Under the pieces are notes generated by a model that was not told the origin of the DNA, made no database searches, and saw only the letters and a list, made by a program, of their open reading frames with translations. From Siphonodentalium dalli (Eukaryota; Mollusca; Scaphopoda; Gadilida; Siphonodentaliidae): 64,000 nucleotides of DNA. The position numbers and the translations under genes were made by a program. The stretch lies in assembly GCA_032622095.1 (NCBI GenBank), contig CP136066.1, positions 167,038,664 through 167,102,663 on the forward strand, given 5' to 3'. Positions within the stretch are counted from its first letter, which is position 1; every line of letters begins with the position of its first letter. Of the stretch, positions 1 to 64,000 are shown piece after piece.

Positions 1-289
1 TGAAGCATATAAACATCCATCACTGCAACAAAATGATGCCGTTATGGTCTACATGTTGTAAATCCACCGACATCGTGTTCGATATATGCATCTATCTTCA
101 GAAATGACTTAAGAACTTAAACTGTCAGCAGATATGGTACAAGACTTTTATGAAAAAACTTGTTTTGCAGCTGATAGACTACCCGCTACCCTCACCCCAT
201 GTGTCAGTAAAAAAAAAATAAAAAAATTACCCCATCACAACCCCCCCCCCCACCCCTACTAAATACTTATCACCTTTTTCTCATTACAG

Positions 290-442
290 ATATGGTCGCC
301 AGTGGTCTTCCAATTAGGAACGGAAACCTTCATGCTGGGGAAATTGCTACAACTTCACTCGATCTTTTATCTTCGATGATCAACTTCAAAATCAGGCATA
401 TGCGGAAAGAGAAACTAAAGCTTCGTATTGGAATGCATTCAG
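290..442 (+). CDS. Guanylate cyclase exon a (catalytic core)
   Basis: The acceptor TTTTTCTCATTACAG precedes position 290 and the donor GT is at 443. The first two bases complete a codon (probably Tyr) from the upstream exon. It encodes the GLPIRNGN to LRIGMHSG stretch of the cyclase domain. This exon is absent from a simple ORF scan because it has no stop-delimited frame of useful length. Confidence 0.9.
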
Positions 443-3400
443 GTTTGTTGTGAAGAAGTTACTGAATTGTGCTTCTGTGTGTAAATTTGTTTTCCCAACT
501 GGTTAACTTGTAGTTCTTTAATAATTCACTTGCGAGTACAATAGCACACAATATGAAATTGATGGAAGAGCCCTGGTTCTGATTTATCTGATGCCTCTTC
601 TTAACCCTTTCAATGTGGATTCTCCCATTCAGTTATTAAAGTAAAAGTTGTAATGATCTTATTCATTTGGAGGGGTGTTCAGGAAAATTGAGGAAAAGTA
701 TTCCAAGACCTCATTTATTGAACTTATAATCTGAAAATTTCTTAACCCTTTACCCAACAAACCGGCCAAAAACGCCCAAATAAAGCTTCAACAGCCTAAA
801 ATATCTTCGGTTTGTCTCAATAACACCATACAAATATGGATATCATTGGAACCGGTTCATTGACCACATTGTGATGGTTACAGTTATGCCCTGTGCCAAT
901 GCATTCTCTTATACATGCGAGTCGACCATAGGTCGCCTCGCATATATAAGAGAATGCATTGGCCTAAAAAAACTTTTTACCATTTGTTCTTATAATATTT
1001 TCTACATTCTTTGACAATTTGATCATTTTTAATATGTGTTAAGCCAATGCATTCTCTTATATATGCGAGGCGACCTATGGTCAACTCGCATATATAAGAG
1101 AATGCATTGGCACAGGGCCGTTCTGTTGGGTAAAGGGTTAAGGGAACTACTCGTCCATGAGTATTTATTATAGAAAGGGTTAATGAGGTACACATATATA
1201 TGTATGAGATGATCGATTCCAATACTGTGATTGCATGTCTCTATCTGAGCCGAAAATTATTTCATTTGGGGGTATGCTCTTGGCAAAACCTTACCACTTC
1301 ATGTATTGGGTTCTAAATGTCAGCCATATCCAAGTGATCCATATCATTTAATGGGTGTTCCATTCGGCTTACTATCTTTCCTTCAGAGTCTAAAAAGCTA
1401 GGTGTTTGTACATTACACAGCCCTCAAAATTAGCTCCGGCAAAAAGCAATGCCGTAGAAAAAGCTGTAAAAGCCAATATTAAATTTCATTCAATTCTTAA
1501 GAAATGCTATTGAATAAAATATACCGTTTTCAAGGGCTGCATTAAATAGTGTTAGATTGTAGTGCATCACAGATCAACCAGAGACATATGAGTCTTCTTA
1601 CTAACCTCCACTCATTTTGAATAAATTATCTTGGTATTATATTAACAGGTCCTGCGTGAGTCTTTCCAATAACCTCCCCACTGATTTTGAAATAATTAAA
1701 CCCCCCGCAACAAAGTTGCGGGGGGGAGTGGTATACTGGAATCAGCTTAGCCGTCTGTGGACACAAATTTATCCGGAGTTTTTTAATCATTTTCCGTGAA
1801 ACTTGGCACAGACATCAGCCACCGTGGAACCTGTGCACCTGCAATTATGAGGTTGACTTTTTTTTTTGTGTGGAGTTATCTCCCTTTTTCGACTCGGACA
1901 ATTTTTAATACCTTTGTCCGAGCTTTTATCCCTACATTTTTTGGTGAATTTTTTTGAAACTTTGCACAGATATTTAGAACCATGGGAACCTGTGCACCTG
2001 CGATTATGAGATCTATTTTGTGGAGTTATCCCCCTTTTTCGAATTAGAACAGACATCAACCACAATGGGAACCTGTGCACCTGCGATTTTAATGTTGGTC
2101 AGACTTATTTTTGCAGATTTATTGCCTTCTTGACTTAGAATATTTTCAATCGTTAACACAATTTTGTCCATGGTTTTTCTCAGTTGTTTATGATATTTTT
2201 TGTTAAACTTTGCACAGACATCAACCACCATGGGAACCTGCGATTTTAATGTTGGTCAGTAGAGCCCGAAGCCGCCATCGCACACCGCCGCCGCCAGCCA
2301 TATTGGCCACAAGCCGCCGCCAGCCATATATCTCTAACGCCAGCCACATTTAAAAATCTCCGTCGCCGGAATTTTAAAATGGCTGAGCCATGTGCATGGG
2401 CTTATATGTCAAGCACAACTGTACTGTGAATCGCAAAGAACTAAACCGTATTGCCTAATATTGGCATACTCGCATGGACACGGCATGGTTGTTATATTAT
2501 CAGAACACCGGGCCCCTTAGTCCAAGTCTTCTTGTACTAAAACCAGCTAAGATATTGGTATGGCGAGATGCTGGTGTTTAGCTGGTTTTAGTACAAGAAG
2601 ACTTGGACTACGGGGCCCCTTAATGTGGAATAGACTATCCCAATGCATGCTTTCATATAACTGAATGGGCTCGTCCAATCTGTATTGAAAGGGTTAAAAT
2701 ATAAATCGACAACACCCAGTCTCAGACATCGCTGGCATTTGTCAATATATAAACACATAAGAATAGAAAATAGTTTGAAATATTACATATCATTACTATC
2801 GGGTGCATATATCGCAAGATGGTAGTGATGATAGCAGTCTGAAGTCGACAGAAGTCCCAATGTAACTACTTATACCTATTCGATGGGAAACTATATAGTA
2901 TATCCATGCCAGTCCTTCGTGAATTTTCGCCATAATAGAAAAGCCAAACATCAAAAGATTACGTTTGGTCTGGAATTCTACGGGTTCACCACAAACGCTA
3001 AAAAACGGTGTCTATATTAAACCGGTAACAGGGGATTAGGAACATTTCGGAAACGAAAATACGCTGAATAATACCATCTCAGCCGGCTGAGCCGCCATAT
3101 TTCGTCAGCCACGAATGGTGTGACTGAGCCGGCTTAGCTAGCTAACCAGCCACGAAAATCGGTTGAGCCAGCCATGAAAACTATTTTTTGTGGCTTCGGG
3201 TTCTATTGGTCAGACTTATTTTGGGGGAGTTATTTGCCTTCTTGACTTAGAATATTTTCTCAGTAATATTTTTTTACTTAAAACACAGGGGGTATACTTA
3301 GTCCCATTGGGACAGTCACACCTCTAGTTTATCTTGGTATTAACAGGTCTTCTCACTAACCTCCACTGATTTTGAATAAATTATCTTGGTATTAACAGGT

Positions 3401-6400
3401 CCTGCATGGGTCTTCTCACTAACCTCCACTAATTTTGAATATTTTATCTTGGTATTAACAGGTCCTGCAGTGTCTGGTGTAGTTGGATTGAAGATGCCTC
3501 GGTACTGTCTATTTGGAGATACAGTGAACATAGCTTCTCGAATGGAGTCCAGTTCCATGGGCAAGTATTCTGTTTAGCCAAAAAAACCTTTAAATTCACA
3601 ACGCTTTTCCACTACATACTTGCCAGTTTTCTGATCGCATTGCATCATGACATGCTTCGCTGTGGTCAGACCATGGTGGGCAGGCCTGGAAATCTCAAGG
3701 CGGGCTGCCCGCCTACAGCCCACCTAGATATTTTATCGTGTTTTACTGCATCGAAATTAAACAAATTTAAATTGTACAGTGTGCGCATGCGTGATCTCTG
3801 CAACAGATGGTAATGTCAAATGGCGGAATCATTAAATTCCGGAACAAATTGTTCCGTAAATCGGATCTTCTGATTGATTCTCACACATTTTAAGGACAAA
3901 ATAAATTATTTCTCTTCATAAGATTGAGCTTACAATATATTTCACTGGATAAAAGCAACATATAACTGTGGATAGTGAGAACCAAATGTCACCGTCTCGA
4001 TTTAGTTCAACCTTTCGTTAATCCGTTTCCGGTTCCTATCAGAGAAAATTGTATATCACTATTTAAAATGAAAATTTTCTCGCTTCGATTGACAATCTTA
4101 ATATAATGAGCTAATGGTCTCCAAGTTATCAATCACTGTGGTGAATATTCTTGTTTACAACGTTATTCAATCATTAAAGTTGAGAAACTATTCTCTATGT
4201 CCCCAATTGCAAACACCCAGTAAATCTATACCGAGCGACTTGACCGCTGGAAGCAGCAATCTGCGAAAGCGGTCTTGTCATCGGTGATGGAATATGGATT
4301 ACTTTGACAAATAAAGCAGTCATTTGTAACTGTATTCAAGTGTACATATACTGGATTTAATATGATACTTGACTGTCTATTCTATGTAACATTTCACAAC
4401 TTAACCCTTTACCCAACAAACCGGCCAAAACCGGCCAAATAAAGCTTCAACAGCCTAAAATATCTTCGGTCTGTCTCAATAGAACCATACAAATATGGAT
4501 ATCATTGGAACCGGCTCCTTCACCACATTGTGATGGTTACAGTTATGCCCTGTGCCAATGCATTCTCTTATATATGCGAGTCGACCATACGTCGCCTCGC
4601 ATATATAAGAGAATGCATTGGCCTAAAAAAAATCTTTTTTTAACACTTTTTACCATTTTTTCTTACATTCTTTAACAATTTTATAATTTTTTCTTACATT
4701 TTTTATAATATTTTTCTACATTCTTTGACAATTTTATCATTTTTAATATGTGTTAAGCCAATGCATTCTCTTATATATGCGAGGCGACCTATGGTCGACT
4801 CGCATATATAAGAGAATGCATTGGCACAGGGCCGTTCTGTTGGGTAAAGGGTTAATCCACCCGGTTACCAATTACAGAAATGAATCGGGAATCAAGTCTG
4901 CGATCTCACTTCCATGCATGTTTGTCTGAAAAACGTACCAGAATTATTCTGTCCTGATTAAAAATATTTTGCATGGCCTGACCAACAAGAATTTGACTTT
5001 GCATGACCTTTCACACGTACATAAAGAAATACAATTAGAATGTACTAAGTATCAGAATATTTTGGAGGAACATGCAACTAAATTTTGTTTATTTACAGCT
5101 TTTAGGATCCACATGAGTTCGAAGACGGCTGACATCCTGATGGAACTAGGTGGATACCACTTAGAAGACAGAGGAGAGAGGGAAATCCCGGTAATGAACA
5201 CATCCCCCACATCAAAACTACATGAGTTTTGGAAATTAATAAAATAAATACTGTTTGAACAATTGGTTGTGTAACAATTAATGATTCTTTCTGAAGAATC
5301 ATATCGCGATGCATTTATTCTCACATGTTGATATAATTTGTACAGTTCCTTAGTGTCTGTGACTTGTAGTGTAAATGATAAATCTATCACTCATCACTAG
5401 TGTCCAAATAATGCTAAAGGATATATCAATTGTTTCAGTGTGACTATATAAGATTAGGCATGGAATTGAATTCAAGTATTCACATTTCCAATATTTAAGC
5501 AAAAATTTCAAATTATGTTTGCATTGAAATTGAACTCATTGACCTGCTTGGTGACCACGCACTGAGTATTCTGATCGTTGATTGGTTAAACCGGCAACAC
5601 GTATTTTGCTACTATGGAATCGCTTTGTAATTATCTTCAAATATAGGAAAATACAAAAGGTGGGGTTTTTTTTATCGATAAATAGATGAGTTTTAAATCA
5701 ACGGTCTGTTTTCGTGTGTAGTAAAGTGTGGACACCGGGTTTGTGCTCTCCATGAATTTTTTTTCATTATCTGTATTATAATTTGTCGAACTGTTTTCCT
5801 ACAATTGTGTACCAGATTTGTGAAATATAGCTTATACTCGATCGCTTGCCATTGAAATTTTAGGAATCGGTTCAGGTGTTTGGGAATTATGGCCATTAGA
5901 ATTGAGTACGTATTTGAAATAGAGAACTCCCTTCTAACATTTTATATCAATAGCAATGCATTTGTTAAAGTGGCATGCTCGTTATTAATTTAGATTCATA
6001 AGAAACTAATGTCACTATAATAAATTATTCATTCATATACTTAACAACAAGTGTTGATTTCATATTTTCTTAAATTATTGTTCTTTAAATGTAAGTTTCA
6101 AATCTAAGATTGCATGTGCTACACTTGAAAATTTTGATAACAGTAAAGATAAATTTCCATGTGTAAGTAAAAACATTTTGAATGATTTTCTGTAGCATTT
6201 GTACCCCAGCACTTGGTTTGAGCATCACTTATTCAAAATATCCCTTCCTACCCTATTTTTTCACAAGCATAGTACCCCAACAAGCTTTATTTTCTTAGGT
6301 ATAGCTCCAACAAAACCTTCATTGTACTAATTTTTGTTCCAGGGTGAAGGTACCATGAGGACATATTGGCTGAATGGCAAAGATGGCTTCACCAAACCAT

Positions 6401-6429
6401 TACCAGACTTATCATTGGCAGCCTCGTAA
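290..6429 (+). CDS. Receptor-type guanylate cyclase, 3' end (last four exons)
   Basis: Partial gene made of exons 290-442, 3462-3560, 5099-5190 and 6343-6429, with matching intron phases (1, 1, 0). The product is the C-terminal half of a class III cyclase domain, which makes cGMP from GTP on the cytoplasmic side of the membrane. The motifs [34 protein letters not shown] and SRMES are in family order. The Cys of RYCLFGD is the guanine-selecting residue of guanylate cyclases; the Asn and Arg of NIASRMES are the transition-state residues. The protein ends [21 protein letters not shown]-stop with a one-residue variation possible at the splice, a tail typical of membrane receptor cyclases rather than soluble ones. 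The metal-binding aspartates, kinase-like, transmembrane and ligand-binding parts must lie left of the window. Intron 2 starts with GC instead of GT. The exact receptor subtype is not resolved. Confidence 0.92.
601..1183. mobile_element. TTAA-flanked element interrupted by another TTAA element
   Basis: It begins TTAACCCTTTCAATG and ends TATAGAAAGGGTTAA. Its arms are the same family as 57414-57648 and the 31664-31882 copy (TGGATTCTCCCATT, GAGTATTTA, GTTCAG motifs). The element at 742-1141 sits inside it. Non-autonomous; no transposase. Confidence 0.75.
742..1141. mobile_element. TTAA-flanked piggyBac-type element, 400 bp
   Basis: Termini are TTAACCCTTTACCCAACA and TGTTGGGTAAAGGGTTAA. Internally it carries two copies of a ~65-bp palindrome (CCAATGCATTCTCTTATATA... 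) about 80 bp apart. TTAA flanks are the piggyBac signature. Sister copies are at 4401 and 20156. Confidence 0.85.
1419..1537. repeat. Short inverted-terminal repeat of the CAGCCCT family
   Basis: It runs from CAGCCCTCAAAATTAGC to TTTTCAAGGGCTG and contains GGCAATGCCGTAG-like blocks. Diverged relatives lie at 11520-11630, 60300-60350 and 61015-61100. A non-autonomous DNA transposon is likely; the target duplication is not clear. Confidence 0.5.
1700..2255. repeat. Dispersed repeat with internal tandem copies (GGGAACCTGTGCACC)
   Basis: It opens with a CCCCCCGCAAC / GTTGCGGGGGG palindrome. Three or more diverged copies of a ~170-190-bp unit follow (ACTTTGCACAGACATC, GGGAACCTGTGCACCTGC, TGTGGAGTTATC). 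It resumes at 3206-3330 after the hAT insertion and recurs at 14985-15200. ORFs read in it (1787-2231, minus) are repeat artefacts. Confidence 0.6.
2260..3205 (+). mobile_element. hAT element, family 1, copy 1 (946 bp, non-autonomous)
   Basis: Terminal inverted repeats are TAGAGCCCGAAGCC and its counterpart GGCTTCGGGTTCTA. The 8-bp target duplication TTGGTCAG lies at 2252-2259 and 3206-3213. The empty site is visible in the neighbouring tandem copy near 2095, where the same repeat runs through TTGGTCAGACTTATTT uninterrupted. TAGAG fits the hAT terminus rule. The centre holds a ~50-bp-arm hairpin (2512-2623). No transposase ORF. Confidence 0.9.
3321..3470 (+). repeat. Tandem copies of the intron end and splice acceptor of guanylate cyclase exon b
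   Basis: A ~53-bp unit (TCTCACTAACCTCCACT, GAATAAATTATCTTGGTATT, AACAGGTCCTGC) occurs at about 3340 and 3393 and, finally, at the true acceptor at 3461. A further diverged copy lies at 1597-1690. Each copy carries an AACAG|GTC acceptor and the first codons of the exon. Confidence 0.8.
3462..3560 (+). CDS. Guanylate cyclase exon b (Cys, Asn and Arg active-site residues)
   Basis: It encodes [19 protein letters not shown] through SRMESSSM. It begins at the last of several tandem copies of its own acceptor (see the repeat at 3321-3470). The donor is GGGCAAGT, a GC-AG intron: continuing at 3561 as coding would give GKYSV-stop, while splicing to 5099 restores the family motif [10 protein letters not shown]. 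Confidence 0.9.
3630..4400. other. Intron sequence with no recognised content
   Basis: Inside the guanylate cyclase GC-AG intron. I see no exon and no repeat shared with the rest of the window. Confidence 0.5.
4401..4855. mobile_element. TTAA-flanked piggyBac-type element, 455 bp
   Basis: Same family and orientation as 742-1141, with both palindromes intact (4553-4622 and 4756-4825) and an expanded T-rich spacer. Ends TTAACCCTTTACCC / GGGTAAAGGGTTAA. Confidence 0.85.
5099..5190 (+). CDS. Guanylate cyclase exon c
   Basis: The acceptor TTTGTTTATTTACAG ends at 5098 and the donor GTAATG starts at 5191. It encodes [20 protein letters not shown] and [10 protein letters not shown], the last strand and loop of the cyclase fold. 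Reading through the donor gives a stop at 5247, so the ORF there is not the true C-terminus. Confidence 0.9.
6343..6429 (+). CDS. Guanylate cyclase terminal exon
   Basis: The acceptor TTTTTGTTCCAG ends at 6342. It encodes [13 protein letters not shown], then [15 protein letters not shown] and a TAA stop at 6427-6429. The phase (0) fits the donor at 5191. YWLNGK matches the conserved end of receptor guanylate cyclases. Confidence 0.88.
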   Translation, partial: GEGTMRTYWLNGKDGFTKPLPDLSLAAS

Positions 6430-6790
6430 TCAAAGCACGAGTTCAAATAACCAACATTACTTCATAAGATATATATCATTTATATTAATTATAGAACTCA
6501 TCACTGCTGATTGTGTTTTTTGTTTTCACCGACATGAAAATACAGATGAAGCAACGTCAGGCCACGCGAAGTCAATTCCCCATGTTTCAAGCCAAAATGT
6601 TTTCAAAAAAGTATGCGAGCACACGGTTTTTAATTGATTTTTTAATATTTCTGTGGCACATGCCAATGAAGCATTCCACCTCCGAGTCGGCTAGCTCTGG
6701 GTTTTTAATTTCAGTTGCCTCCCGACCATTATTTCCAGAACAAAAGGTAGTTGATAGATTCCATGTGATTTATTTCCTCAACATTCATGC

Positions 6791-6796
6791 AATAAA
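6791..6796 (+). terminator. Probable polyadenylation signal of the guanylate cyclase gene
   Basis: AATAAA lies 362 nt after the stop codon, and the preceding stretch has no recognised repeat. A hexamer alone is weak evidence; the cleavage site is not visible. Confidence 0.5.
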
Positions 6797-7204
6797 GTAG
6801 CATTGATACATTTTTTAATGAGTTTGCAAATGGAAAACATGGATACAAATTACAGTAATCGGAAATATGAATAGGAAAACTGGACTCAGTTCCCCGCAGT
6901 TTGTATAGAAATGTACTGCAGTTATTTCGTACCGATTATAATTTTTTCCGACATTAAAACACGAATAAAATTGTTGCATGGTTTCGGGAACATGCTGTCT
7001 GGCCTGAGAAATGGAAAATTGACTTTGCGTGTCCTTATTGTTCTGCGAAAATGATGTGTTCTAAATTTATTTATTAAGACCAACAAGGTTTATGTTCCAT
7101 TTCTGAGGTGACTATCCTCCAGGTTTCATGCACATTGGAATGTTTTTTTGGTAATCTTTTATAGAGAAAGTTTACTCTGTTCATTTGTTGAACTTATTAT
7201 CCAA

Positions 7205-7945
7205 GGCCAAAAAAAAAAAGGGTTTTGATTCTCGGGCATCGCCGCATCGAAAAAAAAATGGCCCGCGTTGGACCATTCTTTCCCATTTTGGATTCTCACC
7301 GTAATTGTAAACCGGTAACACGAAAATAGGAAACTGTCACACGGAAATTAGTCTCAAATATCGAATAGGAGCTAAATACAACGGTTTATGTGTGGGTATT
7401 CAACAAAACATAGGCAACGATAACTATCAGGTTTATTGTCACGTGCATCACAGGCTGTCGAAACTCCAAAGTTTATTGGTCAAATGTGTTGAAATATTTC
7501 GATAAAAGCAAGAAGTTGGATATTCAATGAGTCATCCGCCAACCTGACCTTGGCGATCTTTGCACAGTAAGTAAGTAACCCTGCAAGATAGAGTTTTTCT
7601 CCTTGCTATGCTATTGTGATCAAAGGCATGAAAACCAGAGCAGTTTGACAAGTGGTGTACATGTATATTGGCCATGTTTATGGTAGTTATTTGAAGTTTT
7701 ATTGTCGATCATCCATTGCGCTACATATAGTCTCTAATTTTAAGTCAGCGGAATAAGTGAATCAAGACTTTCTATGATAGTGCTGTGGGTAAGGAGTCGA
7801 TTACTTAGGGCATTACTGTAGTTTGGAAGATCACTTTATCTTTTCTTTTCAACTGCTCACTATGGGCAGAAAAATAAAATCCTCGCTCCCGCATTGATTT
7901 AAAAAAAAATTTGCCTGAGAATAAAATATCTTTTTTTGTTTGGCC
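7205..7945. mobile_element. GGCCAAAAAA-terminus element, copy 1
   Basis: Inverted termini GGCCAAAAAAAAAAAGGG...GATTCTC and GAGAATAAAATATC...GTTTGGCC. A direct repeat of 9659-10474 at roughly 75-80% identity by eye (AACTCCAAAGTTTATTGGTC, AGTCAGCGGAATAAGTGAAT). This copy alone holds a ~36-bp fragment of a TA-flanked hairpin end (7783-7818). Target duplication unclear. Confidence 0.6.
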
Positions 7946-8212
7946 TGATATGTTACAACTTTGGGTTTTACAAAAGTCTGTTACATTAAAATTCCATGAA
8001 CGCTTTTAATCATGAAAAGTAATTTTTCACACACAACACCATTTTTTTTTTTATTTGGGAGTAAACATGTAAAAACCTGCCTGTTGGGAACTATTTTTCA
8101 CAAAAAGTGGAGTGAAAAACCTGCCTGTCAGATAATTTTAAAAATAAATATAAAAAATGACTCCCAGCCTGCCCAATTAAAAAAAAGTGTCCGAGAAACA
8201 GATGATCAACTA

Positions 8213-8437
8213 CAGTAATGCCCTAAGTAATCGACCCCTTAACCACAGCATAATTATGGGTAACTTTTCACTGAACTTTTCAGGATTTAGTCGGAAATAT
8301 GGCTTGTTGCCATTCATCGGGAAGCTTTCACTGAGAGCTTTCCGATGAATGGCAACAAGCCATATTTCCAACTAAATCCTGAAAAGTTAACCATAATTCT
8401 GCTATGTTTAAGGAGTCGATTATTTAGGGCATTACTG
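8213..8437. mobile_element. TA-flanked Tc1/mariner-type hairpin element
   Basis: TA-CAGTAATGCCCTAAG at the left, GGGCATTACTG-TA at the right; the two ~105-bp arms fold back on each other with almost no loop. CAGT termini and a TA target fit Tc1/mariner. Relatives are at 32092, 33006 and 49914, with single arms at 31550, 39443 and 52801. Confidence 0.8.
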
Positions 8438-8867
8438 TATGTGCGTCCTTAGAATTGTTCATTATTGATTTGGATTTGGATGTAAGATAGAACGACACAA
8501 GTGTTTGGACTGGTTAACGTTAATGCACGAGTTTGTTATGACGCGATGGTAAAATGAGAACCTCAGGTTCGAGTTTTACTTCGCGGCATGACAATCAAGT
8601 GCAATAATGTTAACATGTTCAAATAACTGTGTTGTTCTATGTTTATTACACACTGTGAAGATTTTAGCTTGTGTGAAACTGAAATTTAGGTCCATATTGC
8701 TTTAATTTATTGAACAAACTTGTGATCTATGTAGAGTATACCACATAATTTTGTGAAGTCATTTTGTGTCACAGCTGACGTCATCAATATAATCAATTTG
8801 TACTCCAAGGACAAGATAACTATTTTTATTGAATGTCTTGAAATCTTCTGTACCAAAATGGGTGTCC

Positions 8868-9046
8868 AATAAATAGAGGATCTACAACGAGTCCCCAGTT
8901 TATAGCGGAATTTACAAAACGAGTCCAGTAAATTAGGTCTGGATCGAGCCTTTGGCGAGGTCCAGACCTAATTTACTGGACGAGTTTTGTAATTTCCGCT
9001 ATAAACTGGGGACGAGTTGTAGATTCTATTTATTACATGATCCAAA
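8868..9046. repeat. Long inverted repeat (hairpin) with ~85-bp arms
   Basis: CAATAAATAGAGGATCTACA at the left mirrors GTAGATTCTATTTATTACAT at the right, via CAGTTTATAGCGGAA and AATTAGGTCTGGA. A partial copy is at 34255-34375, and one arm end recurs inverted at 9410-9429. Probably a foldback transposon. Confidence 0.65.
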
Positions 9047-9658
9047 ACATCGACAAAACAAACTTAAATCGACATATGTGACGCGAAATTAACGTCGGCT
9101 TCTATAAGGCATGCGATGACGTTTCACGTAACTATTCGTTGTTTGCCCGCGTAACGAAATAGTCCCAGATAAATACAGACTTTTTAACGCATTTAATGGC
9201 GTATATTTAATGACATAACTTTTCAAACTCTTCAGTCGTAATAGTTTGTTGGAAAAATATTGGAAGCCATAGTATTTTGAGACGTAGCGTACGGAATGTT
9301 AACAGGTCGACAAACCGGAAGTCAAAGGTCACCTGGCACTATTTCCTGTTATTAAACGAACGTTTAATATCACAATTTATAGAATGGGTGTATTGAATGG
9401 AATAAGGGTAGGATCATGTAATAAATAGTATTACTACGCAGTCATTTCGGAATGAATGTTCAGATAATAAGTTCAACAAGCAGCCTTAGAGCGTTTGTTG
9501 AACTTAGTTGAACATTCCCCGAGTGACTACTCATCAATGAGTATTTAGTCATGAATGGATTTAATAAATTCCTCTTGCATTTTCCTGGTAGTACTGAATA
9601 ATGTTATTTACGCTATTTAACTCTAAACGGCATAATTGTAATATATTTTATAAGTTAA

Positions 9659-10474
9659 GGCCAAAAAAAAAAGGGTCTTGATTCTCAGGCATAGCCTCAT
9701 CGAAAAAAGTGGCCCTTGTTAGACCATTTTATTTCCACTTCACCTCAGTTGTAAATCGGTAAAACGAAAATAGGAAATAAGTTACGTTTCAAATATCGAA
9801 TAGACCACAGGCAATGATAATGATCAGGTATATTGTCACCACAGGCTGTCCAAACCCCCAAGTTTATTGGTCAAATGTGTTGAAAATATTTTGTAAATGA
9901 TCAGCAGAACGTTAGATATTTGACCTTTGCACAGTAAGTAACACTACAAGATAGAGTTTGCCCCTTGCTGCACTATTGCAATCGAAGATACACAAACCAG
10001 AGCTCAATACAGTTTGACAAGCGGTGTATGTTGGCCATGTTTATGATGGTTATTTGAAGTGTTATTGTCTATCATCCATTTCATATAGTCTCTAATTAGT
10101 CAGCGGAATAAGTGAATCAAGACTTTCTGTGATAGTTTGGAAGATTCCGTACTTTTAAATGAATCGGATATGCAGTTCTGCGTGTTGTTAAAAATGATAG
10201 TGCCGATGTTAAAATCATATCAATATATATACCATTCTAGGTAAACTATATGATGTACGGGTAGTTCAATGTCATAATTTGTCATTCGTTATATCAGATT
10301 AAATTAGTTTATATCCATTACAAAATTCTCCCTACATTTTCTGGACCCGTGAAGGTTTAATAATCCAATGCTTACTATGCCAGTCTGGTCAGAATAAAAT
10401 TAAAATAAAACTCTCGCTCCCTCATTGATTTTCAAAAAAATTGCCTGAGAATCAAATATCTTTTTTTGTTGGCC
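9659..10474. mobile_element. GGCCAAAAAA-terminus element, copy 2
   Basis: Same family and orientation as 7205-7945, starting 2.45 kb downstream. It lacks the hairpin-end fragment present in copy 1 and has a longer 3' part. Confidence 0.6.
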
Positions 10475-11985
10475 TAATATCACACGGAGGAACCGATCCC
10501 GGGAAAACAAGGATATCCCGGGAAAAACAAGGATGGCCAACGCGGCAACAAGTAAAAATTGTGTTTTCCGTGGCGGTGAAATTGAGTTTTCGCCGCCAAA
10601 GTCCGTTTGTTAGGACAATGGAACGGTACGTATCACCTATCATTGATTTATCCCAGTGAACTGGTTATTGTGAAGGGTGCTGGCAGTGGTTAAATGTATG
10701 AGCAAACGATACACGCTGCTGTAGGGGTGCCACCAACTGGATACCCTTGGCCAAAATACCGGCATTGTTGACAAAACATCCATCATTTTTTCAAAAATAT
10801 ACACTTATCGGTGGGTGTGATTGAGCCGATTTGAAGCCAAACATCTCCCAAGCATTTCCACAAAATTTCAGTGTAAATGTCCCACAAATAAGCATTTTAT
10901 TGAGCATAACGTGAAGGTGGTGCAACAATTATTTGACAACGCGGGTGACGAGGAAGTGCCAACGCGGAACACAAGATACGATGTATTCAAATATGATGTT
11001 CGAAAATAGGCCTGTGCAGCTATGTGGTACATATATCACTATTGTTGTTGATATATATGCCGTAAGATGCAAATCAAGTATCATAGGATTATTCATGGCA
11101 GTGCTGATTGCCGTGGCTAATTTCGAGGGTTGAAAATTTAATTTATACTATATTATTATATTATTAGTATATTCTTGAGAGACTATTTGCTTAATGTTAA
11201 TTGATTTCATGCTAAAACTGATGTTTTTCTCCCAAAAAAATTAAAACCAAAATGTAAATTTCACAACCACCCAACTATATCTCACATGCATTGGATCTTA
11301 TGGTACAGAGTATCCCAAGTTTTTCCAAATCTTCTCACTGTAGCTAAGTGGGTGTGTTTGTCTATCTCATTTCTAAATTCATGTATATTTATTAAAATAA
11401 TAGGTATTTTCAGTTACTCAGAAGCATTTTACCATTATTTGGTCATACATGTAATCCACTGTTGGACCTTCCATCTGCTTTTCCGCACCCAACTGCAGAG
11501 ACACAAACAAGATCTTTCATAACTTGAAATTGGCATTTTGCTTCTACGGCATTGTTTTAGAATTGTATGAAATTCTATATTGGCTTCTACGGCATTGCCT
11601 TTTGCCGTAGCTAATTTCGAGGGCTGCTCTTTGCATGATGTAGCAATGAGCTGGGCTGTCACCCAGTGCACACCCCCATGCATGTGGCATTCCACCTAGT
11701 ATGGGCATATCTATATCCCATGGCTGAAATAATCGGGCAGATGGACAAAAACACCAAATAATGTGACTTGTAAAGTTAGTTCTATTCCAGTCAACTACCT
11801 TATAGAACCTATTTATAGGGGAGGCTTTTGGTACCCCAAACATTGCAGCAAGCCAATCAAGATCCTATCATGGTTTTCATTAATCCAACAGAACAGTCCA
11901 TTATTTTCAAGTCGGGGCTGGCATAGCTTATGAAAGTGCGAGGCTGGAATCTTCTGTAGATGCCCTGGTTTCTACAGACAACTGA
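10475..11985. other. Intergenic sequence, no gene seen
   Basis: I find no exon-like frame with splice sites. Diverged fragments of the CAGCCCT family lie near 11100-11130 and 11520-11630. The ORFs at 10441-11133 and 11286-11843 show no family motif. Confidence 0.5.
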
Positions 11986-11989
11986 ACAT

Positions 11990-12640
11990 TCCTCTGAATG
12001 CCCTCATATTGGTGAACACCCATACCAAATTTCATAGTGATCCGACAACCGTGGTGGAGATACATGTATCTCCTTGAATGGACAAAAAAAAAACCAACAT
12101 TTCCAGATAAACAACTCTAGAACGGAAAACCCGAACAAAACAAATGAACACTCCATTGAATGTCATAGCGGTGAACATCCGTATCAAATTTCATTGACAT
12201 CCAATAACTGGTGGTGGAGGTATCTGCTTGGACACACAAAATACCAACATTTGCAGATAAACAAAGATGAATAACTATAGAACGGAAAACTCGAACAAAC
12301 GATTGAACACTCCGTTGAATGACCTCATACCAAATTTCATTGAGAGCCAATAACTGGTGGTGGAGATATCTGCTTGGACGCACAAAAAACCAATGTTCGC
12401 AGATAAACAAAGATGAATATCTAGAACGGAAAGCTCGAACAAACGATTGAACACTCCATTGAATGTCCTCATAATGGTGAACATCCGTACCAAATTTCAT
12501 TGAGATCCAATTACTGGTGGTCTCATAATGGTGAACATCCGTACCAAATTTCATTGAGATCCAATTACTGGTGGTGGAGATATTTGCTTGGACGCACAAA
12601 AAACCAACGTTTGCTGATATTAAACAAGCATGAATAAAGG
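11990..12640. repeat. Tandem repeat array, ~135-bp unit, about five copies
   Basis: The unit includes GGTGAACATCCGTACCAAAT, TTCATTGAGATCCAATAAC, GGTGGAGATATCTGCTTGG, AGATAAACAAAGATGAATA and GAACGGAAAACCCGAACAAA. A shorter array of the same unit lies at 32024-32540. The 225-residue minus-strand ORF at 12117-12794 is this array read in frame, not a gene. Confidence 0.8.
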
Positions 12641-12666
12641 AGTGTTCAGACGAGTACATTGCATTG

Positions 12667-13674
12667 TAGGGATGTGGACAGGAAAAAAAACGGTCTGGTC
12701 CGTGGTCCACTTTGGAACGGTCCACCCATGGCAGTCTGGTACTGTACCGGTTCGCGAACTTGAATACATAGAGGCAAGATGTTTTGTGGGACACTTTCTA
12801 AAAACATGTTTTAAACAGCCATCTTCTCAAACTTTACAGCTTGAATCCAGGACAATAATACCGATCCTTCATGAAACGAACACTTTAAATATTTTTAGCT
12901 CATTATTACAGTAATATTCCCTCTGAAATGACAATATCTGAATTACAAAACCGCGCATACAACTGCCATGTTGTCGACTTTTTGGCCGATATCTGACACA
13001 TTGGGTATGTATATTGCTAATGACAATGATTGATTTCAAACAAGATAGCGAATTACCATCAATACCATGTTAACTAACCCTCATTTACATTTCAATGTAC
13101 TGATCTTACATGTAGGTCGCGAATCGCGATATACTAGCCTATAGTTGGCAATATCTAACTTCAAGTAACTACATCCAATACCGCATTCAGTAGGCATACC
13201 TGCATGTCAGTAATTGACCAATCTATCTGGAATATGTCAGTTGGCAATGCTAAGAACAAGACGTTATGAGTGCTGAAAGACTTGGGATATTCGCACTCAA
13301 CCCAATCATGGCATGTAGGGGGATAGTAGAAACGTGAACTACAGGCTCTACACTGAGTCAAAGTCACAAGTTTTAAGCACATCTATTTGTTCTCGAACTT
13401 CTATACAATGATGGAGATAAGAAAATACACTACACATTTAGACAATGTATTATATATTATGTCCAGAGTTTAATACAAGCTTGCCCAGCAGTAACTTGAT
13501 GCTTTCTGTAACACAACTGCATATACCAAAGTAAGATTTAACACATTTCCCTCCATATAAGGTATTTTATAATTATTGGACCTGTCCAGGCAAGATAAGA
13601 ATACTGGACCACCGAGAACTGGACCGCCTCTTCACTGGACTGGACCACCACTGGTAGTCCAGTCCGCATCCCTA
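12667..13674. mobile_element. hAT element, family 4 (1,008 bp, non-autonomous)
   Basis: Termini TAGGGATGTGGACAGG and AGTCCGCATCCCTA are imperfect inverted repeats. The target duplication is TTGCATTG (12659-12666) / TTGCGTTG (13675-13682), 7 of 8 matching. Subterminal GGACCACC/GGTCCAC blocks repeat. It is inserted in another dispersed repeat (compare 33424-33500). No transposase. Confidence 0.75.
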
Positions 13675-13774
13675 TTGCGTTGATACGATCCGTTGTCTGC
13701 TTTAAAGATGCATAACCCAATTAAACGCCCCTCAATTACTAATTATTTGGATTCGGGGTTAAAAAATATTTGAT

Positions 13775-14480
13775 TCGAGTCGAGGAACCCACCTATCAAA
13801 GCTCAGTTATTAGATATAAAAAAAATTAATTTTCATCATCGAGACTTTTTAGTTGCCCGGTAAAAAGTCGACGAGCCGAACAAATTACGGATGAAGATGG
13901 ATAACTCTAAAATCAAGAGGCTTCGTGTTGATAATAAGGCCAAATTTCGTCAAACAACATGTTGATAAATAACAAGTTTCGGGCAATTTTATTCTATACA
14001 TGTAGTTGACTGTGGTTAACATTATTTTTGGGCAATTAATCCATTCTGATAACTGAAGCAGCATTTAGATAAAAAAAATTGTTGTTGGAATCTGATTATA
14101 TGGGGACCATCGAATCAGATTGAGTATCTTTAAGCCGTTCACACAAGCGCGAAATTGGAATAAATGCAATATTGCAATTCAATCTATTTGTAATAAATTA
14201 ATAGTACAATACTGTCAAATCCAAATAACTAACACTGTATATTGACAGAAATACAAGTAAATTTTCGCTTCGAAGACATCCGCCATCCTTTTATCGATTG
14301 AAAACAAGAAATGTCATGACGCAGGCCATATAACGTATGCATTATGCTTTACGTTGCATTTAAAATAGAACTTCTCTGTTGTGTGTGTTCACGCATACAA
14401 CATAACGGACACATCGCAACCGTCTGAGTGCATTGGTGTTATTGTCTGTAATCCAATTTCAATGCAACGGACTTGTGTGA
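13775..14480. repeat. Two adjacent dispersed repeats
   Basis: 13775-14140 (GATTCGAGTCGAGGAACCC, GATGAAGATGGATAACTC, TTGGAATCTGATTATATGGG) recurs at 59280-59610 and inverted at 53560-53740. 14150-14480 (GGAATAAATGCAATATTGCA, CAACCGTCTGAG, GTTATTGTCT) recurs at 31370-31540, 33540-33910 and 54925-55094. No coding content. Confidence 0.55.
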
Positions 14481-14499
14481 ACACTACTTAACTATTTCC

Positions 14500-15640
14500 T
14501 TTGTTAAACAAATTATATGCATATATTCTTATGACGCCAATAGATAAATGACTACTCATTAATTTTTTTTATATTTGCGATGTACTTTGAACAGTACATG
14601 TATGATAAAACAATTGTTCAATTAAGCAGGTAACAAAAAGAACATTCGGGACATGATAATCAAACAATGTTTTATATTGATATAAAGCCATTGTTTTTTT
14701 TTAAACTATGATTATAATAAGTTATAGTGAACAGTGCTACTGGTGTATGATGCATGGATTGGTATAAGACTGAAAAAATATTATTTATTTAAAGTCGGAA
14801 ATATAAAACACAACATCTCAAGAACATTTGACCGACTGCATGCATGTACTTCACCAAGATAGGCACTACTGTGACAGGAATGACCTAAAATGTCAACTTG
14901 ATGATATAAATCTTTTGCTTCATCAACTAGAACGAATGCCGGCTGATAACGGACCCTGGCTCTTACGGACCCTGGCTCACATCCCCTTTTTCGACTTGAA
15001 CAATTTTCAATAGAGGGGTATACCTTTGTCCGAGCTTTTATTCCTACATGTTTTGGTCAATTATTTTAAAACTTGGCACAGATATTTAGTACCATTGGAA
15101 CCTGCAATTATAAGGTATGTCTGACTTTTTTTGTGGAGCTACAATACAACTTTTTTTGTGGAGTTCAATTCGGGGGTATACCTTAGTCCCACCTAGTATT
15201 GACAATAGTAATTATGGGATAGAGAAATTGCCCGGAATGCACGTAAAAATATACCAGCATTTCCACAAGGGAGCATCCTATCAAGTCATAGACGGTTATT
15301 GTTATGTCTGTTCCAGTCTTCCTCTTCCGCACAGTTTTCAAAATTATAACAAATAAACAAATGTGATATCTTTAGACAGAATAGAAGTAAAAACCCATGC
15401 TCAATTCATGGTAGAAATAAATTTAACAAGTTTTATTCTAACCTAAATACAAATGTCTTCTCTTTATTTTATTTTTTTCATTGAAATATTTCACAACATT
15501 TGATTCTAATTCTAGTTTTTAAATTAAGTAATAATACTTATAAACGCAGGGTTGTTTCTGTGTAAGGCAGTACAGGGACACGTATATTTGACGTCATATG
15601 TTTCGTAACGTTTGGTATCAATACTAGTCATGCACAATGG
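14500..15640. other. Intergenic, mostly unassigned sequence
   Basis: Only 14985-15200 is recognised, a diverged copy of the 1700-2255 repeat. I see no exon. Confidence 0.45.
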
Positions 15641-15651
15641 TGCGTGATTAT

Positions 15652-15710
15652 GTACAGCTGGCATCAAAGCATATACAGCTGGAATCAAAGCATATACAGC
15701 TGGCATCAAC
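15652..15710. repeat. Minisatellite, 21-bp unit, about three copies
   Basis: The unit GCATATACAGCTGGCATCAA is repeated with single substitutions. Confidence 0.8.
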
Positions 15711-16264
15711 GGAGAAATAAGAAACACCTCCCTGCAATTTTTTAAACAAAACAAAACATTCAAGTTTCTGGTGGAGGAAACAAATAAAACAAACATGCAG
15801 ACCCAAAAATAAGTGAAGTGCAGGGTGGAAATATTCGATGAAATTAATAAACAAGCATGCAAGTTTATTGTGAAATATTTCCCAACAAAAACATGACATT
15901 TGTGAAGGTCGGGTAAAGTAAATCGGGTTTAATTTATTTCTACTCTGAATTGAGCACAGTATTTTACTTTTCACTCTTTCTAATATGTCACGTTTGTTTA
16001 TCTTTTTACATCTATTCGGAAGAGGGACACCGGAACAGGTATAACAACAACCATAGGATAGGATGCACCCTGGTGGAAACAAGGATCAATCCTGTCATGT
16101 TTATTTAGTTATTTAGGTAAATATCACAGCGTAATTAAATTAACTTTTGATTCAAAAACTGAATATCACAGTCAGGATGATATATTGAAATAATAAAATT
16201 GAGAAAATAGAATAATCAAAGCATAACTTTGAAAAAAAACCTTGGGCAACAGCAATTTTATATA

Positions 16265-17360
16265 CAGTCAAACTTTGTTAAGTCGAACGTCGGTAACTCG
16301 AAAACCCCACTTAAGTTGAAGCCATTGCCTGGTCCCGGTTGAGCTTGTGTGCAAAGCCAATAGAATAATCACGGTTAAGTCGAAGGTGGACAAGTCGAAA
16401 TTCCCGCTTAAGGCGAAACGAAATTTGGTCACACCAGCCAGCTTATAACACTAATTACTATGGTTAAGTCGAAGTGCCGTCGGCGACGCATCGCCATGTG
16501 ATTATAACTCAGTGTGCTTCCATTAAATTTCATAAAAAGCTGTGAAGTTTCCTAGAGTTTTTGTTTGTCCCAATGAATTGTTTATTTAACATATTAACGA
16601 TGTGCGTGGGTGAATTTCGACCATGTTAGGATTATTAGTGTTGACAGATGAAATGAAAAATCATATTTAAACCGCTTGATATAGAGAAAAATTTCATTCA
16701 GTCATGTCTTCCCAACACGAAAACGATGTTCCACACGAAGAAATGCGCCATCCATCTGACGACGGAAAGAAAATATGGATGTGGAAAGCATCGAAGAACC
16801 GCTTTTTGCAGCGATTGGTGGTAAAGGAACGCAAGATGACGCAATGCATGGCTGTGACCTTGTAATGCGATATATGATGACGCAAACAAACACGGCCGAT
16901 GACTCAATGAAAATACTGGAAATCAGCGATAAACTGAAGATTCAACGACTAAATATATGCAGAAACCACAGTCCTTGATCACCAGTCATTTCCAGACCTG
17001 AATCCTAATTTTTGTAAATACTATTCATTGTAACCACTTCCGGGTCAAATGAAATGTACTTTTGTTATCTCTACCGCGAATTTGTTGGTTTTTTGTTATC
17101 ATATTCTGTGTTTTTATCACATTAAATAAATAATTAGAACTAATATCATCCCGTCTGTTGTATGTGATCAGCATAGTCGCTGACTATTGATCTAGCGCGA
17201 GTTATAGCGTGCACAATGTTGAAAACAATTATTTTCAGGTCGAAATTAATTCTAATTGGAATTTGGGGTCACCAAATGGTCGAAATGGTTAAGTCGAACA
17301 CATGGATAACTCGAAGTAATCCAACGGTCCCTTGCGATTTGACTTAACAAAGTTTAAATG
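16265..17360 (+). mobile_element. pogo/Tigger-type element, deletion derivative (1,096 bp)
   Basis: Inverted termini CAGTCAAACTTTGTTAAGTC and its counterpart GACTTAACAAAGTTTAAATG, flanked by TA on both sides. Subterminal GTTAAGTCGAA / TAAGTCGAAC blocks repeat inward, as in Tigger elements. Only coding remnants remain (16704-16978). Confidence 0.82.
16704..16978 (+). pseudogene. Probable transposase remnant inside the pogo/Tigger element
   Basis: Two overlapping frames: one starts MSSQHENDVPHEEMRHPSDD (16704), the other runs ESIEEPLFAAIGGKGTQDDA to QRLNICRNHSP-stop (ends 16978). The second resembles the C-terminal helical tail of Tigger/jerky-type transposases (a short acidic stretch, an RYMM-Q helix, then a second helix). 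No DDE catalytic region is present, so it is inactive. Assignment rests on context as much as on sequence. Confidence 0.45.
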
Positions 17361-17519
17361 TATATAGTATACTCTGGGCGGTGCACTTGTTATCATTGAA
17401 ATTAACAAGTTTTTCCTTTCTTTAGAAACTTATTCACAAAGATACTTTTTCTTTTTTTAGTTTAGTTTCTCTATATCCCCAAATTGGCAGATGACATAAC
17501 ACATAATCGAGGTGCCCAA

Positions 17520-17765
17520 TGAGAATATTCTCTGAGCAATGAGGCTACATCAATGTTATAGTCTGGTTCACAAACAGGCCTGAGAATATGGTCCCCAGCG
17601 AATGAATTTGGTGATGCTAGCCCGGTGTGCAAGGTAGCATCACTAAATTCACCCTCTGGGGACGCCATTCTGCAAATGTACGGCACCGTATTCTCAGGCC
17701 TGTTTGTGAACCAGACTATTATTGATGTAGCCTCATGCTCCAAGAGTATTATTGTATTTTCTCAA
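17520..17765. repeat. Imperfect hairpin element containing a family-2-like core
   Basis: Arms of ~90 bp (GAGGCTACATCAATG, AGTCTGGTTCACAAACAGGC, CTGAGAATA) enclose GAATTTGGTGATGCTAGCCC-type sequence shared with the CAAGCC hAT family. The termini differ from that family. No clear target duplication. Confidence 0.55.
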
Positions 17766-18671
17766 AAAACTAATAGAGACAAGAGCTACGCTGGGCGTGC
17801 AAAATACGCCCTCTCTGGGGAAAATTGGCGGACGGAACTCAAATTCGAACTTGAGCTGTCTTTTTAAGTCAAAAAACATCAAATAAGGGGCATAACTCCG
17901 GTGAAAATTGGCGGGCGGAACCCAAATTCGAACTTGAACTTACTTTTCGTCTAATAAACCCACATACCAAATTTTATTAAACTAAAGTTATCATCCGGAA
18001 ACCAGGTTAACGGACGCCCGGATGGACCAATACTATAATACGGCCGTTTTTTCAAACGGGCGTATAAAAATCAGCCACTTAAAATCAATTTCATGATGGT
18101 CCATCTTCCTAAACACGTTTTATATAGTTTTCGGGGTATAAAATAATAAATATGAGTCAATGACACCTGTCCGGAAATGCTGCTATCAATTGATATTTTC
18201 TTTTATAATGTGATAATCAAGTGGGACATTTTTCGTTACTATTTTTAGAACTTTTAGATAGTGTTATAGTGTTATCCTGCATGGTACGCTCCGAATGAAC
18301 ACGAACCTTGAATTGTCCCAAATTGATTGTATGTACCGGTATATTCTACCAGAAAATTCAAAATACAATCAATATTAGGCCATATAAACTTAATAGTTTG
18401 TTTCTCAGGGATTTTTTTTTTCAAAGTGATGAGGGAGGCAGTTATTTATATTTATTATTTTTTTCAAATTAATTTTGTGGTGAGGCAGGTATTTATATAT
18501 ATAATATTTATCGGAGTCCCATATTAAGGAATAATACTGGATATGAGGAATAATACTGGATATGGGCAATATACTGAAGCATGGAAGCTGACCATCATAT
18601 ATCCCCTTAGGCTTAATAATCTAGATTTGTAATAAAGTTGTATAGAGGAAACAGTTTGAGTTATTCACTCA

Positions 18672-18776
18672 TGGCAGAAGATGTGGAAACTACATCGGTG
18701 AAATTTGATGTAACTCAGGGTGACCACCAGCCAGATCAAGCTTTATTGGAAGGAGTTCCACTGGACTACACATGAA
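18672..18776 (+). CDS. Short ORF inside the TTA-flanked element
   Basis: 34 codons starting MAEDVETTSVKFDVTQGDHQ and ending GVPLDYT-stop, with AATAAA 35 nt beyond. It is coding-like in composition but matches nothing I know. It could be another remnant of the element. Confidence 0.2.
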
Positions 18777-18839
18777 TTGATAATATTAAATCACAACAAT
18801 AATTTATGAAATAAAAGGTTTATTTTCTAATTAATCACA

Positions 18840-19388
18840 GACTTTCATAAAAATCTTGAAGTTTGGAATAGTGCTGATCCACAAACCAGAGTGCATTACA
18901 TACAATAGCCACATATTGCCGACCCACACTGTCAACGCTAACCTTTCGGAAGCCCACTTTGTTTTCAACCAGTCAATGAATGAATAAAAATTGAATTGCA
19001 CAATTTGTTACGTTTGTTTTTCACATTTGTCTTACTGGGCAACACCACCTCCTTGCAACTTGTCATCAGCACCGAGAATACATCAACTACTTCTCCCGAT
19101 TTATTCTCTGGTACATCTTTGGTCACTCGAATTTGAAATTATCGTCTGAAAAATTGCGTGACTTCAGAAAACATGATGATTGATGATCATGATCATGTCT
19201 CCTGCAACTGTGTCAAAGTCCCCCGTTTTCGTTTTTGAAACAACCAGGTCAAAATCATCGTCAATGTCTTTCGTGGACATGAAATCATCAGCCATTTGAG
19301 GAACAGTTTTTGATCTGTTGTCTGATATAATTGTCCATTTGCCTTCCGACGCATTCTGCACGATACAAATGTTCACCAAAGTCGCCAT
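18840..19388 (-). pseudogene. Broken minus-strand coding sequence of unknown family in the TTA-flanked element
   Basis: Three coding-like frames follow each other on the minus strand: MATLVNICIVQNASEGKWTI onward (from 19388, stop at 19164), then TKDVPENKSGEVVDVFSVLM, then VGFRKVSVDSVGRQYVAIVC to FVDQHYSKLQDFYESL-stop. They are out of frame with one another and have no splice sites between them, so the gene is frameshifted. I do not recognise the family; an accessory or transposase protein of the host element is the likeliest reading. Confidence 0.4.
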
Positions 19389-19677
19389 TTTGTTATTATT
19401 TTAAACAGGAAGTTCGTCAGAATTATCCGCCCTTGTTTGTGAATGTAAAGTCCGGATAGATTTGCAGTCCGGATAGATTTGCAGTTTGCGTAAAGTTTCA
19501 AGACGAAGTTATCGGTCTGGGGCGGTTCGGGACATGCGGTATTTATATATTTATTATTTTATAGGTGCCAATAAATAAGGGGGAGGCGCAGGTTTTTGGG
19601 GGACGCGGCGATCCCTGAGAAACGAACTATTAAGTGTGTATGGCCTTAGCGTTTCCAGACGGGGTCTTTGAATCATA

Positions 19678-19683
19678 TTTATT
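19678..19683 (-). terminator. Possible polyadenylation signal of the membrane-protein gene
   Basis: AATAAA on the minus strand lies about 195 nt after the stop at 19879. It falls in a dispersed repeat, so it may be incidental. Confidence 0.25.
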
Positions 19684-19878
19684 ATTTTGTACCGAGGAAA
19701 CTATGTAAAACTTGTTATAGGAAGAGATAGACCATCTTTAACCATATCATGAATGGAGCTTCCTGAAATTTTGAGAAAACACTGAGCCAATGCATTCTCT
19801 TATAATAATAAATGAATGCATTCGCAAATGATCTTTAATGCTGCACCAGCGCAGCTCCCGTCGTGAAGGTTTGTTTCA

Positions 19879-20126
19879 TCACACTGATACTGTTTTGTGG
19901 TGAGATCTCTTGTCTTCAGTTTCATGGTGAGGATTTTCGTCGTCGTCGTCTTCACCAATGATGAGAATTATTGCAGAGAACCACAGCATGAAGTGAAGAC
20001 CGATGAGGAATATACTAAGAGTTGCATATGTTCGCGACATCACCATTCTCCGCCGGTGGTACATAATGCTATGAATGTGAGCTATGCTTCCCCATGTTAG
20101 ACTAAGAGTACCGACCATGAAAGCAG
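19879..20126 (-). CDS. Membrane-protein gene, terminal exon D
   Basis: The acceptor CATTCTGTTTCAG sits just before 20126. It encodes AAFMVGTLSLTWGSIAHIHS, a basic loop YHRRRMVM, the hydrophobic TYATLSIFLIGLHFMLWF and the acidic tail ending KTVSV-stop. A TTAA element begins 26-30 nt upstream of the acceptor. A degenerate one begins about 8 nt after the stop, so the 3' UTR is transposon-derived. Confidence 0.75.
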
Positions 20127-23100
20127 CTGAAACAGAATGGAGGTATTAACCCTTTACCCAACAGAAGGGCCCTGTGCCAATGCATTCTCTTATATATGCG
20201 AGTCGACCATAGGTCGCCTCGCATATATAAGAGAATGCATTGGCTTAACACATTAAAAATTATAAAATTGTTAAAGAATGTAAGAAAAAGTGTTAAAAAA
20301 GATTTTTTTTTAGGCCAATGCATTCTCTTATATATGCGAGGCGACCTATGGTCGACTCGCATATATAAGAGAATGCATTGGCACAGGGCATAACTGTAAC
20401 TATCACAATGTGGTCAAGGAGCCGGTTCCAATGATACCCATATTTGTATGGTTCTATTGAGACAGACCGAAGATATTTTAGGCTGTTGAAGCTTTATTTG
20501 GCCGGTTTGTTGGGTAAAGGGTTAATTAATTTCACCCAGTTCTAATTAAAATTAGACTCTCGAACAAGCTATGCACTACATAGTCTAAAAGATTACACTA
20601 TCGTTCATATTACTGCTGCTATAAATAGCTTCTACATGTAAACCTGACAGTATGATGTCACAGCGCTAGTTTTTTGTAAATAACAAACCAGTTTGTTGAA
20701 TTTATTGGAAAAACTTCTATTCTCATTGCTAGGTATTATTGGTCAATTCTGGACACTTCACATACACTTTTTATTGTTAAATTAGTTGTCGTAATCTCTT
20801 AAATTTGTAAAGACTGTGAAATCATCAATGTGACCAAAAATTTATTGTACTATTTTTAGCTTTGTGGTGATTCGACATGTCACTGTATAGGAATTTCAAC
20901 AATCACCTTGGATTAACTGGTTTGCTGCTAAATATCCTACATGCACATAATGAAATGCGTATATATATATATATTACAATAAACAGAAAATCATTGAATT
21001 TTATGCCTGGAGTAGATAATTTACTACATTTGCACTCTTTTATCAAATTTGACCACCACATACATGTATATACATTTGTGATTACGTTATGAGCCTGGAT
21101 GTCTCATTAAGCTATGGTTATGAGCCTGGATGTCTCATTAGGCTATGGTTATGAGCCGGGTGTCTCATTAGGCTATGGTTATGATGCTGGATCTCTCATT
21201 AGGCTATGGTTATGAAGTGGTTAGAAGTACCTTTTCTGACAATTCTATTGGTCGGCATCCACACAAACTTCAAAATGTCCCAATCTAATTATATATGAAA
21301 CAATATTTCAAAAATATTACTGGACAAACTCTATTTAAATGATTAAACTAAAGAAGCAATAGAGTGTCGTCGCCAAAGCCCAGATATCCTCTCAAGATAA
21401 GCTTCCAGCACACTTACGTTGGGTCCAAATATGGGCTTTCAGCACTGGACCAATTAATCGCTTTATCGTTAAATGTTGTGATTGGCCGACACTGACGTAA
21501 TGCTTCTTGGAAGTAATGGAATTCCCTGCTATTTTGTTTAGACTCTGTAATGCGTAGCTTGGTCAAAAGTCTAATTTTATTTAGAACTGAATTTCACCAT
21601 GTTGTAATCATATTAAGATACAAGCCTGCAAATAGTGTGTCTGTCATTTGTAGAATGAGGTCCCAAGAGGGTGCAATCTGGGAAGTATCTATAGTCTCAA
21701 ATTAGCATTGTTTTAGTTAATTTTTCCCTTCTGGGAAGTTTCTATATCTCATAATTTGCAGAATCGAGGTGAATAATGCTGAACATCACCAAATTCAACT
21801 GGGGAACATCAGTCTCCAATAGGTCTCCCATAGCAGTTGAGGCCTAAGCAGAATGAGGGTGAATTTGGTGATGCTAGCCCACCATTGAGGATAGCGTCAC
21901 TAAATTCACCCTCTGTGGACCTCATTCTGCAAAAGACACACTATTTGTAGGCCTGTTAAGATAGAAACTATGTGTCACTGTAACTCATTCAGCACAAAAC
22001 CTCCACCAATTACATTGCCCAGCGGCCAGCTCCATGATAGCATTATATAATCATATTAGTGTCAGTCAGCAACCAATTAGTGAGCAATTTTTTATGACTG
22101 ATTTTTAACCCTTTCAGTGCCAAGTCCGATTTTTGTATCAACCCATATTTCCTTGATCATTTTTCAAATTTATTGATTATAATAATGTGATACATTGATG
22201 GAAAGAGCTTTAAGAGCTCTTTCCATCAATGTATCACATTATTATAATCAATAAATTTGAAAAATGATCAAGGAAATATGGGTTGATACAAAAATCGGTC
22301 TTGGCACTGAAAGGGTTAAGTACTGTTTGCCACACCTGATGGTTTCTATCACCATCAATTGATACTCTAGTGTTCCAAAAAATGTGCCGTCCCATTTAAA
22401 CGTGCGGTCCCATATAAACGTGCGGTCCCATATAAACGTGCAGGGTGAAAATCCTGATAAAATTTAACAAGAGGTACGCTGTCGCGTGGCATTTGCCCCC
22501 GACTGTAGCAATTCGGATTAAAGGGACTCAAAAATAATCGCCACCATGTTGTTGTTGTTGAAATCAGCTGTTTACTGCCTGTTCCTAACGCTTCTATAAA
22601 CTGCATGCATGGTTTATCTCCCCTGATACAGCCTGATATGCTATAAATAGATTGGGGATATCCCTGTGTTCTGTCAAGCATGGTTTCACTGTCAGGATAT
22701 CGTTAGAAAAAGACTGAGATATATTGAGCTTAAATTGGCAAAATGCGATCAAATAAGAAGTTTTCGTAAGCGGGAAGACGACGAAAAATTGGAAAGAGCA
22801 ACGAATAGTGTGTGTCTTCCGCCGTGGTGGATTTTGAATGGGGATTTCCTTGCAAATCTGCGGAGCAAAAGTTAAAGAGTTGCACATACTTCTGAGTGTG
22901 ACTTGATGTGGTACTAGACAACAGGTATTTATCTGGTGGGTCCGCTTCGTAAATTATAAAATTTTGCTATAAATATATTTTTGAGAATTTTTTTGTGGAA
23001 TTACATATCACTTGACCTACATAACTTATATTTGTCAGATTCGAAATATCAATATAAAATTCAAAAATAAATACACCAACATTATAATTTATAATGGAAC

Positions 23101-26100
23101 AAGTTCCAATTGGACCCGCCAGTCGCCAGATAAATACCCAGGGACGCCAGAGAAGGGGGACATACGGGGGCACTTTACCCCCTTGCTGGCCTGACTCAGG
23201 TGAGGCCAGTGGGTACCCGAAAAGTGCCCTCCTGGTTGGTTTGCCCCCTTGCCCTTTGATGCTTCTGGCGTCCCTGTAAATACCTGTTGTTTTCAATACT
23301 ACATCAAGTCACACTCAGAAGTATGTGCAACTCTAAATTTTGCTCTGCAGATTTGCATGGAAATTCCCATTCAAAATTGGTCACTTGACCTCGAGATCTC
23401 TCTTAAACTCAAAGAACAGATACAGAAAAGAACATATACAGACGAGATGATGGATCAGTCAGTGACTGACAGTCACAGACATGCTGTCTGAGGTAAAGCT
23501 CCCAGAAGGAAAGAACAGCGACTGGTTAAATACCACAAAATAGTCATGGGGTTGCTCCCAGCACTTCCTAAGCCTGATTATCTAAAACACAAGGCAAATA
23601 CAGGCTACAGCCAACAAAATTTGAGGACTGTACGTGTCAGTCAAAATCCGGTGGAGAAGGCGGTGTGTAACAACACAGAATCGTTCCAACTTCTGCGTAC
23701 TAGCAGCTCACAATACGAACACTCCTTCTTTGTTAAAACAACTGTGGAATGGAACCACCTGGAATAGTCGGTTGTTGATATCAGTGACATTGACGGTTTT
23801 CTATCTGCTCTGCGAGGGGAACAACAGTATGGGATGTTTTCAACAATGCTAACAAGGAACTATTGCTTAACTATTTATAATTTATGCTTGTTTATCATAT
23901 ATAATAAATTATTTTTCAATTATTTCACTTGCTGCTTATATTTATACTCCAAAATCATTTGGATGGCTCAAACAACAACATTGTCATTGCATATATTAAG
24001 TACTATATGGGAGATCAATCTAACATGTAATGGCTGATTATGCTTAAGCGTAACTCCATTACGCTTTAAAAGCATAATTGGTTTTTATTGCCTTACAGCG
24101 TTATATGTAGTGGTAGACCTACATGTATCTAACTTAGTAAGGCTGAAGGGGTCACTCTCACCAAAAAAAGTGCTGAAGGGTACACAGGATTTGAAAATGT
24201 GCTGAATGGTATACAGGGTTTGAAATGTCGTTCTAAATGACGTTTAGATTTCGTATCTGCCATGATTTCTGTTAGAGAATAATTGATTACATTCCAATGA
24301 ACAGAAAATGAACTGAAAACAAACTGCTCATGGGCGTCAGACTTTCAGAAACACAGTTTAAGTAACGGTGTTAGTGGCGATCACAAACCTTCAGCACATT
24401 TTCAAACCATGTGTACCCTTCAGCACTTTTTTTGGTGAGAGTGACCCCTTCAGCCTCATTAGAAAGGTTTAATGTTCTGGGCGGATGGTAAGATGGTAAA
24501 AAATAGTTGTTTCCTCATAGAATCTCCACATATATATTCAGACAGACAGATGGGGAGGGGTGTTGAAAAATGCTTTGGGAAAACAATTGTAAAGAGGGAA
24601 AGAAATTGGTTGCGGGGGTGGGTGAATCGCAGAAATGGTAAAATGTAAAAAAGTATCATATGTGTCTGAATATATATTAACCCCCCCCCCCACCTCCAGA
24701 GCAAATTGAAATAAATTTAAATCCATATACCCTGTTTTTCTCATGGCATTCTTGATACTTTTCCAAAAATGCCATTTTTTGGCATTTTTGTCTGTTTAAC
24801 AAATGTTGGGGCATAAATAGAAAAAACAACCAGTCATGCTTATGCATTCTTTTATATATATGAATCTCGCATATATACAATGTTAAATATAAGAGACTGC
24901 ACTGGCTTAGAAGTTCAATATAAGTATTGTTAGCTTAATGCATTCTCTTATATATGCAAGGCATCATATTGGAGACTCGCATATATAAGAGAATGTATTG
25001 GCACAAGTTTTCAAAAAAATTCATGAAGCTCCAATTATGGAAGGATTAATCATAAATAATGGTCTCCCATATGGCAGGTTGTAAATATAAAAGAATGCAC
25101 TGGCTTGCATGGTCAAGATAAATGTTGTTAGGCCAATGAATTCTCTTAAATATGTGAGTCTGCCTATGGGAGACTGTCATATATAAGAGAATGCATTGGT
25201 ACAGTGTTTTCGCTAAATTTCAGGAAGCTCCAGTCATGAAATGTGCAAAATTATTTAGAACACTTTCAATTGTAAAACGATAGCATCACAATGTGTTTGG
25301 AAATCCCTTCACAGTTTGTAAGTCTAACACATAATTTGTTCAAAAATAGTTTTGTCTTCACCATAGACTAATAAGAAATCATGTTTTGTACACAATCTAG
25401 TCAGAAAATTACTAAAACTATGAAAAAGCTGTTAATTTTGTTTCTAGTCTTTGAAATACCTGACCATCATATATTGAATTTGGCTCAGTGTGAAACACTC
25501 CAATTCTTGAAGACACACAACTTGAAAAACACTTACTCTTACAGATGGATTAATCATTATCTCTTTCTATAACAAGTATTTTATAGTTTCCTGTGTATAA
25601 CATAATACATATGAATCGAAGACCCCTGTCTGGAAACACTTCTATCAATTAGTATTATAATAAGCATACAATCAATGTCCAGTATTTTAGGGCTCGTGTT
25701 TATTGGAACTTTTTCTAAAAAAAATAGGAACAAATATATATCCCACTTAATTCTCGCATTAAAAAATACATATTGATTTAAAATCAATATTAATTGATAG
25801 TAACATTTCCAGACAAGTATCTCCGGCTTATTTTTTATTATTTTATAACCAGTAAACTATACAACACATGTTAGAGGAAGAGATAATCCATCTTTAGTGA
25901 ATTTGGAAATTTGTAAATGATTAAATTTCTTCTGTAAAGCAGGAAAATAAAATCTACAAAATATGCAGTTGGAAGAACTTGGGAGACTCAAATATATAAT
26001 ATAACCATTTCTTGATGGGAGCTGCGCTAGTGGAGCATTGAATCATGTGCCAGTGCATTCCCTTATATCTGCAGGTACCATAGGTAGCCTCACATATATA

Positions 26101-29100
26101 AGAGAATGCACTGACTTACAAGGTCAAGGTAAATATTGTTAGGCCAATGTAATATATTCTCTTATATATTCTAGGATCCCTACTGGAAACTACCATATAT
26201 AAGAGAATGCATTAGCACAGGTTTTTTTTTAAATATTTCCAATGCTCCAATCATGGAAGGGTGAATGCTGCTCCCATAATGAAAGGGTTAATTGATTTTA
26301 TTCCTAAATAGACAATTTTTGTTGTAATTAGTTTTAGTTCCGACCCTCAAGGTTCGGTATTTTGTCTCATAAATGAACCACATAGTTTTGATTACTCTGA
26401 CTACTGATGGTATACTAGCACCTCCCATAAATCCTGAATAACATAGGTGAATCATGGGTACAAGATAAAAAAATATAGGATAGAAGCCATGGTTATTTCA
26501 CACTATTATAAATATGAAAATAATTACATTTTTGCTGCTGAAATATTGTCCATAACCCCAGCTCACCAAGAAGTATGAGACTGAATTATATCTAAATATG
26601 TCATTTTGACAAAAAAATAATCAATTTGATGCTCAATGACAAACTGTGAGATAAACCTTACAGTTCCAGGAGATTTCACTCCATTGTGTATACATATTTT
26701 CTTATCTGGTACCTGCTGGTAAACAGAAAAACCACCTATTTGTTATTAGTATTCAGTATAGGAGTCTGGGGTCTGCCATGAGAGGGATGGACATCATCAA
26801 TATCATGAAGAGATATATTTAAGAAGACTTATTTTAAATTATTTATTAATAAGGTACTTAACACATGTATGAATTTTCACTAATGAATTAAATTTAATAT
26901 AATTACAAGTCTGTTAATAACTGAATACCACAACTGACTGTCACTAGCTGTGATAGACTTGCAATTGAATTTATTAATTGAGTAATTGGCAATCATGAAT
27001 ATTTTTGTGGGAGCTTCTGGCATGATTTAGTCCTTGTTCAAATTATTGTTGAATGTTGGGTCAACAGCCTGGAGCTATCTTGTTGAAAATGAAGAAACCT
27101 CCTCCCCTAGATCATGTCATGAATCTTTACTCTGCTTAGCGCCTGTAGAGATCTTATTCCATCAGTACAAAACTTGGGAATTTTGTTATGTTTTGATAAT
27201 GAACTTTATAACATTGAACAAATAAGGCAGGGAACATATTTCTTTGTTTATATTTGTTCCTCGATAATCAACTTCAAAGTATGGGGTGGTCCCAGCTCGA
27301 AAATGCATGCTTTTTGTGGCTTTAGTGAGCTGATATCACAAAAACACTGAATTAATTACCCTGCAGAAATTCCATGATTGTAAGTGCGCATAGCAAACTC
27401 ACCCATCAAGTCTGTTAAATAATGTCATCTCGAGTTGGCACTTTCACCTACTTATGAATAAACTATTAAGCGACAGGTATTAATAAAGAAATATATTCCC
27501 CTTGTTATTTTTTCAGCTTTATAAGGTTCTCTATCAATACTTAAAAAAGTTCCCGAGGTTTTGTACTGGTAGAATATGATTTATACGGGCATTCGCCTCT
27601 GGGAGGCCAAATTGTCATTTAATAATGAAGTGCGCTTAAGTGCAATTAATTGCACTTAAGCACAAATAATTACACTTAAGCACAATTAGTTGAACTTATC
27701 ATTGTGCTTAAGACCAATCATTGCTCTTAAGTGCAATCGATTGTGCTTAAGCATAGTGATTTGTTCTTGAAAACATAATTATTTGTGCTTAAGCGCAATC
27801 AATTTTGCTTACGCACAATCAATTGCCTAATCTTAAGCGCATTTCATGGTTATACATGTATGTATCTAAACATCCCTGGTGAATAAATAGGTTTATCCAT
27901 AACTCAACCTTAGCTCTTATTGACATATCACCTCTTGTTTTCATTGGTTTGCATGGGAGCAAGCCTAAGTTCTTTATCGAAATGGTAGACTCGCAATAGC
28001 ATTACCTTCTGTTTTAGTTGTGGCAACTCGTGGTAGTATAATATTAACTTCTGTATTAGTTGGGGCAACTTTGATTTTCGAGTACATAATACATATACAG
28101 GTACACCATATTAGGGAAGCAGGTCCTCAGTGACACCATATTCGCGCTACAGTATATGACCTGGAAATACTATAGATCTGTGCAAGAGCCGCTGATTTAA
28201 TAAAACTACCAGAGCTCGAGGAGTGAGACATCAAAGCTCCCGGAATGAAACACCAATTTTTGGGACAGGGATGCTGATAATATGACAATAGGGTTTTTCA
28301 CCCGATTTAAGTCAATAAGTACACCATATGAGGTAAGCAAGCCCTTATACAGTGACACCACATTATTGCTATATGACCATAGCTATGGCCCAAATCTATG
28401 CCCCAAAGTCATATTAGCCAGAGTATATGGGATGCCAAATTGACATTTAATAAATAATTGAGCTTAAGCGCAATAAGGAATCAAGCGCAATAAGAAAATT
28501 ACTTATTGCGCTTAAGAGCAATAAGAGATTCCTTATTGCGCTTAAGCGCAATAAGAGATTCTTATTGCGCTTAATCGCAATAAGGAACATTCTTATTGCG
28601 CTTAAGCGCAATAAGGAATTTCCTTATTGCGCTTAAGCGCAATAAGAGCTAATTGTGCTTAAGCGCAATAAGGAATATTACATAAACTCCCTATAATTCA
28701 AATGGTTTAGTCCATGGTGCAATCAATATCTATCCCTGTTAACAGGCAATATATGATAATTCTACTATTTGCAGAGGGGTGATCTCATGAGGGAGCTAAT
28801 AATTGCGCTTAATCGCAATAAGGATGTAATTGCGCTTAAGCGCAATAAGGAATGTTCTTATTGCGCTTAAGCGCATAAGGGAAGATCTAATTGCGCTTAA
28901 GCGCAATAAGAATATTCCTTACGCGTTAAGCGCAATAAGAGATTCCTTATTGCGCTTAAGCTCAATTATTTATTAAATGTCAATTTGGCATCCCATAAGA
29001 GTAGAGATTAATGGCATGATCTACCCTCCTCCCAATATATCTAATACTGTATGGGATGCCAAATTGACATTTAATAAATAATTGAGCTTAAGCGCAAAAA

Positions 29101-32100
29101 GGAATCTTATTAAGAACATTCCTTATTATACGCATAACCGCAATACATCCTTATTGCGCTTAAGTGCAATTAATATCTCCCTCATGAGAAAATAGTAGAA
29201 TTATCCTATATTTGCCTGTTAACAGGGATAGAATCTGATGGAATCTGAATAGGCCTACACGTGGACAGTCACCATGTGACCAATAAACTCCACCCATTGC
29301 ACCATGGACTACACTATTGGAATTATAGGGAGTTTATGTAATATTCCTTATTTGCGCTTAAGCGCAATAAGGAATATTCTTATTGCACTTAGCCCAATAA
29401 GGAAATTCCTTATTGCGCTTAAACGCAATAAGGAATCTCTTATTGTGCTTAAGGGCAATTAGATTTTTACTTATTGCGCTAATAAGGGATTCCTTATTGC
29501 GATTAAGCTCAATTATTTATTAAATGTCAATTTGGCATCCCACAATACTGGGCCACACATTTTGAAATTAGTTATTTTAATACTACAGGTCACTGTTGGA
29601 GACTTTAGTTCAATTTGAATCTGCAAGGCCTGTACTAGTGTAGGCCTACTGCGGCCAGTCCAGTCCAAAGACATACATGTAAATTTTAGTGTCAAATTGC
29701 ACTTGCTACATGTACATTTTTCTGACGCTATCTACCCACACTGGTTTTTTTAAATCTGCGTGTTTGAACGATAGGTTCTCCAAAGGTTCCCATTAATTGT
29801 GACCTGAGTCACTCTCCTGTGTCATCAGGATGAGAATTCCCGCTGTTGACAATATTCAATTAGAATGTCAACATGCAACATAGCCTGATCTGATCACACG
29901 AACTTCAATTCGAACCGAGTTTTTGACAATTTTCCAGGCAATAATCGTTGATTTCATATGTGAGGACCCAACATTCCCATTCAACACAACATACACGGAG
30001 ATAAAACTCCGGTAATCTAACTCAAATATGCGTTCTAACTAATTAAGTTTTAATTAATTTATTTGGTCTTGAGAATGAGAGTTATTATTCTCAAAACAAT
30101 CGTATCAAATTGGTGACGAAAGATCGCCGACCAATCGGATCGCGCGGATTGGAATTGTGGCTAAAAATAGTTATCTGCGGGATTCCGCCGTATATATATA
30201 TGTTATTGCTTCAGTCAATCGGGGTATACCGGGGAAGATTGTTGTGTCACTTTAAGCATGGACGAAACTGCGGATATCTGAGGAGGTATATATGACCATT
30301 CCAAAAGAAGTTCGTACTAGAAATTCCGGAAACCCAAAAAGAAGCGATCCGGAAACCCAAAAACAAGCGAAAATTCAAATTTTCTAAGTTGAAAAAAGGG
30401 CCATAACTATGGCAAAAATCATCAGATCATACCCAAATCGCACTTGACATGTATTTTCATATAACTGATCCACAAAAATACGGGATTTGCAATTGTATCA
30501 CCAAAGCTCACGCTATCATCTGGAAACCAAAAAAAACAAGAGAAAAATTCAATTTTCTAAGTAAAAAAATGTCCATAACTATGATGAAAATGGGTGGACG
30601 AAACTCGCGCTATGCATGTAGCTGTTCCCCCATGCTGCTCTATGACCATACCAAATATCAGCTAAATCTGCCCAGCGGTTGCTGAACAATAATGCTAAAT
30701 GTTTGTACGGACGGACAAAATTGAAATTTTCTAAGTTGAAAAAAGGGCCATAACTCTGGCAAAAATCATCAGATCATACCCAAATTCGCACTTGACATGT
30801 ATTTTCATATAACTGGTCCACAAAAATACGGGATTTGCAATCGTACCACCAAAGCTCACGCTATCATCTGGAAACCCAAAAAACAAGAGAAAAATTGAAT
30901 TTTCTAAGTCATATAAGGGCCATAACTCTGGTGAAAATGGGTGGACGAAACCCGCGCTATGCATGTAGCTGTTCCCCCACGCTGCTCTATCACCATACCA
31001 AATAACAGCTAAATCTGCAAAGCGGTTGCTGAACAATAATGCAAAATGTTTGTACGTACGGACGGAGACGTCGACTATATACCCGCCGACTTCAAGTCGG
31101 GGGCATAATAAATGTGCAGACCCGAATAATCATGCAGGGAAGTACAGTTCGAAACCATTATAAGTTGGGATCGAGAAATTGCCTGGAATGTGCATAAACA
31201 CACACCTGCGTTTCCGCAAGGGCTCAACCTATCCAGTCTGAGATGGTTTCAGTGTCCCTCTATAGCACAGTTGTCAAAACAAACATGACATCTTGAGTAA
31301 AATCACAAGCTTGATCCAGGTATGTATACATGTGGTATCAATACTAGTCATGCAAATTGTGTCATTATGTAAAGCCATCTATTACAGATTGAAAACAAGA
31401 AACGTCATGGCACACTCCATATAAGGTACATGTATGTGTTACGCTTTAGGTTGCATTGAAAATAAAATCTCTCTGTTGTGTGTGTTAACGGATACGGATG
31501 CATCGCAGTCATCTGAATGCCTTGGTGTTGATGACTCTATTACATGTACAGTGAGAGCTTTCCGATGAATGGCAACAAGCCATATTTCCAACTAAATCCT
31601 GAAAAATTACCCATAATTCTGATGTGGTTAAGGAGTCAATTATTTTGGGCATTACTGTACATACTCATTGATGAGTAATTCCCTTATGAAATGTTCAGAT
31701 AATAAGTTCAATAAACAACAGAACTTAATATCTGAACATTTCCCTCCAATGAATATGTATCTTTTCCCTTGTCTGTTGTCTGCTTTTATTACCTGAACAT
31801 CCCTCCAAATGAATAATAGACCATTCCGATGTAGACTTTTTATAAATGAATGGGAGAATCCATTTAGTATAGAAAGGGTTAAAACTTACCATAAATAGCA
31901 TATTGTAAGCTGGGGCTGCCGCCGACATAGTGCATCTGCAACGACATGGTGACACCAACTCCCGTGGCCAGGTAAGCGTTCCTACACCAGGACAGGTAAC
32001 CTAAACCAGACAAACAAATAAATAACTCTAGAACAGAAAACCCGAACAAAACGATTGAACACTACATTGAATGTGTATAGTAATGAACATCCAGTAATGC

Positions 32101-35100
32101 CCTAAGTAATCGACTCTTTAACTACAGCAGAATTACAGGTAACTTTTCAGGATTTAGTCAGAAATATGGCTTGTTGCCATTCATCGGAAAGCTCTCAGGG
32201 AGAGCTTTCCGATGAATGGCAACAAGCGATATTTCCGACTAAATCCTGAAAAGTTACCCATAATTCTGCTGTAGTTAAAGAGTCGATTACTTAGGGCATT
32301 ACTGTACATACCAAATTTCATTGAAATCGGGCAACCTGTGGTTGAGATATCTGCTTGAACGGACAAAAAATATCCAGATAAATAAAGATGAATAACTCTA
32401 GAACGGAAAACCCGAACAAATTGATTGAACACTCCACGTAATGTCCTCATAGTGGTGAACATCCATACCAAATTTTCAGTTAGATCCGACAACCTGTGGT
32501 TAAGATATCTGCATGGACGGATGATCAGACGCATGTAATGCAGTATACCCACCATTTCCTTCTGTCATGGGGGAATAAAAATAAGAAATGTACACAGAAG
32601 ACATTCCTACATTATACCACTGGCAATCCTCAAAGTTGGCCAAGGCAATAACCAATGCCATGGGAAACGCCATGGCAACATGTGGAATATAACATACCGG
32701 AGCATTAAATTTGTTGTGGTCATTTAATCTAATTTTGAAGACTACACTGGTATCCTTGAAAAACACAAACTTGAAGGTGTTAAACCAAATTGCTAGTGAG
32801 TATTCTACAAATACAAAATATCAAGATTGGTGGTGATTAAGCAACCATAAAGGTCTTCCCGGATGAGTGTGGCATTGGCTCACTGTAATAAAAAAGTTCA
32901 CTGTATTTCTCTGGTGTTAGTGCAGAATATCATTTCATTGAAATCTAAGTTTTCATGGGTTTTTAACAAACTTTTATTGTAAGAATTAACATAATAATCA
33001 AATACAGTAATACCCTAAATAATCGACTCCTTAACCACAGCAGAATTATGGGTAATTTTTCAGGATTTAGTCGGAAATATGGCTTGTTGCCATTCATCGG
33101 AAAGCTCTCACAGAGCTTTCCGATGAATGGCAACAAGCCATATTTCCGACTAAATCCTGAAAAGTTACCCATAATTCTGCTGTGGTTAAGGAGTCGATTA
33201 TTTAGGGCATTACTGTAAAATGTGAGTTGGATATTTCTAATAACATACACAACTTACTATTTTCGTTAGCAAATCGGACAATCTGAAATAAAATGTAAAA
33301 ATATGAATTACTAGTACATGTATAAACTCTTTAATATAAACTTAATACTTGCCAACTGGCAGTTAGTTCATTCCCAGTAACCTCTAGGGATGTAGAGTTA
33401 TTCTTGCTGTTTAAGTAAGGAGAAAATCAATGTTCAGACGAGTCTGCTGTGTACATTGCATTGTTCCGTACGTTGCTCTGACACGATCCATTGCCTGTGT
33501 TAAACTGTTCATACAGGAGCGTACGTTACTGTAGAACTCAGAGCTTCCAATTAATAATTGCAGCTAATAAGTTTGATATTGGAATAAATGCAAAATTGCA
33601 AATAAATCTATTTGTAATAAAGTAGTTCTACGATTATGTCAAACCTGTCATATCCCAATAACTAACACTTTATTGACATAAATATAAGTCGATTTTCCTT
33701 CGCTTTGAAAACGGGCAAACATCTATTATTGATTGAAAACAGGAAACGTCACGACACATGCCATATAAGGTATGCATTATGAATTGCGTCGCATTGAAAA
33801 TAGAATCTCTCCGTTGTGCGTGTTAACGGATACAACATAAAGGATGCATCGCAACCGTCTGAACACATTAGTGTTATTGTCTCTAATCCAATTTCGGCAA
33901 TATTATTTTAATAAAATATCGCACAAAAATCAACTCAAATCGAGTCATATGAAATGAGCGTTTCTCGCATATGACATTTATGAAACTCGTCTCAAATTTT
34001 CCGTCTTGTCAAAATGGAAAATTTTAAAACTTGTTTCATAAATTTCATATTAGAGAAACACTTATTTCATAGCCAAGAAGAATCATGACTGTGACTGATA
34101 TTTATATAGTTAGAAAATTGATTTAATTAAACACGTATTTATCTGGGGACTATTTCTTTACATGGGAAAACAATACATAGTTTCGTGAAACGTCATTGCA
34201 CACCTTATAGAAGATGATGTTAGTTTCATTGTATTGATTTAAGTATGTTTTATGGAGGATCTGGATCAAGTAATAAATAGAATCTACAACTCACCCCAAA
34301 TTTATACCAAAATTTACAAAACTCGTCCAGTAAATTAGGTCTGGACCTGGCCTTTAGATCCTCTATTTAATTTTTATTTACAGCTACCGTGTAGTACCGT
34401 TAAAATGCTTACTTTTTTATCATGTTATAGCAATTTATGCGTTTACATGTATTTAATGCTGGCTAAAACCATTTGTCATGGCAGAATTCTCCGCGTGACA
34501 ACTCATACTATATGGGTGATCATCTGAAGTCTATAAATCTTCCAGAAATTTTGGGTAGATACCACCAAATTATGACATGTTGCCATGGCAACCGATTTTC
34601 AGAAAATTATACGTTTGGGGGCTGTAAATTCGCTATATGACGAGATGTTTGCGACATTTTGAATCAAATGTAATTAATTTCCAAAGTTATAGGATCCAGA
34701 AATATACTTAAATTGCACTCGCTTCTGGTTCCTTCTGCTAAAGGGGTCAAGATCCAAGACCAACCTAGCAATTGGCGCTTATGTTTATTGTCTGGGCACA
34801 GAAAAGTTAATTACAGGCGTGTAGTCTGGCGAGCGCGTACTTTGAATTTGGTGGTTGACAAAATGCTAAACAAAGCAAAGAAACGACGTTCAGTTTGACC
34901 CAACTACGGTACAAGGCTAAAATAACGCGATAATAGTAAAAACAAATCAAATGCGTCACTCAAATCAGTGCATGTACTCAATGAGAAGTAATTCTAAATT
35001 AACTAAGCACATACTATGGCTCTGTGGGATTAATTAAAATTGTGGGAGTTACTTCCCATTGAGTGCATGCCGTCAAATGGCGTCGAATGAATCATAGCAG

Positions 35101-35688
35101 GCGACCCCCTCTTGACACCAAAATACTTTAAAATAGGTTACATCATCCTGGAGCCCTCATTGAGCGATCGGCCTATATTGATAACATGTTAATCTGCGCA
35201 AAAGATTTAATTATAAAAGAATCATTCGCTGATAACAAGTGCATTAAGTGGGAAATGGATATATATCAATTGGGAGCCTCGCATATATAAGAGAATGCAC
35301 TGGCTTACAAAGAGGATATTTTTAATTTTGTTTTAAAGGTCAACTTGTCAAGGTATATATTGTTAGGCCAATGCATTTTCTTATATATGCGAAGCTTCCT
35401 ATATGGAAGACTCCATATTTAAGAGAATGCATTGGCACAGGGTTTTCGCAAAATTTCACGAAGCTCCAGTTATGGAAGGGTTAAATACTTACATAAGCGG
35501 AATCTGGAGGTGGTATATTTACTTCCTCTCCGAGTGGCTTTTCCGGTATCTCACCACCAACCATCCTTCCATGTTCTCCGCCACTATGGTTTAGTCTACA
35601 GTTAGTCAAATTTACTACTTGCACTGCATATTTATCATACAATCCGTTGTCCGCTCTCAATGGACCAATGTCTGAAGAATGGAATTTC
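19879..35688 (-). CDS. Unidentified multi-pass membrane protein, 3' end (four exons)
   Basis: Partial minus-strand gene with exons 35688-35493, 32754-32618, 31981-31890 and 20126-19879. The three joins match in phase (0, 2, 1). About 223 residues are visible. In order they are: a polar, probably lumenal or extracellular stretch with an NLTN sequon and a proline-rich patch (IPPPDSAY); a hydrophobic segment (HVAMAFPMALVIALANF); a second, weaker one; then two strong ones (AIYAAFMVGTLSLTW and ATLSIFLIGLHFMLWFSAI); and an acidic, His-rich tail (GEDDDDENPHH) before the stop. The introns hold many transposons. I considered the DRAM/TMEM150/FRAG1 tetraspan families because of the short NFE motif after a membrane segment, but the match is too weak to name. 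The start codon lies upstream of 35688 and was not found. Confidence 0.7.
20156..20525. mobile_element. TTAA-flanked piggyBac-type element, 370 bp, inverted copy
   Basis: Reverse orientation relative to 742-1141, both palindromes intact (20171-20243, 20313-20385). It lies in the last intron of the membrane-protein gene, 30 nt upstream of the terminal exon. Confidence 0.85.
21085..21215. repeat. Minisatellite, ~32-bp unit, four copies
   Basis: The unit GGTTATGAGCCTGGATGTCT + CATTAGGCTAT is repeated with small changes. Confidence 0.85.
21621..21955. mobile_element. hAT element, family 2 (335 bp)
   Basis: CAAGCCTGCAAATAGTGTG at the left, CACACTATTTGTAGGCCTG at the right. A perfect 8-bp target duplication, TTAAGATA, lies at 21613-21620 and 21956-21963. 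An inner segment (GTATCTATAGTCTCAAATTA ... CAGTTGAGGCCTAAGCAGAA) is shared with 54660-54890 and 62395-62600. Confidence 0.85.
22105..22319. mobile_element. TTAA-flanked near-perfect hairpin element (215 bp)
   Basis: TTAACCCTTTCAGTGCCAAG at the left mirrors GGCACTGAAAGGGTTAA at the right. Arms of ~103 bp are almost identical with almost no loop (GAAAGAGCTTTAAGAGCTCT at the centre). A shortened copy is at 58588-58746. Confidence 0.88.
22380..22445. repeat. Minisatellite, 19-bp unit, three copies
   Basis: The unit CGTGCGGTCCCATATAAA occurs three times. Confidence 0.8.
22820..23382. repeat. Inverted repeat with ~110-bp arms around a spacer
   Basis: 22820-22932 and 23270-23382 are inverted copies (TGCACATACTTCTGAGTGTG, GACTTGATGTGGTACT). 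The arm translates similarly from both sides (CKEIPIQN / CMEIPIQN), suggesting a duplicated coding fragment, perhaps from the neighbouring LINE. The spacer contains the hAT element at 23139. Confidence 0.55.
23139..23276. mobile_element. hAT element, family 5 (138 bp)
   Basis: Termini CAGGGACGCCAGA and TCTGGCGTCCCTG are perfect inverted repeats. A perfect 8-bp target duplication, TAAATACC, lies at 23131-23138 and 23277-23284. Too short to encode anything. Confidence 0.88.
23490..23850 (+). pseudogene. LINE reverse-transcriptase C-terminal fragment
   Basis: One frame reads RRKEQRLVKYHKIVMGLLPA, ESFQLLRTSSSQYEHSFFVK and TTVEWNHLE-stop-SVVDISDIDGFLSALRG. The pattern of an R-L-YKI helix, then RTSSSxYxxSFFxxTxxxWNxL, then a final DIxxFxxxL helix is the C-terminal end of jockey/CR1/RTE-type non-LTR reverse transcriptases. 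An in-frame TAG at 23765 and the missing catalytic region show it is dead. Confidence 0.65.
24140..24456. mobile_element. AGGCTGAAGGGG inverted-repeat element (~317 bp)
   Basis: Arms of ~75 bp: AGGCTGAAGGGGTCACTCTC, AAAAAAAGTGCTGAAGGGTA, mirrored at 24381-24456. No transposase and no convincing target duplication, so the class is open. Confidence 0.65.
24830..26290. repeat. Cluster of decayed TTAA-family copies (palindrome modules)
   Basis: Degenerate ~65-bp palindromes at about 24838-24905, 24934-25003, 25128-25200, 26045-26114 and 26150-26215 are separated by AAGGTCAAG..AATATTGTTAGGCC-type spacers. GAAGCTCC..ATGGAAGGGT-like ends are present. 25590-25890 is another repeat (relative of 50640-50930). 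Confidence 0.6.
26300..27585. other. Intron/intergenic sequence with no recognised content
   Basis: Inside the last intron of the membrane-protein gene. I see no exon with compatible splice sites and no repeat shared with the rest of the window. Confidence 0.45.
27600..27845. repeat. Truncated relative of the TATGGG family with CTTAAG palindrome array
   Basis: GGGAGGCCAAATTGTCATTTA at one end, then about ten variants of GTGCTTAAGCACAATT. The other end is missing. Confidence 0.6.
28426..28997. mobile_element. TATGGG...CCCATA element with palindrome array, copy 1 (572 bp)
   Basis: Inverted termini (~45 bp): TATGGGATGCCAAATTGACA, TTTAATAAATAATTGAGC and mirror. A 6-bp duplication, AGAGTA, lies at 28420-28425 and 28998-29003. 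Between are roughly twelve copies of CTTATTGCGCTTAAGCGCAA, itself a palindrome. I cannot place it in a named superfamily. Confidence 0.75.
29050..29544. mobile_element. TATGGG...CCCATA element with palindrome array, copy 2 (495 bp)
   Basis: Same termini as 28426-28997. A 6-bp duplication, ATACTG, lies at 29044-29049 and 29545-29550. Parts of the interior (TTAACAGGGATAGA, AATTATAGGGAGTTTATGTA) are the interior of copy 1 in inverted order. Confidence 0.75.
29560..30360. other. Intron sequence, nothing recognised
   Basis: No exon and no shared repeat seen. The ORF at 30110-30295 has no family motif. Confidence 0.4.
30370..31110. repeat. Tandem duplication, ~346-bp unit, two copies, with a hairpin tail
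   Basis: Each unit has GAAAAAAGGGCCATAACT, CAAAAATCATCAGATCATAC and TATGCATGTAGCTGTTCCCC. The end, CCCGCCGACTTCAAGTCGGG, is a hairpin. Diverged relatives of the GGCCATAACTCTGG core occur at 17780-18060, 49500-49640, 52905-53110 and 56140-56420. Confidence 0.7.
31550..31657. repeat. Single arm of the TA-flanked hairpin family
   Basis: GAGAGCTTTCCGATGAATGG to GGGCATTACTG. Only the right arm is present. Confidence 0.75.
31664..31882. mobile_element. TTAA-family element abutting exon C of the membrane-protein gene
   Basis: The right end CATTTAGTATAGAAAGGGTTAA (TTAA at 31879-31882) lies 7 nt from the exon C boundary. Interior AGATAATAAGTTCAATAAAC and TCCAAATGAATAATAGACCA match 57414-57648. The left end is decayed. 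Confidence 0.65.
31890..31981 (-). CDS. Membrane-protein gene, exon C
   Basis: The acceptor CCTGGTGTAG and the donor TATG|GTAAGTT define the exon. It encodes NAYLATGVGVTMSLQMHYVG and GSPSLQYAIY. An alternative acceptor 14 nt upstream (TCTGGTTTAG) would add YLSWCR but does not match the phase of exon B. A TTAA element ends 7 nt after the donor. Confidence 0.62.
32092..32304. mobile_element. TA-type hairpin element inserted in the 135-bp tandem repeat
   Basis: CAGTAATGCCCTAAGTAATC ... GGGCATTACTG with ~100-bp arms. The flanking unit GAACATC|CATACCAAATTTC is split, so the insertion postdates the array at 32024-32540. Confidence 0.8.
32618..32754 (-). CDS. Membrane-protein gene, exon B
   Basis: The acceptor TTTGTGTTTTTCAAG gives phase 0. 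It encodes DTSVVFKIRLNDHNKFNAP followed by a hydrophobic segment, YIPHVAMAFPMALVIALANF. The donor chosen, CCAGTG|GTATAA, is the only one leaving two bases that fit exon C. A GTATGT inside the exon (after AATGCTCCG) is a possible alternative donor but breaks the phase. The DNA encoding ALVIALANFE weakly resembles a dispersed repeat (see 1419-1537), so part of the exon could be repeat-derived. Confidence 0.55.
33006..33215. mobile_element. TA-flanked near-perfect hairpin element (210 bp)
   Basis: TA at 33004-33005 and 33216-33217. The ~103-bp arms differ at only a few positions and meet at CTCTCACAGAG. The best-preserved copy of the CAGTAATGCCC family. Confidence 0.88.
33540..35260. other. Intron sequence with scattered repeat fragments
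   Basis: 33540-33910 is a copy of the 14150-14480 repeat; 34255-34375 is an arm of the 8868-9046 hairpin. No exon seen; the 34713-34898 ORF has no recognised motif. Confidence 0.45.
35265..35484. mobile_element. Decayed TTAA-family element abutting exon A of the membrane-protein gene
   Basis: Two degenerate palindrome modules (35275-35305, 35365-35440). The right end is CCAGTTATGGAAGGGTTAA; the TTAA at 35481-35484 lies 8 nt from the exon boundary at 35493. Confidence 0.65.
35493..35688 (-). CDS. Membrane-protein gene, exon A
   Basis: The acceptor (minus strand) is ATATGTTCAG and the donor is TAT|GTAAGTAT. The exon has one leading base and 65 codons, including LRADNGLYDKYAVQVVNLTN and GEIPEKPLGEEVNIPPPDSAY. 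It has no membrane segment and reads as an extracytoplasmic region with one N-glycosylation sequon. A TTAA element ends 8 nt into the following intron. Confidence 0.65.
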
Positions 35689-36476
35689 CTGAACATATGA
35701 ATATTCATCCTTGATTTTAAACTTTTGGATAAATATTGTCTCCATGGCAACATAAAAGACGAGTATCTACATAATCCTGGCATTAGACAGGACCTTGAAA
35801 ACATTTTCGACCTTGTCAAATTTAGTGTTGGTTAAATTTTTTTCAATACTGGCCACTGTGCAAAGTCAGGGTTTGTCTCTGTGCATGTTCATATCCCCTG
35901 AATGAGTTGCAAATGAGTCGACTGTACAGCAGAAGAAACTCAATTGATTGTTGGACATTTTCTGATATCTGTAAATAGAAAATACTTGCCTATAATAGAT
36001 GACTGACTCATGATATGTGTAATTACTATACTATATATATGTATATATAATTACAACTACTTCAATTTCATTGAAATGAGTGCATTTTATTGGTCTAGAG
36101 GCTAGCGAGCGACTATGGGAGGCTGTTTTCACATATATTAGCCTGTAAGTAACTGGACTTCAGCGCAGCACAAAATTAGTTGTACATAAATGTAATTGCG
36201 ATTAAGTGTAATTCAATTGCGCTTAAGCATAATTATTTAACATTATGTGGGCAGCAATTGCATTTAAGCGAAATTAAAAACTCTGTAATTTCAATTGTGC
36301 AATTATTGATCACCATAAACAAAAACTCCTTAATTCTAATAGAATCCTCTGCAGGATGACTATCCGGTGAGATTCTTTTAGAAAACATAAAACTACCAAC
36401 TAAACCCGATTATGAACCTCATTTGTTCTTCAAGGTGTGAAAACTTGCATAAGCACAATTGGGTAGTAGAGGTGCC

Positions 36477-37620
36477 ACGATTATTGATTTTGATAATCGA
36501 TAATCGGTCGTCAATAATCGACTATAATCGATTAATCGTACCTAATATTAATAACATCAGTGGAAGTATACTGTAATATGGCCTATTGCCTTGTGCTCGT
36601 TAACTCAATAACTACACTGTCGCTGGTCATTTGAGACATTGGCTGATGTAATTTTTACGTTAATAAAGTGCATCATAAGCCACTGTTAATGACTAATGAG
36701 CACAATGTACAGTTCTCAGCGATGTTATGGTTATAATATTTGTGAGTTCATTAGAACGAACGTAGCGATTAATTTTAAGTTTTAGGAATAGCCAAATACA
36801 TAAACAAACAATACAAAAGTAGGAATAAACAATGGACCGCCGGTTGTTCCTACGGTACATAAAGGAATCAAATGTTATATGGAAACTATAAGTTTCATCA
36901 AACTTCCAGAGCGTGGTTAACAATCACAAACGTGTGCCCCACCTGCCAATTGCATGACTCAGAACAATTTTAAGTATTTGATAACAGTCTGTTTCATTCA
37001 GCATTCACCACACGATATGCAATAGCCTTTACTAGTAACTTCTAAGTATACATTTCTACTTATAATATCCATACAAAGTACACTTGCAATGCAATTGGGG
37101 AGAACATCGCTGATTAAAATGCCATATGTACATGTATATTGTTCCCTGATTTTATAGAGAATGTCAATCAACTTCCCATTGGTCCAATCAGATTCAAGGG
37201 CGATTGCATTCAGTTAATTGAACACGGTGACAGTCGGCACATTTCAAAGACATGTTGCCACCTTTCAAGTATATTAAAATATACAACGATGTCGCAATGT
37301 GTTCAAATCTGCAGTGCGGCCAATTTGTAGAATATACAACGATCCGACGAGAAACCATGTCGCATCATGAAATGAAATGCACAACTGTTTGCAACATATA
37401 TCAGTAGTATTCATGTTATTGGAATCTCTTTGGTACGCGATCAAAGGATGTTAACACCTCGGTTGTAGATAGAACTGTGTAAAATAAACACGGTATTCAA
37501 TAATACCCGGAATCTTCTGACATCCGATATAAATAACAGATTAATCGACGATGGAAATGGTAATCGATTATCGGCTTTATCAACGGTTCATCGATTATAC
37601 GATTAATCGTGGCACCCCTA
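36477..37620. mobile_element. hAT element, family 3 (1,144 bp, non-autonomous)
   Basis: Termini TAGAGGTGCCACGATT and AATCGTGGCACCCCTA, followed inward by clustered AATCGAT motifs. A perfect 8-bp target duplication, TTGGGTAG, lies at 36469-36476 and 37621-37628. GGTGCCACGATTAATCG-type ends are familiar from animal hATs. No transposase ORF. Confidence 0.9.
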
Positions 37621-37644
37621 TTGGGTAGAGGAATTTCTCTTAAG

Positions 37645-37795
37645 CAAGCCTTGAAATAGTGTGTCTGTCATTTGCAGAATGAGGTCCCCAGAGGGTGAAT
37701 TAAGTGATGCTACCCTGCATATCAGGCTAGCATCACTAAATTCACCCTCTGGGGACCTCATTCTGCAAATGACAGACACATTATTTCAAGGCTTG
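37645..37795. mobile_element. hAT element, family 2 (151 bp, hairpin)
   Basis: CAAGCCTTGAAATAGTGTGT mirrored at the right end. Target duplication CTCTTAAG / CTGTTAAG (37637-37644, 37796-37803; 7 of 8). Nearly the whole element folds back. Confidence 0.85.
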
Positions 37796-38194
37796 CTGTT
37801 AAGTCCAATTATTAATGATTGTGAAAACGGCCTCCCATACGCGACCTGATCTATCACTGCATGTACAGAAGTTTCAGTGGACGAGTCACCTTGCATAGTG
37901 ATACTTCAAGAAAAATGGGCGAGTCTAACTGTCACCCCATATCATGATGACATGAATAAGCACAGAACGGGAATTTCATTGGAAATGAAAAACAACTCAA
38001 AAACTCTACATATATGTTAAAAATATTGCATGGAAAAAGTAGTTGATGATCATATTGCGGGTTTATGTTCCTTACGATGACTTTGCAGAATTATACTTTG
38101 TATGTTGTTCGTCCACTGAGATTTCTATATGCTCATAGATCCATCGATAAATGACGTTGATTGCATACTAGTATATTATATCATAAACAAATTC

Positions 38195-39052
38195 TACGGG
38201 AGGCCTTTTTCACATTTATTAATAATTGGATTAAAGCGTAATACAATTGCGCTGTGCAAATCAATTGCGCCTATTAACCCTTTGAGTGCCACGGGCCGAT
38301 CTCATCGGCCCTAATTTACGGTGTGTAAAATCGCCCCTAAAAAAATAAAATTAAAAATAAAAATATTTTTGGGTTGAATTTTTTTCGGGTATGCCTAAGC
38401 ATGCTATAGCAAATTTAAAAACAAACTGGATAACACCTTAGGGGCATGTTATAACTAAAAACTATCACCAAGTATTCATAGTAATAATTTTGATGCCCAT
38501 GAAAAACGTAAGATTCCCTGACAATAAACCTACAAAATAAGTCTGTTAAAGAATATAAGAAAAAATTATTAAAATTGTAAAAAATTGTAAAAAATAATAA
38601 CAAATGATGAAAAATTGTTAGGCCAATGCATTCTCTTATATATGCGAGGCGACCTATGGTCGACTCGCATATATAAGAGAATGCATTGGCACAGCCTCAC
38701 AGGGTATATGGGTTGATACAAAAATCAGACCTGGCACTCAAAGGGTTAAAGCACAATAGCAATAACAAGTTTTCATCCCTCGAAGATCAAATGAGGTTCA
38801 TAAAAAAAACTCAACTGTTAGTCCATCTTGCAGACTATTCTATAAGAATCAAGTCGTGTTTGTTTATGCTGATCAATAATTGCACAATTGAAATTACAGA
38901 GTTTATAATTGCGCTTGAGCACATTTGCTACCCACATAATGTTAAATAAATTGCAATTAATTGTACTTAAGTGCAATTAATTGCACTTTAAATAGTGCAA
39001 TTCAATTGGGTTTAAGTCCAATTATTTAATAAATGTGAAACAGACTCCCATA
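38195..39052. mobile_element. TATGGG-family element split by a TTAA element
   Basis: Left TACGGGAGGCCTTTTTCACA, right AAATGTGAAACAGACTCCCATA, with GCGC/CTTAA palindromes inside. The TTAA element at 38274-38749 is nested in it. Target duplication not visible. Confidence 0.55.
38274..38749. mobile_element. TTAA-flanked element with one palindrome module (476 bp)
   Basis: TTAACCCTTTGAGTGCCACG at the left, CTGGCACTCAAAGGGTTAA at the right; palindrome module at 38614-38692. Its ends resemble the 22105 hairpin family while its interior shares the palindrome of the 742 family. Confidence 0.8.
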
Positions 39053-39442
39053 ATCACCTTCACACACATTGAAGTAATCATGACTACTAAATACTTACTC
39101 AGTGCCTCCATAATTTTACCAGTACGAGGGTAGATAACTTACTGGTATATACAATATGTTGTATTATCAGTAAAATTTAAGCTGTATATATTAAAGCACA
39201 TTGATCAGTTTTTGATCTAGGTCAGTTTTAGACTGTGATTGTGCATAGCTTCACCAAATAGTATTTTAAACAAAAATACACAGATAACAGTACGAGTAAC
39301 TGCAGAAAACACCTTCGCCACAGAAAATGCCAAATATATGTTTGTTGCATAATAAGCAAGGAAATGGCGTGTGGAAGACACGTACCTCATTTGCTGAGTG
39401 AATGGATAAATTATATCACACTTAATTAATCTGTTTAATATC

Positions 39443-39550
39443 AGTGAGAGCTTTCTGATGAATGGCAACAAGCCATATTTCTGACTAAATCCTGAAAAGT
39501 TACCCATAATTCTGCTGTGGTTAAGGAATCGATTATTTAGGGCATTACTG
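39443..39550. repeat. Single arm of the TA-flanked hairpin family
   Basis: GAGAGCTTTCTGATGAATGG to GGGCATTACTG followed by TA; the left arm is missing. Confidence 0.75.
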
Positions 39551-39559
39551 TATCATATT

Positions 39560-40370
39560 TATGTAGCGAAGCGAAACAATGAAAGTGTTCATAAACGTGC
39601 ATGGGATCAGGGCACATGCGTAACGTAACGTAATGTGGTGCTCTTGTTAGAAAAAAGCGCAATAACGGCTTCCCGATTGGTTAGATTGTCTATCTTAACC
39701 AATCAGATTTGACGTTGCAACCAAATGGTTGTTGTTATGGCTTGTAGTTCAAATAAAAAAATTGCCACCTCATCGTTCGTATTTCCAATTACCACTGTTA
39801 GAATATCCAGAATATATTGCCAACAATAATTCAATGAACCATTTACTGTAACTTGTAAGTTGCTAGATACCGGTAGTAGATACTGATAACTAGCATCAAA
39901 CATATATATTTTATTCATGCATTTGACAAGCAAGGGCCATATGGTAGGTAGATACAATCATTTGGTTATATTACTTTATTAGTGGTATGCTTTATTGCTA
40001 GACATGATTTAACATATTACATTGTCAACGCAATTCTACTGCTGTTTCCAGTTCCGAATCCGAACTTTGGAATTGTCTGCTGCTGAGTGAAATTCCAAAT
40101 ATTATTCTATCTTTTTTAGCGCGATTAAGGGTTGTTTTGCAGGCAATGTTATGTGATATAATTCTCAATCATTATACACATATTACCATCGATAAACTTA
40201 ATCTAAGACATTCTTGCACAACCTATTTGCTTGTATTCGAAGTAACCTTCGGGCACCTGAAGAGCACCAAGGGAAGTAACTCTTCATAAAACGTGAGCGA
40301 CCTTTCGGGTGCCAACAACAACAACAACCTATCGTTTTCCAAGTTTTGTTCCTTCTGAAGTAAACCAAAT
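39560..40370. other. Region upstream of GLRX5
   Basis: This should hold the GLRX5 promoter. I see no TATA box in a convincing place and no known repeat. Whether the minus-strand membrane-protein gene also begins here, back to back, cannot be decided by reading. Confidence 0.35.
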
Positions 40371-40641
40371 ATGAACAGGCTTGTGTATCATTCGGGACAA
40401 ATGTCCAGGAGCCTTTTAAAGAATTTTTCACCTTTGAATGCTATGCGATTTTCTGTTGACACTGGAAGTAAAGACTACATCGAAAAATTGGTGACCTCAA
40501 CACCGGTTGTTGTGTTTATGAAAGGGGACCCGGATTCGCCAAATTGTGGATTCAGCAATGCCGTTGTACAAATTCTAAAAGCTCATGGAGTGGAAAAATA
40601 TCAGTCATATGACATTCTGTCAGATGAAAATCTGCGGCAAG
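40371..40641 (+). CDS. GLRX5: GLRX5 exon 1 (presequence and CGFS motif)
   Basis: 90 codons plus one base. It contains the catalytic CGFS and ends at LRQ-G. The intron begins GTGCTTGAAT, a weak donor; within 45 nt it enters a palindromic ACTAGT/ACCGGT microsatellite. Confidence 0.94.
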
Positions 40642-43600
40642 GTGCTTGAATTTAGAATTTATACAAATAATTGTTTATACTATACTGTTACTACTAGTAG
40701 TAGTACCGGTACTAGTACTACTACTAGTACCGGTACTACTAGTGACAGTAGTGTTAGTTGGTGGACCCAACTATTCAAACAGAGCTAAACGCTCTTGAAT
40801 ATTTATGGAGCTTTGCTCTGATAATAAACGTCAGGTTTACGGACTAACTATACTGTATACAAATTACAATGGTCCACGGTCCTAGAACCCGAAGCCACGA
40901 CAAATAGTTTTCATGGCTGGCTCAACTGATTTTCGTGGCTGGTTAGCTAGCTAAGCCGGCTCAGTCACACCATTCGTGGCTGACGAAATATGGCGGCTCA
41001 GCCGGCTGAGATGGTATTATTCAGCATATTTTCGTTTCCGAAATGTTCCTAATCCCCTGTTACCGGTTATAGACACCGTTTTTAGCGTTTGTGGTGAACC
41101 CGTAGAATTCCAGACCAAACGTAATCTTTTGATGTTTGGCTTTTCTATTATGGCGAAAATTCACGAAGGACTGGCATGGATATACTATATAGTTTCCCAT
41201 CGAATCAGTATAAGTAGTTACATTGGGACTTCTGTCGACTTCAGACTGCTATCATCACTACCATCTTGCGATATATGCATCGTTGAATGATGAACCCGAT
41301 AGTAATGATATGTAATATTTCAAACTATTTTCTATTCTTATGTGTTTATATATTGACAAATGCCAGCGATGTCTGAGACTGGGTGTTGTCGATTTATATT
41401 TGAACCCTTTCAATACAGATTGGACGCGCCCATTCAGTTATATGAAAGCATGCATTGGGATAGTCTATTCCACATTAAGGGGCCCGTAGTCCAAGTCTTC
41501 TTGTACTAAAACCAGCTAAACACCAGCATCTCGCCATACCAATATCTTAGCTGGTTTTAGTACAAGAAGACTTGGACTAAGGGGCCCGGTGTTCTGATAA
41601 TATAACAACCATGCCGTGTCCTTGCGAGTATGCCAATATTAGGCAATACTGTTTAGTTCTTTGCGATTCACAGTACAGTTGTGCTTGACATATAAGCCCA
41701 TGCACATGGCTCAGCCATTTTAAAATTCCGGCGGCGGAGATTTTTAAATGTGGCTGGCGTTAGAGATAATATGGCTGGTGGCGGCTTGTGGCCAATATGG
41801 CTGGCGGCGGCGGCGTGCGATGGCGGCTTCGGGCTCTACACGGTCCATACAATAAATACATGTTATTAATTGCTGAAGTGAATTGATCTGGGCGAAGTAT
41901 CACGTCGAGTTGAAGATCGAGGTAAGATCGCTGGATCAAACCAGCTGCCGCAGGTATCGAGTTTGATCCAGCAATCATACCTCTTCAACGAGACGTCATG
42001 CGAAGCCCGGATCATGCAATTCACTGCATCGATAACAGGTTTATTATAATAACATGCTTTTATTTAAAAAAACACAATTTCTGTCATTAATTATATGAAA
42101 TGAAACCACATATACATGTAGGCCACAAGCTAGTAACAAAAATAAAGAAAGAACTGTCCTGCTTTTTATGGACATGCGCAGTCTGCGAGATAGAGAAGGG
42201 CGGTATGACATCGGATCAAACTGTAGCTGATTGGATGCCAGGTCGGGGAAATGATCATTTTACTATAGTGGTAATGGACAAAGAAAAACGATAGTCAAAA
42301 TTATATAACAGTGTCCATGACATGACCTAGTCTGTGAACCAGATGTATATTATCAGAGCCAAGCTCTATATACTATTCGGAGCGACTGGCTCTGTCAGAA
42401 AAGTTGGGTGATGGTCTACGGTAATACCGTATATACTCTACATGTAAATGTGATGCTCACCAACGGGGCATTTAACAGCCAAAATTATATTCCAATTACA
42501 TCCACGGACTTTGTTTACCACTGAGATATAGAATTAATTCAGGATCAAACAAAGAGTGTTTGTCTATTCCATAATAGGTTAGAATAAAGAGCGTTTGTCT
42601 CACTTATAAACAAATTATTATTTTATAATACATTAAAACAAGGAGAAGTAGTCTGGTATATTAATATCTATTTTGAGCAAAGTTGAAAATAAAATTAAAA
42701 AATAAAATAAAATGAAAAGCCACCCCCACCTCTATATTTTTCTTGCACTGAGGTCACCAGAAACACAGGTATATTTTTTTTGGTATAAGTGTAAAAGCAT
42801 TGTAAATTATTTGTCACTCATTTTATCATGCAAACATTACATGTATATGAAGAACAATGATTTTATTTACGGTACTGTTTTATGCACAAATGCTAGTTAA
42901 AACTTCTTGTATTTTGGCAGATGATAATACTATAAATTTGATTTTCATGTCACTCCTATTACAAAATCATTTTGGGTTTGTGAATTAGATTTCCAAATTT
43001 TAGGGTAAAAAATCTTCTTCTTTTTTTTTGCCATTTTTGAAATAAATTGGCCAAATTGACCATTGACAGAGGTCTATGACAGAGTGAACCTTGGTAGGCA
43101 GATTGGTCACATGAGTCAGATGAAATTTGTAGGCAATGTCAACTCACATTACAAGTTACATGTACGTGTGGCTGAACCTGGCTAACACATGTAGTTACTG
43201 GTGGACACGAGTGCTAATAATCTCTTTAACCCTTTCATGACTGGAGATTCCTGAAATTTTGTGAAAACCCTGTGCCAAAGCAATCTCTTATATATTCGAG
43301 TCTCCCATACGCATATATAAGAGAATGTGTTGGCCTAACAATATTTTTTAGTTTCTGGTACATGCAAGGGGGGGGGGGTGGCTTTTCATTTTATTTTTTC
43401 ATTTCATTTTCAACTTTGCTCAAAATAAATATGAATACACCCCAGACAGCTTCTCTTTGTTTTTAATGTACTATATAATAATAAAACTAAGTACATTATA
43501 TTAGAATATAGTGTAATTTATTGTTTATTGAATAAAACATGAAAAAATAAGTTTGATTCGGCTGTGACCTAATTGAAGTTTGGTATAATTTTCAGTTTAA

Positions 43601-44031
43601 CAGTATACGCGATGTGTCCGTTTTACACGGAAATGAATTGGTTTACACAGAAAATAAAATCGGATACCTACTAATTTTGCAAAATCAATAAAATGAAAAT
43701 GGTCGGGGGCACCGGAATAGGGACGGGTTGGTCACCAGAAACACAGGTCTATTTTATTTTGGCCTAAGAGAATGCACTGACACATGATCTATAATGCTGC
43801 ACCAGCGCAGCTCCCGTCATGAAATGGTTAATAATAGGTTTTAAAACATCTATTTCAGGAGTGAAGGAGTATTCCAACTGGCCAACATACCCACAAGTGT
43901 ATATGAATGGTGAGTTTCTAGGAGGCTGTGACATCATGTTGGATATGCATAAAAATGGCGAACTCTGTGACGAACTGAAAAAAGTTGGCATAACATCAAA
44001 ACTCTCAGAAGAAAGTACTGACGGAAAATGA
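40371..44031 (+). CDS. GLRX5: Mitochondrial monothiol glutaredoxin 5
   Basis: Complete two-exon gene: 40371-40641 and 43859-44031, spliced after CAA G|GTGCTT and before TATTTCAG|GA, giving 147 residues. Residues 1 to about 35 carry Arg/Lys and Ser with almost no acidic residues, as expected of a mitochondrial presequence. The glutaredoxin fold follows, with the cluster-binding motif CGFS in [20 protein letters not shown], the glutathione-binding [16 protein letters not shown], and GGCD. The family holds and hands on [2Fe-2S] clusters, using the CGFS Cys plus glutathione, for mitochondrial iron-sulfur assembly. Length and intron position suit animal GLRX5. The 3.2-kb intron carries an intact hAT element and a TTAA element that ends 27 nt before the acceptor. 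The start is the first ATG of the frame. Confidence 0.96.
40684..40755. repeat. Palindromic ACTAGT/ACCGGT microsatellite
   Basis: About 70 bp of CTA/GTA trinucleotides with two GTACCGGTAC cores, self-complementary, starting about 45 nt after the GLRX5 exon 1 donor. Confidence 0.85.
40883..41838 (-). mobile_element. hAT element, family 1, copy 2 (956 bp), in the GLRX5 intron
   Basis: An inverted, nearly full-length copy of 2260-3205. Perfect 8-bp target duplication, CACGGTCC, at 40875-40882 and 41839-41846. It differs from copy 1 at relatively few positions by eye, so both may be young. The 104-codon ORF across it (40976-41290) has no transposase motif. Confidence 0.92.
41850..43220. other. 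GLRX5 intron, no further gene seen
   Basis: GATCAAACCAGCTGCCGCAG-type sequence at 41880-42000 forms an imperfect inverted repeat. 42640-42780 is mirrored inside the element at 43226 (GAGCAAAGTTGAAAATAAAA, GTCACCAGAAACACAGGT). No exon. Confidence 0.4.
43226..43831. mobile_element. TTAA-flanked element ending 27 nt before GLRX5 exon 2 (606 bp)
   Basis: TTAACCCTTTCATGACTGGA at the left, CTCCCGTCATGAAATGGTTAA at the right. One palindrome module at 43275-43335, then ~430 bp of inserted sequence shared inverted with 42640-42780. Confidence 0.7.
43859..44031 (+). CDS. GLRX5: GLRX5 exon 2 (glutathione-binding C-terminal half)
   Basis: The acceptor TATTTCAG ends at 43858. It encodes [39 protein letters not shown] and a short polar tail, with stop TGA at 44029-44031. 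Confidence 0.95.
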
Positions 44032-44507
44032 TATTAAAATTTGAAAATATTTACCATGTTGTTTTCCATGTCACTATATTTGTTTGGGAAATGGGGCCGA
44101 ATTCACTTGAAGAGTGTTGGATGTATAAATTTACATAGGTTGTTTTATATTTTCCTTACATAACTATCCAGTCTTCAAAACTAGAAATAAGCATCCCATC
44201 AATGACCAGCCGAAGAGCCTAAATGACAAGTGTATGTTTGCTTGCATCAGCCATTATGACCTGTGCTCATTTATGTACAGGTATTATGCACTGATACCAG
44301 TAAATATGCTACATTTTTTGTTGATTCAATATGTAAAATAATATATTTGTTACTTGCACATTGTAACTGCATGTTTTTAAAACTACTTATTCTCGATATG
44401 GCTTACATATAATTGATAAGGGTTGAGACATGTATTTACTTATGTGTGTCGCTAGCGTATTCAAACATGAAAAGAAACATACTGCGGGCTCTCTCGACAA
44501 AATGCCC

Positions 44508-44513
44508 AATAAA
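44508..44513 (+). terminator. Possible polyadenylation signal of GLRX5
   Basis: The first clear AATAAA after the GLRX5 stop, 477 nt downstream, in sequence without a recognised repeat. Confidence 0.35.
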
Positions 44514-45621
44514 CATAACACTGAGATAGCATATACTTTGAAATTTCTATTTTCTGGCACAATATTATTAATGACCGGCCAATTTTGACAGGTACGAAAA
44601 TTTGAGTTATTTCCAGGCTTGCCAGTCTCTTTGAGAAGCCGATAATAATCCTATCAAATTTGCAGGTCGATCTCTCAGAGATTTCTTTTCTGTAATGATG
44701 GGATTCCTTCCATTTCATTGGTTATGGCTCAGACTATGCATGATTTCATTGGTCTGTGGCATTGCCTGCGGAATCCCAAAGGCAGTACTTTAATGGGCTT
44801 GAGTTACTAAAAATAGGAAAAATTTATGTCACACCCAAATGCAAACGAAGAAAAAAATATGACTTCTCACGCACTTCACTGAAGTGTTTTATCGATGATT
44901 GATGACATTAACAACTTGAAATCAGAACAGGACGCTATTATAAGGTGCATCATAGTTGACAATCAACCTGGTACGCTTGCCATTTTAGAATTTTATCTTA
45001 ATGGTGCGAAGTCACCTTGGAAAATCCCTTCCATTCTCGGAAAAGAAATCTCTATGAGAGATCGAGGGACCTAAATCTGATAAGAATATTGTCAGCTTTT
45101 CAATTGAAGCCAGTGTAGTTCTGAGTGGCACTGATCATTATTATCATACCAGCTTGATGTGTTTATAGAAGCCACTGAGGGCCTGGGTTGACGTGTGTAT
45201 TGAACCGACTGGCACCTGGCTTGATCGAACCTACTGGCACCCTGGCGTGATGTGTTGATCGAACCCACTGGGGGCCTGTGGTGATATGTGATTGAACCCA
45301 CTGGGCAGGGTTCGCGCTGCTACTTTGCCAAATTTGCCAATAGCAAAAATAATTAATATTTGGCAAAAAATATTTTTATTTGGCAAGTCACTTTTTAATT
45401 AAAGAAAGTTGAAAAATATTGGTCGATCAATATTATTCATTTCAGGAAACTCTTACAATATAATTGTAATAGTGGTGTTTCATAAGGTCTAGGAAAAGTT
45501 AACACCTCTATTAAGATACAGTTAATCTGATAGTATTACCGTAGTATCGACGGTTGGATGGATTAGTAGTATTTATTGTGGAGCTGTTTACATTGCTAAT
45601 CATCTGTTTTGATGTGCCATT

Positions 45622-45843
45622 CAAGCCTTGAAATAGGGTGTCTGTCATTTGCAGAATGAGGTCCCCAGAGGGTGAATCACCAAATTCACCCTCTGGGAAC
45701 CTCATTCTGCTGAGGTGTAAGCAGAATGAGGTCTCCCAGAGGGTGAATTTGGTGATGCTAGCCCGCTATGCGGGGTAGCATCACTAAATTCGCCCTCTGG
45801 GGACCTCATTCTGAAAATGACAGACACACTATTTCAAGGCTCG
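45622..45843. mobile_element. hAT element, family 2 (222 bp, internally duplicated)
   Basis: CAAGCCTTGAAATAGGGTGT at the left, CTATTTCAAGGCTCG at the right. Perfect 8-bp target duplication, GTGCCATT, at 45614-45621 and 45844-45851. The GAATGAGGTC..CAGAGGGTGAA block occurs twice. Confidence 0.85.
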
Positions 45844-46750
45844 GTGCCATTCTGAAGAAGCAGCCCTTCTAAAATGTTATTGTTCGCTTATTGGTTTGAT
45901 TGGGGGCCTGGGTTGATGTGTTTATTGAACCCATTGGGACCTGGCTTGATGTGTTGATTGACGTCACTAATGTAACCTCTAAACAGTCGCTTCAGACATC
46001 GGATAGCTCATAGCTGCTATCTGGAATTCTGGTAGTTGTTGCAGGAGTTCTTAAAGAGATTATATACATTTCACAAACATCTACTAAATGGTTGAGGTGT
46101 TTGATGTTCAAAATCGGGGCACAATCCACACCCTTCTCCTCGTCAATTCAGTTATAAACATGACTTTTTAAATATTATCGATATTTTAATGGATGTTGTA
46201 AATTTCCACAGCTCATGTATGAGTTTATCCCATCAGACAAACGTTTATATATGTTTTAAACAAATTTAAAATCGAAACTGCTCTGGTAAAATTTGAATGC
46301 GTCGGTTTAGAGATTACGTTAGTGATGTATGTTCCTCGCCCAGTTCAATGAAGTGATGAGAAATGTGGAAAATTTAAATGTTTAAGTCATACTAGAGGTC
46401 AACCTCAAGAGCCATATGAAGTTTGGGATCAATTGGATGAAACATATTAACTGTTAGGCATGCTGAAAGATTTAGTCATACAAAGAGTAAAACCCAAGAT
46501 GCTGCCAGCCATGTTTTTGATTGAAAATCATTCAAATATGATAGCTCCCATCTAGAAGTGATCATAAGCATGCCTGTACATTTTCCAAACATTAACCCAG
46601 TAAATGTGGACTGCACAGTATGCAAATGGATAAATGTGAAGGACTATCTCAGTGCATATCGGTGTCTTCCCCAGAAATTCCATGCAAAATGTCTTATATA
46701 AATCTAACACTAACAAGATGGGATAAAATTCATGAACAATGGTATAGTGG

Positions 46751-47037
46751 TTAATAATATTTATGTTTTTTTTGCTCCGGACATGCCCAACAATGACAAA
46801 CATTTTGACAATTAGGGCAGCCTTTAATACAATACTCGAAGAGTCGGTGGATCCTCTCTGATTCCTTATATTCCCGGAACTGTAGATAGTCTTTCAAAAC
46901 AGATGGAATGTTCAGCTGCTCAACTCCAGATTTCGGAACACATTTGCATTGAGCCATATGCAAAACGATAGATCTTCTACTGAGATGCTTCAATGTCATG
47001 GATGACTCTGAAAGATGCTTCAATGTCATGGATGACT
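46751..47037 (-). CDS. ASB gene, terminal exon with SOCS box
   Basis: Encodes ESSMTLKHLS twice in tandem, then RRSIVLHMAQCKCVPKSG, LNIPSVLKDYLQF and a Cys-rich tail (CIKGCPNCQNVCHCWACP) ending KKHKYY-stop. TLKHLSRRSI is the BC box; its usual Cys is Ser. The 30-bp duplication contains its own CTTTCAG acceptor, so splicing at 47037 or 47007 stays in frame and differs by ten residues. Confidence 0.85.
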
Positions 47038-50000
47038 CTGAAAGATGGAATGGAGAATGGTTTAACCCTTTTATGATGTTAGCTGCACTGGTGCAGCATT
47101 AACCCTTCCATGACTGGAGCTTCCTGAAATTTTGCGAAAACCCTGTGCCAATTCATTATCTTATATATGCGAGTCTCCCATAGGGAGCCTTACATATATA
47201 AGAGAATGAATTGGCCTAACAATATCTTGATCAAGTTCGAAAACTGACCAGGTCCACACATTTTGGGCAGAGATCAAGTCCTTAATTTAGTTCATATTAG
47301 TGAATTCATTTTGATCACGATAGCATCGCCATCTGCACGAGCCTTAACCCTTTGAACCTTGACGTCCTGAACGTTATATGGCCCCAACCCGAGGCGCCTT
47401 ACATTATATACAGTGTTCCGACGACGTAACTCATAATGCTCTTAACTGGGACATATATACATGTATACACGCTCAACTATACACTAACTGAACTGGTTTG
47501 CGATACAACGGGACATTATATTACACGTTCAATATACATGTAGATTATATTGCCGCTTCCTTTGGTCGCGCTATATATTTATAACGAAATTCTTATCCTT
47601 TGCCTACGATAAAAGGCATTTCTCAAAATGCGCCAAGAAACAAGACCCCCTGTTTCCAATTTAGCTGCTAAAGTCAGAGGTATGATTGTGACTCATTCGC
47701 GCAAAGTAGAAGCACAATTCTAGTTAATTTGGGCTTTGATCGCGAAATTTCTAACAAAACACTTCCCCTTTACCGACGATAAAAAGCAATCTTTTTTCTC
47801 ACAATAGTCCTCTGCGCATGAGCGAAGAAACAGACCCTCTATCATCAGTTTGTCTATCAAAGTCATGTGTGTAAACATGTGACGCGTGTGTGCAAAGTAG
47901 AAGTACAACTCTAGTTGATATGTGCGTTTATTGTGCTGTAATTTCGTGTCAAATATCGTCTGATTTCCGAACCGGTATTCCAGTCTCCCGAGATATAGGA
48001 ATATGAAAGTGTCAATGACACTGTAGCTCAACTTAGGTAAGGGAATAATTTAATGGTTGACAGTAAATGGAGGAATAGGAAAGGTGCTAATTGAAATGTC
48101 TAACCTACATGTAGCTGTGCCAAAGGATTTAGTCATGCAAAGAGTAAAATCCAAGATGGCTGCTGGCGGCCATGTTTTTTGGCTGAATGACCTCAAAATG
48201 ACTCGTTCCCATCTACATGTCATTGTTAACATCCATGACAAATTTCATGAAGATCCGACTAAAGCTACGACCGGCAGCACGCGCCAAAGGATTTAGTCAT
48301 GTATAGAGTAAAATCCAAGATGGCTGCTGGCGGCCATGTTTTTTGGCCGAACGACCCCAAAATGACTCGTTCCCATCTACATTTCAATATTAACCTCCAT
48401 GACAAATTTCATGATTATCAGTCGAATAGTACGACCTGTAGCCCGCACCAATGGATTTAATTTTGAAATCCAAGATGGCCTCCAGTGGCCATGTTTTTTG
48501 GCTGAATAACCTCAAAAGGACTCGTTCCCGTCTACATGTCATTGTTAACATCCATGACAAATTTTATGAAGATCCGACTAAAGCTACGACCTGTAGCCCG
48601 CGCCAAAGGATTTAGTCATGCAAAGAGTAAAATCCAAGTTGGCTGCTGACGGCCATGTTTTTTGGCCGAACGACCCCAAAATGACTCGTTCCAATCTACA
48701 TGTCATTGTTAACATCCATGACAAATTTCATGAAGTTCCGACCAAAGCTACGACCTGTAGCCCGCACCCAAGTATTTAGTCATGTAAAGAGTAAACTCCA
48801 AGATGGCAGCTGGCGGCCATGTTTTTTGGCCCCAAAATGACTCGTTCCCATCTACATGTCAATATTAACATCCATGACAAGTTTCATGATGATCAGACGA
48901 ACAGTACAACCTGTAGCCCGCGCCAATTAATTGAATTTTAAAATCCAAGATGGCCGCCAGCAGCCATGTTTTTTGGCCAAATGGCCCCAAAATGACTCGT
49001 TCCCGTCTACATGTCATTGTTAACATCCATGACAAATTTTATGAAGATCCGACCAAAGCTACGACCTGTAAGCCCGCGCCAAAGTATTTAGTCATGCAAA
49101 GAGTAAAATCCAAGATGGCTGCTGGCGGCCATGTTTTTTGACCGAACGACCCCAAAAAGACTCGTTCCCATCTGCATGTCATTGTTAACATCCATGACAA
49201 ATTTCATGAAGATCCGACTAAGCTACGACCTGTAGCCGCGCCAAAGGAAATTGTTGACGGACGATGGATGCCAACCCATGGCAATAGCTCAAACTTACAA
49301 AGTAAGTTGAGCTAATAAGGATTGGACCGCTATTCCGGTCTCTCGGGTTCAAAGGGTTAAATTGGACTATAGTCAATACCACTGAGGCTTTCAGATGGAT
49401 GAGTTGCATCTGGTGTGCTAACGTGACCAACAATAAATTTAGTTTACTCAACTGAATGGAATGAAATTTAGTATGTGAGTTTACTAGCCCAAATACAGGT
49501 CAAGTTCGAATATGGGTTCCGCCTGCCAATTATGGGCATTGGCCCTTTTTGTTGGAATTTGTACTCAATTTTCATTTCCGGATGATAACTCCAGTAATGG
49601 CCCTTTGTTTGAATTACCACGGCGTATTTTGCCACGCCCTAGCGATACTCTTGTTTTGAATCCAATGCATATTTTATATTTTTATTGTTCACACATGTCA
49701 GCTCATGCTGTGATGTTGAGAAAATTATCATCTCCATCATCTGTCGCCATAGTGATTATACTTCTATTGGTGACATAAGATCTTCTTGTTTTCAAAATAA
49801 GATTCAGAAGTGAGACTTCAAAAGGTTTGGCAAAGTCACAAAATCAGGGCCAGGAAAATACATCACTAATGTAATCTCACCATCGCTTCAGAAGTTTGGA
49901 TAGCTGCTATCTACAGTAATGCCCTAAATAATCGACTCCTTAACCACAGCAGAATTATGGTTAACTATTCAGGATTTAGTCGGAAATATGGCTTGTTGGT

Positions 50001-53000
50001 TAAGGAGTCGATTATTTAGGGCATTACTGTATGTAGTGGTTCAGCTAGATATTTGTTGCAGAAGTTATGGTACTTACGAGTGAAAAGGGATATCGTTGGC
50101 GCGATTCGAAGAGGTAATAAGTGGTTTTGGCACGAAATTTTTTATTGTAGATTCGGAATCAGCGGACTCAATTAGATCGGGTATATTAAACCCAAATATC
50201 CAATCAGAAGTGTGATTTTTTCGACATGTGACAAAAATTCATAAATCTGATTGGCGGAAAAATCCTGATCGAAAACGACGTAAACATACAACATTTTTAA
50301 GGAACCATCTGAGTCATGGAGTCGTGGATATCGGATTTAAAAGGCATTCCCATTATATCACCCCAATGAGATTTGATAAAACCAAAATGACAGGCGCGTA
50401 CACAAACTTGTACATGCACATTCAAGCACAACCTCCGTAAAGTGGCATCAATTGTTAATTATTTACACAAAAAAACATCGTAAAACATGGAAAAAATGAA
50501 AATCGCCGACTCAAAATTGTCGTAAATAAGTTGGAATCAGTTTTTTGTCTCCTGAACAATTGCTAATTTGACTAACGACCACTTCGAATCGAACAAACGC
50601 TATCTGAGGAGTCGAAGACACCTGACCAGAAAAGCTTCTATCAATTAATACTGATTTTATATCAATATTTTCTTATATATAATCAGATATAATGTGAAAA
50701 TTAAGAGGGAAATTTTTTTGTTTCTATTTTTAGATAGTTATCCCGCATATTACGCTCCGAATGAATGCGAGACATAACATGTCCCAAATTGATTGTATGT
50801 ATATTATACCAGAAAATTCTAAATAAAATCAATATCAGTTGAAAGAAGCTTTTCCAGACAGGGGTCTTCGATTTCATATTTATTATTTTATACCCATAAA
50901 CTACGGTATATACAACTTGTTATAGGAAGAGATAGACCATCTTCAAATGGTTGAGGTATGTTTGTTTTTCGAAATCGGGAAACAATCAATATCTAATTTC
51001 CTTATAAATTTCAGTTATAAATGAGTTTTCATCGTTAACTGATTTTTGAATGTGTGTTGTGACTTTCCACAACTCATACACTAGTTTATCAGTCAGACAA
51101 ATGTTTACACGTGTTTGGGTTAGAGACTTGATTTGTGACGTAGGTTCTTGGCCGTGAAAATTTAAGTTTGGCTTGAGAATATTTAAACAATACCTGTTGC
51201 TATGGCAATTGAAGAGCAATACAGTTTCTTCTGTATGATTTGATCATAAACTTTTTCCTCGATATCAAACTTGTTGCTAAGGAGAACGATAAGAATCAGG
51301 ATGAAGTACTCGGCATCCTTCTCGTTGTATGGCGATGCGGACATCTGCATGATATCCCAACTGCTGAATTTTGTCTTCATTTCTCCTCCTGCTATTAACA
51401 CTAACAACAGGTACTTTCCAAAATACCATGAATAATCATAGTTAAGATTGTTATTACATGTAGCTACCAATGCTAAATTAACTATAACATTTCCTTGAAT
51501 ATTGTCATGATAAAGCGTCACGTTGGAACCAGCATCTATAAGAAGTTTGCATAGTGGCCACAGTCTGTGACTCAAAGCTGTCATTAGGGCAGTGATTTCG
51601 TTGCCTTTGGGTCGGAGGTCATATTCATTATCTAGCATAAATTTCATGACCCACAAATAATATTCCATTCTTTCCACTGCGAGTGCACTTGACTTTATAG
51701 TGATATCAAGAATATTGATGAAAGGATGCTTGAACGAACACGGAAAATCAGCTAACTCGTCAAAATTGTCTCTCAGTTCATGTCCTAAAATGTTGATATC
51801 AGTATCTACTGTGTGTTCCAGTTTCCATTTGTCGATCGTAACACCAGCGGACAAAAGGAATCTTGGTATTCGTGAGTTCAAAGTTGAATATGCAATGTAA
51901 AGTGGATGTAAATTCTCATCGCAATTAAGAAGTACGCTGATATCTGTAACAGGAGGTTTCAAAAGTTTGGCACATCTGAAAAAAGATAATACAAATTGTC
52001 AGTCACTTTAAAGGCTCACTTAATTTTCGAACCCCCAGATCACATTATATAAAATATATGCCATATTATATACCATCTGAAAGTGAACTGTGAACATGTT
52101 GTTTTTGTTGAGGTACTGATTTGTTTTCTGCGCTAAAGTTTCATCTGGACTTGCAGTGCAAAGTCTATTATTTTCAATGGAAGGGGAATAATATATCTTA
52201 GTTTGAATTATGTTGCATTCTGGGAGCCAAATGGGGGGACATGTTTCTATGAAATCAGCTATTTTCTATTACTCTATGGGCACCTTCAGAGACACAGATA
52301 TTCCAAATGGTGATGTATTATAGTATTTTAATCATATTTTATGTCATAGACTAAAACCGTATATCAAGGCACTATAAAAAATAATAATCAGTGACTACAG
52401 AATTAAGTGGGCCTTTAATGATGGTCTACCTTATCTTATAACATTGATTGATTGATTGGGGTTTATTGTCGCTTTAGCAACTAAGGCCATATCACGACAT
52501 TGCCAGTTTTAGTGGTGGAGGAAATCCGCACACTTGCGACTAATCTAACAGTGATTTCAATGGCTGATAGACTCGTCAACCATGTGCGGCAAACCACCGG
52601 CCATCGGCGAGTAACTGGCAACTCCACCAGATAACAATTTCGAGTTACAAAGTCCACGATGGAAACATGTGGATTTGAACCCTTATCGCCAGTGCTGGAG
52701 GGCGAAACGGCTTGGAGTGGTACCCCTAACCGATTGAGCCACCGAGGCCCCGTATCTTATAACAAGATTATTTGTTTGCATCCTGATGTTTTTATAAATA
52801 CAGTAATGCCCTAAATAATCGACTCCTTAACCACAGCAGAATTATGGGTAACTTTTCAGGATTTATTTGGAAATATGGCTTGTTGCCATTCATCAGAAAG
52901 CTCTCAGAGTTATGGCCCTTTTTATTGGAATTTGCACTCAATTTTCATTTCAGGATGATAACTTTAGTAAAGTCTGAACTGAATGAAATGAAATTCGGTA

Positions 53001-56000
53001 TGTGAGTTTACCAGCCCAAAATACAGGTCAAGAATTTGTTCCGCCCACCAATTTATACCAGAGTTATGGCCCTTTGTTGAAATTACCACAGGCGTATTTT
53101 GCCATGCCCTAGTGATGCTCTTGTTAATTCCTCAAGAAAAATATTGGTCAATCATTTCCAATTAATTGTATTTATAAATAGTGGCATTTTATAAGGGTTA
53201 AACTTACTCAAAGTTTGATTTATATATGGCATAATTCAGAGGCGCAGCATTAAATACTTTCAGCGTGAGATTGGCATCGGCTCCATATCTAAGCAACAGT
53301 TTGATGCATTTTTTATGGCCGTTTTGTGCAGCAAGTAACAGTGGTGAGGCTGAGTCTTCAGCAGGATGGTCAACTATGTCTCGGTGCCCTGTAAGAAATG
53401 AGAGATTCTATGGTCAACTATGTCTCTATGCCCTGTAAGAAATGAGATATTCTATGGTCAACTATGTCTCTGTGCCCTGTAAGAAATGAGAGATTCTATG
53501 GTCAACTAGTATGGCCCAGAAACACACTGTCAAAAGGATGGTCTCGGTCAAAATTGCTGATGAAGATGGATAACTCTAAAAACAAGTGTAATACGGCCAC
53601 TTCATGAAATTTGGCCATATTACCACTGATTACTCTGAGCTTTGGTGGGTTCCTCGACTCGAATCAAATATTTTTTACCCCCGAAGACAACGAAAGTAAT
53701 TGAGGAGCATCTGATCAGATTGAGTACCTTTAAACTTTTTGCCCAGAAGTGAAACAAATGCTCTTTATTTCTAACATTATCAGGAATAGACTAACATGGA
53801 ATGCTCGTTTCTATTCCATGACATCTGTTTTTTGTTTGGGACACAAACATCATGTTTAAAGTTTTATTTTTTATGACTTCAATGCATGTTTCAGTAACAT
53901 AAAATGTTCATTTAAAGTTAGTATAAGTATTTATCGACCTATTTCAATACCGGAAAAAATTTAAAAGCGAATATTATTGGCTTTATTTTGGGACTCAAAC
54001 AGGCAGCCTTGTATTGATAACAAATTCATCATTTGTGACAGTATAGGCAGATCCTCCGGTGCTTATAAGCTTAACCCTTTCTTGACTTAGTAATCATTGA
54101 CGAGTAGTTCCCTTAGGAAATGTTCAGATAACCCTGCCATGACTGGAGCTTCCTGAAATTTTGCAAAAACCCTGTTCCAATAGATTCTTAAATATGCGAG
54201 TCTCCATAGGGTGCCTCAAATATATCAGAGTGCATTGGCCTAACAATATTTAGTGTAACTTAACCTTGTGAGCCAGTGCATTCTCTTATTTAGTGTAACT
54301 TAACCTTGTGAGCCAGTGCATTCTCTTATAAATGTGAGGCTCCCTATGGGAATCTCGCATATATAAGAGAATGCACTGGCACAGGATGTTTATTGCTGCA
54401 TCTGTGCAGATCCCATCATGAAAGGGTAAATAAAGACTGTATGTAAGTATTCCACTTATTTATTAAAGTTATGTGGAGCACTCAACCGGTGTGAACAAAT
54501 AGGAATACACAATAATCTTGTTTAATGTATTTATTTTCACATCCAAGCAAGCATGGATTTAGTGTGTCTGACATTTGCAGAATGAGTTTCCCAGAGGGTG
54601 ACTTCAGTGATGCTAGCCCACTTTGTGGGATAGCATAATTAAATGTACCCTCTGGGAACCCCATTATGCTTAGGCCTCAACTACTAGGCCTCAAGACCTA
54701 GGATCAAACTGAAGTTCCCCAGTTAAAGTTGGTGATGTATACATGTTCACCCATTAGTCACCTCGATTATGCATTTTATCTTCTGCAAATTAGGGGATAT
54801 AGAAACTTCCCAGAAGGGAAAAAGTAACAAAAAACAATGTTAAATTATAGATACTTCCCAGAAGATGAGGACTAAGCAGAATGAGGTCCCCATTCTGCAT
54901 CCAAGTTGGCAATATATGCAGTAAGTAGTGTTCAGACAAATCCGTTGCGTTTGTCCGTACATTGCAATGACATGATCCATTGTCTGTGTTAAATGGTTCA
55001 TACATGTGCATGCATTGCATTATAACGCAGAGCTTCCGATTGATAATAATTGAAGCTAATAAGTTCATTATTGGAATAAATGCAATATTGCAAACAATCC
55101 TTGAAATAGTGTGTCTGTCATTTGCAGAATGAGGTCCCCAGAGGGTGAATTTGGTGATGCTAGCCCGCTATGCGCGGTAGCATCACTAAATTCACCCTCT
55201 GGGGACCTCATTCTGCAAATGACAGACACACTATTTCAAGGCTTGTACAAGTTGATTTTCCTTCGAATACAGCCGCCATCTTTCACAGAAAACGCTACAG
55301 TATTTATAGTCTTGAAATCAGATTTTATAAAAATTATGTTGTTGTAATTGTGGCCCAGAAGAGATAAGACCATTTTTCCTGGGGAGGACGACCTAATAAG
55401 CAGTCTCTTTGAAAAGCCGATGATAATCCTAACGGATTTACATCTCTAGAAGTGTCCATTATATTTCATTTCTACGACGATGCGGCATTCGCAAAATGAT
55501 GTAATAAACCGTTTCCAAATATGGATTGCATGAATATCGTTGACTGATAATAACTTGAAGATGATGTCTCCTATATTGCGATGAGTAAAATGAATTATGG
55601 ATATAGCCTGTATTCAGTTTTCCAACAATAGTTGAGTTTGAAAATGCGTGGGAAAATTGTCAACGCGTCAGTGACCTGAGATCTGTGAAGTGATCTGTTA
55701 TGCCATAAACCAATGAAATCATGCGCAGTCTGCGCCACTCTCCAATGAATGGAGGGAATCCATTCAAAACAGAACTAAATTTTAATAGAGAGTTCTTCAG
55801 ACGTACATCCGATATAAGATCTTCGTCAGCTATTTAATGAGACTGCCTAATTATAAAGAATTTTACCTGTCCGAGAGGCAAATCTGAGTAGGATATATAA
55901 ACACTTGTAGTGACCTCTCTCTGCAGCTAGGAACACTGGACTGAGGTTATGCTCCGTATATACATCAATTCTGGCTCCTTTCGTCAGAAGGTAGTGTGTC

Positions 56001-59000
56001 ATCTGAAGGTTTCCACTTTCCGCAGCCTCATGTAATGGTGTATAACCTAATAACAGATAAGCTAGAAATTTTTTGTGGAAATAATTTGATAGCAAGACAC
56101 TCCAAATATCAGAGAGAAGAGCCTCACTAGGGCATGGTAAAATACGCCCGTGGTATTTCCAACAAAGGGCCATAACTCTGGTAAAAATGTACGGCCGAGC
56201 TACAAATGTAGTTTGTGAACTCATTACAGAAACTCCTCTTGAGAACTCATATACCAAATATCTTTTAAATCCATTGATAATTGTTCAAACGAAATCAATA
56301 CCAGACAACTTTTGCTGGGTGCTAAATGCCAAAAAATGACAAAGGGCCATAACTCTGATGAAAATATCAGGCCAGGCCTAGTTTGCGAAACTGTTTCAGA
56401 TACACATTCCCTTGTGAACTCACATACCAAAAATATATTTTTAATCTGTTGCTGTTCGAAATAACTTATATTTCCTGAACATCCCTCCAGATGACCAATC
56501 AATAGACCAATCCAATGTATACTTTTATAACTAAATAGGAGAATTCATTTTATAAATAAAGGGTGAAGCTTACCTGTATAGAGAGGGACGTTGACATCAG
56601 CACCATGTTTGACCAGCAGTTTGACACTCAGAAGACACCTGCCTCTCACAGCTGGAGAATATACAATCAGTATTTGTGGTCAAATTTGTCTATACACTCG
56701 CTGCGCAATGTGTTTATTTCTTTTGTAATTTGACTATGTTTTCGTCGAAATAGTTGTGACAGACATGCAGATTTTGGATTAAGAAACCTGCATCACAATA
56801 GCAGTCCTTCCCAGGAGATGGGCTCGATTGCTCTCTCACACATTCACACTCGTAATTTTAAATTCACGGGTGCTAAAATTTGCACTCGTCCATCTTGCTT
56901 ATGATGGCTGTAAACAATTCAATGTTGGAACTATTTGAAAGTTTGTTTACCGTTAGATCCTGTCGAGTCTCCATTCAATTATGGGCATGTGAAAGTGTAA
57001 CTGGACAAAATGTCTATCCCACAATGGTGCAATTGCACCCGTTTTTAGAATTGCAAGAGCAAATAAGAGCTCTTGCTGTGTTTTCATCATGGGAAGGACT
57101 GCAATATCCTTGTTTTGACATGATTTGCCACCAAACAGACATATACGAGAATGCACTGGCTTACAAGGTCAAGGTAAATATTGTTAGGCCAATGTATTCC
57201 TTATATATCCGCGGGTCCCTGTAGGAGACTCGCATATATTAGAGAATGCACTGGCACATGATCTTTAATGCTGCACCAGCACAGCTCCCGTCATGGTAGG
57301 GTTAACCAATTCATATGTGGTATTAATTATAAGAGCCTTGTATGCAGGTTTGCGCAAGGTCATATTACAATTTCCCATAAAATTATTTTATTTCTGGGGA
57401 CAATTAACCCTTTGTATACTAAAAACTCATTGGTAAGTAGTTATCCTTTAGGAAATGCTAAGATAATAAATTCAACAAACGACCATAGGTCTGAACATTT
57501 CCCTCCAATAAATTGAACTCCCCCTGTACATGTACTATTTATCTGTCATCTTATTTTTCATGAAAACCCTTCCAGATGAAGAATTGACCATTCCAATGTA
57601 TACTTTTATAACTAAATAGGAGATTCCATTTAGTATAGAAAGGGTTAACCCTTCCTTGTCTGGAGCTTCCTGAAATTTTTGCGAAAACCCTGTGCCATAG
57701 GCGGCCTCGCATATATAAGAGAATGTGTAACAGAACGATGTTTCCATGGACTCTGTTCCTTCACTAGAATCTTCCAAATTATTAAAGGTTAATGAAACCT
57801 AGAGACTATCTAACTTCTATAGTCAGATTATTGTAAAGTACATGTACAGTGTGTACTCCAAACTGGAACAGGGTAAGAACACAAGAAAGTACTTAGTACT
57901 GATGTCCTCTCGTGGGAATGTTGGTCACAAGGAATGGTGAGGTGGATTCCTGCACGTACCTGCGCAATAAGTTATATAAACAATTTATTACATATTGATA
58001 CTTAGTATCATAAGATTGCATAGGTACGTACAGGATGTGATGACAACAATGACGCCAAGTTATTTTAGGCGTGCAAACCATTTGGCCATTCAGGTACAAT
58101 GTACTTTGTGAACCCAGGAAAAATCACAAATGCGACATATGAGTTATGTATTCTGACAGGCCCCAGTTTAAACATATGTCACTTGCTATTGCAAACAAAA
58201 TTGACCATTCCCTATAAATACTGGACCAGAATTCTGGATCCAGTATGTGTGTTTTCGGACATTCCAGTCATACATCCTCACCATGTATTTACTTCTGTAG
58301 GACACGTCGTCACAGAATAAACACTCTAACTAGAGATCGTTGTCTTTGATATATAGTAACCCAGAAGAATACACAATGAGAAGCAAAGAAGGAAACCAAA
58401 GGACAGGGTAAAAACGCCCAGGGACTCTGCTACAAATGCATTGGCCTAACAATATTCACCTTGACCGTGTAAGCCAGTGCATTCTCTTATTTATGCGAGG
58501 CTCCCTATAGTAGAGTCGCATTTGTAAGAGAATGCACTTGCATATTATCTTTAATGCTGGACCAGCGCAGCTCCCGTCATGAACGGGTTAACCCTTTCAG
58601 TGCCAAGTTCGATTTTTGTATCAACCCATATTTCCCATATAATCTCTTTCCATCAATGTATCACATTATTATAATCAATAAATTTGAAAAATGATCAAGG
58701 AAATATGGGTTGATACAAAAATCGGACTTGGCACTGAAAGGGTTAAGAGAGAGGAGTACCTTCATATAGTGGTGAGTATCCTTCTGGAGTAGACAGGTTG
58801 GAGTTGGCACCAGCATCTAAGAGGATGTGAATACATTCCCGGTTTCTCTCACGAGCTGCGATTATTAAAGCTGTGTCACCATTGAAGGCTTCCCAGTTAG
58901 GATCTGTATCATCTACAAGTGAAGTGAGAAAAACAGGTAACTATTATCCCTTTCTTTACTGAAGTTCAATTCTCAGTTCCAAGCCGGTGTGTGTTTGCAT

Positions 59001-61562
59001 TCCCAATGCTGTGAGGACACGTATATAGTAAAATAAAATGTCCTCACAATGTTTAAAAACGTTTTCCCTTTAAGGCAACAAATATGTACTTTTTGTACGC
59101 ATGTTTTCTAGAGGGTACACCAAGTTGGGCATATTTAACGAAATAACGAGGTCCTCACAACTACGGTATTGTTTGAATTTCTAAAGAAATGTACCCACAA
59201 CGTATACAATACAAACAAGGGTGTGTGTCTGCCATTTTCAGAATAATATCCCCAGAGGGTGATCAAAAACGTGTAGACCTTAGGCTTCAGGGTAAAAAAT
59301 ATCAGATCTGAGTCGAGGAAAACCCACCCATCATAGCCCAGAGTAATAAGATTTTGAAACTGTTATTTTCACCATCTCGAATATTTGGCGGCCTGGCAAA
59401 TATTCAACGAATACCAACCGACATACTCTCGATACCAAATTATGTTGACAAAATGTTAATATTTAACACTTTTTGGAAATATTATACTATAGTTGACAGT
59501 GGTTTGCATTATATTTTGGCAATTAATCGATTCGGCATTTCAAGAAATGTTGTTGTTGTTGGAATCTGATTATATGGGGACCATCAAATCAGATTGAGTA
59601 CATTTAAGATAATGCAATATACCTTTTCCAGATGTCACAGGTTATTCCATTTCCGATGACTTCAAATGTAGTGCAGGTATTTATCAACCTATTTTGTTAC
59701 CGGGAAAAATTCAAATGCAAATATTATTATAAGGTGTATTTAGAGTGCAAATGTGGCTTTAACCCTTCCATGACTGGAGCTTTTTGCAAAAACCCTGTGC
59801 CATTGCATTCTCTTATATATGTCAGTCTCCAATAGGGTGCCTCGCATATATAAGAGAATACATTGGCCTAACAATATTTACCTTGACCATGTAAGCCAGT
59901 CCATTCTCTTATATATGCGCAGCTCCAGTCATGAAAGGGTTAAGGTTTGATTACCCACCTTCTTTCAGAAGAATTTGCAAACACTTCGGTTTATTCTGGT
60001 GACAACAGTGGTGTGTTGGCCTCCATCCTTGTGTATCTTTCTCGTCAATAGTTGCACCTGGATTTAGTATTAAAAGTTACATTTAAAACCCTTACATGAC
60101 GGGAGCTGCATTGGTGCAGCATTAAAGATCCTGTGCCAATACATTCTCTTATATAATATGCGAGTCTCCCATATGGAAAATAGAAATATATGGAAATATA
60201 ATCTTCTTACATTATTTTTAACCCTTTCTATTCTAAATGGATTCTCCCATTCAGTTTAGAAGTATGCATTGGACTGATCTATTATTCATTTGGATAGGTA
60301 TCAGCCCACAAAATTAACAACAGCAATGCCGTAGATAAAGCCATACAATCTACAAACATCTATGCAGAAGACAGCAACTATACACTACTTGATATACAAT
60401 ATTTGTTATATGCTTACCTATATAAAAATAGAAGAAAATTACGAAATGTAAATCTTGTATGTACCTCTTAGAAGCTACTGTGAAATAATTCATTGTAGCT
60501 TTTTGTTATTTCACTGTAGCTTGCCGAATGATGTCGTGACGTCATCACTTGAAAGTGGTTTGCTACATATGGCTCGCTCATGAAAATCTGATATTTCTTT
60601 CCAGAGACACTCATGAGATAATACGGTATTCAAATAAAAACTGTAGGTACATGTATTCTCTATATTTTCTAAATTAAGGATTATAAAATAATTTTAATTC
60701 CACACAAGCATCAAGTCATGCATCTAATAAATAACTAGCAATATTTTCGTTATTTTGCTGACAAAGTTGAGTCATTTCCACCAAATCAATCACATCAATA
60801 ATGCTATTGAAATTCTTCTGTCTTGGTCATCAACTTCCCACAGGCATGTGTCACAGATTAAAGCATTGGAATAGATATCTACATTGTAACAGTGAATTGA
60901 CAATAACCGATTGTTATCACATTATTCTCAAGTGTCAATCATCATTGACTGTCTGACAAACGAATTTGAAGATAAGATGTATTTAAAATTTGGAATGTAG
61001 CTGGGTGTAATCCCCTTTCTGGTGCAATGCCGTAGATGTCAATTTTATCTACGTTAATGTACTGCCATAGAAGAAAATTGCCAATTTCAAGGGCTGCATG
61101 TATTCAGAAAAAATTAGCATACGACAGAAAAGATAATAGAAGTACAGAAGGATTACATTTTCAGATAATAAGTTCAACAAAACAACCTATGGTCATTTGT
61201 TGAATATATTGTCTGAACATTTCCTAAGGAAACTACATGTACTTGTCAATGAGTATGTAGTACAGAAATGGATTCAATAACTTGATTTTATAAATCTAAC
61301 ACACTGAATTTGTATAAAAAATGTTCAGGGACGGGTTGACGCTTGGGTGAGTTTATACATGTATCATAACTCTGCTATGGGGAATTTTGTGTCGGCCTAG
61401 GATATATAACTGGCATTGCTGGCTGTGGTACGTTGCTATTATATGACTGGCATAAAATAAACACCTTTTGCGAGTAGCTTCCGTAATTGGTCACAGTTTA
61501 TATCATCCTTCTTCAAATGAGTTATGAGACAGGGTACTTCTGATTTTTTCTTTGCCTTTTTC
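46751..61562 (-). CDS. Ankyrin-repeat and SOCS-box protein (ASB3-like), last eight exons
   Basis: Exons, in minus-strand order: 61562-61465, 60057-59959, 58912-58760, 56651-56574, 56046-55867, 53388-53208, 51975-51194 and 47037-46751. All seven joins keep one frame, giving about 618 residues. A lysine-rich start (KKAKKKSEV) leads into ankyrin repeats such as WEAFNGDTALIIAARE, GYTPLHEAAESGN, LSPVFLAAERGHYKC and ASPLLLAAQNGHKKC. A long diverged region (51194-51975) and a C-terminal SOCS box follow. ASB proteins are substrate receptors of Elongin B/C-Cullin-5 ubiquitin ligases, and the ankyrin part chooses the target. The order and the long diverged region resemble vertebrate ASB3. The start codon is beyond 61562. 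The BC-box Cys is Ser and the Cul5-box LPxP is LNIP, so ligase assembly may be altered. Introns are packed with TTAA elements close to the splice sites. Confidence 0.92.
46978..47040 (-). repeat. 30-bp tandem duplication spanning the SOCS-exon acceptor
   Basis: AGTCATCCATGACATTGAAG + CATCTTTCAG occurs twice in a row on the minus strand, so there are two CTTTCAG|AGTCATCC acceptors 30 nt apart, both in frame. Confidence 0.9.
47062..47220. mobile_element. TTAA-family element abutting the SOCS exon
   Basis: TTAACCCTTTTATGATG at 47062, a second TTAACCCTTCCATGACTGGA start at 47099, then a palindrome module at 47149-47215. Looks like one copy truncated by or joined to another. TTAA lies about 24 nt before the acceptor. 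Confidence 0.6.
47344..49360. mobile_element. TTAA-flanked element carrying a satellite array (2,017 bp)
   Basis: TTAACCCTTTGAACCTTGAC at the left, CTCTCGGGTTCAAAGGGTTAA-type end at the right. 47590-47960 holds two diverged copies of a ~155-bp unit (CGATAAAAGGCATTTCTC, GCGCAAAGTAGAAGCACAAT). 48080-49245 is the satellite described separately. ORFs here (47720-48296, 48950-49141) are not gene-like. Confidence 0.7.
48080..49245 (+). repeat. Higher-order tandem array, seven units of 155-164 bp (A-A-B-A-A-B-A)
   Basis: The unit contains AAATCCAAGATGGCTGCTGG, CGGCCATGTTTTTTGGC, AATGACTCGTTCCCATCTAC and ATCCATGACAAATTTCATGA. Unit starts fall near 48121, 48285, 48449, 48604, 48768, 48923 and 49078. 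Type A has TTTAGTCATGCAAAGAGTAA; type B (third and sixth) has TTTAATTTTGAAATCC instead. Confidence 0.85.
49914..50029. mobile_element. TA-flanked hairpin family, internally deleted copy (116 bp)
   Basis: Both ends present (CAGTAATGCCCTAAAT, GGGCATTACTG) with TA flanks; most of the right arm is deleted. Confidence 0.78.
50640..50945. repeat. Dispersed partly palindromic repeat
   Basis: AGAAAAGCTTCTATCAATTA mirrored by GTTGAAAGAAGCTTTTCC; relatives at 18118-18377 plus 19646-19740 (interrupted by the TTA element) and 25590-25890. Confidence 0.6.
51194..51975 (-). CDS. ASB gene, large exon (diverged ankyrin region)
   Basis: 260 codons, acceptor TTATCTTTTTTCAG, donor CAACAG|GTATTG. It contains recognisable but weak ankyrin helices (HPLYIAYSTLNSRIPRFLLS, TALMTALSHRLWPLCKLLID, YLLLVLIAGGEM). 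It corresponds to the poorly conserved second half of ASB3-like proteins before the SOCS box. It is the longest coding stretch in the window. Confidence 0.9.
52444..52752 (-). mobile_element. tRNA-derived SINE with 12-bp target duplication
   Basis: Minus strand: GGGGCCTCGGTGGCTCAATC then GGTTAGGGG gives an A box (TGGCTCAATCGG). GGTTCAAATCC about 55 nt later is a B box. A ~200-bp unrelated body and an (ATCA)n tail follow. TATCTTATAACA flanks it at 52432-52443 and 52753-52764. It is intact in the ASB intron between exons 51975 and 53208. Confidence 0.9.
52801..52906. repeat. Single arm of the TA-flanked hairpin family
   Basis: CAGTAATGCCCTAAATAATC to CATTCATCAGAAAGCTCTC, then a junction into a GGCCATAACT-type repeat. 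Confidence 0.75.
53208..53388 (-). CDS. ASB gene, ankyrin exon with a triplicated acceptor
   Basis: Encodes HRDIVDHPAEDSASPLLLAA, QNGHKKCIKLLLRYGADANL and a diverged tail YAIYKSNFE. The acceptor and first ~25 coding bases recur twice upstream (see 53362-53510). The donor GAGTAAGT is followed directly by TTAACCC of a transposon. Confidence 0.9.
53362..53510 (-). repeat. Triplicated splice acceptor of the ASB ankyrin exon
   Basis: A ~56-bp unit (GGTCAACTATGTCTC.GTGC, CCTGTAAGAAATGAGAGATT, CTAT on the plus strand) occurs three times. Each contains, on the minus strand, CATTTCTTACAG|GGCA and ~25 coding bases. Confidence 0.88.
54071..54430. mobile_element. Two abutting TTAA-family copies
   Basis: TTAACCCTTTCTTGACTTAG at 54071 begins one family but breaks off at the GTTCAGATAA motif. 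CCATGACTGGAGCTTCCTGA begins a second, with palindrome modules near 54170-54240 and 54275-54375, ending CATGAAAGGGTAA. A 48-bp segment (TTTAGTGTAACTTAACCTTG) is tandemly repeated. Confidence 0.6.
54540..55245. mobile_element. Family-2 hAT copies: decayed (54556-54895) and hairpin (55095-55245)
   Basis: 55095-55245 is a 151-bp foldback copy (CTTGAAATAGTGTGTCTGTC mirrored) inserted in the 14150-type repeat; its target duplication is lost. 54556-54895 is an older, inverted relative of 62395-62695. Confidence 0.7.
55867..56046 (-). CDS. ASB gene, two-repeat ankyrin exon
   Basis: Encodes YTPLHEAAESGNLQMTHYLL, TKGARIDVYTEH and LSPVFLAAERGHYKCLYILL. It has the clearest consensus ankyrin repeats of the gene (TPLHxAA, GA-ID). 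Confidence 0.92.
56574..56651 (-). CDS. ASB gene, short ankyrin exon
   Basis: 26 codons: VRGRCLLSVKLLVKHGADVN then VPLYT. This is half an ankyrin repeat that continues in the next exon. The donor is ACAG|GTAAGC, immediately followed by a decayed TTAA element end (TTCACCCTTT). Confidence 0.88.
57414..57648. mobile_element. TTAA-flanked element (235 bp)
   Basis: TTAACCCTTTGTATACTAAA at the left mirrors TTTAGTATAGAAAGGGTTAA at the right. The right TTAA (57645-57648) also starts the next element, TTAACCCTTCCTTGTCTGGA, truncated near 57728. Confidence 0.82.
58432..58746. mobile_element. Two TTAA elements sharing one TTAA
   Basis: A truncated palindrome-module copy ends at TTAA 58588-58591, and a 159-bp internally deleted copy of the 22105 hairpin family starts at the same TTAA and ends at 58743-58746. 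The latter end is 13 nt from the ASB exon at 58760. Confidence 0.78.
58760..58912 (-). CDS. ASB gene, ankyrin exon
   Basis: Encodes DTDPNWEAFNGDTALIIAAR through ILLDAGANSN and PEGYSPLYE. Acceptor CACTTCACTTGTAG, donor GAAG|GTACTC. A TTAA element ends 13 nt after the exon. Confidence 0.9.
59759..59943. mobile_element. TTAA-flanked element abutting an ASB exon (185 bp)
   Basis: TTAACCCTTCCATGACTGGA at the left, GCTCCAGTCATGAAAGGGTTAA-type end at the right. One full palindrome module (59803-59866) and half of another. Confidence 0.8.
59959..60057 (-). CDS. ASB gene, ankyrin exon
   Basis: Encodes ATIDEKDTQGWRPTHHCCHQ and NKPKCLQILLKE, an ankyrin repeat with the usual GW-P-H opening. Phase 1 on both sides. 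Transposon ends lie 14 nt after the donor and about 25 nt before the acceptor. Confidence 0.88.
61465..61562 (-). CDS. ASB gene, first exon in window
   Basis: Acceptor TTATTTTGTAG, donor AAAAG|GTGTTT. It encodes KKAKKKSEVPCLITHLKK then DDINCDQLRKLLAKG, the first helix pair of the ankyrin stack behind a basic patch. Confidence 0.82.
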
Positions 61563-61774
61563 CTACAAAATAATAAAATAACTAATTTTACACGAATCTC
61601 AATTTCACATCACTAAGAACTTCAAAAATTTTACCCTTTCTTTACTGAATGGATTGTCACATTCAGTTACAAAATTAACATTGAAATGGTCTATTATTCA
61701 TCTGGTGGATACATGTTCAGGAAACAAGAGGTGACAGATAATACAACTGCAGAAGAATTCCTGTTCATTGGTGG

Positions 61775-62040
61775 GAAATGTTCATGACTGGAGCTTCCTG
61801 AAAGTTTGCAAAAACCTGTGCTAATGCATTCTCTTATATCTGTGAGTCACCCATAGGGAGCCTGCATATATACATGTAAGAGAATAAATTGGCTTAACAA
61901 TATTTACCTTGACCTTTTAAGCCAGTGCATTCTCTTATATATTTGAGGCTCTCTATGTGGGACTCGCATATATAACAAAAATCCACTGGCACAGGATCTT
62001 TAATGCTGCATCAGCGCAGCTCCCATCATGAAAGAGTTAA
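61775..62040. mobile_element. TTAA-family copy with two palindrome modules
   Basis: TTCATGACTGGAGCTTCCTG at the left, CAGCTCCCATCATGAAAGAG + TTAA at the right; modules near 61820-61895 and 61920-61990. In or just upstream of the first visible ASB intron. Confidence 0.7.
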
Positions 62041-62044
62041 AAAA

Positions 62045-62900
62045 GTGTGAACCAGAAAATTATTTTACCGTCTCTTCCTGTTGTTATGTTGTAAACACAT
62101 TCACATGTAATTATTCATATAAAAGTACATTTTAAGCACTCCAAATCGCTTCAGAATATCCTCAGCCCAGATATTTCATGGGTACACTCCTTTGTTTCTC
62201 TGCTTGCATATATGAGATCGGTAGTAGTTTGTTCTAACAGAATGTAACAGTAAGACACTAAGAGGCTTTCCCTATCGACAACACCTAATTTTTTGTGTGG
62301 CTGTGCGCAAATCATCGAACAGCAGAATTTGCTTGTTTGTTTACCCTTTGCTTAGCCCGAACAAGCTATTATAGATCTGTATTGTATAGATCTTCTGAGA
62401 AGTATCTATAGTCTCAAATTAACATTGTTTTTAGTAACTTTTTCCCTTCTGGGAAGTTTCTATATTCCATAATTTGCAGAAGATAAAATGCATAATCGAG
62501 GTGACTAATGGGTGAACATCACCAAATTCAACTGGGGAACTTCAATCTGATCCTAGGTCTCCGATAGCAGTTCAGGCCTAAGCAGAATGAGATTCACAGA
62601 GGGTGCATTTGGTGATGCTAGCCTGCTGTGCTGGATAGCGTCACTAAATTCACCCTCTGAGGACTTCATTTTGCAAATGACAGACATACTAATTGGCGTA
62701 TTTGCAGACTTTAATTTGTTCATCAACAGATCTCTATCATTAGACAAATTTGTCTATCAGATAACAGGGTAGTTAATTTCACCTGTAGTTTGACCATTGA
62801 AGTTTACTGATAAAATTATCTCCCATAGAGGGTAGATAAAATTAGTAGGGCGGAGGTCTGAACTAGGGGTGGGCAGGCTACCGTAAACATTACTATTTTT
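62045..62900. other. Sequence beyond the last visible ASB exon
   Basis: 62395-62695 is a family-2 hAT relative (GTATCTATAGTCTCAAATTA, GGTGATGCTAGCCTGC). The rest is unassigned. The upstream ASB exons were not found here. Confidence 0.45.
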
Positions 62901-62911
62901 TAGGCCTTATA

Positions 62912-63085
62912 CAGTGAAACCTCTCCAAACCGGACCCTCTACAATCCAAATCCCTCTCCATTCCGAATGAATTGTTCGGCCCGAATTTACCCAAGTGCAT
63001 TGTCACTAATAATTACCTCTGTAATCCGAACCCTCTGTACTCCAAACATCGGACGGCTTTTCTAGTCCACAAGTGAGCGAATATA
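62912..63085 (+). mobile_element. pogo/Tigger-type left end
   Basis: TA-CAGTGAAACCTCTCCAAAC followed by repeated CTCT.ATCCGAA motifs is the classic start of Tigger-like elements. I see no matching right end before 64000, so it is truncated or continues outside. Confidence 0.6.
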
Positions 63086-63089
63086 CATT

Positions 63090-64000
63090 AACTTTTACCT
63101 CTGCACATTCGGTAGATTGACATACTTGATGCTGAGCTCTTGCTGGTATATACTAGGGATCCTTTATAAGTTTATATGTCTGGTTAATTAAAACTGTTTT
63201 GGTGACAATACAAACAATCGTGACTGAACTAATGATGCACAGCCTAATAACAATAAATAAGAAAACTGCATTTCCAATTATGTATAACACTTTACGATTT
63301 AATATGTAAAATATCTGGCCCACACACATTGTTTATCTCAATGTTTTGACAACATCCCCATTGTTCACTAATTGGCAGCTTAATTCAAACTCAAGTGATT
63401 TTATTTGATAATTAGCAACCACTATTCAAAGTGACATTAAACTATATTTATCAGTACTGTATTCACTCTTCACTTAGCCAATACAGCCTCAAAGGAATCC
63501 CTGCTCAGTTTATCTTATCACCAGCGGTAACTATGCAGTGTTATAGATAAATTTGTCATTTGTCAGACCTAACCAATAATAAGCCAGCCATTATACACTG
63601 TGTAGGAACTGTTACATCGGAAGTCATTCTATTGCCGGCTGTGTGATGGTTCATGATTTTTTACGGCTCCTTCTAAATTAAAAATATTTTTTTTGGGGGT
63701 TTTGACAGGTAAAACTCAATTTTTTAATCATCTACTGTAGGTGAATATACAATTAATTTTTCCATTCCCCTCACAATATGTGGTGCCAAGGAATGCGATA
63801 ATAATGAAAATTCCATTGTGCGGGTCATAACAAGGACGAAAACTGTCAATTTTTATGTCATTGTGGGTCTCTCTCAATCAAATCGGCTCTCTCCCCATTT
63901 AATCAGTACTGTTCTATACGGGAAATACTATGACTAATATTTGGAAGGATACTTGGTTCAAACTGACCATGGCATGAAAATAACCATGGATATACACAAA
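63090..64000. other. Right edge, nothing recognised
   Basis: May be the interior of the Tigger-like element starting at 62912. No ORF or exon motif seen. Confidence 0.35.

Follow-up and report, generated by a model that had tools for sequence, protein, structure and literature searches.

The analysed stretch of DNA, referred to here as the window, comprises 64,000 nucleotides on contig C6 of an animal genome, possibly that of a mollusc, of 2,226,750,531 bases in 9 contigs. Ten frames regarded as host-gene candidates were searched against Pfam, and the following genes or gene parts were delineated.

290..6427, plus strand: guanylate cyclase gene, C-terminal part (Pfam Guanylate_cyc on one exon; remaining exons by eye)
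19879..35831, minus strand: small membrane-protein gene (weak NDUF_B8 match, E 0.012, below the cut-off)
40359..44030, plus strand: glutaredoxin-5-like gene with two exons and one intron (Pfam Glutaredoxin in both exons)
46751..61562, minus strand: ankyrin-repeat/SOCS-box (ASB-like) gene (Pfam Ank and SOCS_box; frame continuity)

The splice edges of the ankyrin/SOCS-box and glutaredoxin genes are based on reading-frame continuity combined with the Pfam matches, and the human GLRX5 gene presumably carries an intron at the same place as the glutaredoxin-5-like gene of the window. In our reading of the membrane-protein gene the phases of exons 1 and 2 do not join, and an exon may therefore be missing. 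The guanylate cyclase intron at 3561 appears to be of the GC-AG type (ATGG followed by GCAAGT). Additionally, a 30-bp tandem duplication at 46978-47046 extends across the acceptor of the SOCS-box exon and gives two in-frame AG acceptors 30 nt apart, and at 53380-53510 a 44-bp unit that includes acceptor sequence (TTTCTTACAGGGCA) is present in three tandem copies before the exon at 53388.

Families and class of the TTAACCC elements

The window contains short repetitive elements which all start TTAACCCTTT and which were assigned to families A to D, besides minor families. The family end sequences are CATGACTGGAGC and CATGACGGGAGC (family A, F1), CTATACTAAATGG (family B, F2-type), CAGTGCCAAGTCC (family C, F3) and ACCCAACAAACCGG (family D, F4). 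Thirteen listed elements measure 142-606 bp and are thus too short for a transposase of the piggyBac kind; nine of them possess TTAA at both ends, and in the remaining four an end is decayed or missing. Their inverted termini are of the TTAACCCTTT type (CC[C/T]T start); in 9 of the 13 the two ends agree at 18-20 of their 20 terminal bases. The elements have the appearance of piggyBac-type MITEs and fall into several families. Candidate piggyBac transposases are present in the genome, as 128 PF13843 matches were obtained from 116 of 649 scored candidates, open frames of 500-720 aa being common among them. A Kolobok MITE was considered and rejected: Kolobok elements share the TTAA target duplication, and KolobokP is rich in bivalves, but Kolobok termini take the form 5'-RR...YY-3', whereas the present elements have CCC...GGG (PMC9587614, in the part of that source available). 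Scans of viral and bacterial-archaeal sequence collections with the element ends gave no match.

A text search with the element sequences returned a study of coral MITEs as a relevant match (PMC2872659). In the accessible portion of that study, the piggyBac-type coral CMITEs resemble the elements described here in their TTAA duplication, CCCT-type termini, short length, division into several families and occurrence in tandem arrays; the families include CCCTTTCCC... and CCCTTTCACTGCCA, and one copy is noted in an intron. They differ in their inner sequences, and no preference for exon edges is described for them in that portion.

Element ends were located with ten family-end strings on both strands, which produced 54 matches; four (54097, 56591, 57584 and 61275) were dropped and one end (53201) was added by eye, leaving 51, among which the end at 31647 is a repeat-Z end adjoining a family B element rather than a true TTAACCC end, and lies far from any acceptor. 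Two inverted copies of a longer, recent repeat (2329-3205 and 40883-41768) are 98-99% alike and each hold a TTAACCCTTTCAATACAG-type end, while an inverted-repeat array around CTTATTGCGCTTAAGCGCAATAAGGAA occupies 28472-29462.

Element ends beside the exons of the window

Donor distance was defined as the number of intron bases preceding TTAA, and acceptor distance as the number of nucleotides between TTAA and the exon. At 6 of the 13 donors of the window an element end lies 6-15 nt into the intron, with the next nearest end at 158 nt. These six donor-side ends are as follows.

53198..53201, minus strand: family B (F2-type) end TTAACCCTT, 6 nt after donor 53207 (GTAAGT then TTAACCC); assigned to family B by eye and absent from the end-scan matches
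56564..56567, minus strand: family B (F2-type) end decayed to TTCACCC, 6 nt after ankyrin/SOCS-box donor 56573; scan score 36
31660..31882, minus strand: family B element with an intact end, 7 nt after membrane-protein donor 31889; its far side adjoins a repeat-Z end (31647-31659)
35481..35484, minus strand: family A (F1a) end, 8 nt after membrane-protein donor 35492
58588..58746, minus strand: complete 159-bp family C (F3) element, 20 of 20 terminal bases identical, 13 nt after donor 58759
59759..59943, minus strand: complete family A (F1) element of 185 bp, 15 nt after donor 59958

Similarly, at 5 of the 15 acceptors an element end lies 19-31 nt before the exon, the next ends being found at 67 and 243 nt.

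20146..20525, plus strand: complete family D (F4) element of 380 bp; 19 nt separate its TTAA from the last membrane-protein exon (acceptor 20127, minus strand)
43226..43831, plus strand: complete 606-bp family A element, its right TTAA 27 nt before exon 2 of the glutaredoxin-5-like gene (exon 43859; acceptor 43858)
47062..47065, plus strand: family A (F1b) end, lying 24 nt away from the SOCS-box exon (minus-strand acceptor 47038)
60085..60217, plus strand: truncated family A element, extent by eye; 27 nt separate its decayed end from the exon at 60057 (minus-strand acceptor 60058)
58944..58947, plus strand: family B-like end in decayed form (TTATCCC), separated by 31 nt from the exon at 58912 (minus-strand acceptor 58913); scan score 15.5, which is weak, as shuffled sequence reached 14

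The initial annotation had given these donor distances as 6, 6 (TTCACCC), 7, 8, 13 and 14-16 nt, and all were reproduced, the last being 15 nt. Of its acceptor distances of 24-30 nt, those at 43858 (27 nt) and 47038 (24 nt) stood, while that at 20127 was slightly off at 19 nt; its estimate of about nine of two dozen exon edges became 11 of 28 on recounting, with the two decayed ends at 60058 and 58913 added. The distance at acceptor 47038 becomes 54 nt should splicing use the other in-frame AG, which lies 30 nt further on, and another family A end is located nearby at 47099. Of the seven donors and eight acceptors of the ankyrin/SOCS-box gene in the window, four and three, respectively, have a near end, and two exons (60057-59959 and 58912-58760) have near ends on both sides. 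In the guanylate cyclase gene, no TTAACCC end occurs within 150 nt of its three donors and four acceptors, and the nearest element end at the donors is 158 nt away. The family C element at 58588..58746 is probably young, as a 106-nt stretch of it is 99% like a copy at 22105. A decayed family A end at 19871-19879, a few nucleotides past the membrane-protein stop codon, adjoins a further border of coding sequence.

When the 22 donor-facing and 21 acceptor-facing ends were placed uniformly within their own introns, means of 0.14 and 0.27 near ends, respectively, were obtained, and neither six donors nor five acceptors were ever reached in 100,000 draws. Restricting placement to TTAA sites (occupied ones included) raised these means to 0.65 for donors and 0.75 for acceptors (p = 1e-5 and 3e-4, respectively). 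At the seven unoccupied donors TTAA is not notably commoner than elsewhere, with one occurrence in 77 positions compared with 0.84% per base within introns. Furthermore, 0 of 25 matches to two other repeat types lie within 100 nt of a splice site, as opposed to 11 of the 51 TTAACCC ends within 31 nt (Fisher p = 0.013, calculated with all 25; three of these sit inside family D elements and are doubtful, and without them the count is 0 of 22). Since the window was chosen as striking, 6 of 13 donors is not a genome-wide rate.

Donor and acceptor pairs across the genome

Pattern searches of the 2.2-Gb genome covered GTAAGT donors and perfect TTAACCCTTTC ends. GTAAGT followed by TTAACCCTTTC was found 479 times at gaps of 0-10 nt and 385 times at gaps of 20-30 nt, the latter count being raised by a dispersed repeat, to which about 10 of the 33 matches displayed with their letters belong, while 207 pairs were found at gaps of 45-55 nt, where 17 among the 100 matches listed form one cluster, and 201 at gaps of 100-110 nt. 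In that cluster of seventeen, on C2 (G000, C2:123.42-124.14 Mb), copies of one equally spaced GTAAGT-TTAACCCTTTC arrangement occur within 0.7 Mb, probably as a gene or repeat cluster. The wrong-strand arrangement, ACTTAC with TTAACCCTTTC, was found 192 times at gaps of 0-10 nt. Clusters account for 22 among the 100 listed of the 479 near matches, about a fifth, and those inspected are tandem arrays of a family B unit. These arrays (L009-L011, L025-L028 and L030-L035) consist of units of about 68 bp which contain GTAAGTTTAACCCTTTC, and represent a satellite derived from a MITE end. Scaling the 479 matches by 78% leaves 374, and the excess over 192 remains (p = 2e-14). The ends that face donors include both ends of family A, as well as ends of families B and C. 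The donor excess thus depends on both distance and strand, and the clustering of TTAACCC ends at exon edges which the initial annotation had noticed is confirmed by the placement tests in the window and by the genome-wide counts.

Repeat Z (ends TACAGTAATGCCC; class not assigned) served as a negative control. Its genome-wide counts were 193 near GTAAGT, 209 near ACTTAC and 134 far from GTAAGT; the strand bias looked for was absent (193 against 209), but the repeat was commoner near than far (193 against 134, p = 0.001), so that a near-far ratio alone is no proof. The strand contrast between TTAACCC and repeat Z gave p = 3e-14 (raw) and 2e-8 (scaled), and the near-far contrast, which was greater for TTAACCC than for repeat Z, gave p = 0.0004 (raw) and 0.013 (scaled).

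Whether the GTAAGT sites of near pairs are splice donors was assessed with a codon score trained on 669 codons from two window genes, a score of at least 4 counting as a pass; coding character judged by eye served as a guide only. Near loci were L009-L058 (50 of the 479, all on contig C1: 30 that the search itself had cut out and the next 20 among the 70 other places listed), from which 11 satellite loci were dropped to leave 39, and far loci were 30 of the 201, from which two satellite loci were dropped to leave 28. The sequence upstream of GTAAGT passed in 18 of 39 near loci and 0 of 28 far loci (p = 9e-6); L009-L011 were kept among the 39 although they are satellite, and the contrast without them is 18 of 36 against 0 of 28. 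Of 176 further GTAAGT copies contained in the fetched loci, about 9% passed. Pfam searches were limited to those loci in which an open frame extended over 20 codons or more (29 of the 36 near and 19 of the 28 far loci), and yielded matches upstream of 7 of 29 near sites and 0 of 19 far sites (p = 0.03), the 7 having been assigned by hand from 16 matched families, since Pfam run on alignments leaves the matched members unnamed. Each of the 16 families was matched by one member; they include PI3_PI4_kinase, Helicase_C, MCM_OB, TFIIIC_sub6, LTN1 and several thrombospondin and several WD40-type models. From our own reading of the sequences, we take the near loci to include ATR, MCM2 and SMARCAD1. 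About half of the non-satellite near matches look like real donors.

On the acceptor side, GAAAGGGTTAA followed by TTTTCAG occurred at 635 places with gaps of 10-30 nt and at 730 with gaps of 110-130 nt, and the raw pair counts showed no near excess genome-wide; both are inflated by repeat-Z copies containing TTTTCAG (8 of 20 far loci fetched). For scoring, 40 near loci were taken from the first 52 of the 635 (skipping eight with repeat Z, one duplicate, two overlapping near-donor loci and one without reason), and 20 far loci from the first 22 of the 730 (skipping one duplicate and one with repeat Z). A codon score of at least 4 was reached by 10 of 40 near loci and 1 of 20 far loci, the latter a repeat-Z copy (p = 0.08, or 0.09 without the repeat-Z rows). 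Pfam searches on 27 of the 40 near loci and 14 of the 20 far loci matched 4 of 27 near members, assigned by hand from 7 families (SNF, TspO_MBR, immunoglobulin and MBD among them), against 0 of 14. One exon on C1 near 76,385,500, probably SNF (sodium symporter), apparently has an element end on both sides. A bias at the acceptor side is likely, but not proven.

Proposed insertion at exon edges and competing explanations

We consider it reasonably probable that families of piggyBac-like MITEs with TTAA flanks insert preferentially at intronic TTAA sites just outside exons, perhaps with exon chromatin as the cue. MITEs ending TTAACCCTTT would enter introns that are already present, at TTAA located some 6-16 nt downstream of the 5' splice site and probably also at TTAA up to about 35 nt upstream of the 3' splice site; as the elements lie outside the splice signals and TTAA is duplicated, splicing could survive the insertion. 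We infer that the excess arose at insertion rather than later. A cue by which exons are marked in DNA would fit best, and at the border of the exon-covering nucleosome this may be linker DNA that is accessible or a chromatin mark of the exon. In the available part of PMC6614845, human exons are described as carrying nucleosomes, with linker histone H1.5 peaking in the intron beside exon-intron junctions, and section 9 of PMC9860276 attributes a preference for nucleosome linkers to some introners and to many DNA transposons. A more far-reaching version, in which a piggyBac-family transposase of this lineage reads exon chromatin (a nucleosome edge or histone mark) and steers groups of MITEs to exon flanks, thereby opening a route to introners, is possible but rather doubtful.

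As a rule, insertion biases of transposons are reported on the scale of promoters or of open chromatin. In the portions of the reports available, piggyBac vectors, which share the TTAA target, show a bias to exon-rich expressed regions in mouse cells (PMC5333637) and favour first and 5'-UTR introns in an Anopheles trap screen (PMC6169391); these biases act at the scale of regions, promoters or introns, and not at 6-16 nt from a donor. No description of TTAA elements inserting at exon edges was found among the titles and abstract openings listed in searches of open-licence papers. If the bias does resolve exon edges to about ten bases, integration machinery can sense the positions of exons in DNA. 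Such a bias would also explain how genes take up many copies without broken splicing, and would constitute a testable step between ordinary transposons and intron-making introners.

The initial annotation had left a choice between targeting and tolerance. Selection against splice damage would lower the density of insertions near splice sites, and hence a near excess needs either an insertion bias or preferential keeping. If tolerance alone operated, intron starts (GTAAGTTTAA) and branch points (TTAAY) would supply TTAA, and insertions there would be spared because the duplicated TTAA keeps the signal. The donor distances, which begin at 6 nt, right past GTAAGT, and the acceptor distances of 19-31 nt, which suit branch points, are in keeping with this, as is a gap of 0 (GTAAGTTTAA) being the commonest single gap (17 of the 78 isolated matches among those listed). 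However, sparing, even with a supply of TTAA, cannot lift the density above that of the deeper intron, while near matches outnumber far ones and are more often at exons, and TTAA is scarce at unoccupied donors, with one occurrence in 77 positions. The targeting half of that choice is thus supported by the genome-wide controls for distance and strand, and tolerance by itself is unlikely. A pure sequence target, GTAAGT beside TTAA, was likewise rejected: such a preference would act mostly outside genes, where most copies of GTAAGT are estimated to lie, whereas about half of the non-satellite near matches are donor-like and the share of donors among all GTAAGT is estimated to be small. The proposal that GTAAGTTTAA is a special target sequence is accordingly not supported.

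It is quite unlikely that ancestral introns were so short that the first TTAA insertions fell near an edge by necessity, later insertions then lengthening the introns. At least one near end is present in 9 of 13 window introns, which speaks for this, but near ends on both sides occur in only 2 of the 13, the young-looking copy at 58588-58746 occupies the donor side of an intron of 2.1 kb, and the pair count has already returned to the far level at 45-55 nt, a range in which short introns might be expected to yield matches. The controls count standing copies rather than insertion events, and an excess might consequently reflect random insertion followed by better survival of exon-side copies, whether through the harm done by deletions at these places or through help that the elements give to splicing. 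This we regard as improbable: the excess is seen for perfect TTAACCCTTTC ends, including a young-looking copy, and repeat Z has no strand-specific excess. Insertion bias is favoured over such keeping by the involvement of several families, the presence of both family A ends at donors, the perfect ends and the young-looking copy (99% over 106 nt).

DNA-transposon introners with TIRs and TSDs exist, some of which take both splice sites from the insertion site, and they resemble the present elements in being DNA-transposon-like and tied to splice sites, with a bias of their own to genes and nucleosome linkers (PMC9860276, as far as its accessible text extends). They create new introns, however, whereas here long existing introns take up the element. 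That the elements created these introns by insertion into exons, the introner behaviour which the initial annotation had raised, is very improbable, as the intron is not the element itself: in the window, and in all 12 near loci read by eye to 900 bases past the donor, the intron runs beyond the element. The splice signals lie outside TTAA, and the distance from end to exon differs between copies, also within families A and C. The elements thus appear to be piggyBac-type MITEs, from several families, within long, ordinary introns, and not introners. The far element end was located in 7 of the 12 loci, about 210-290 bases in, and was in no case followed by an exon as judged by eye; at L016 a second, adjacent element ends near 600.
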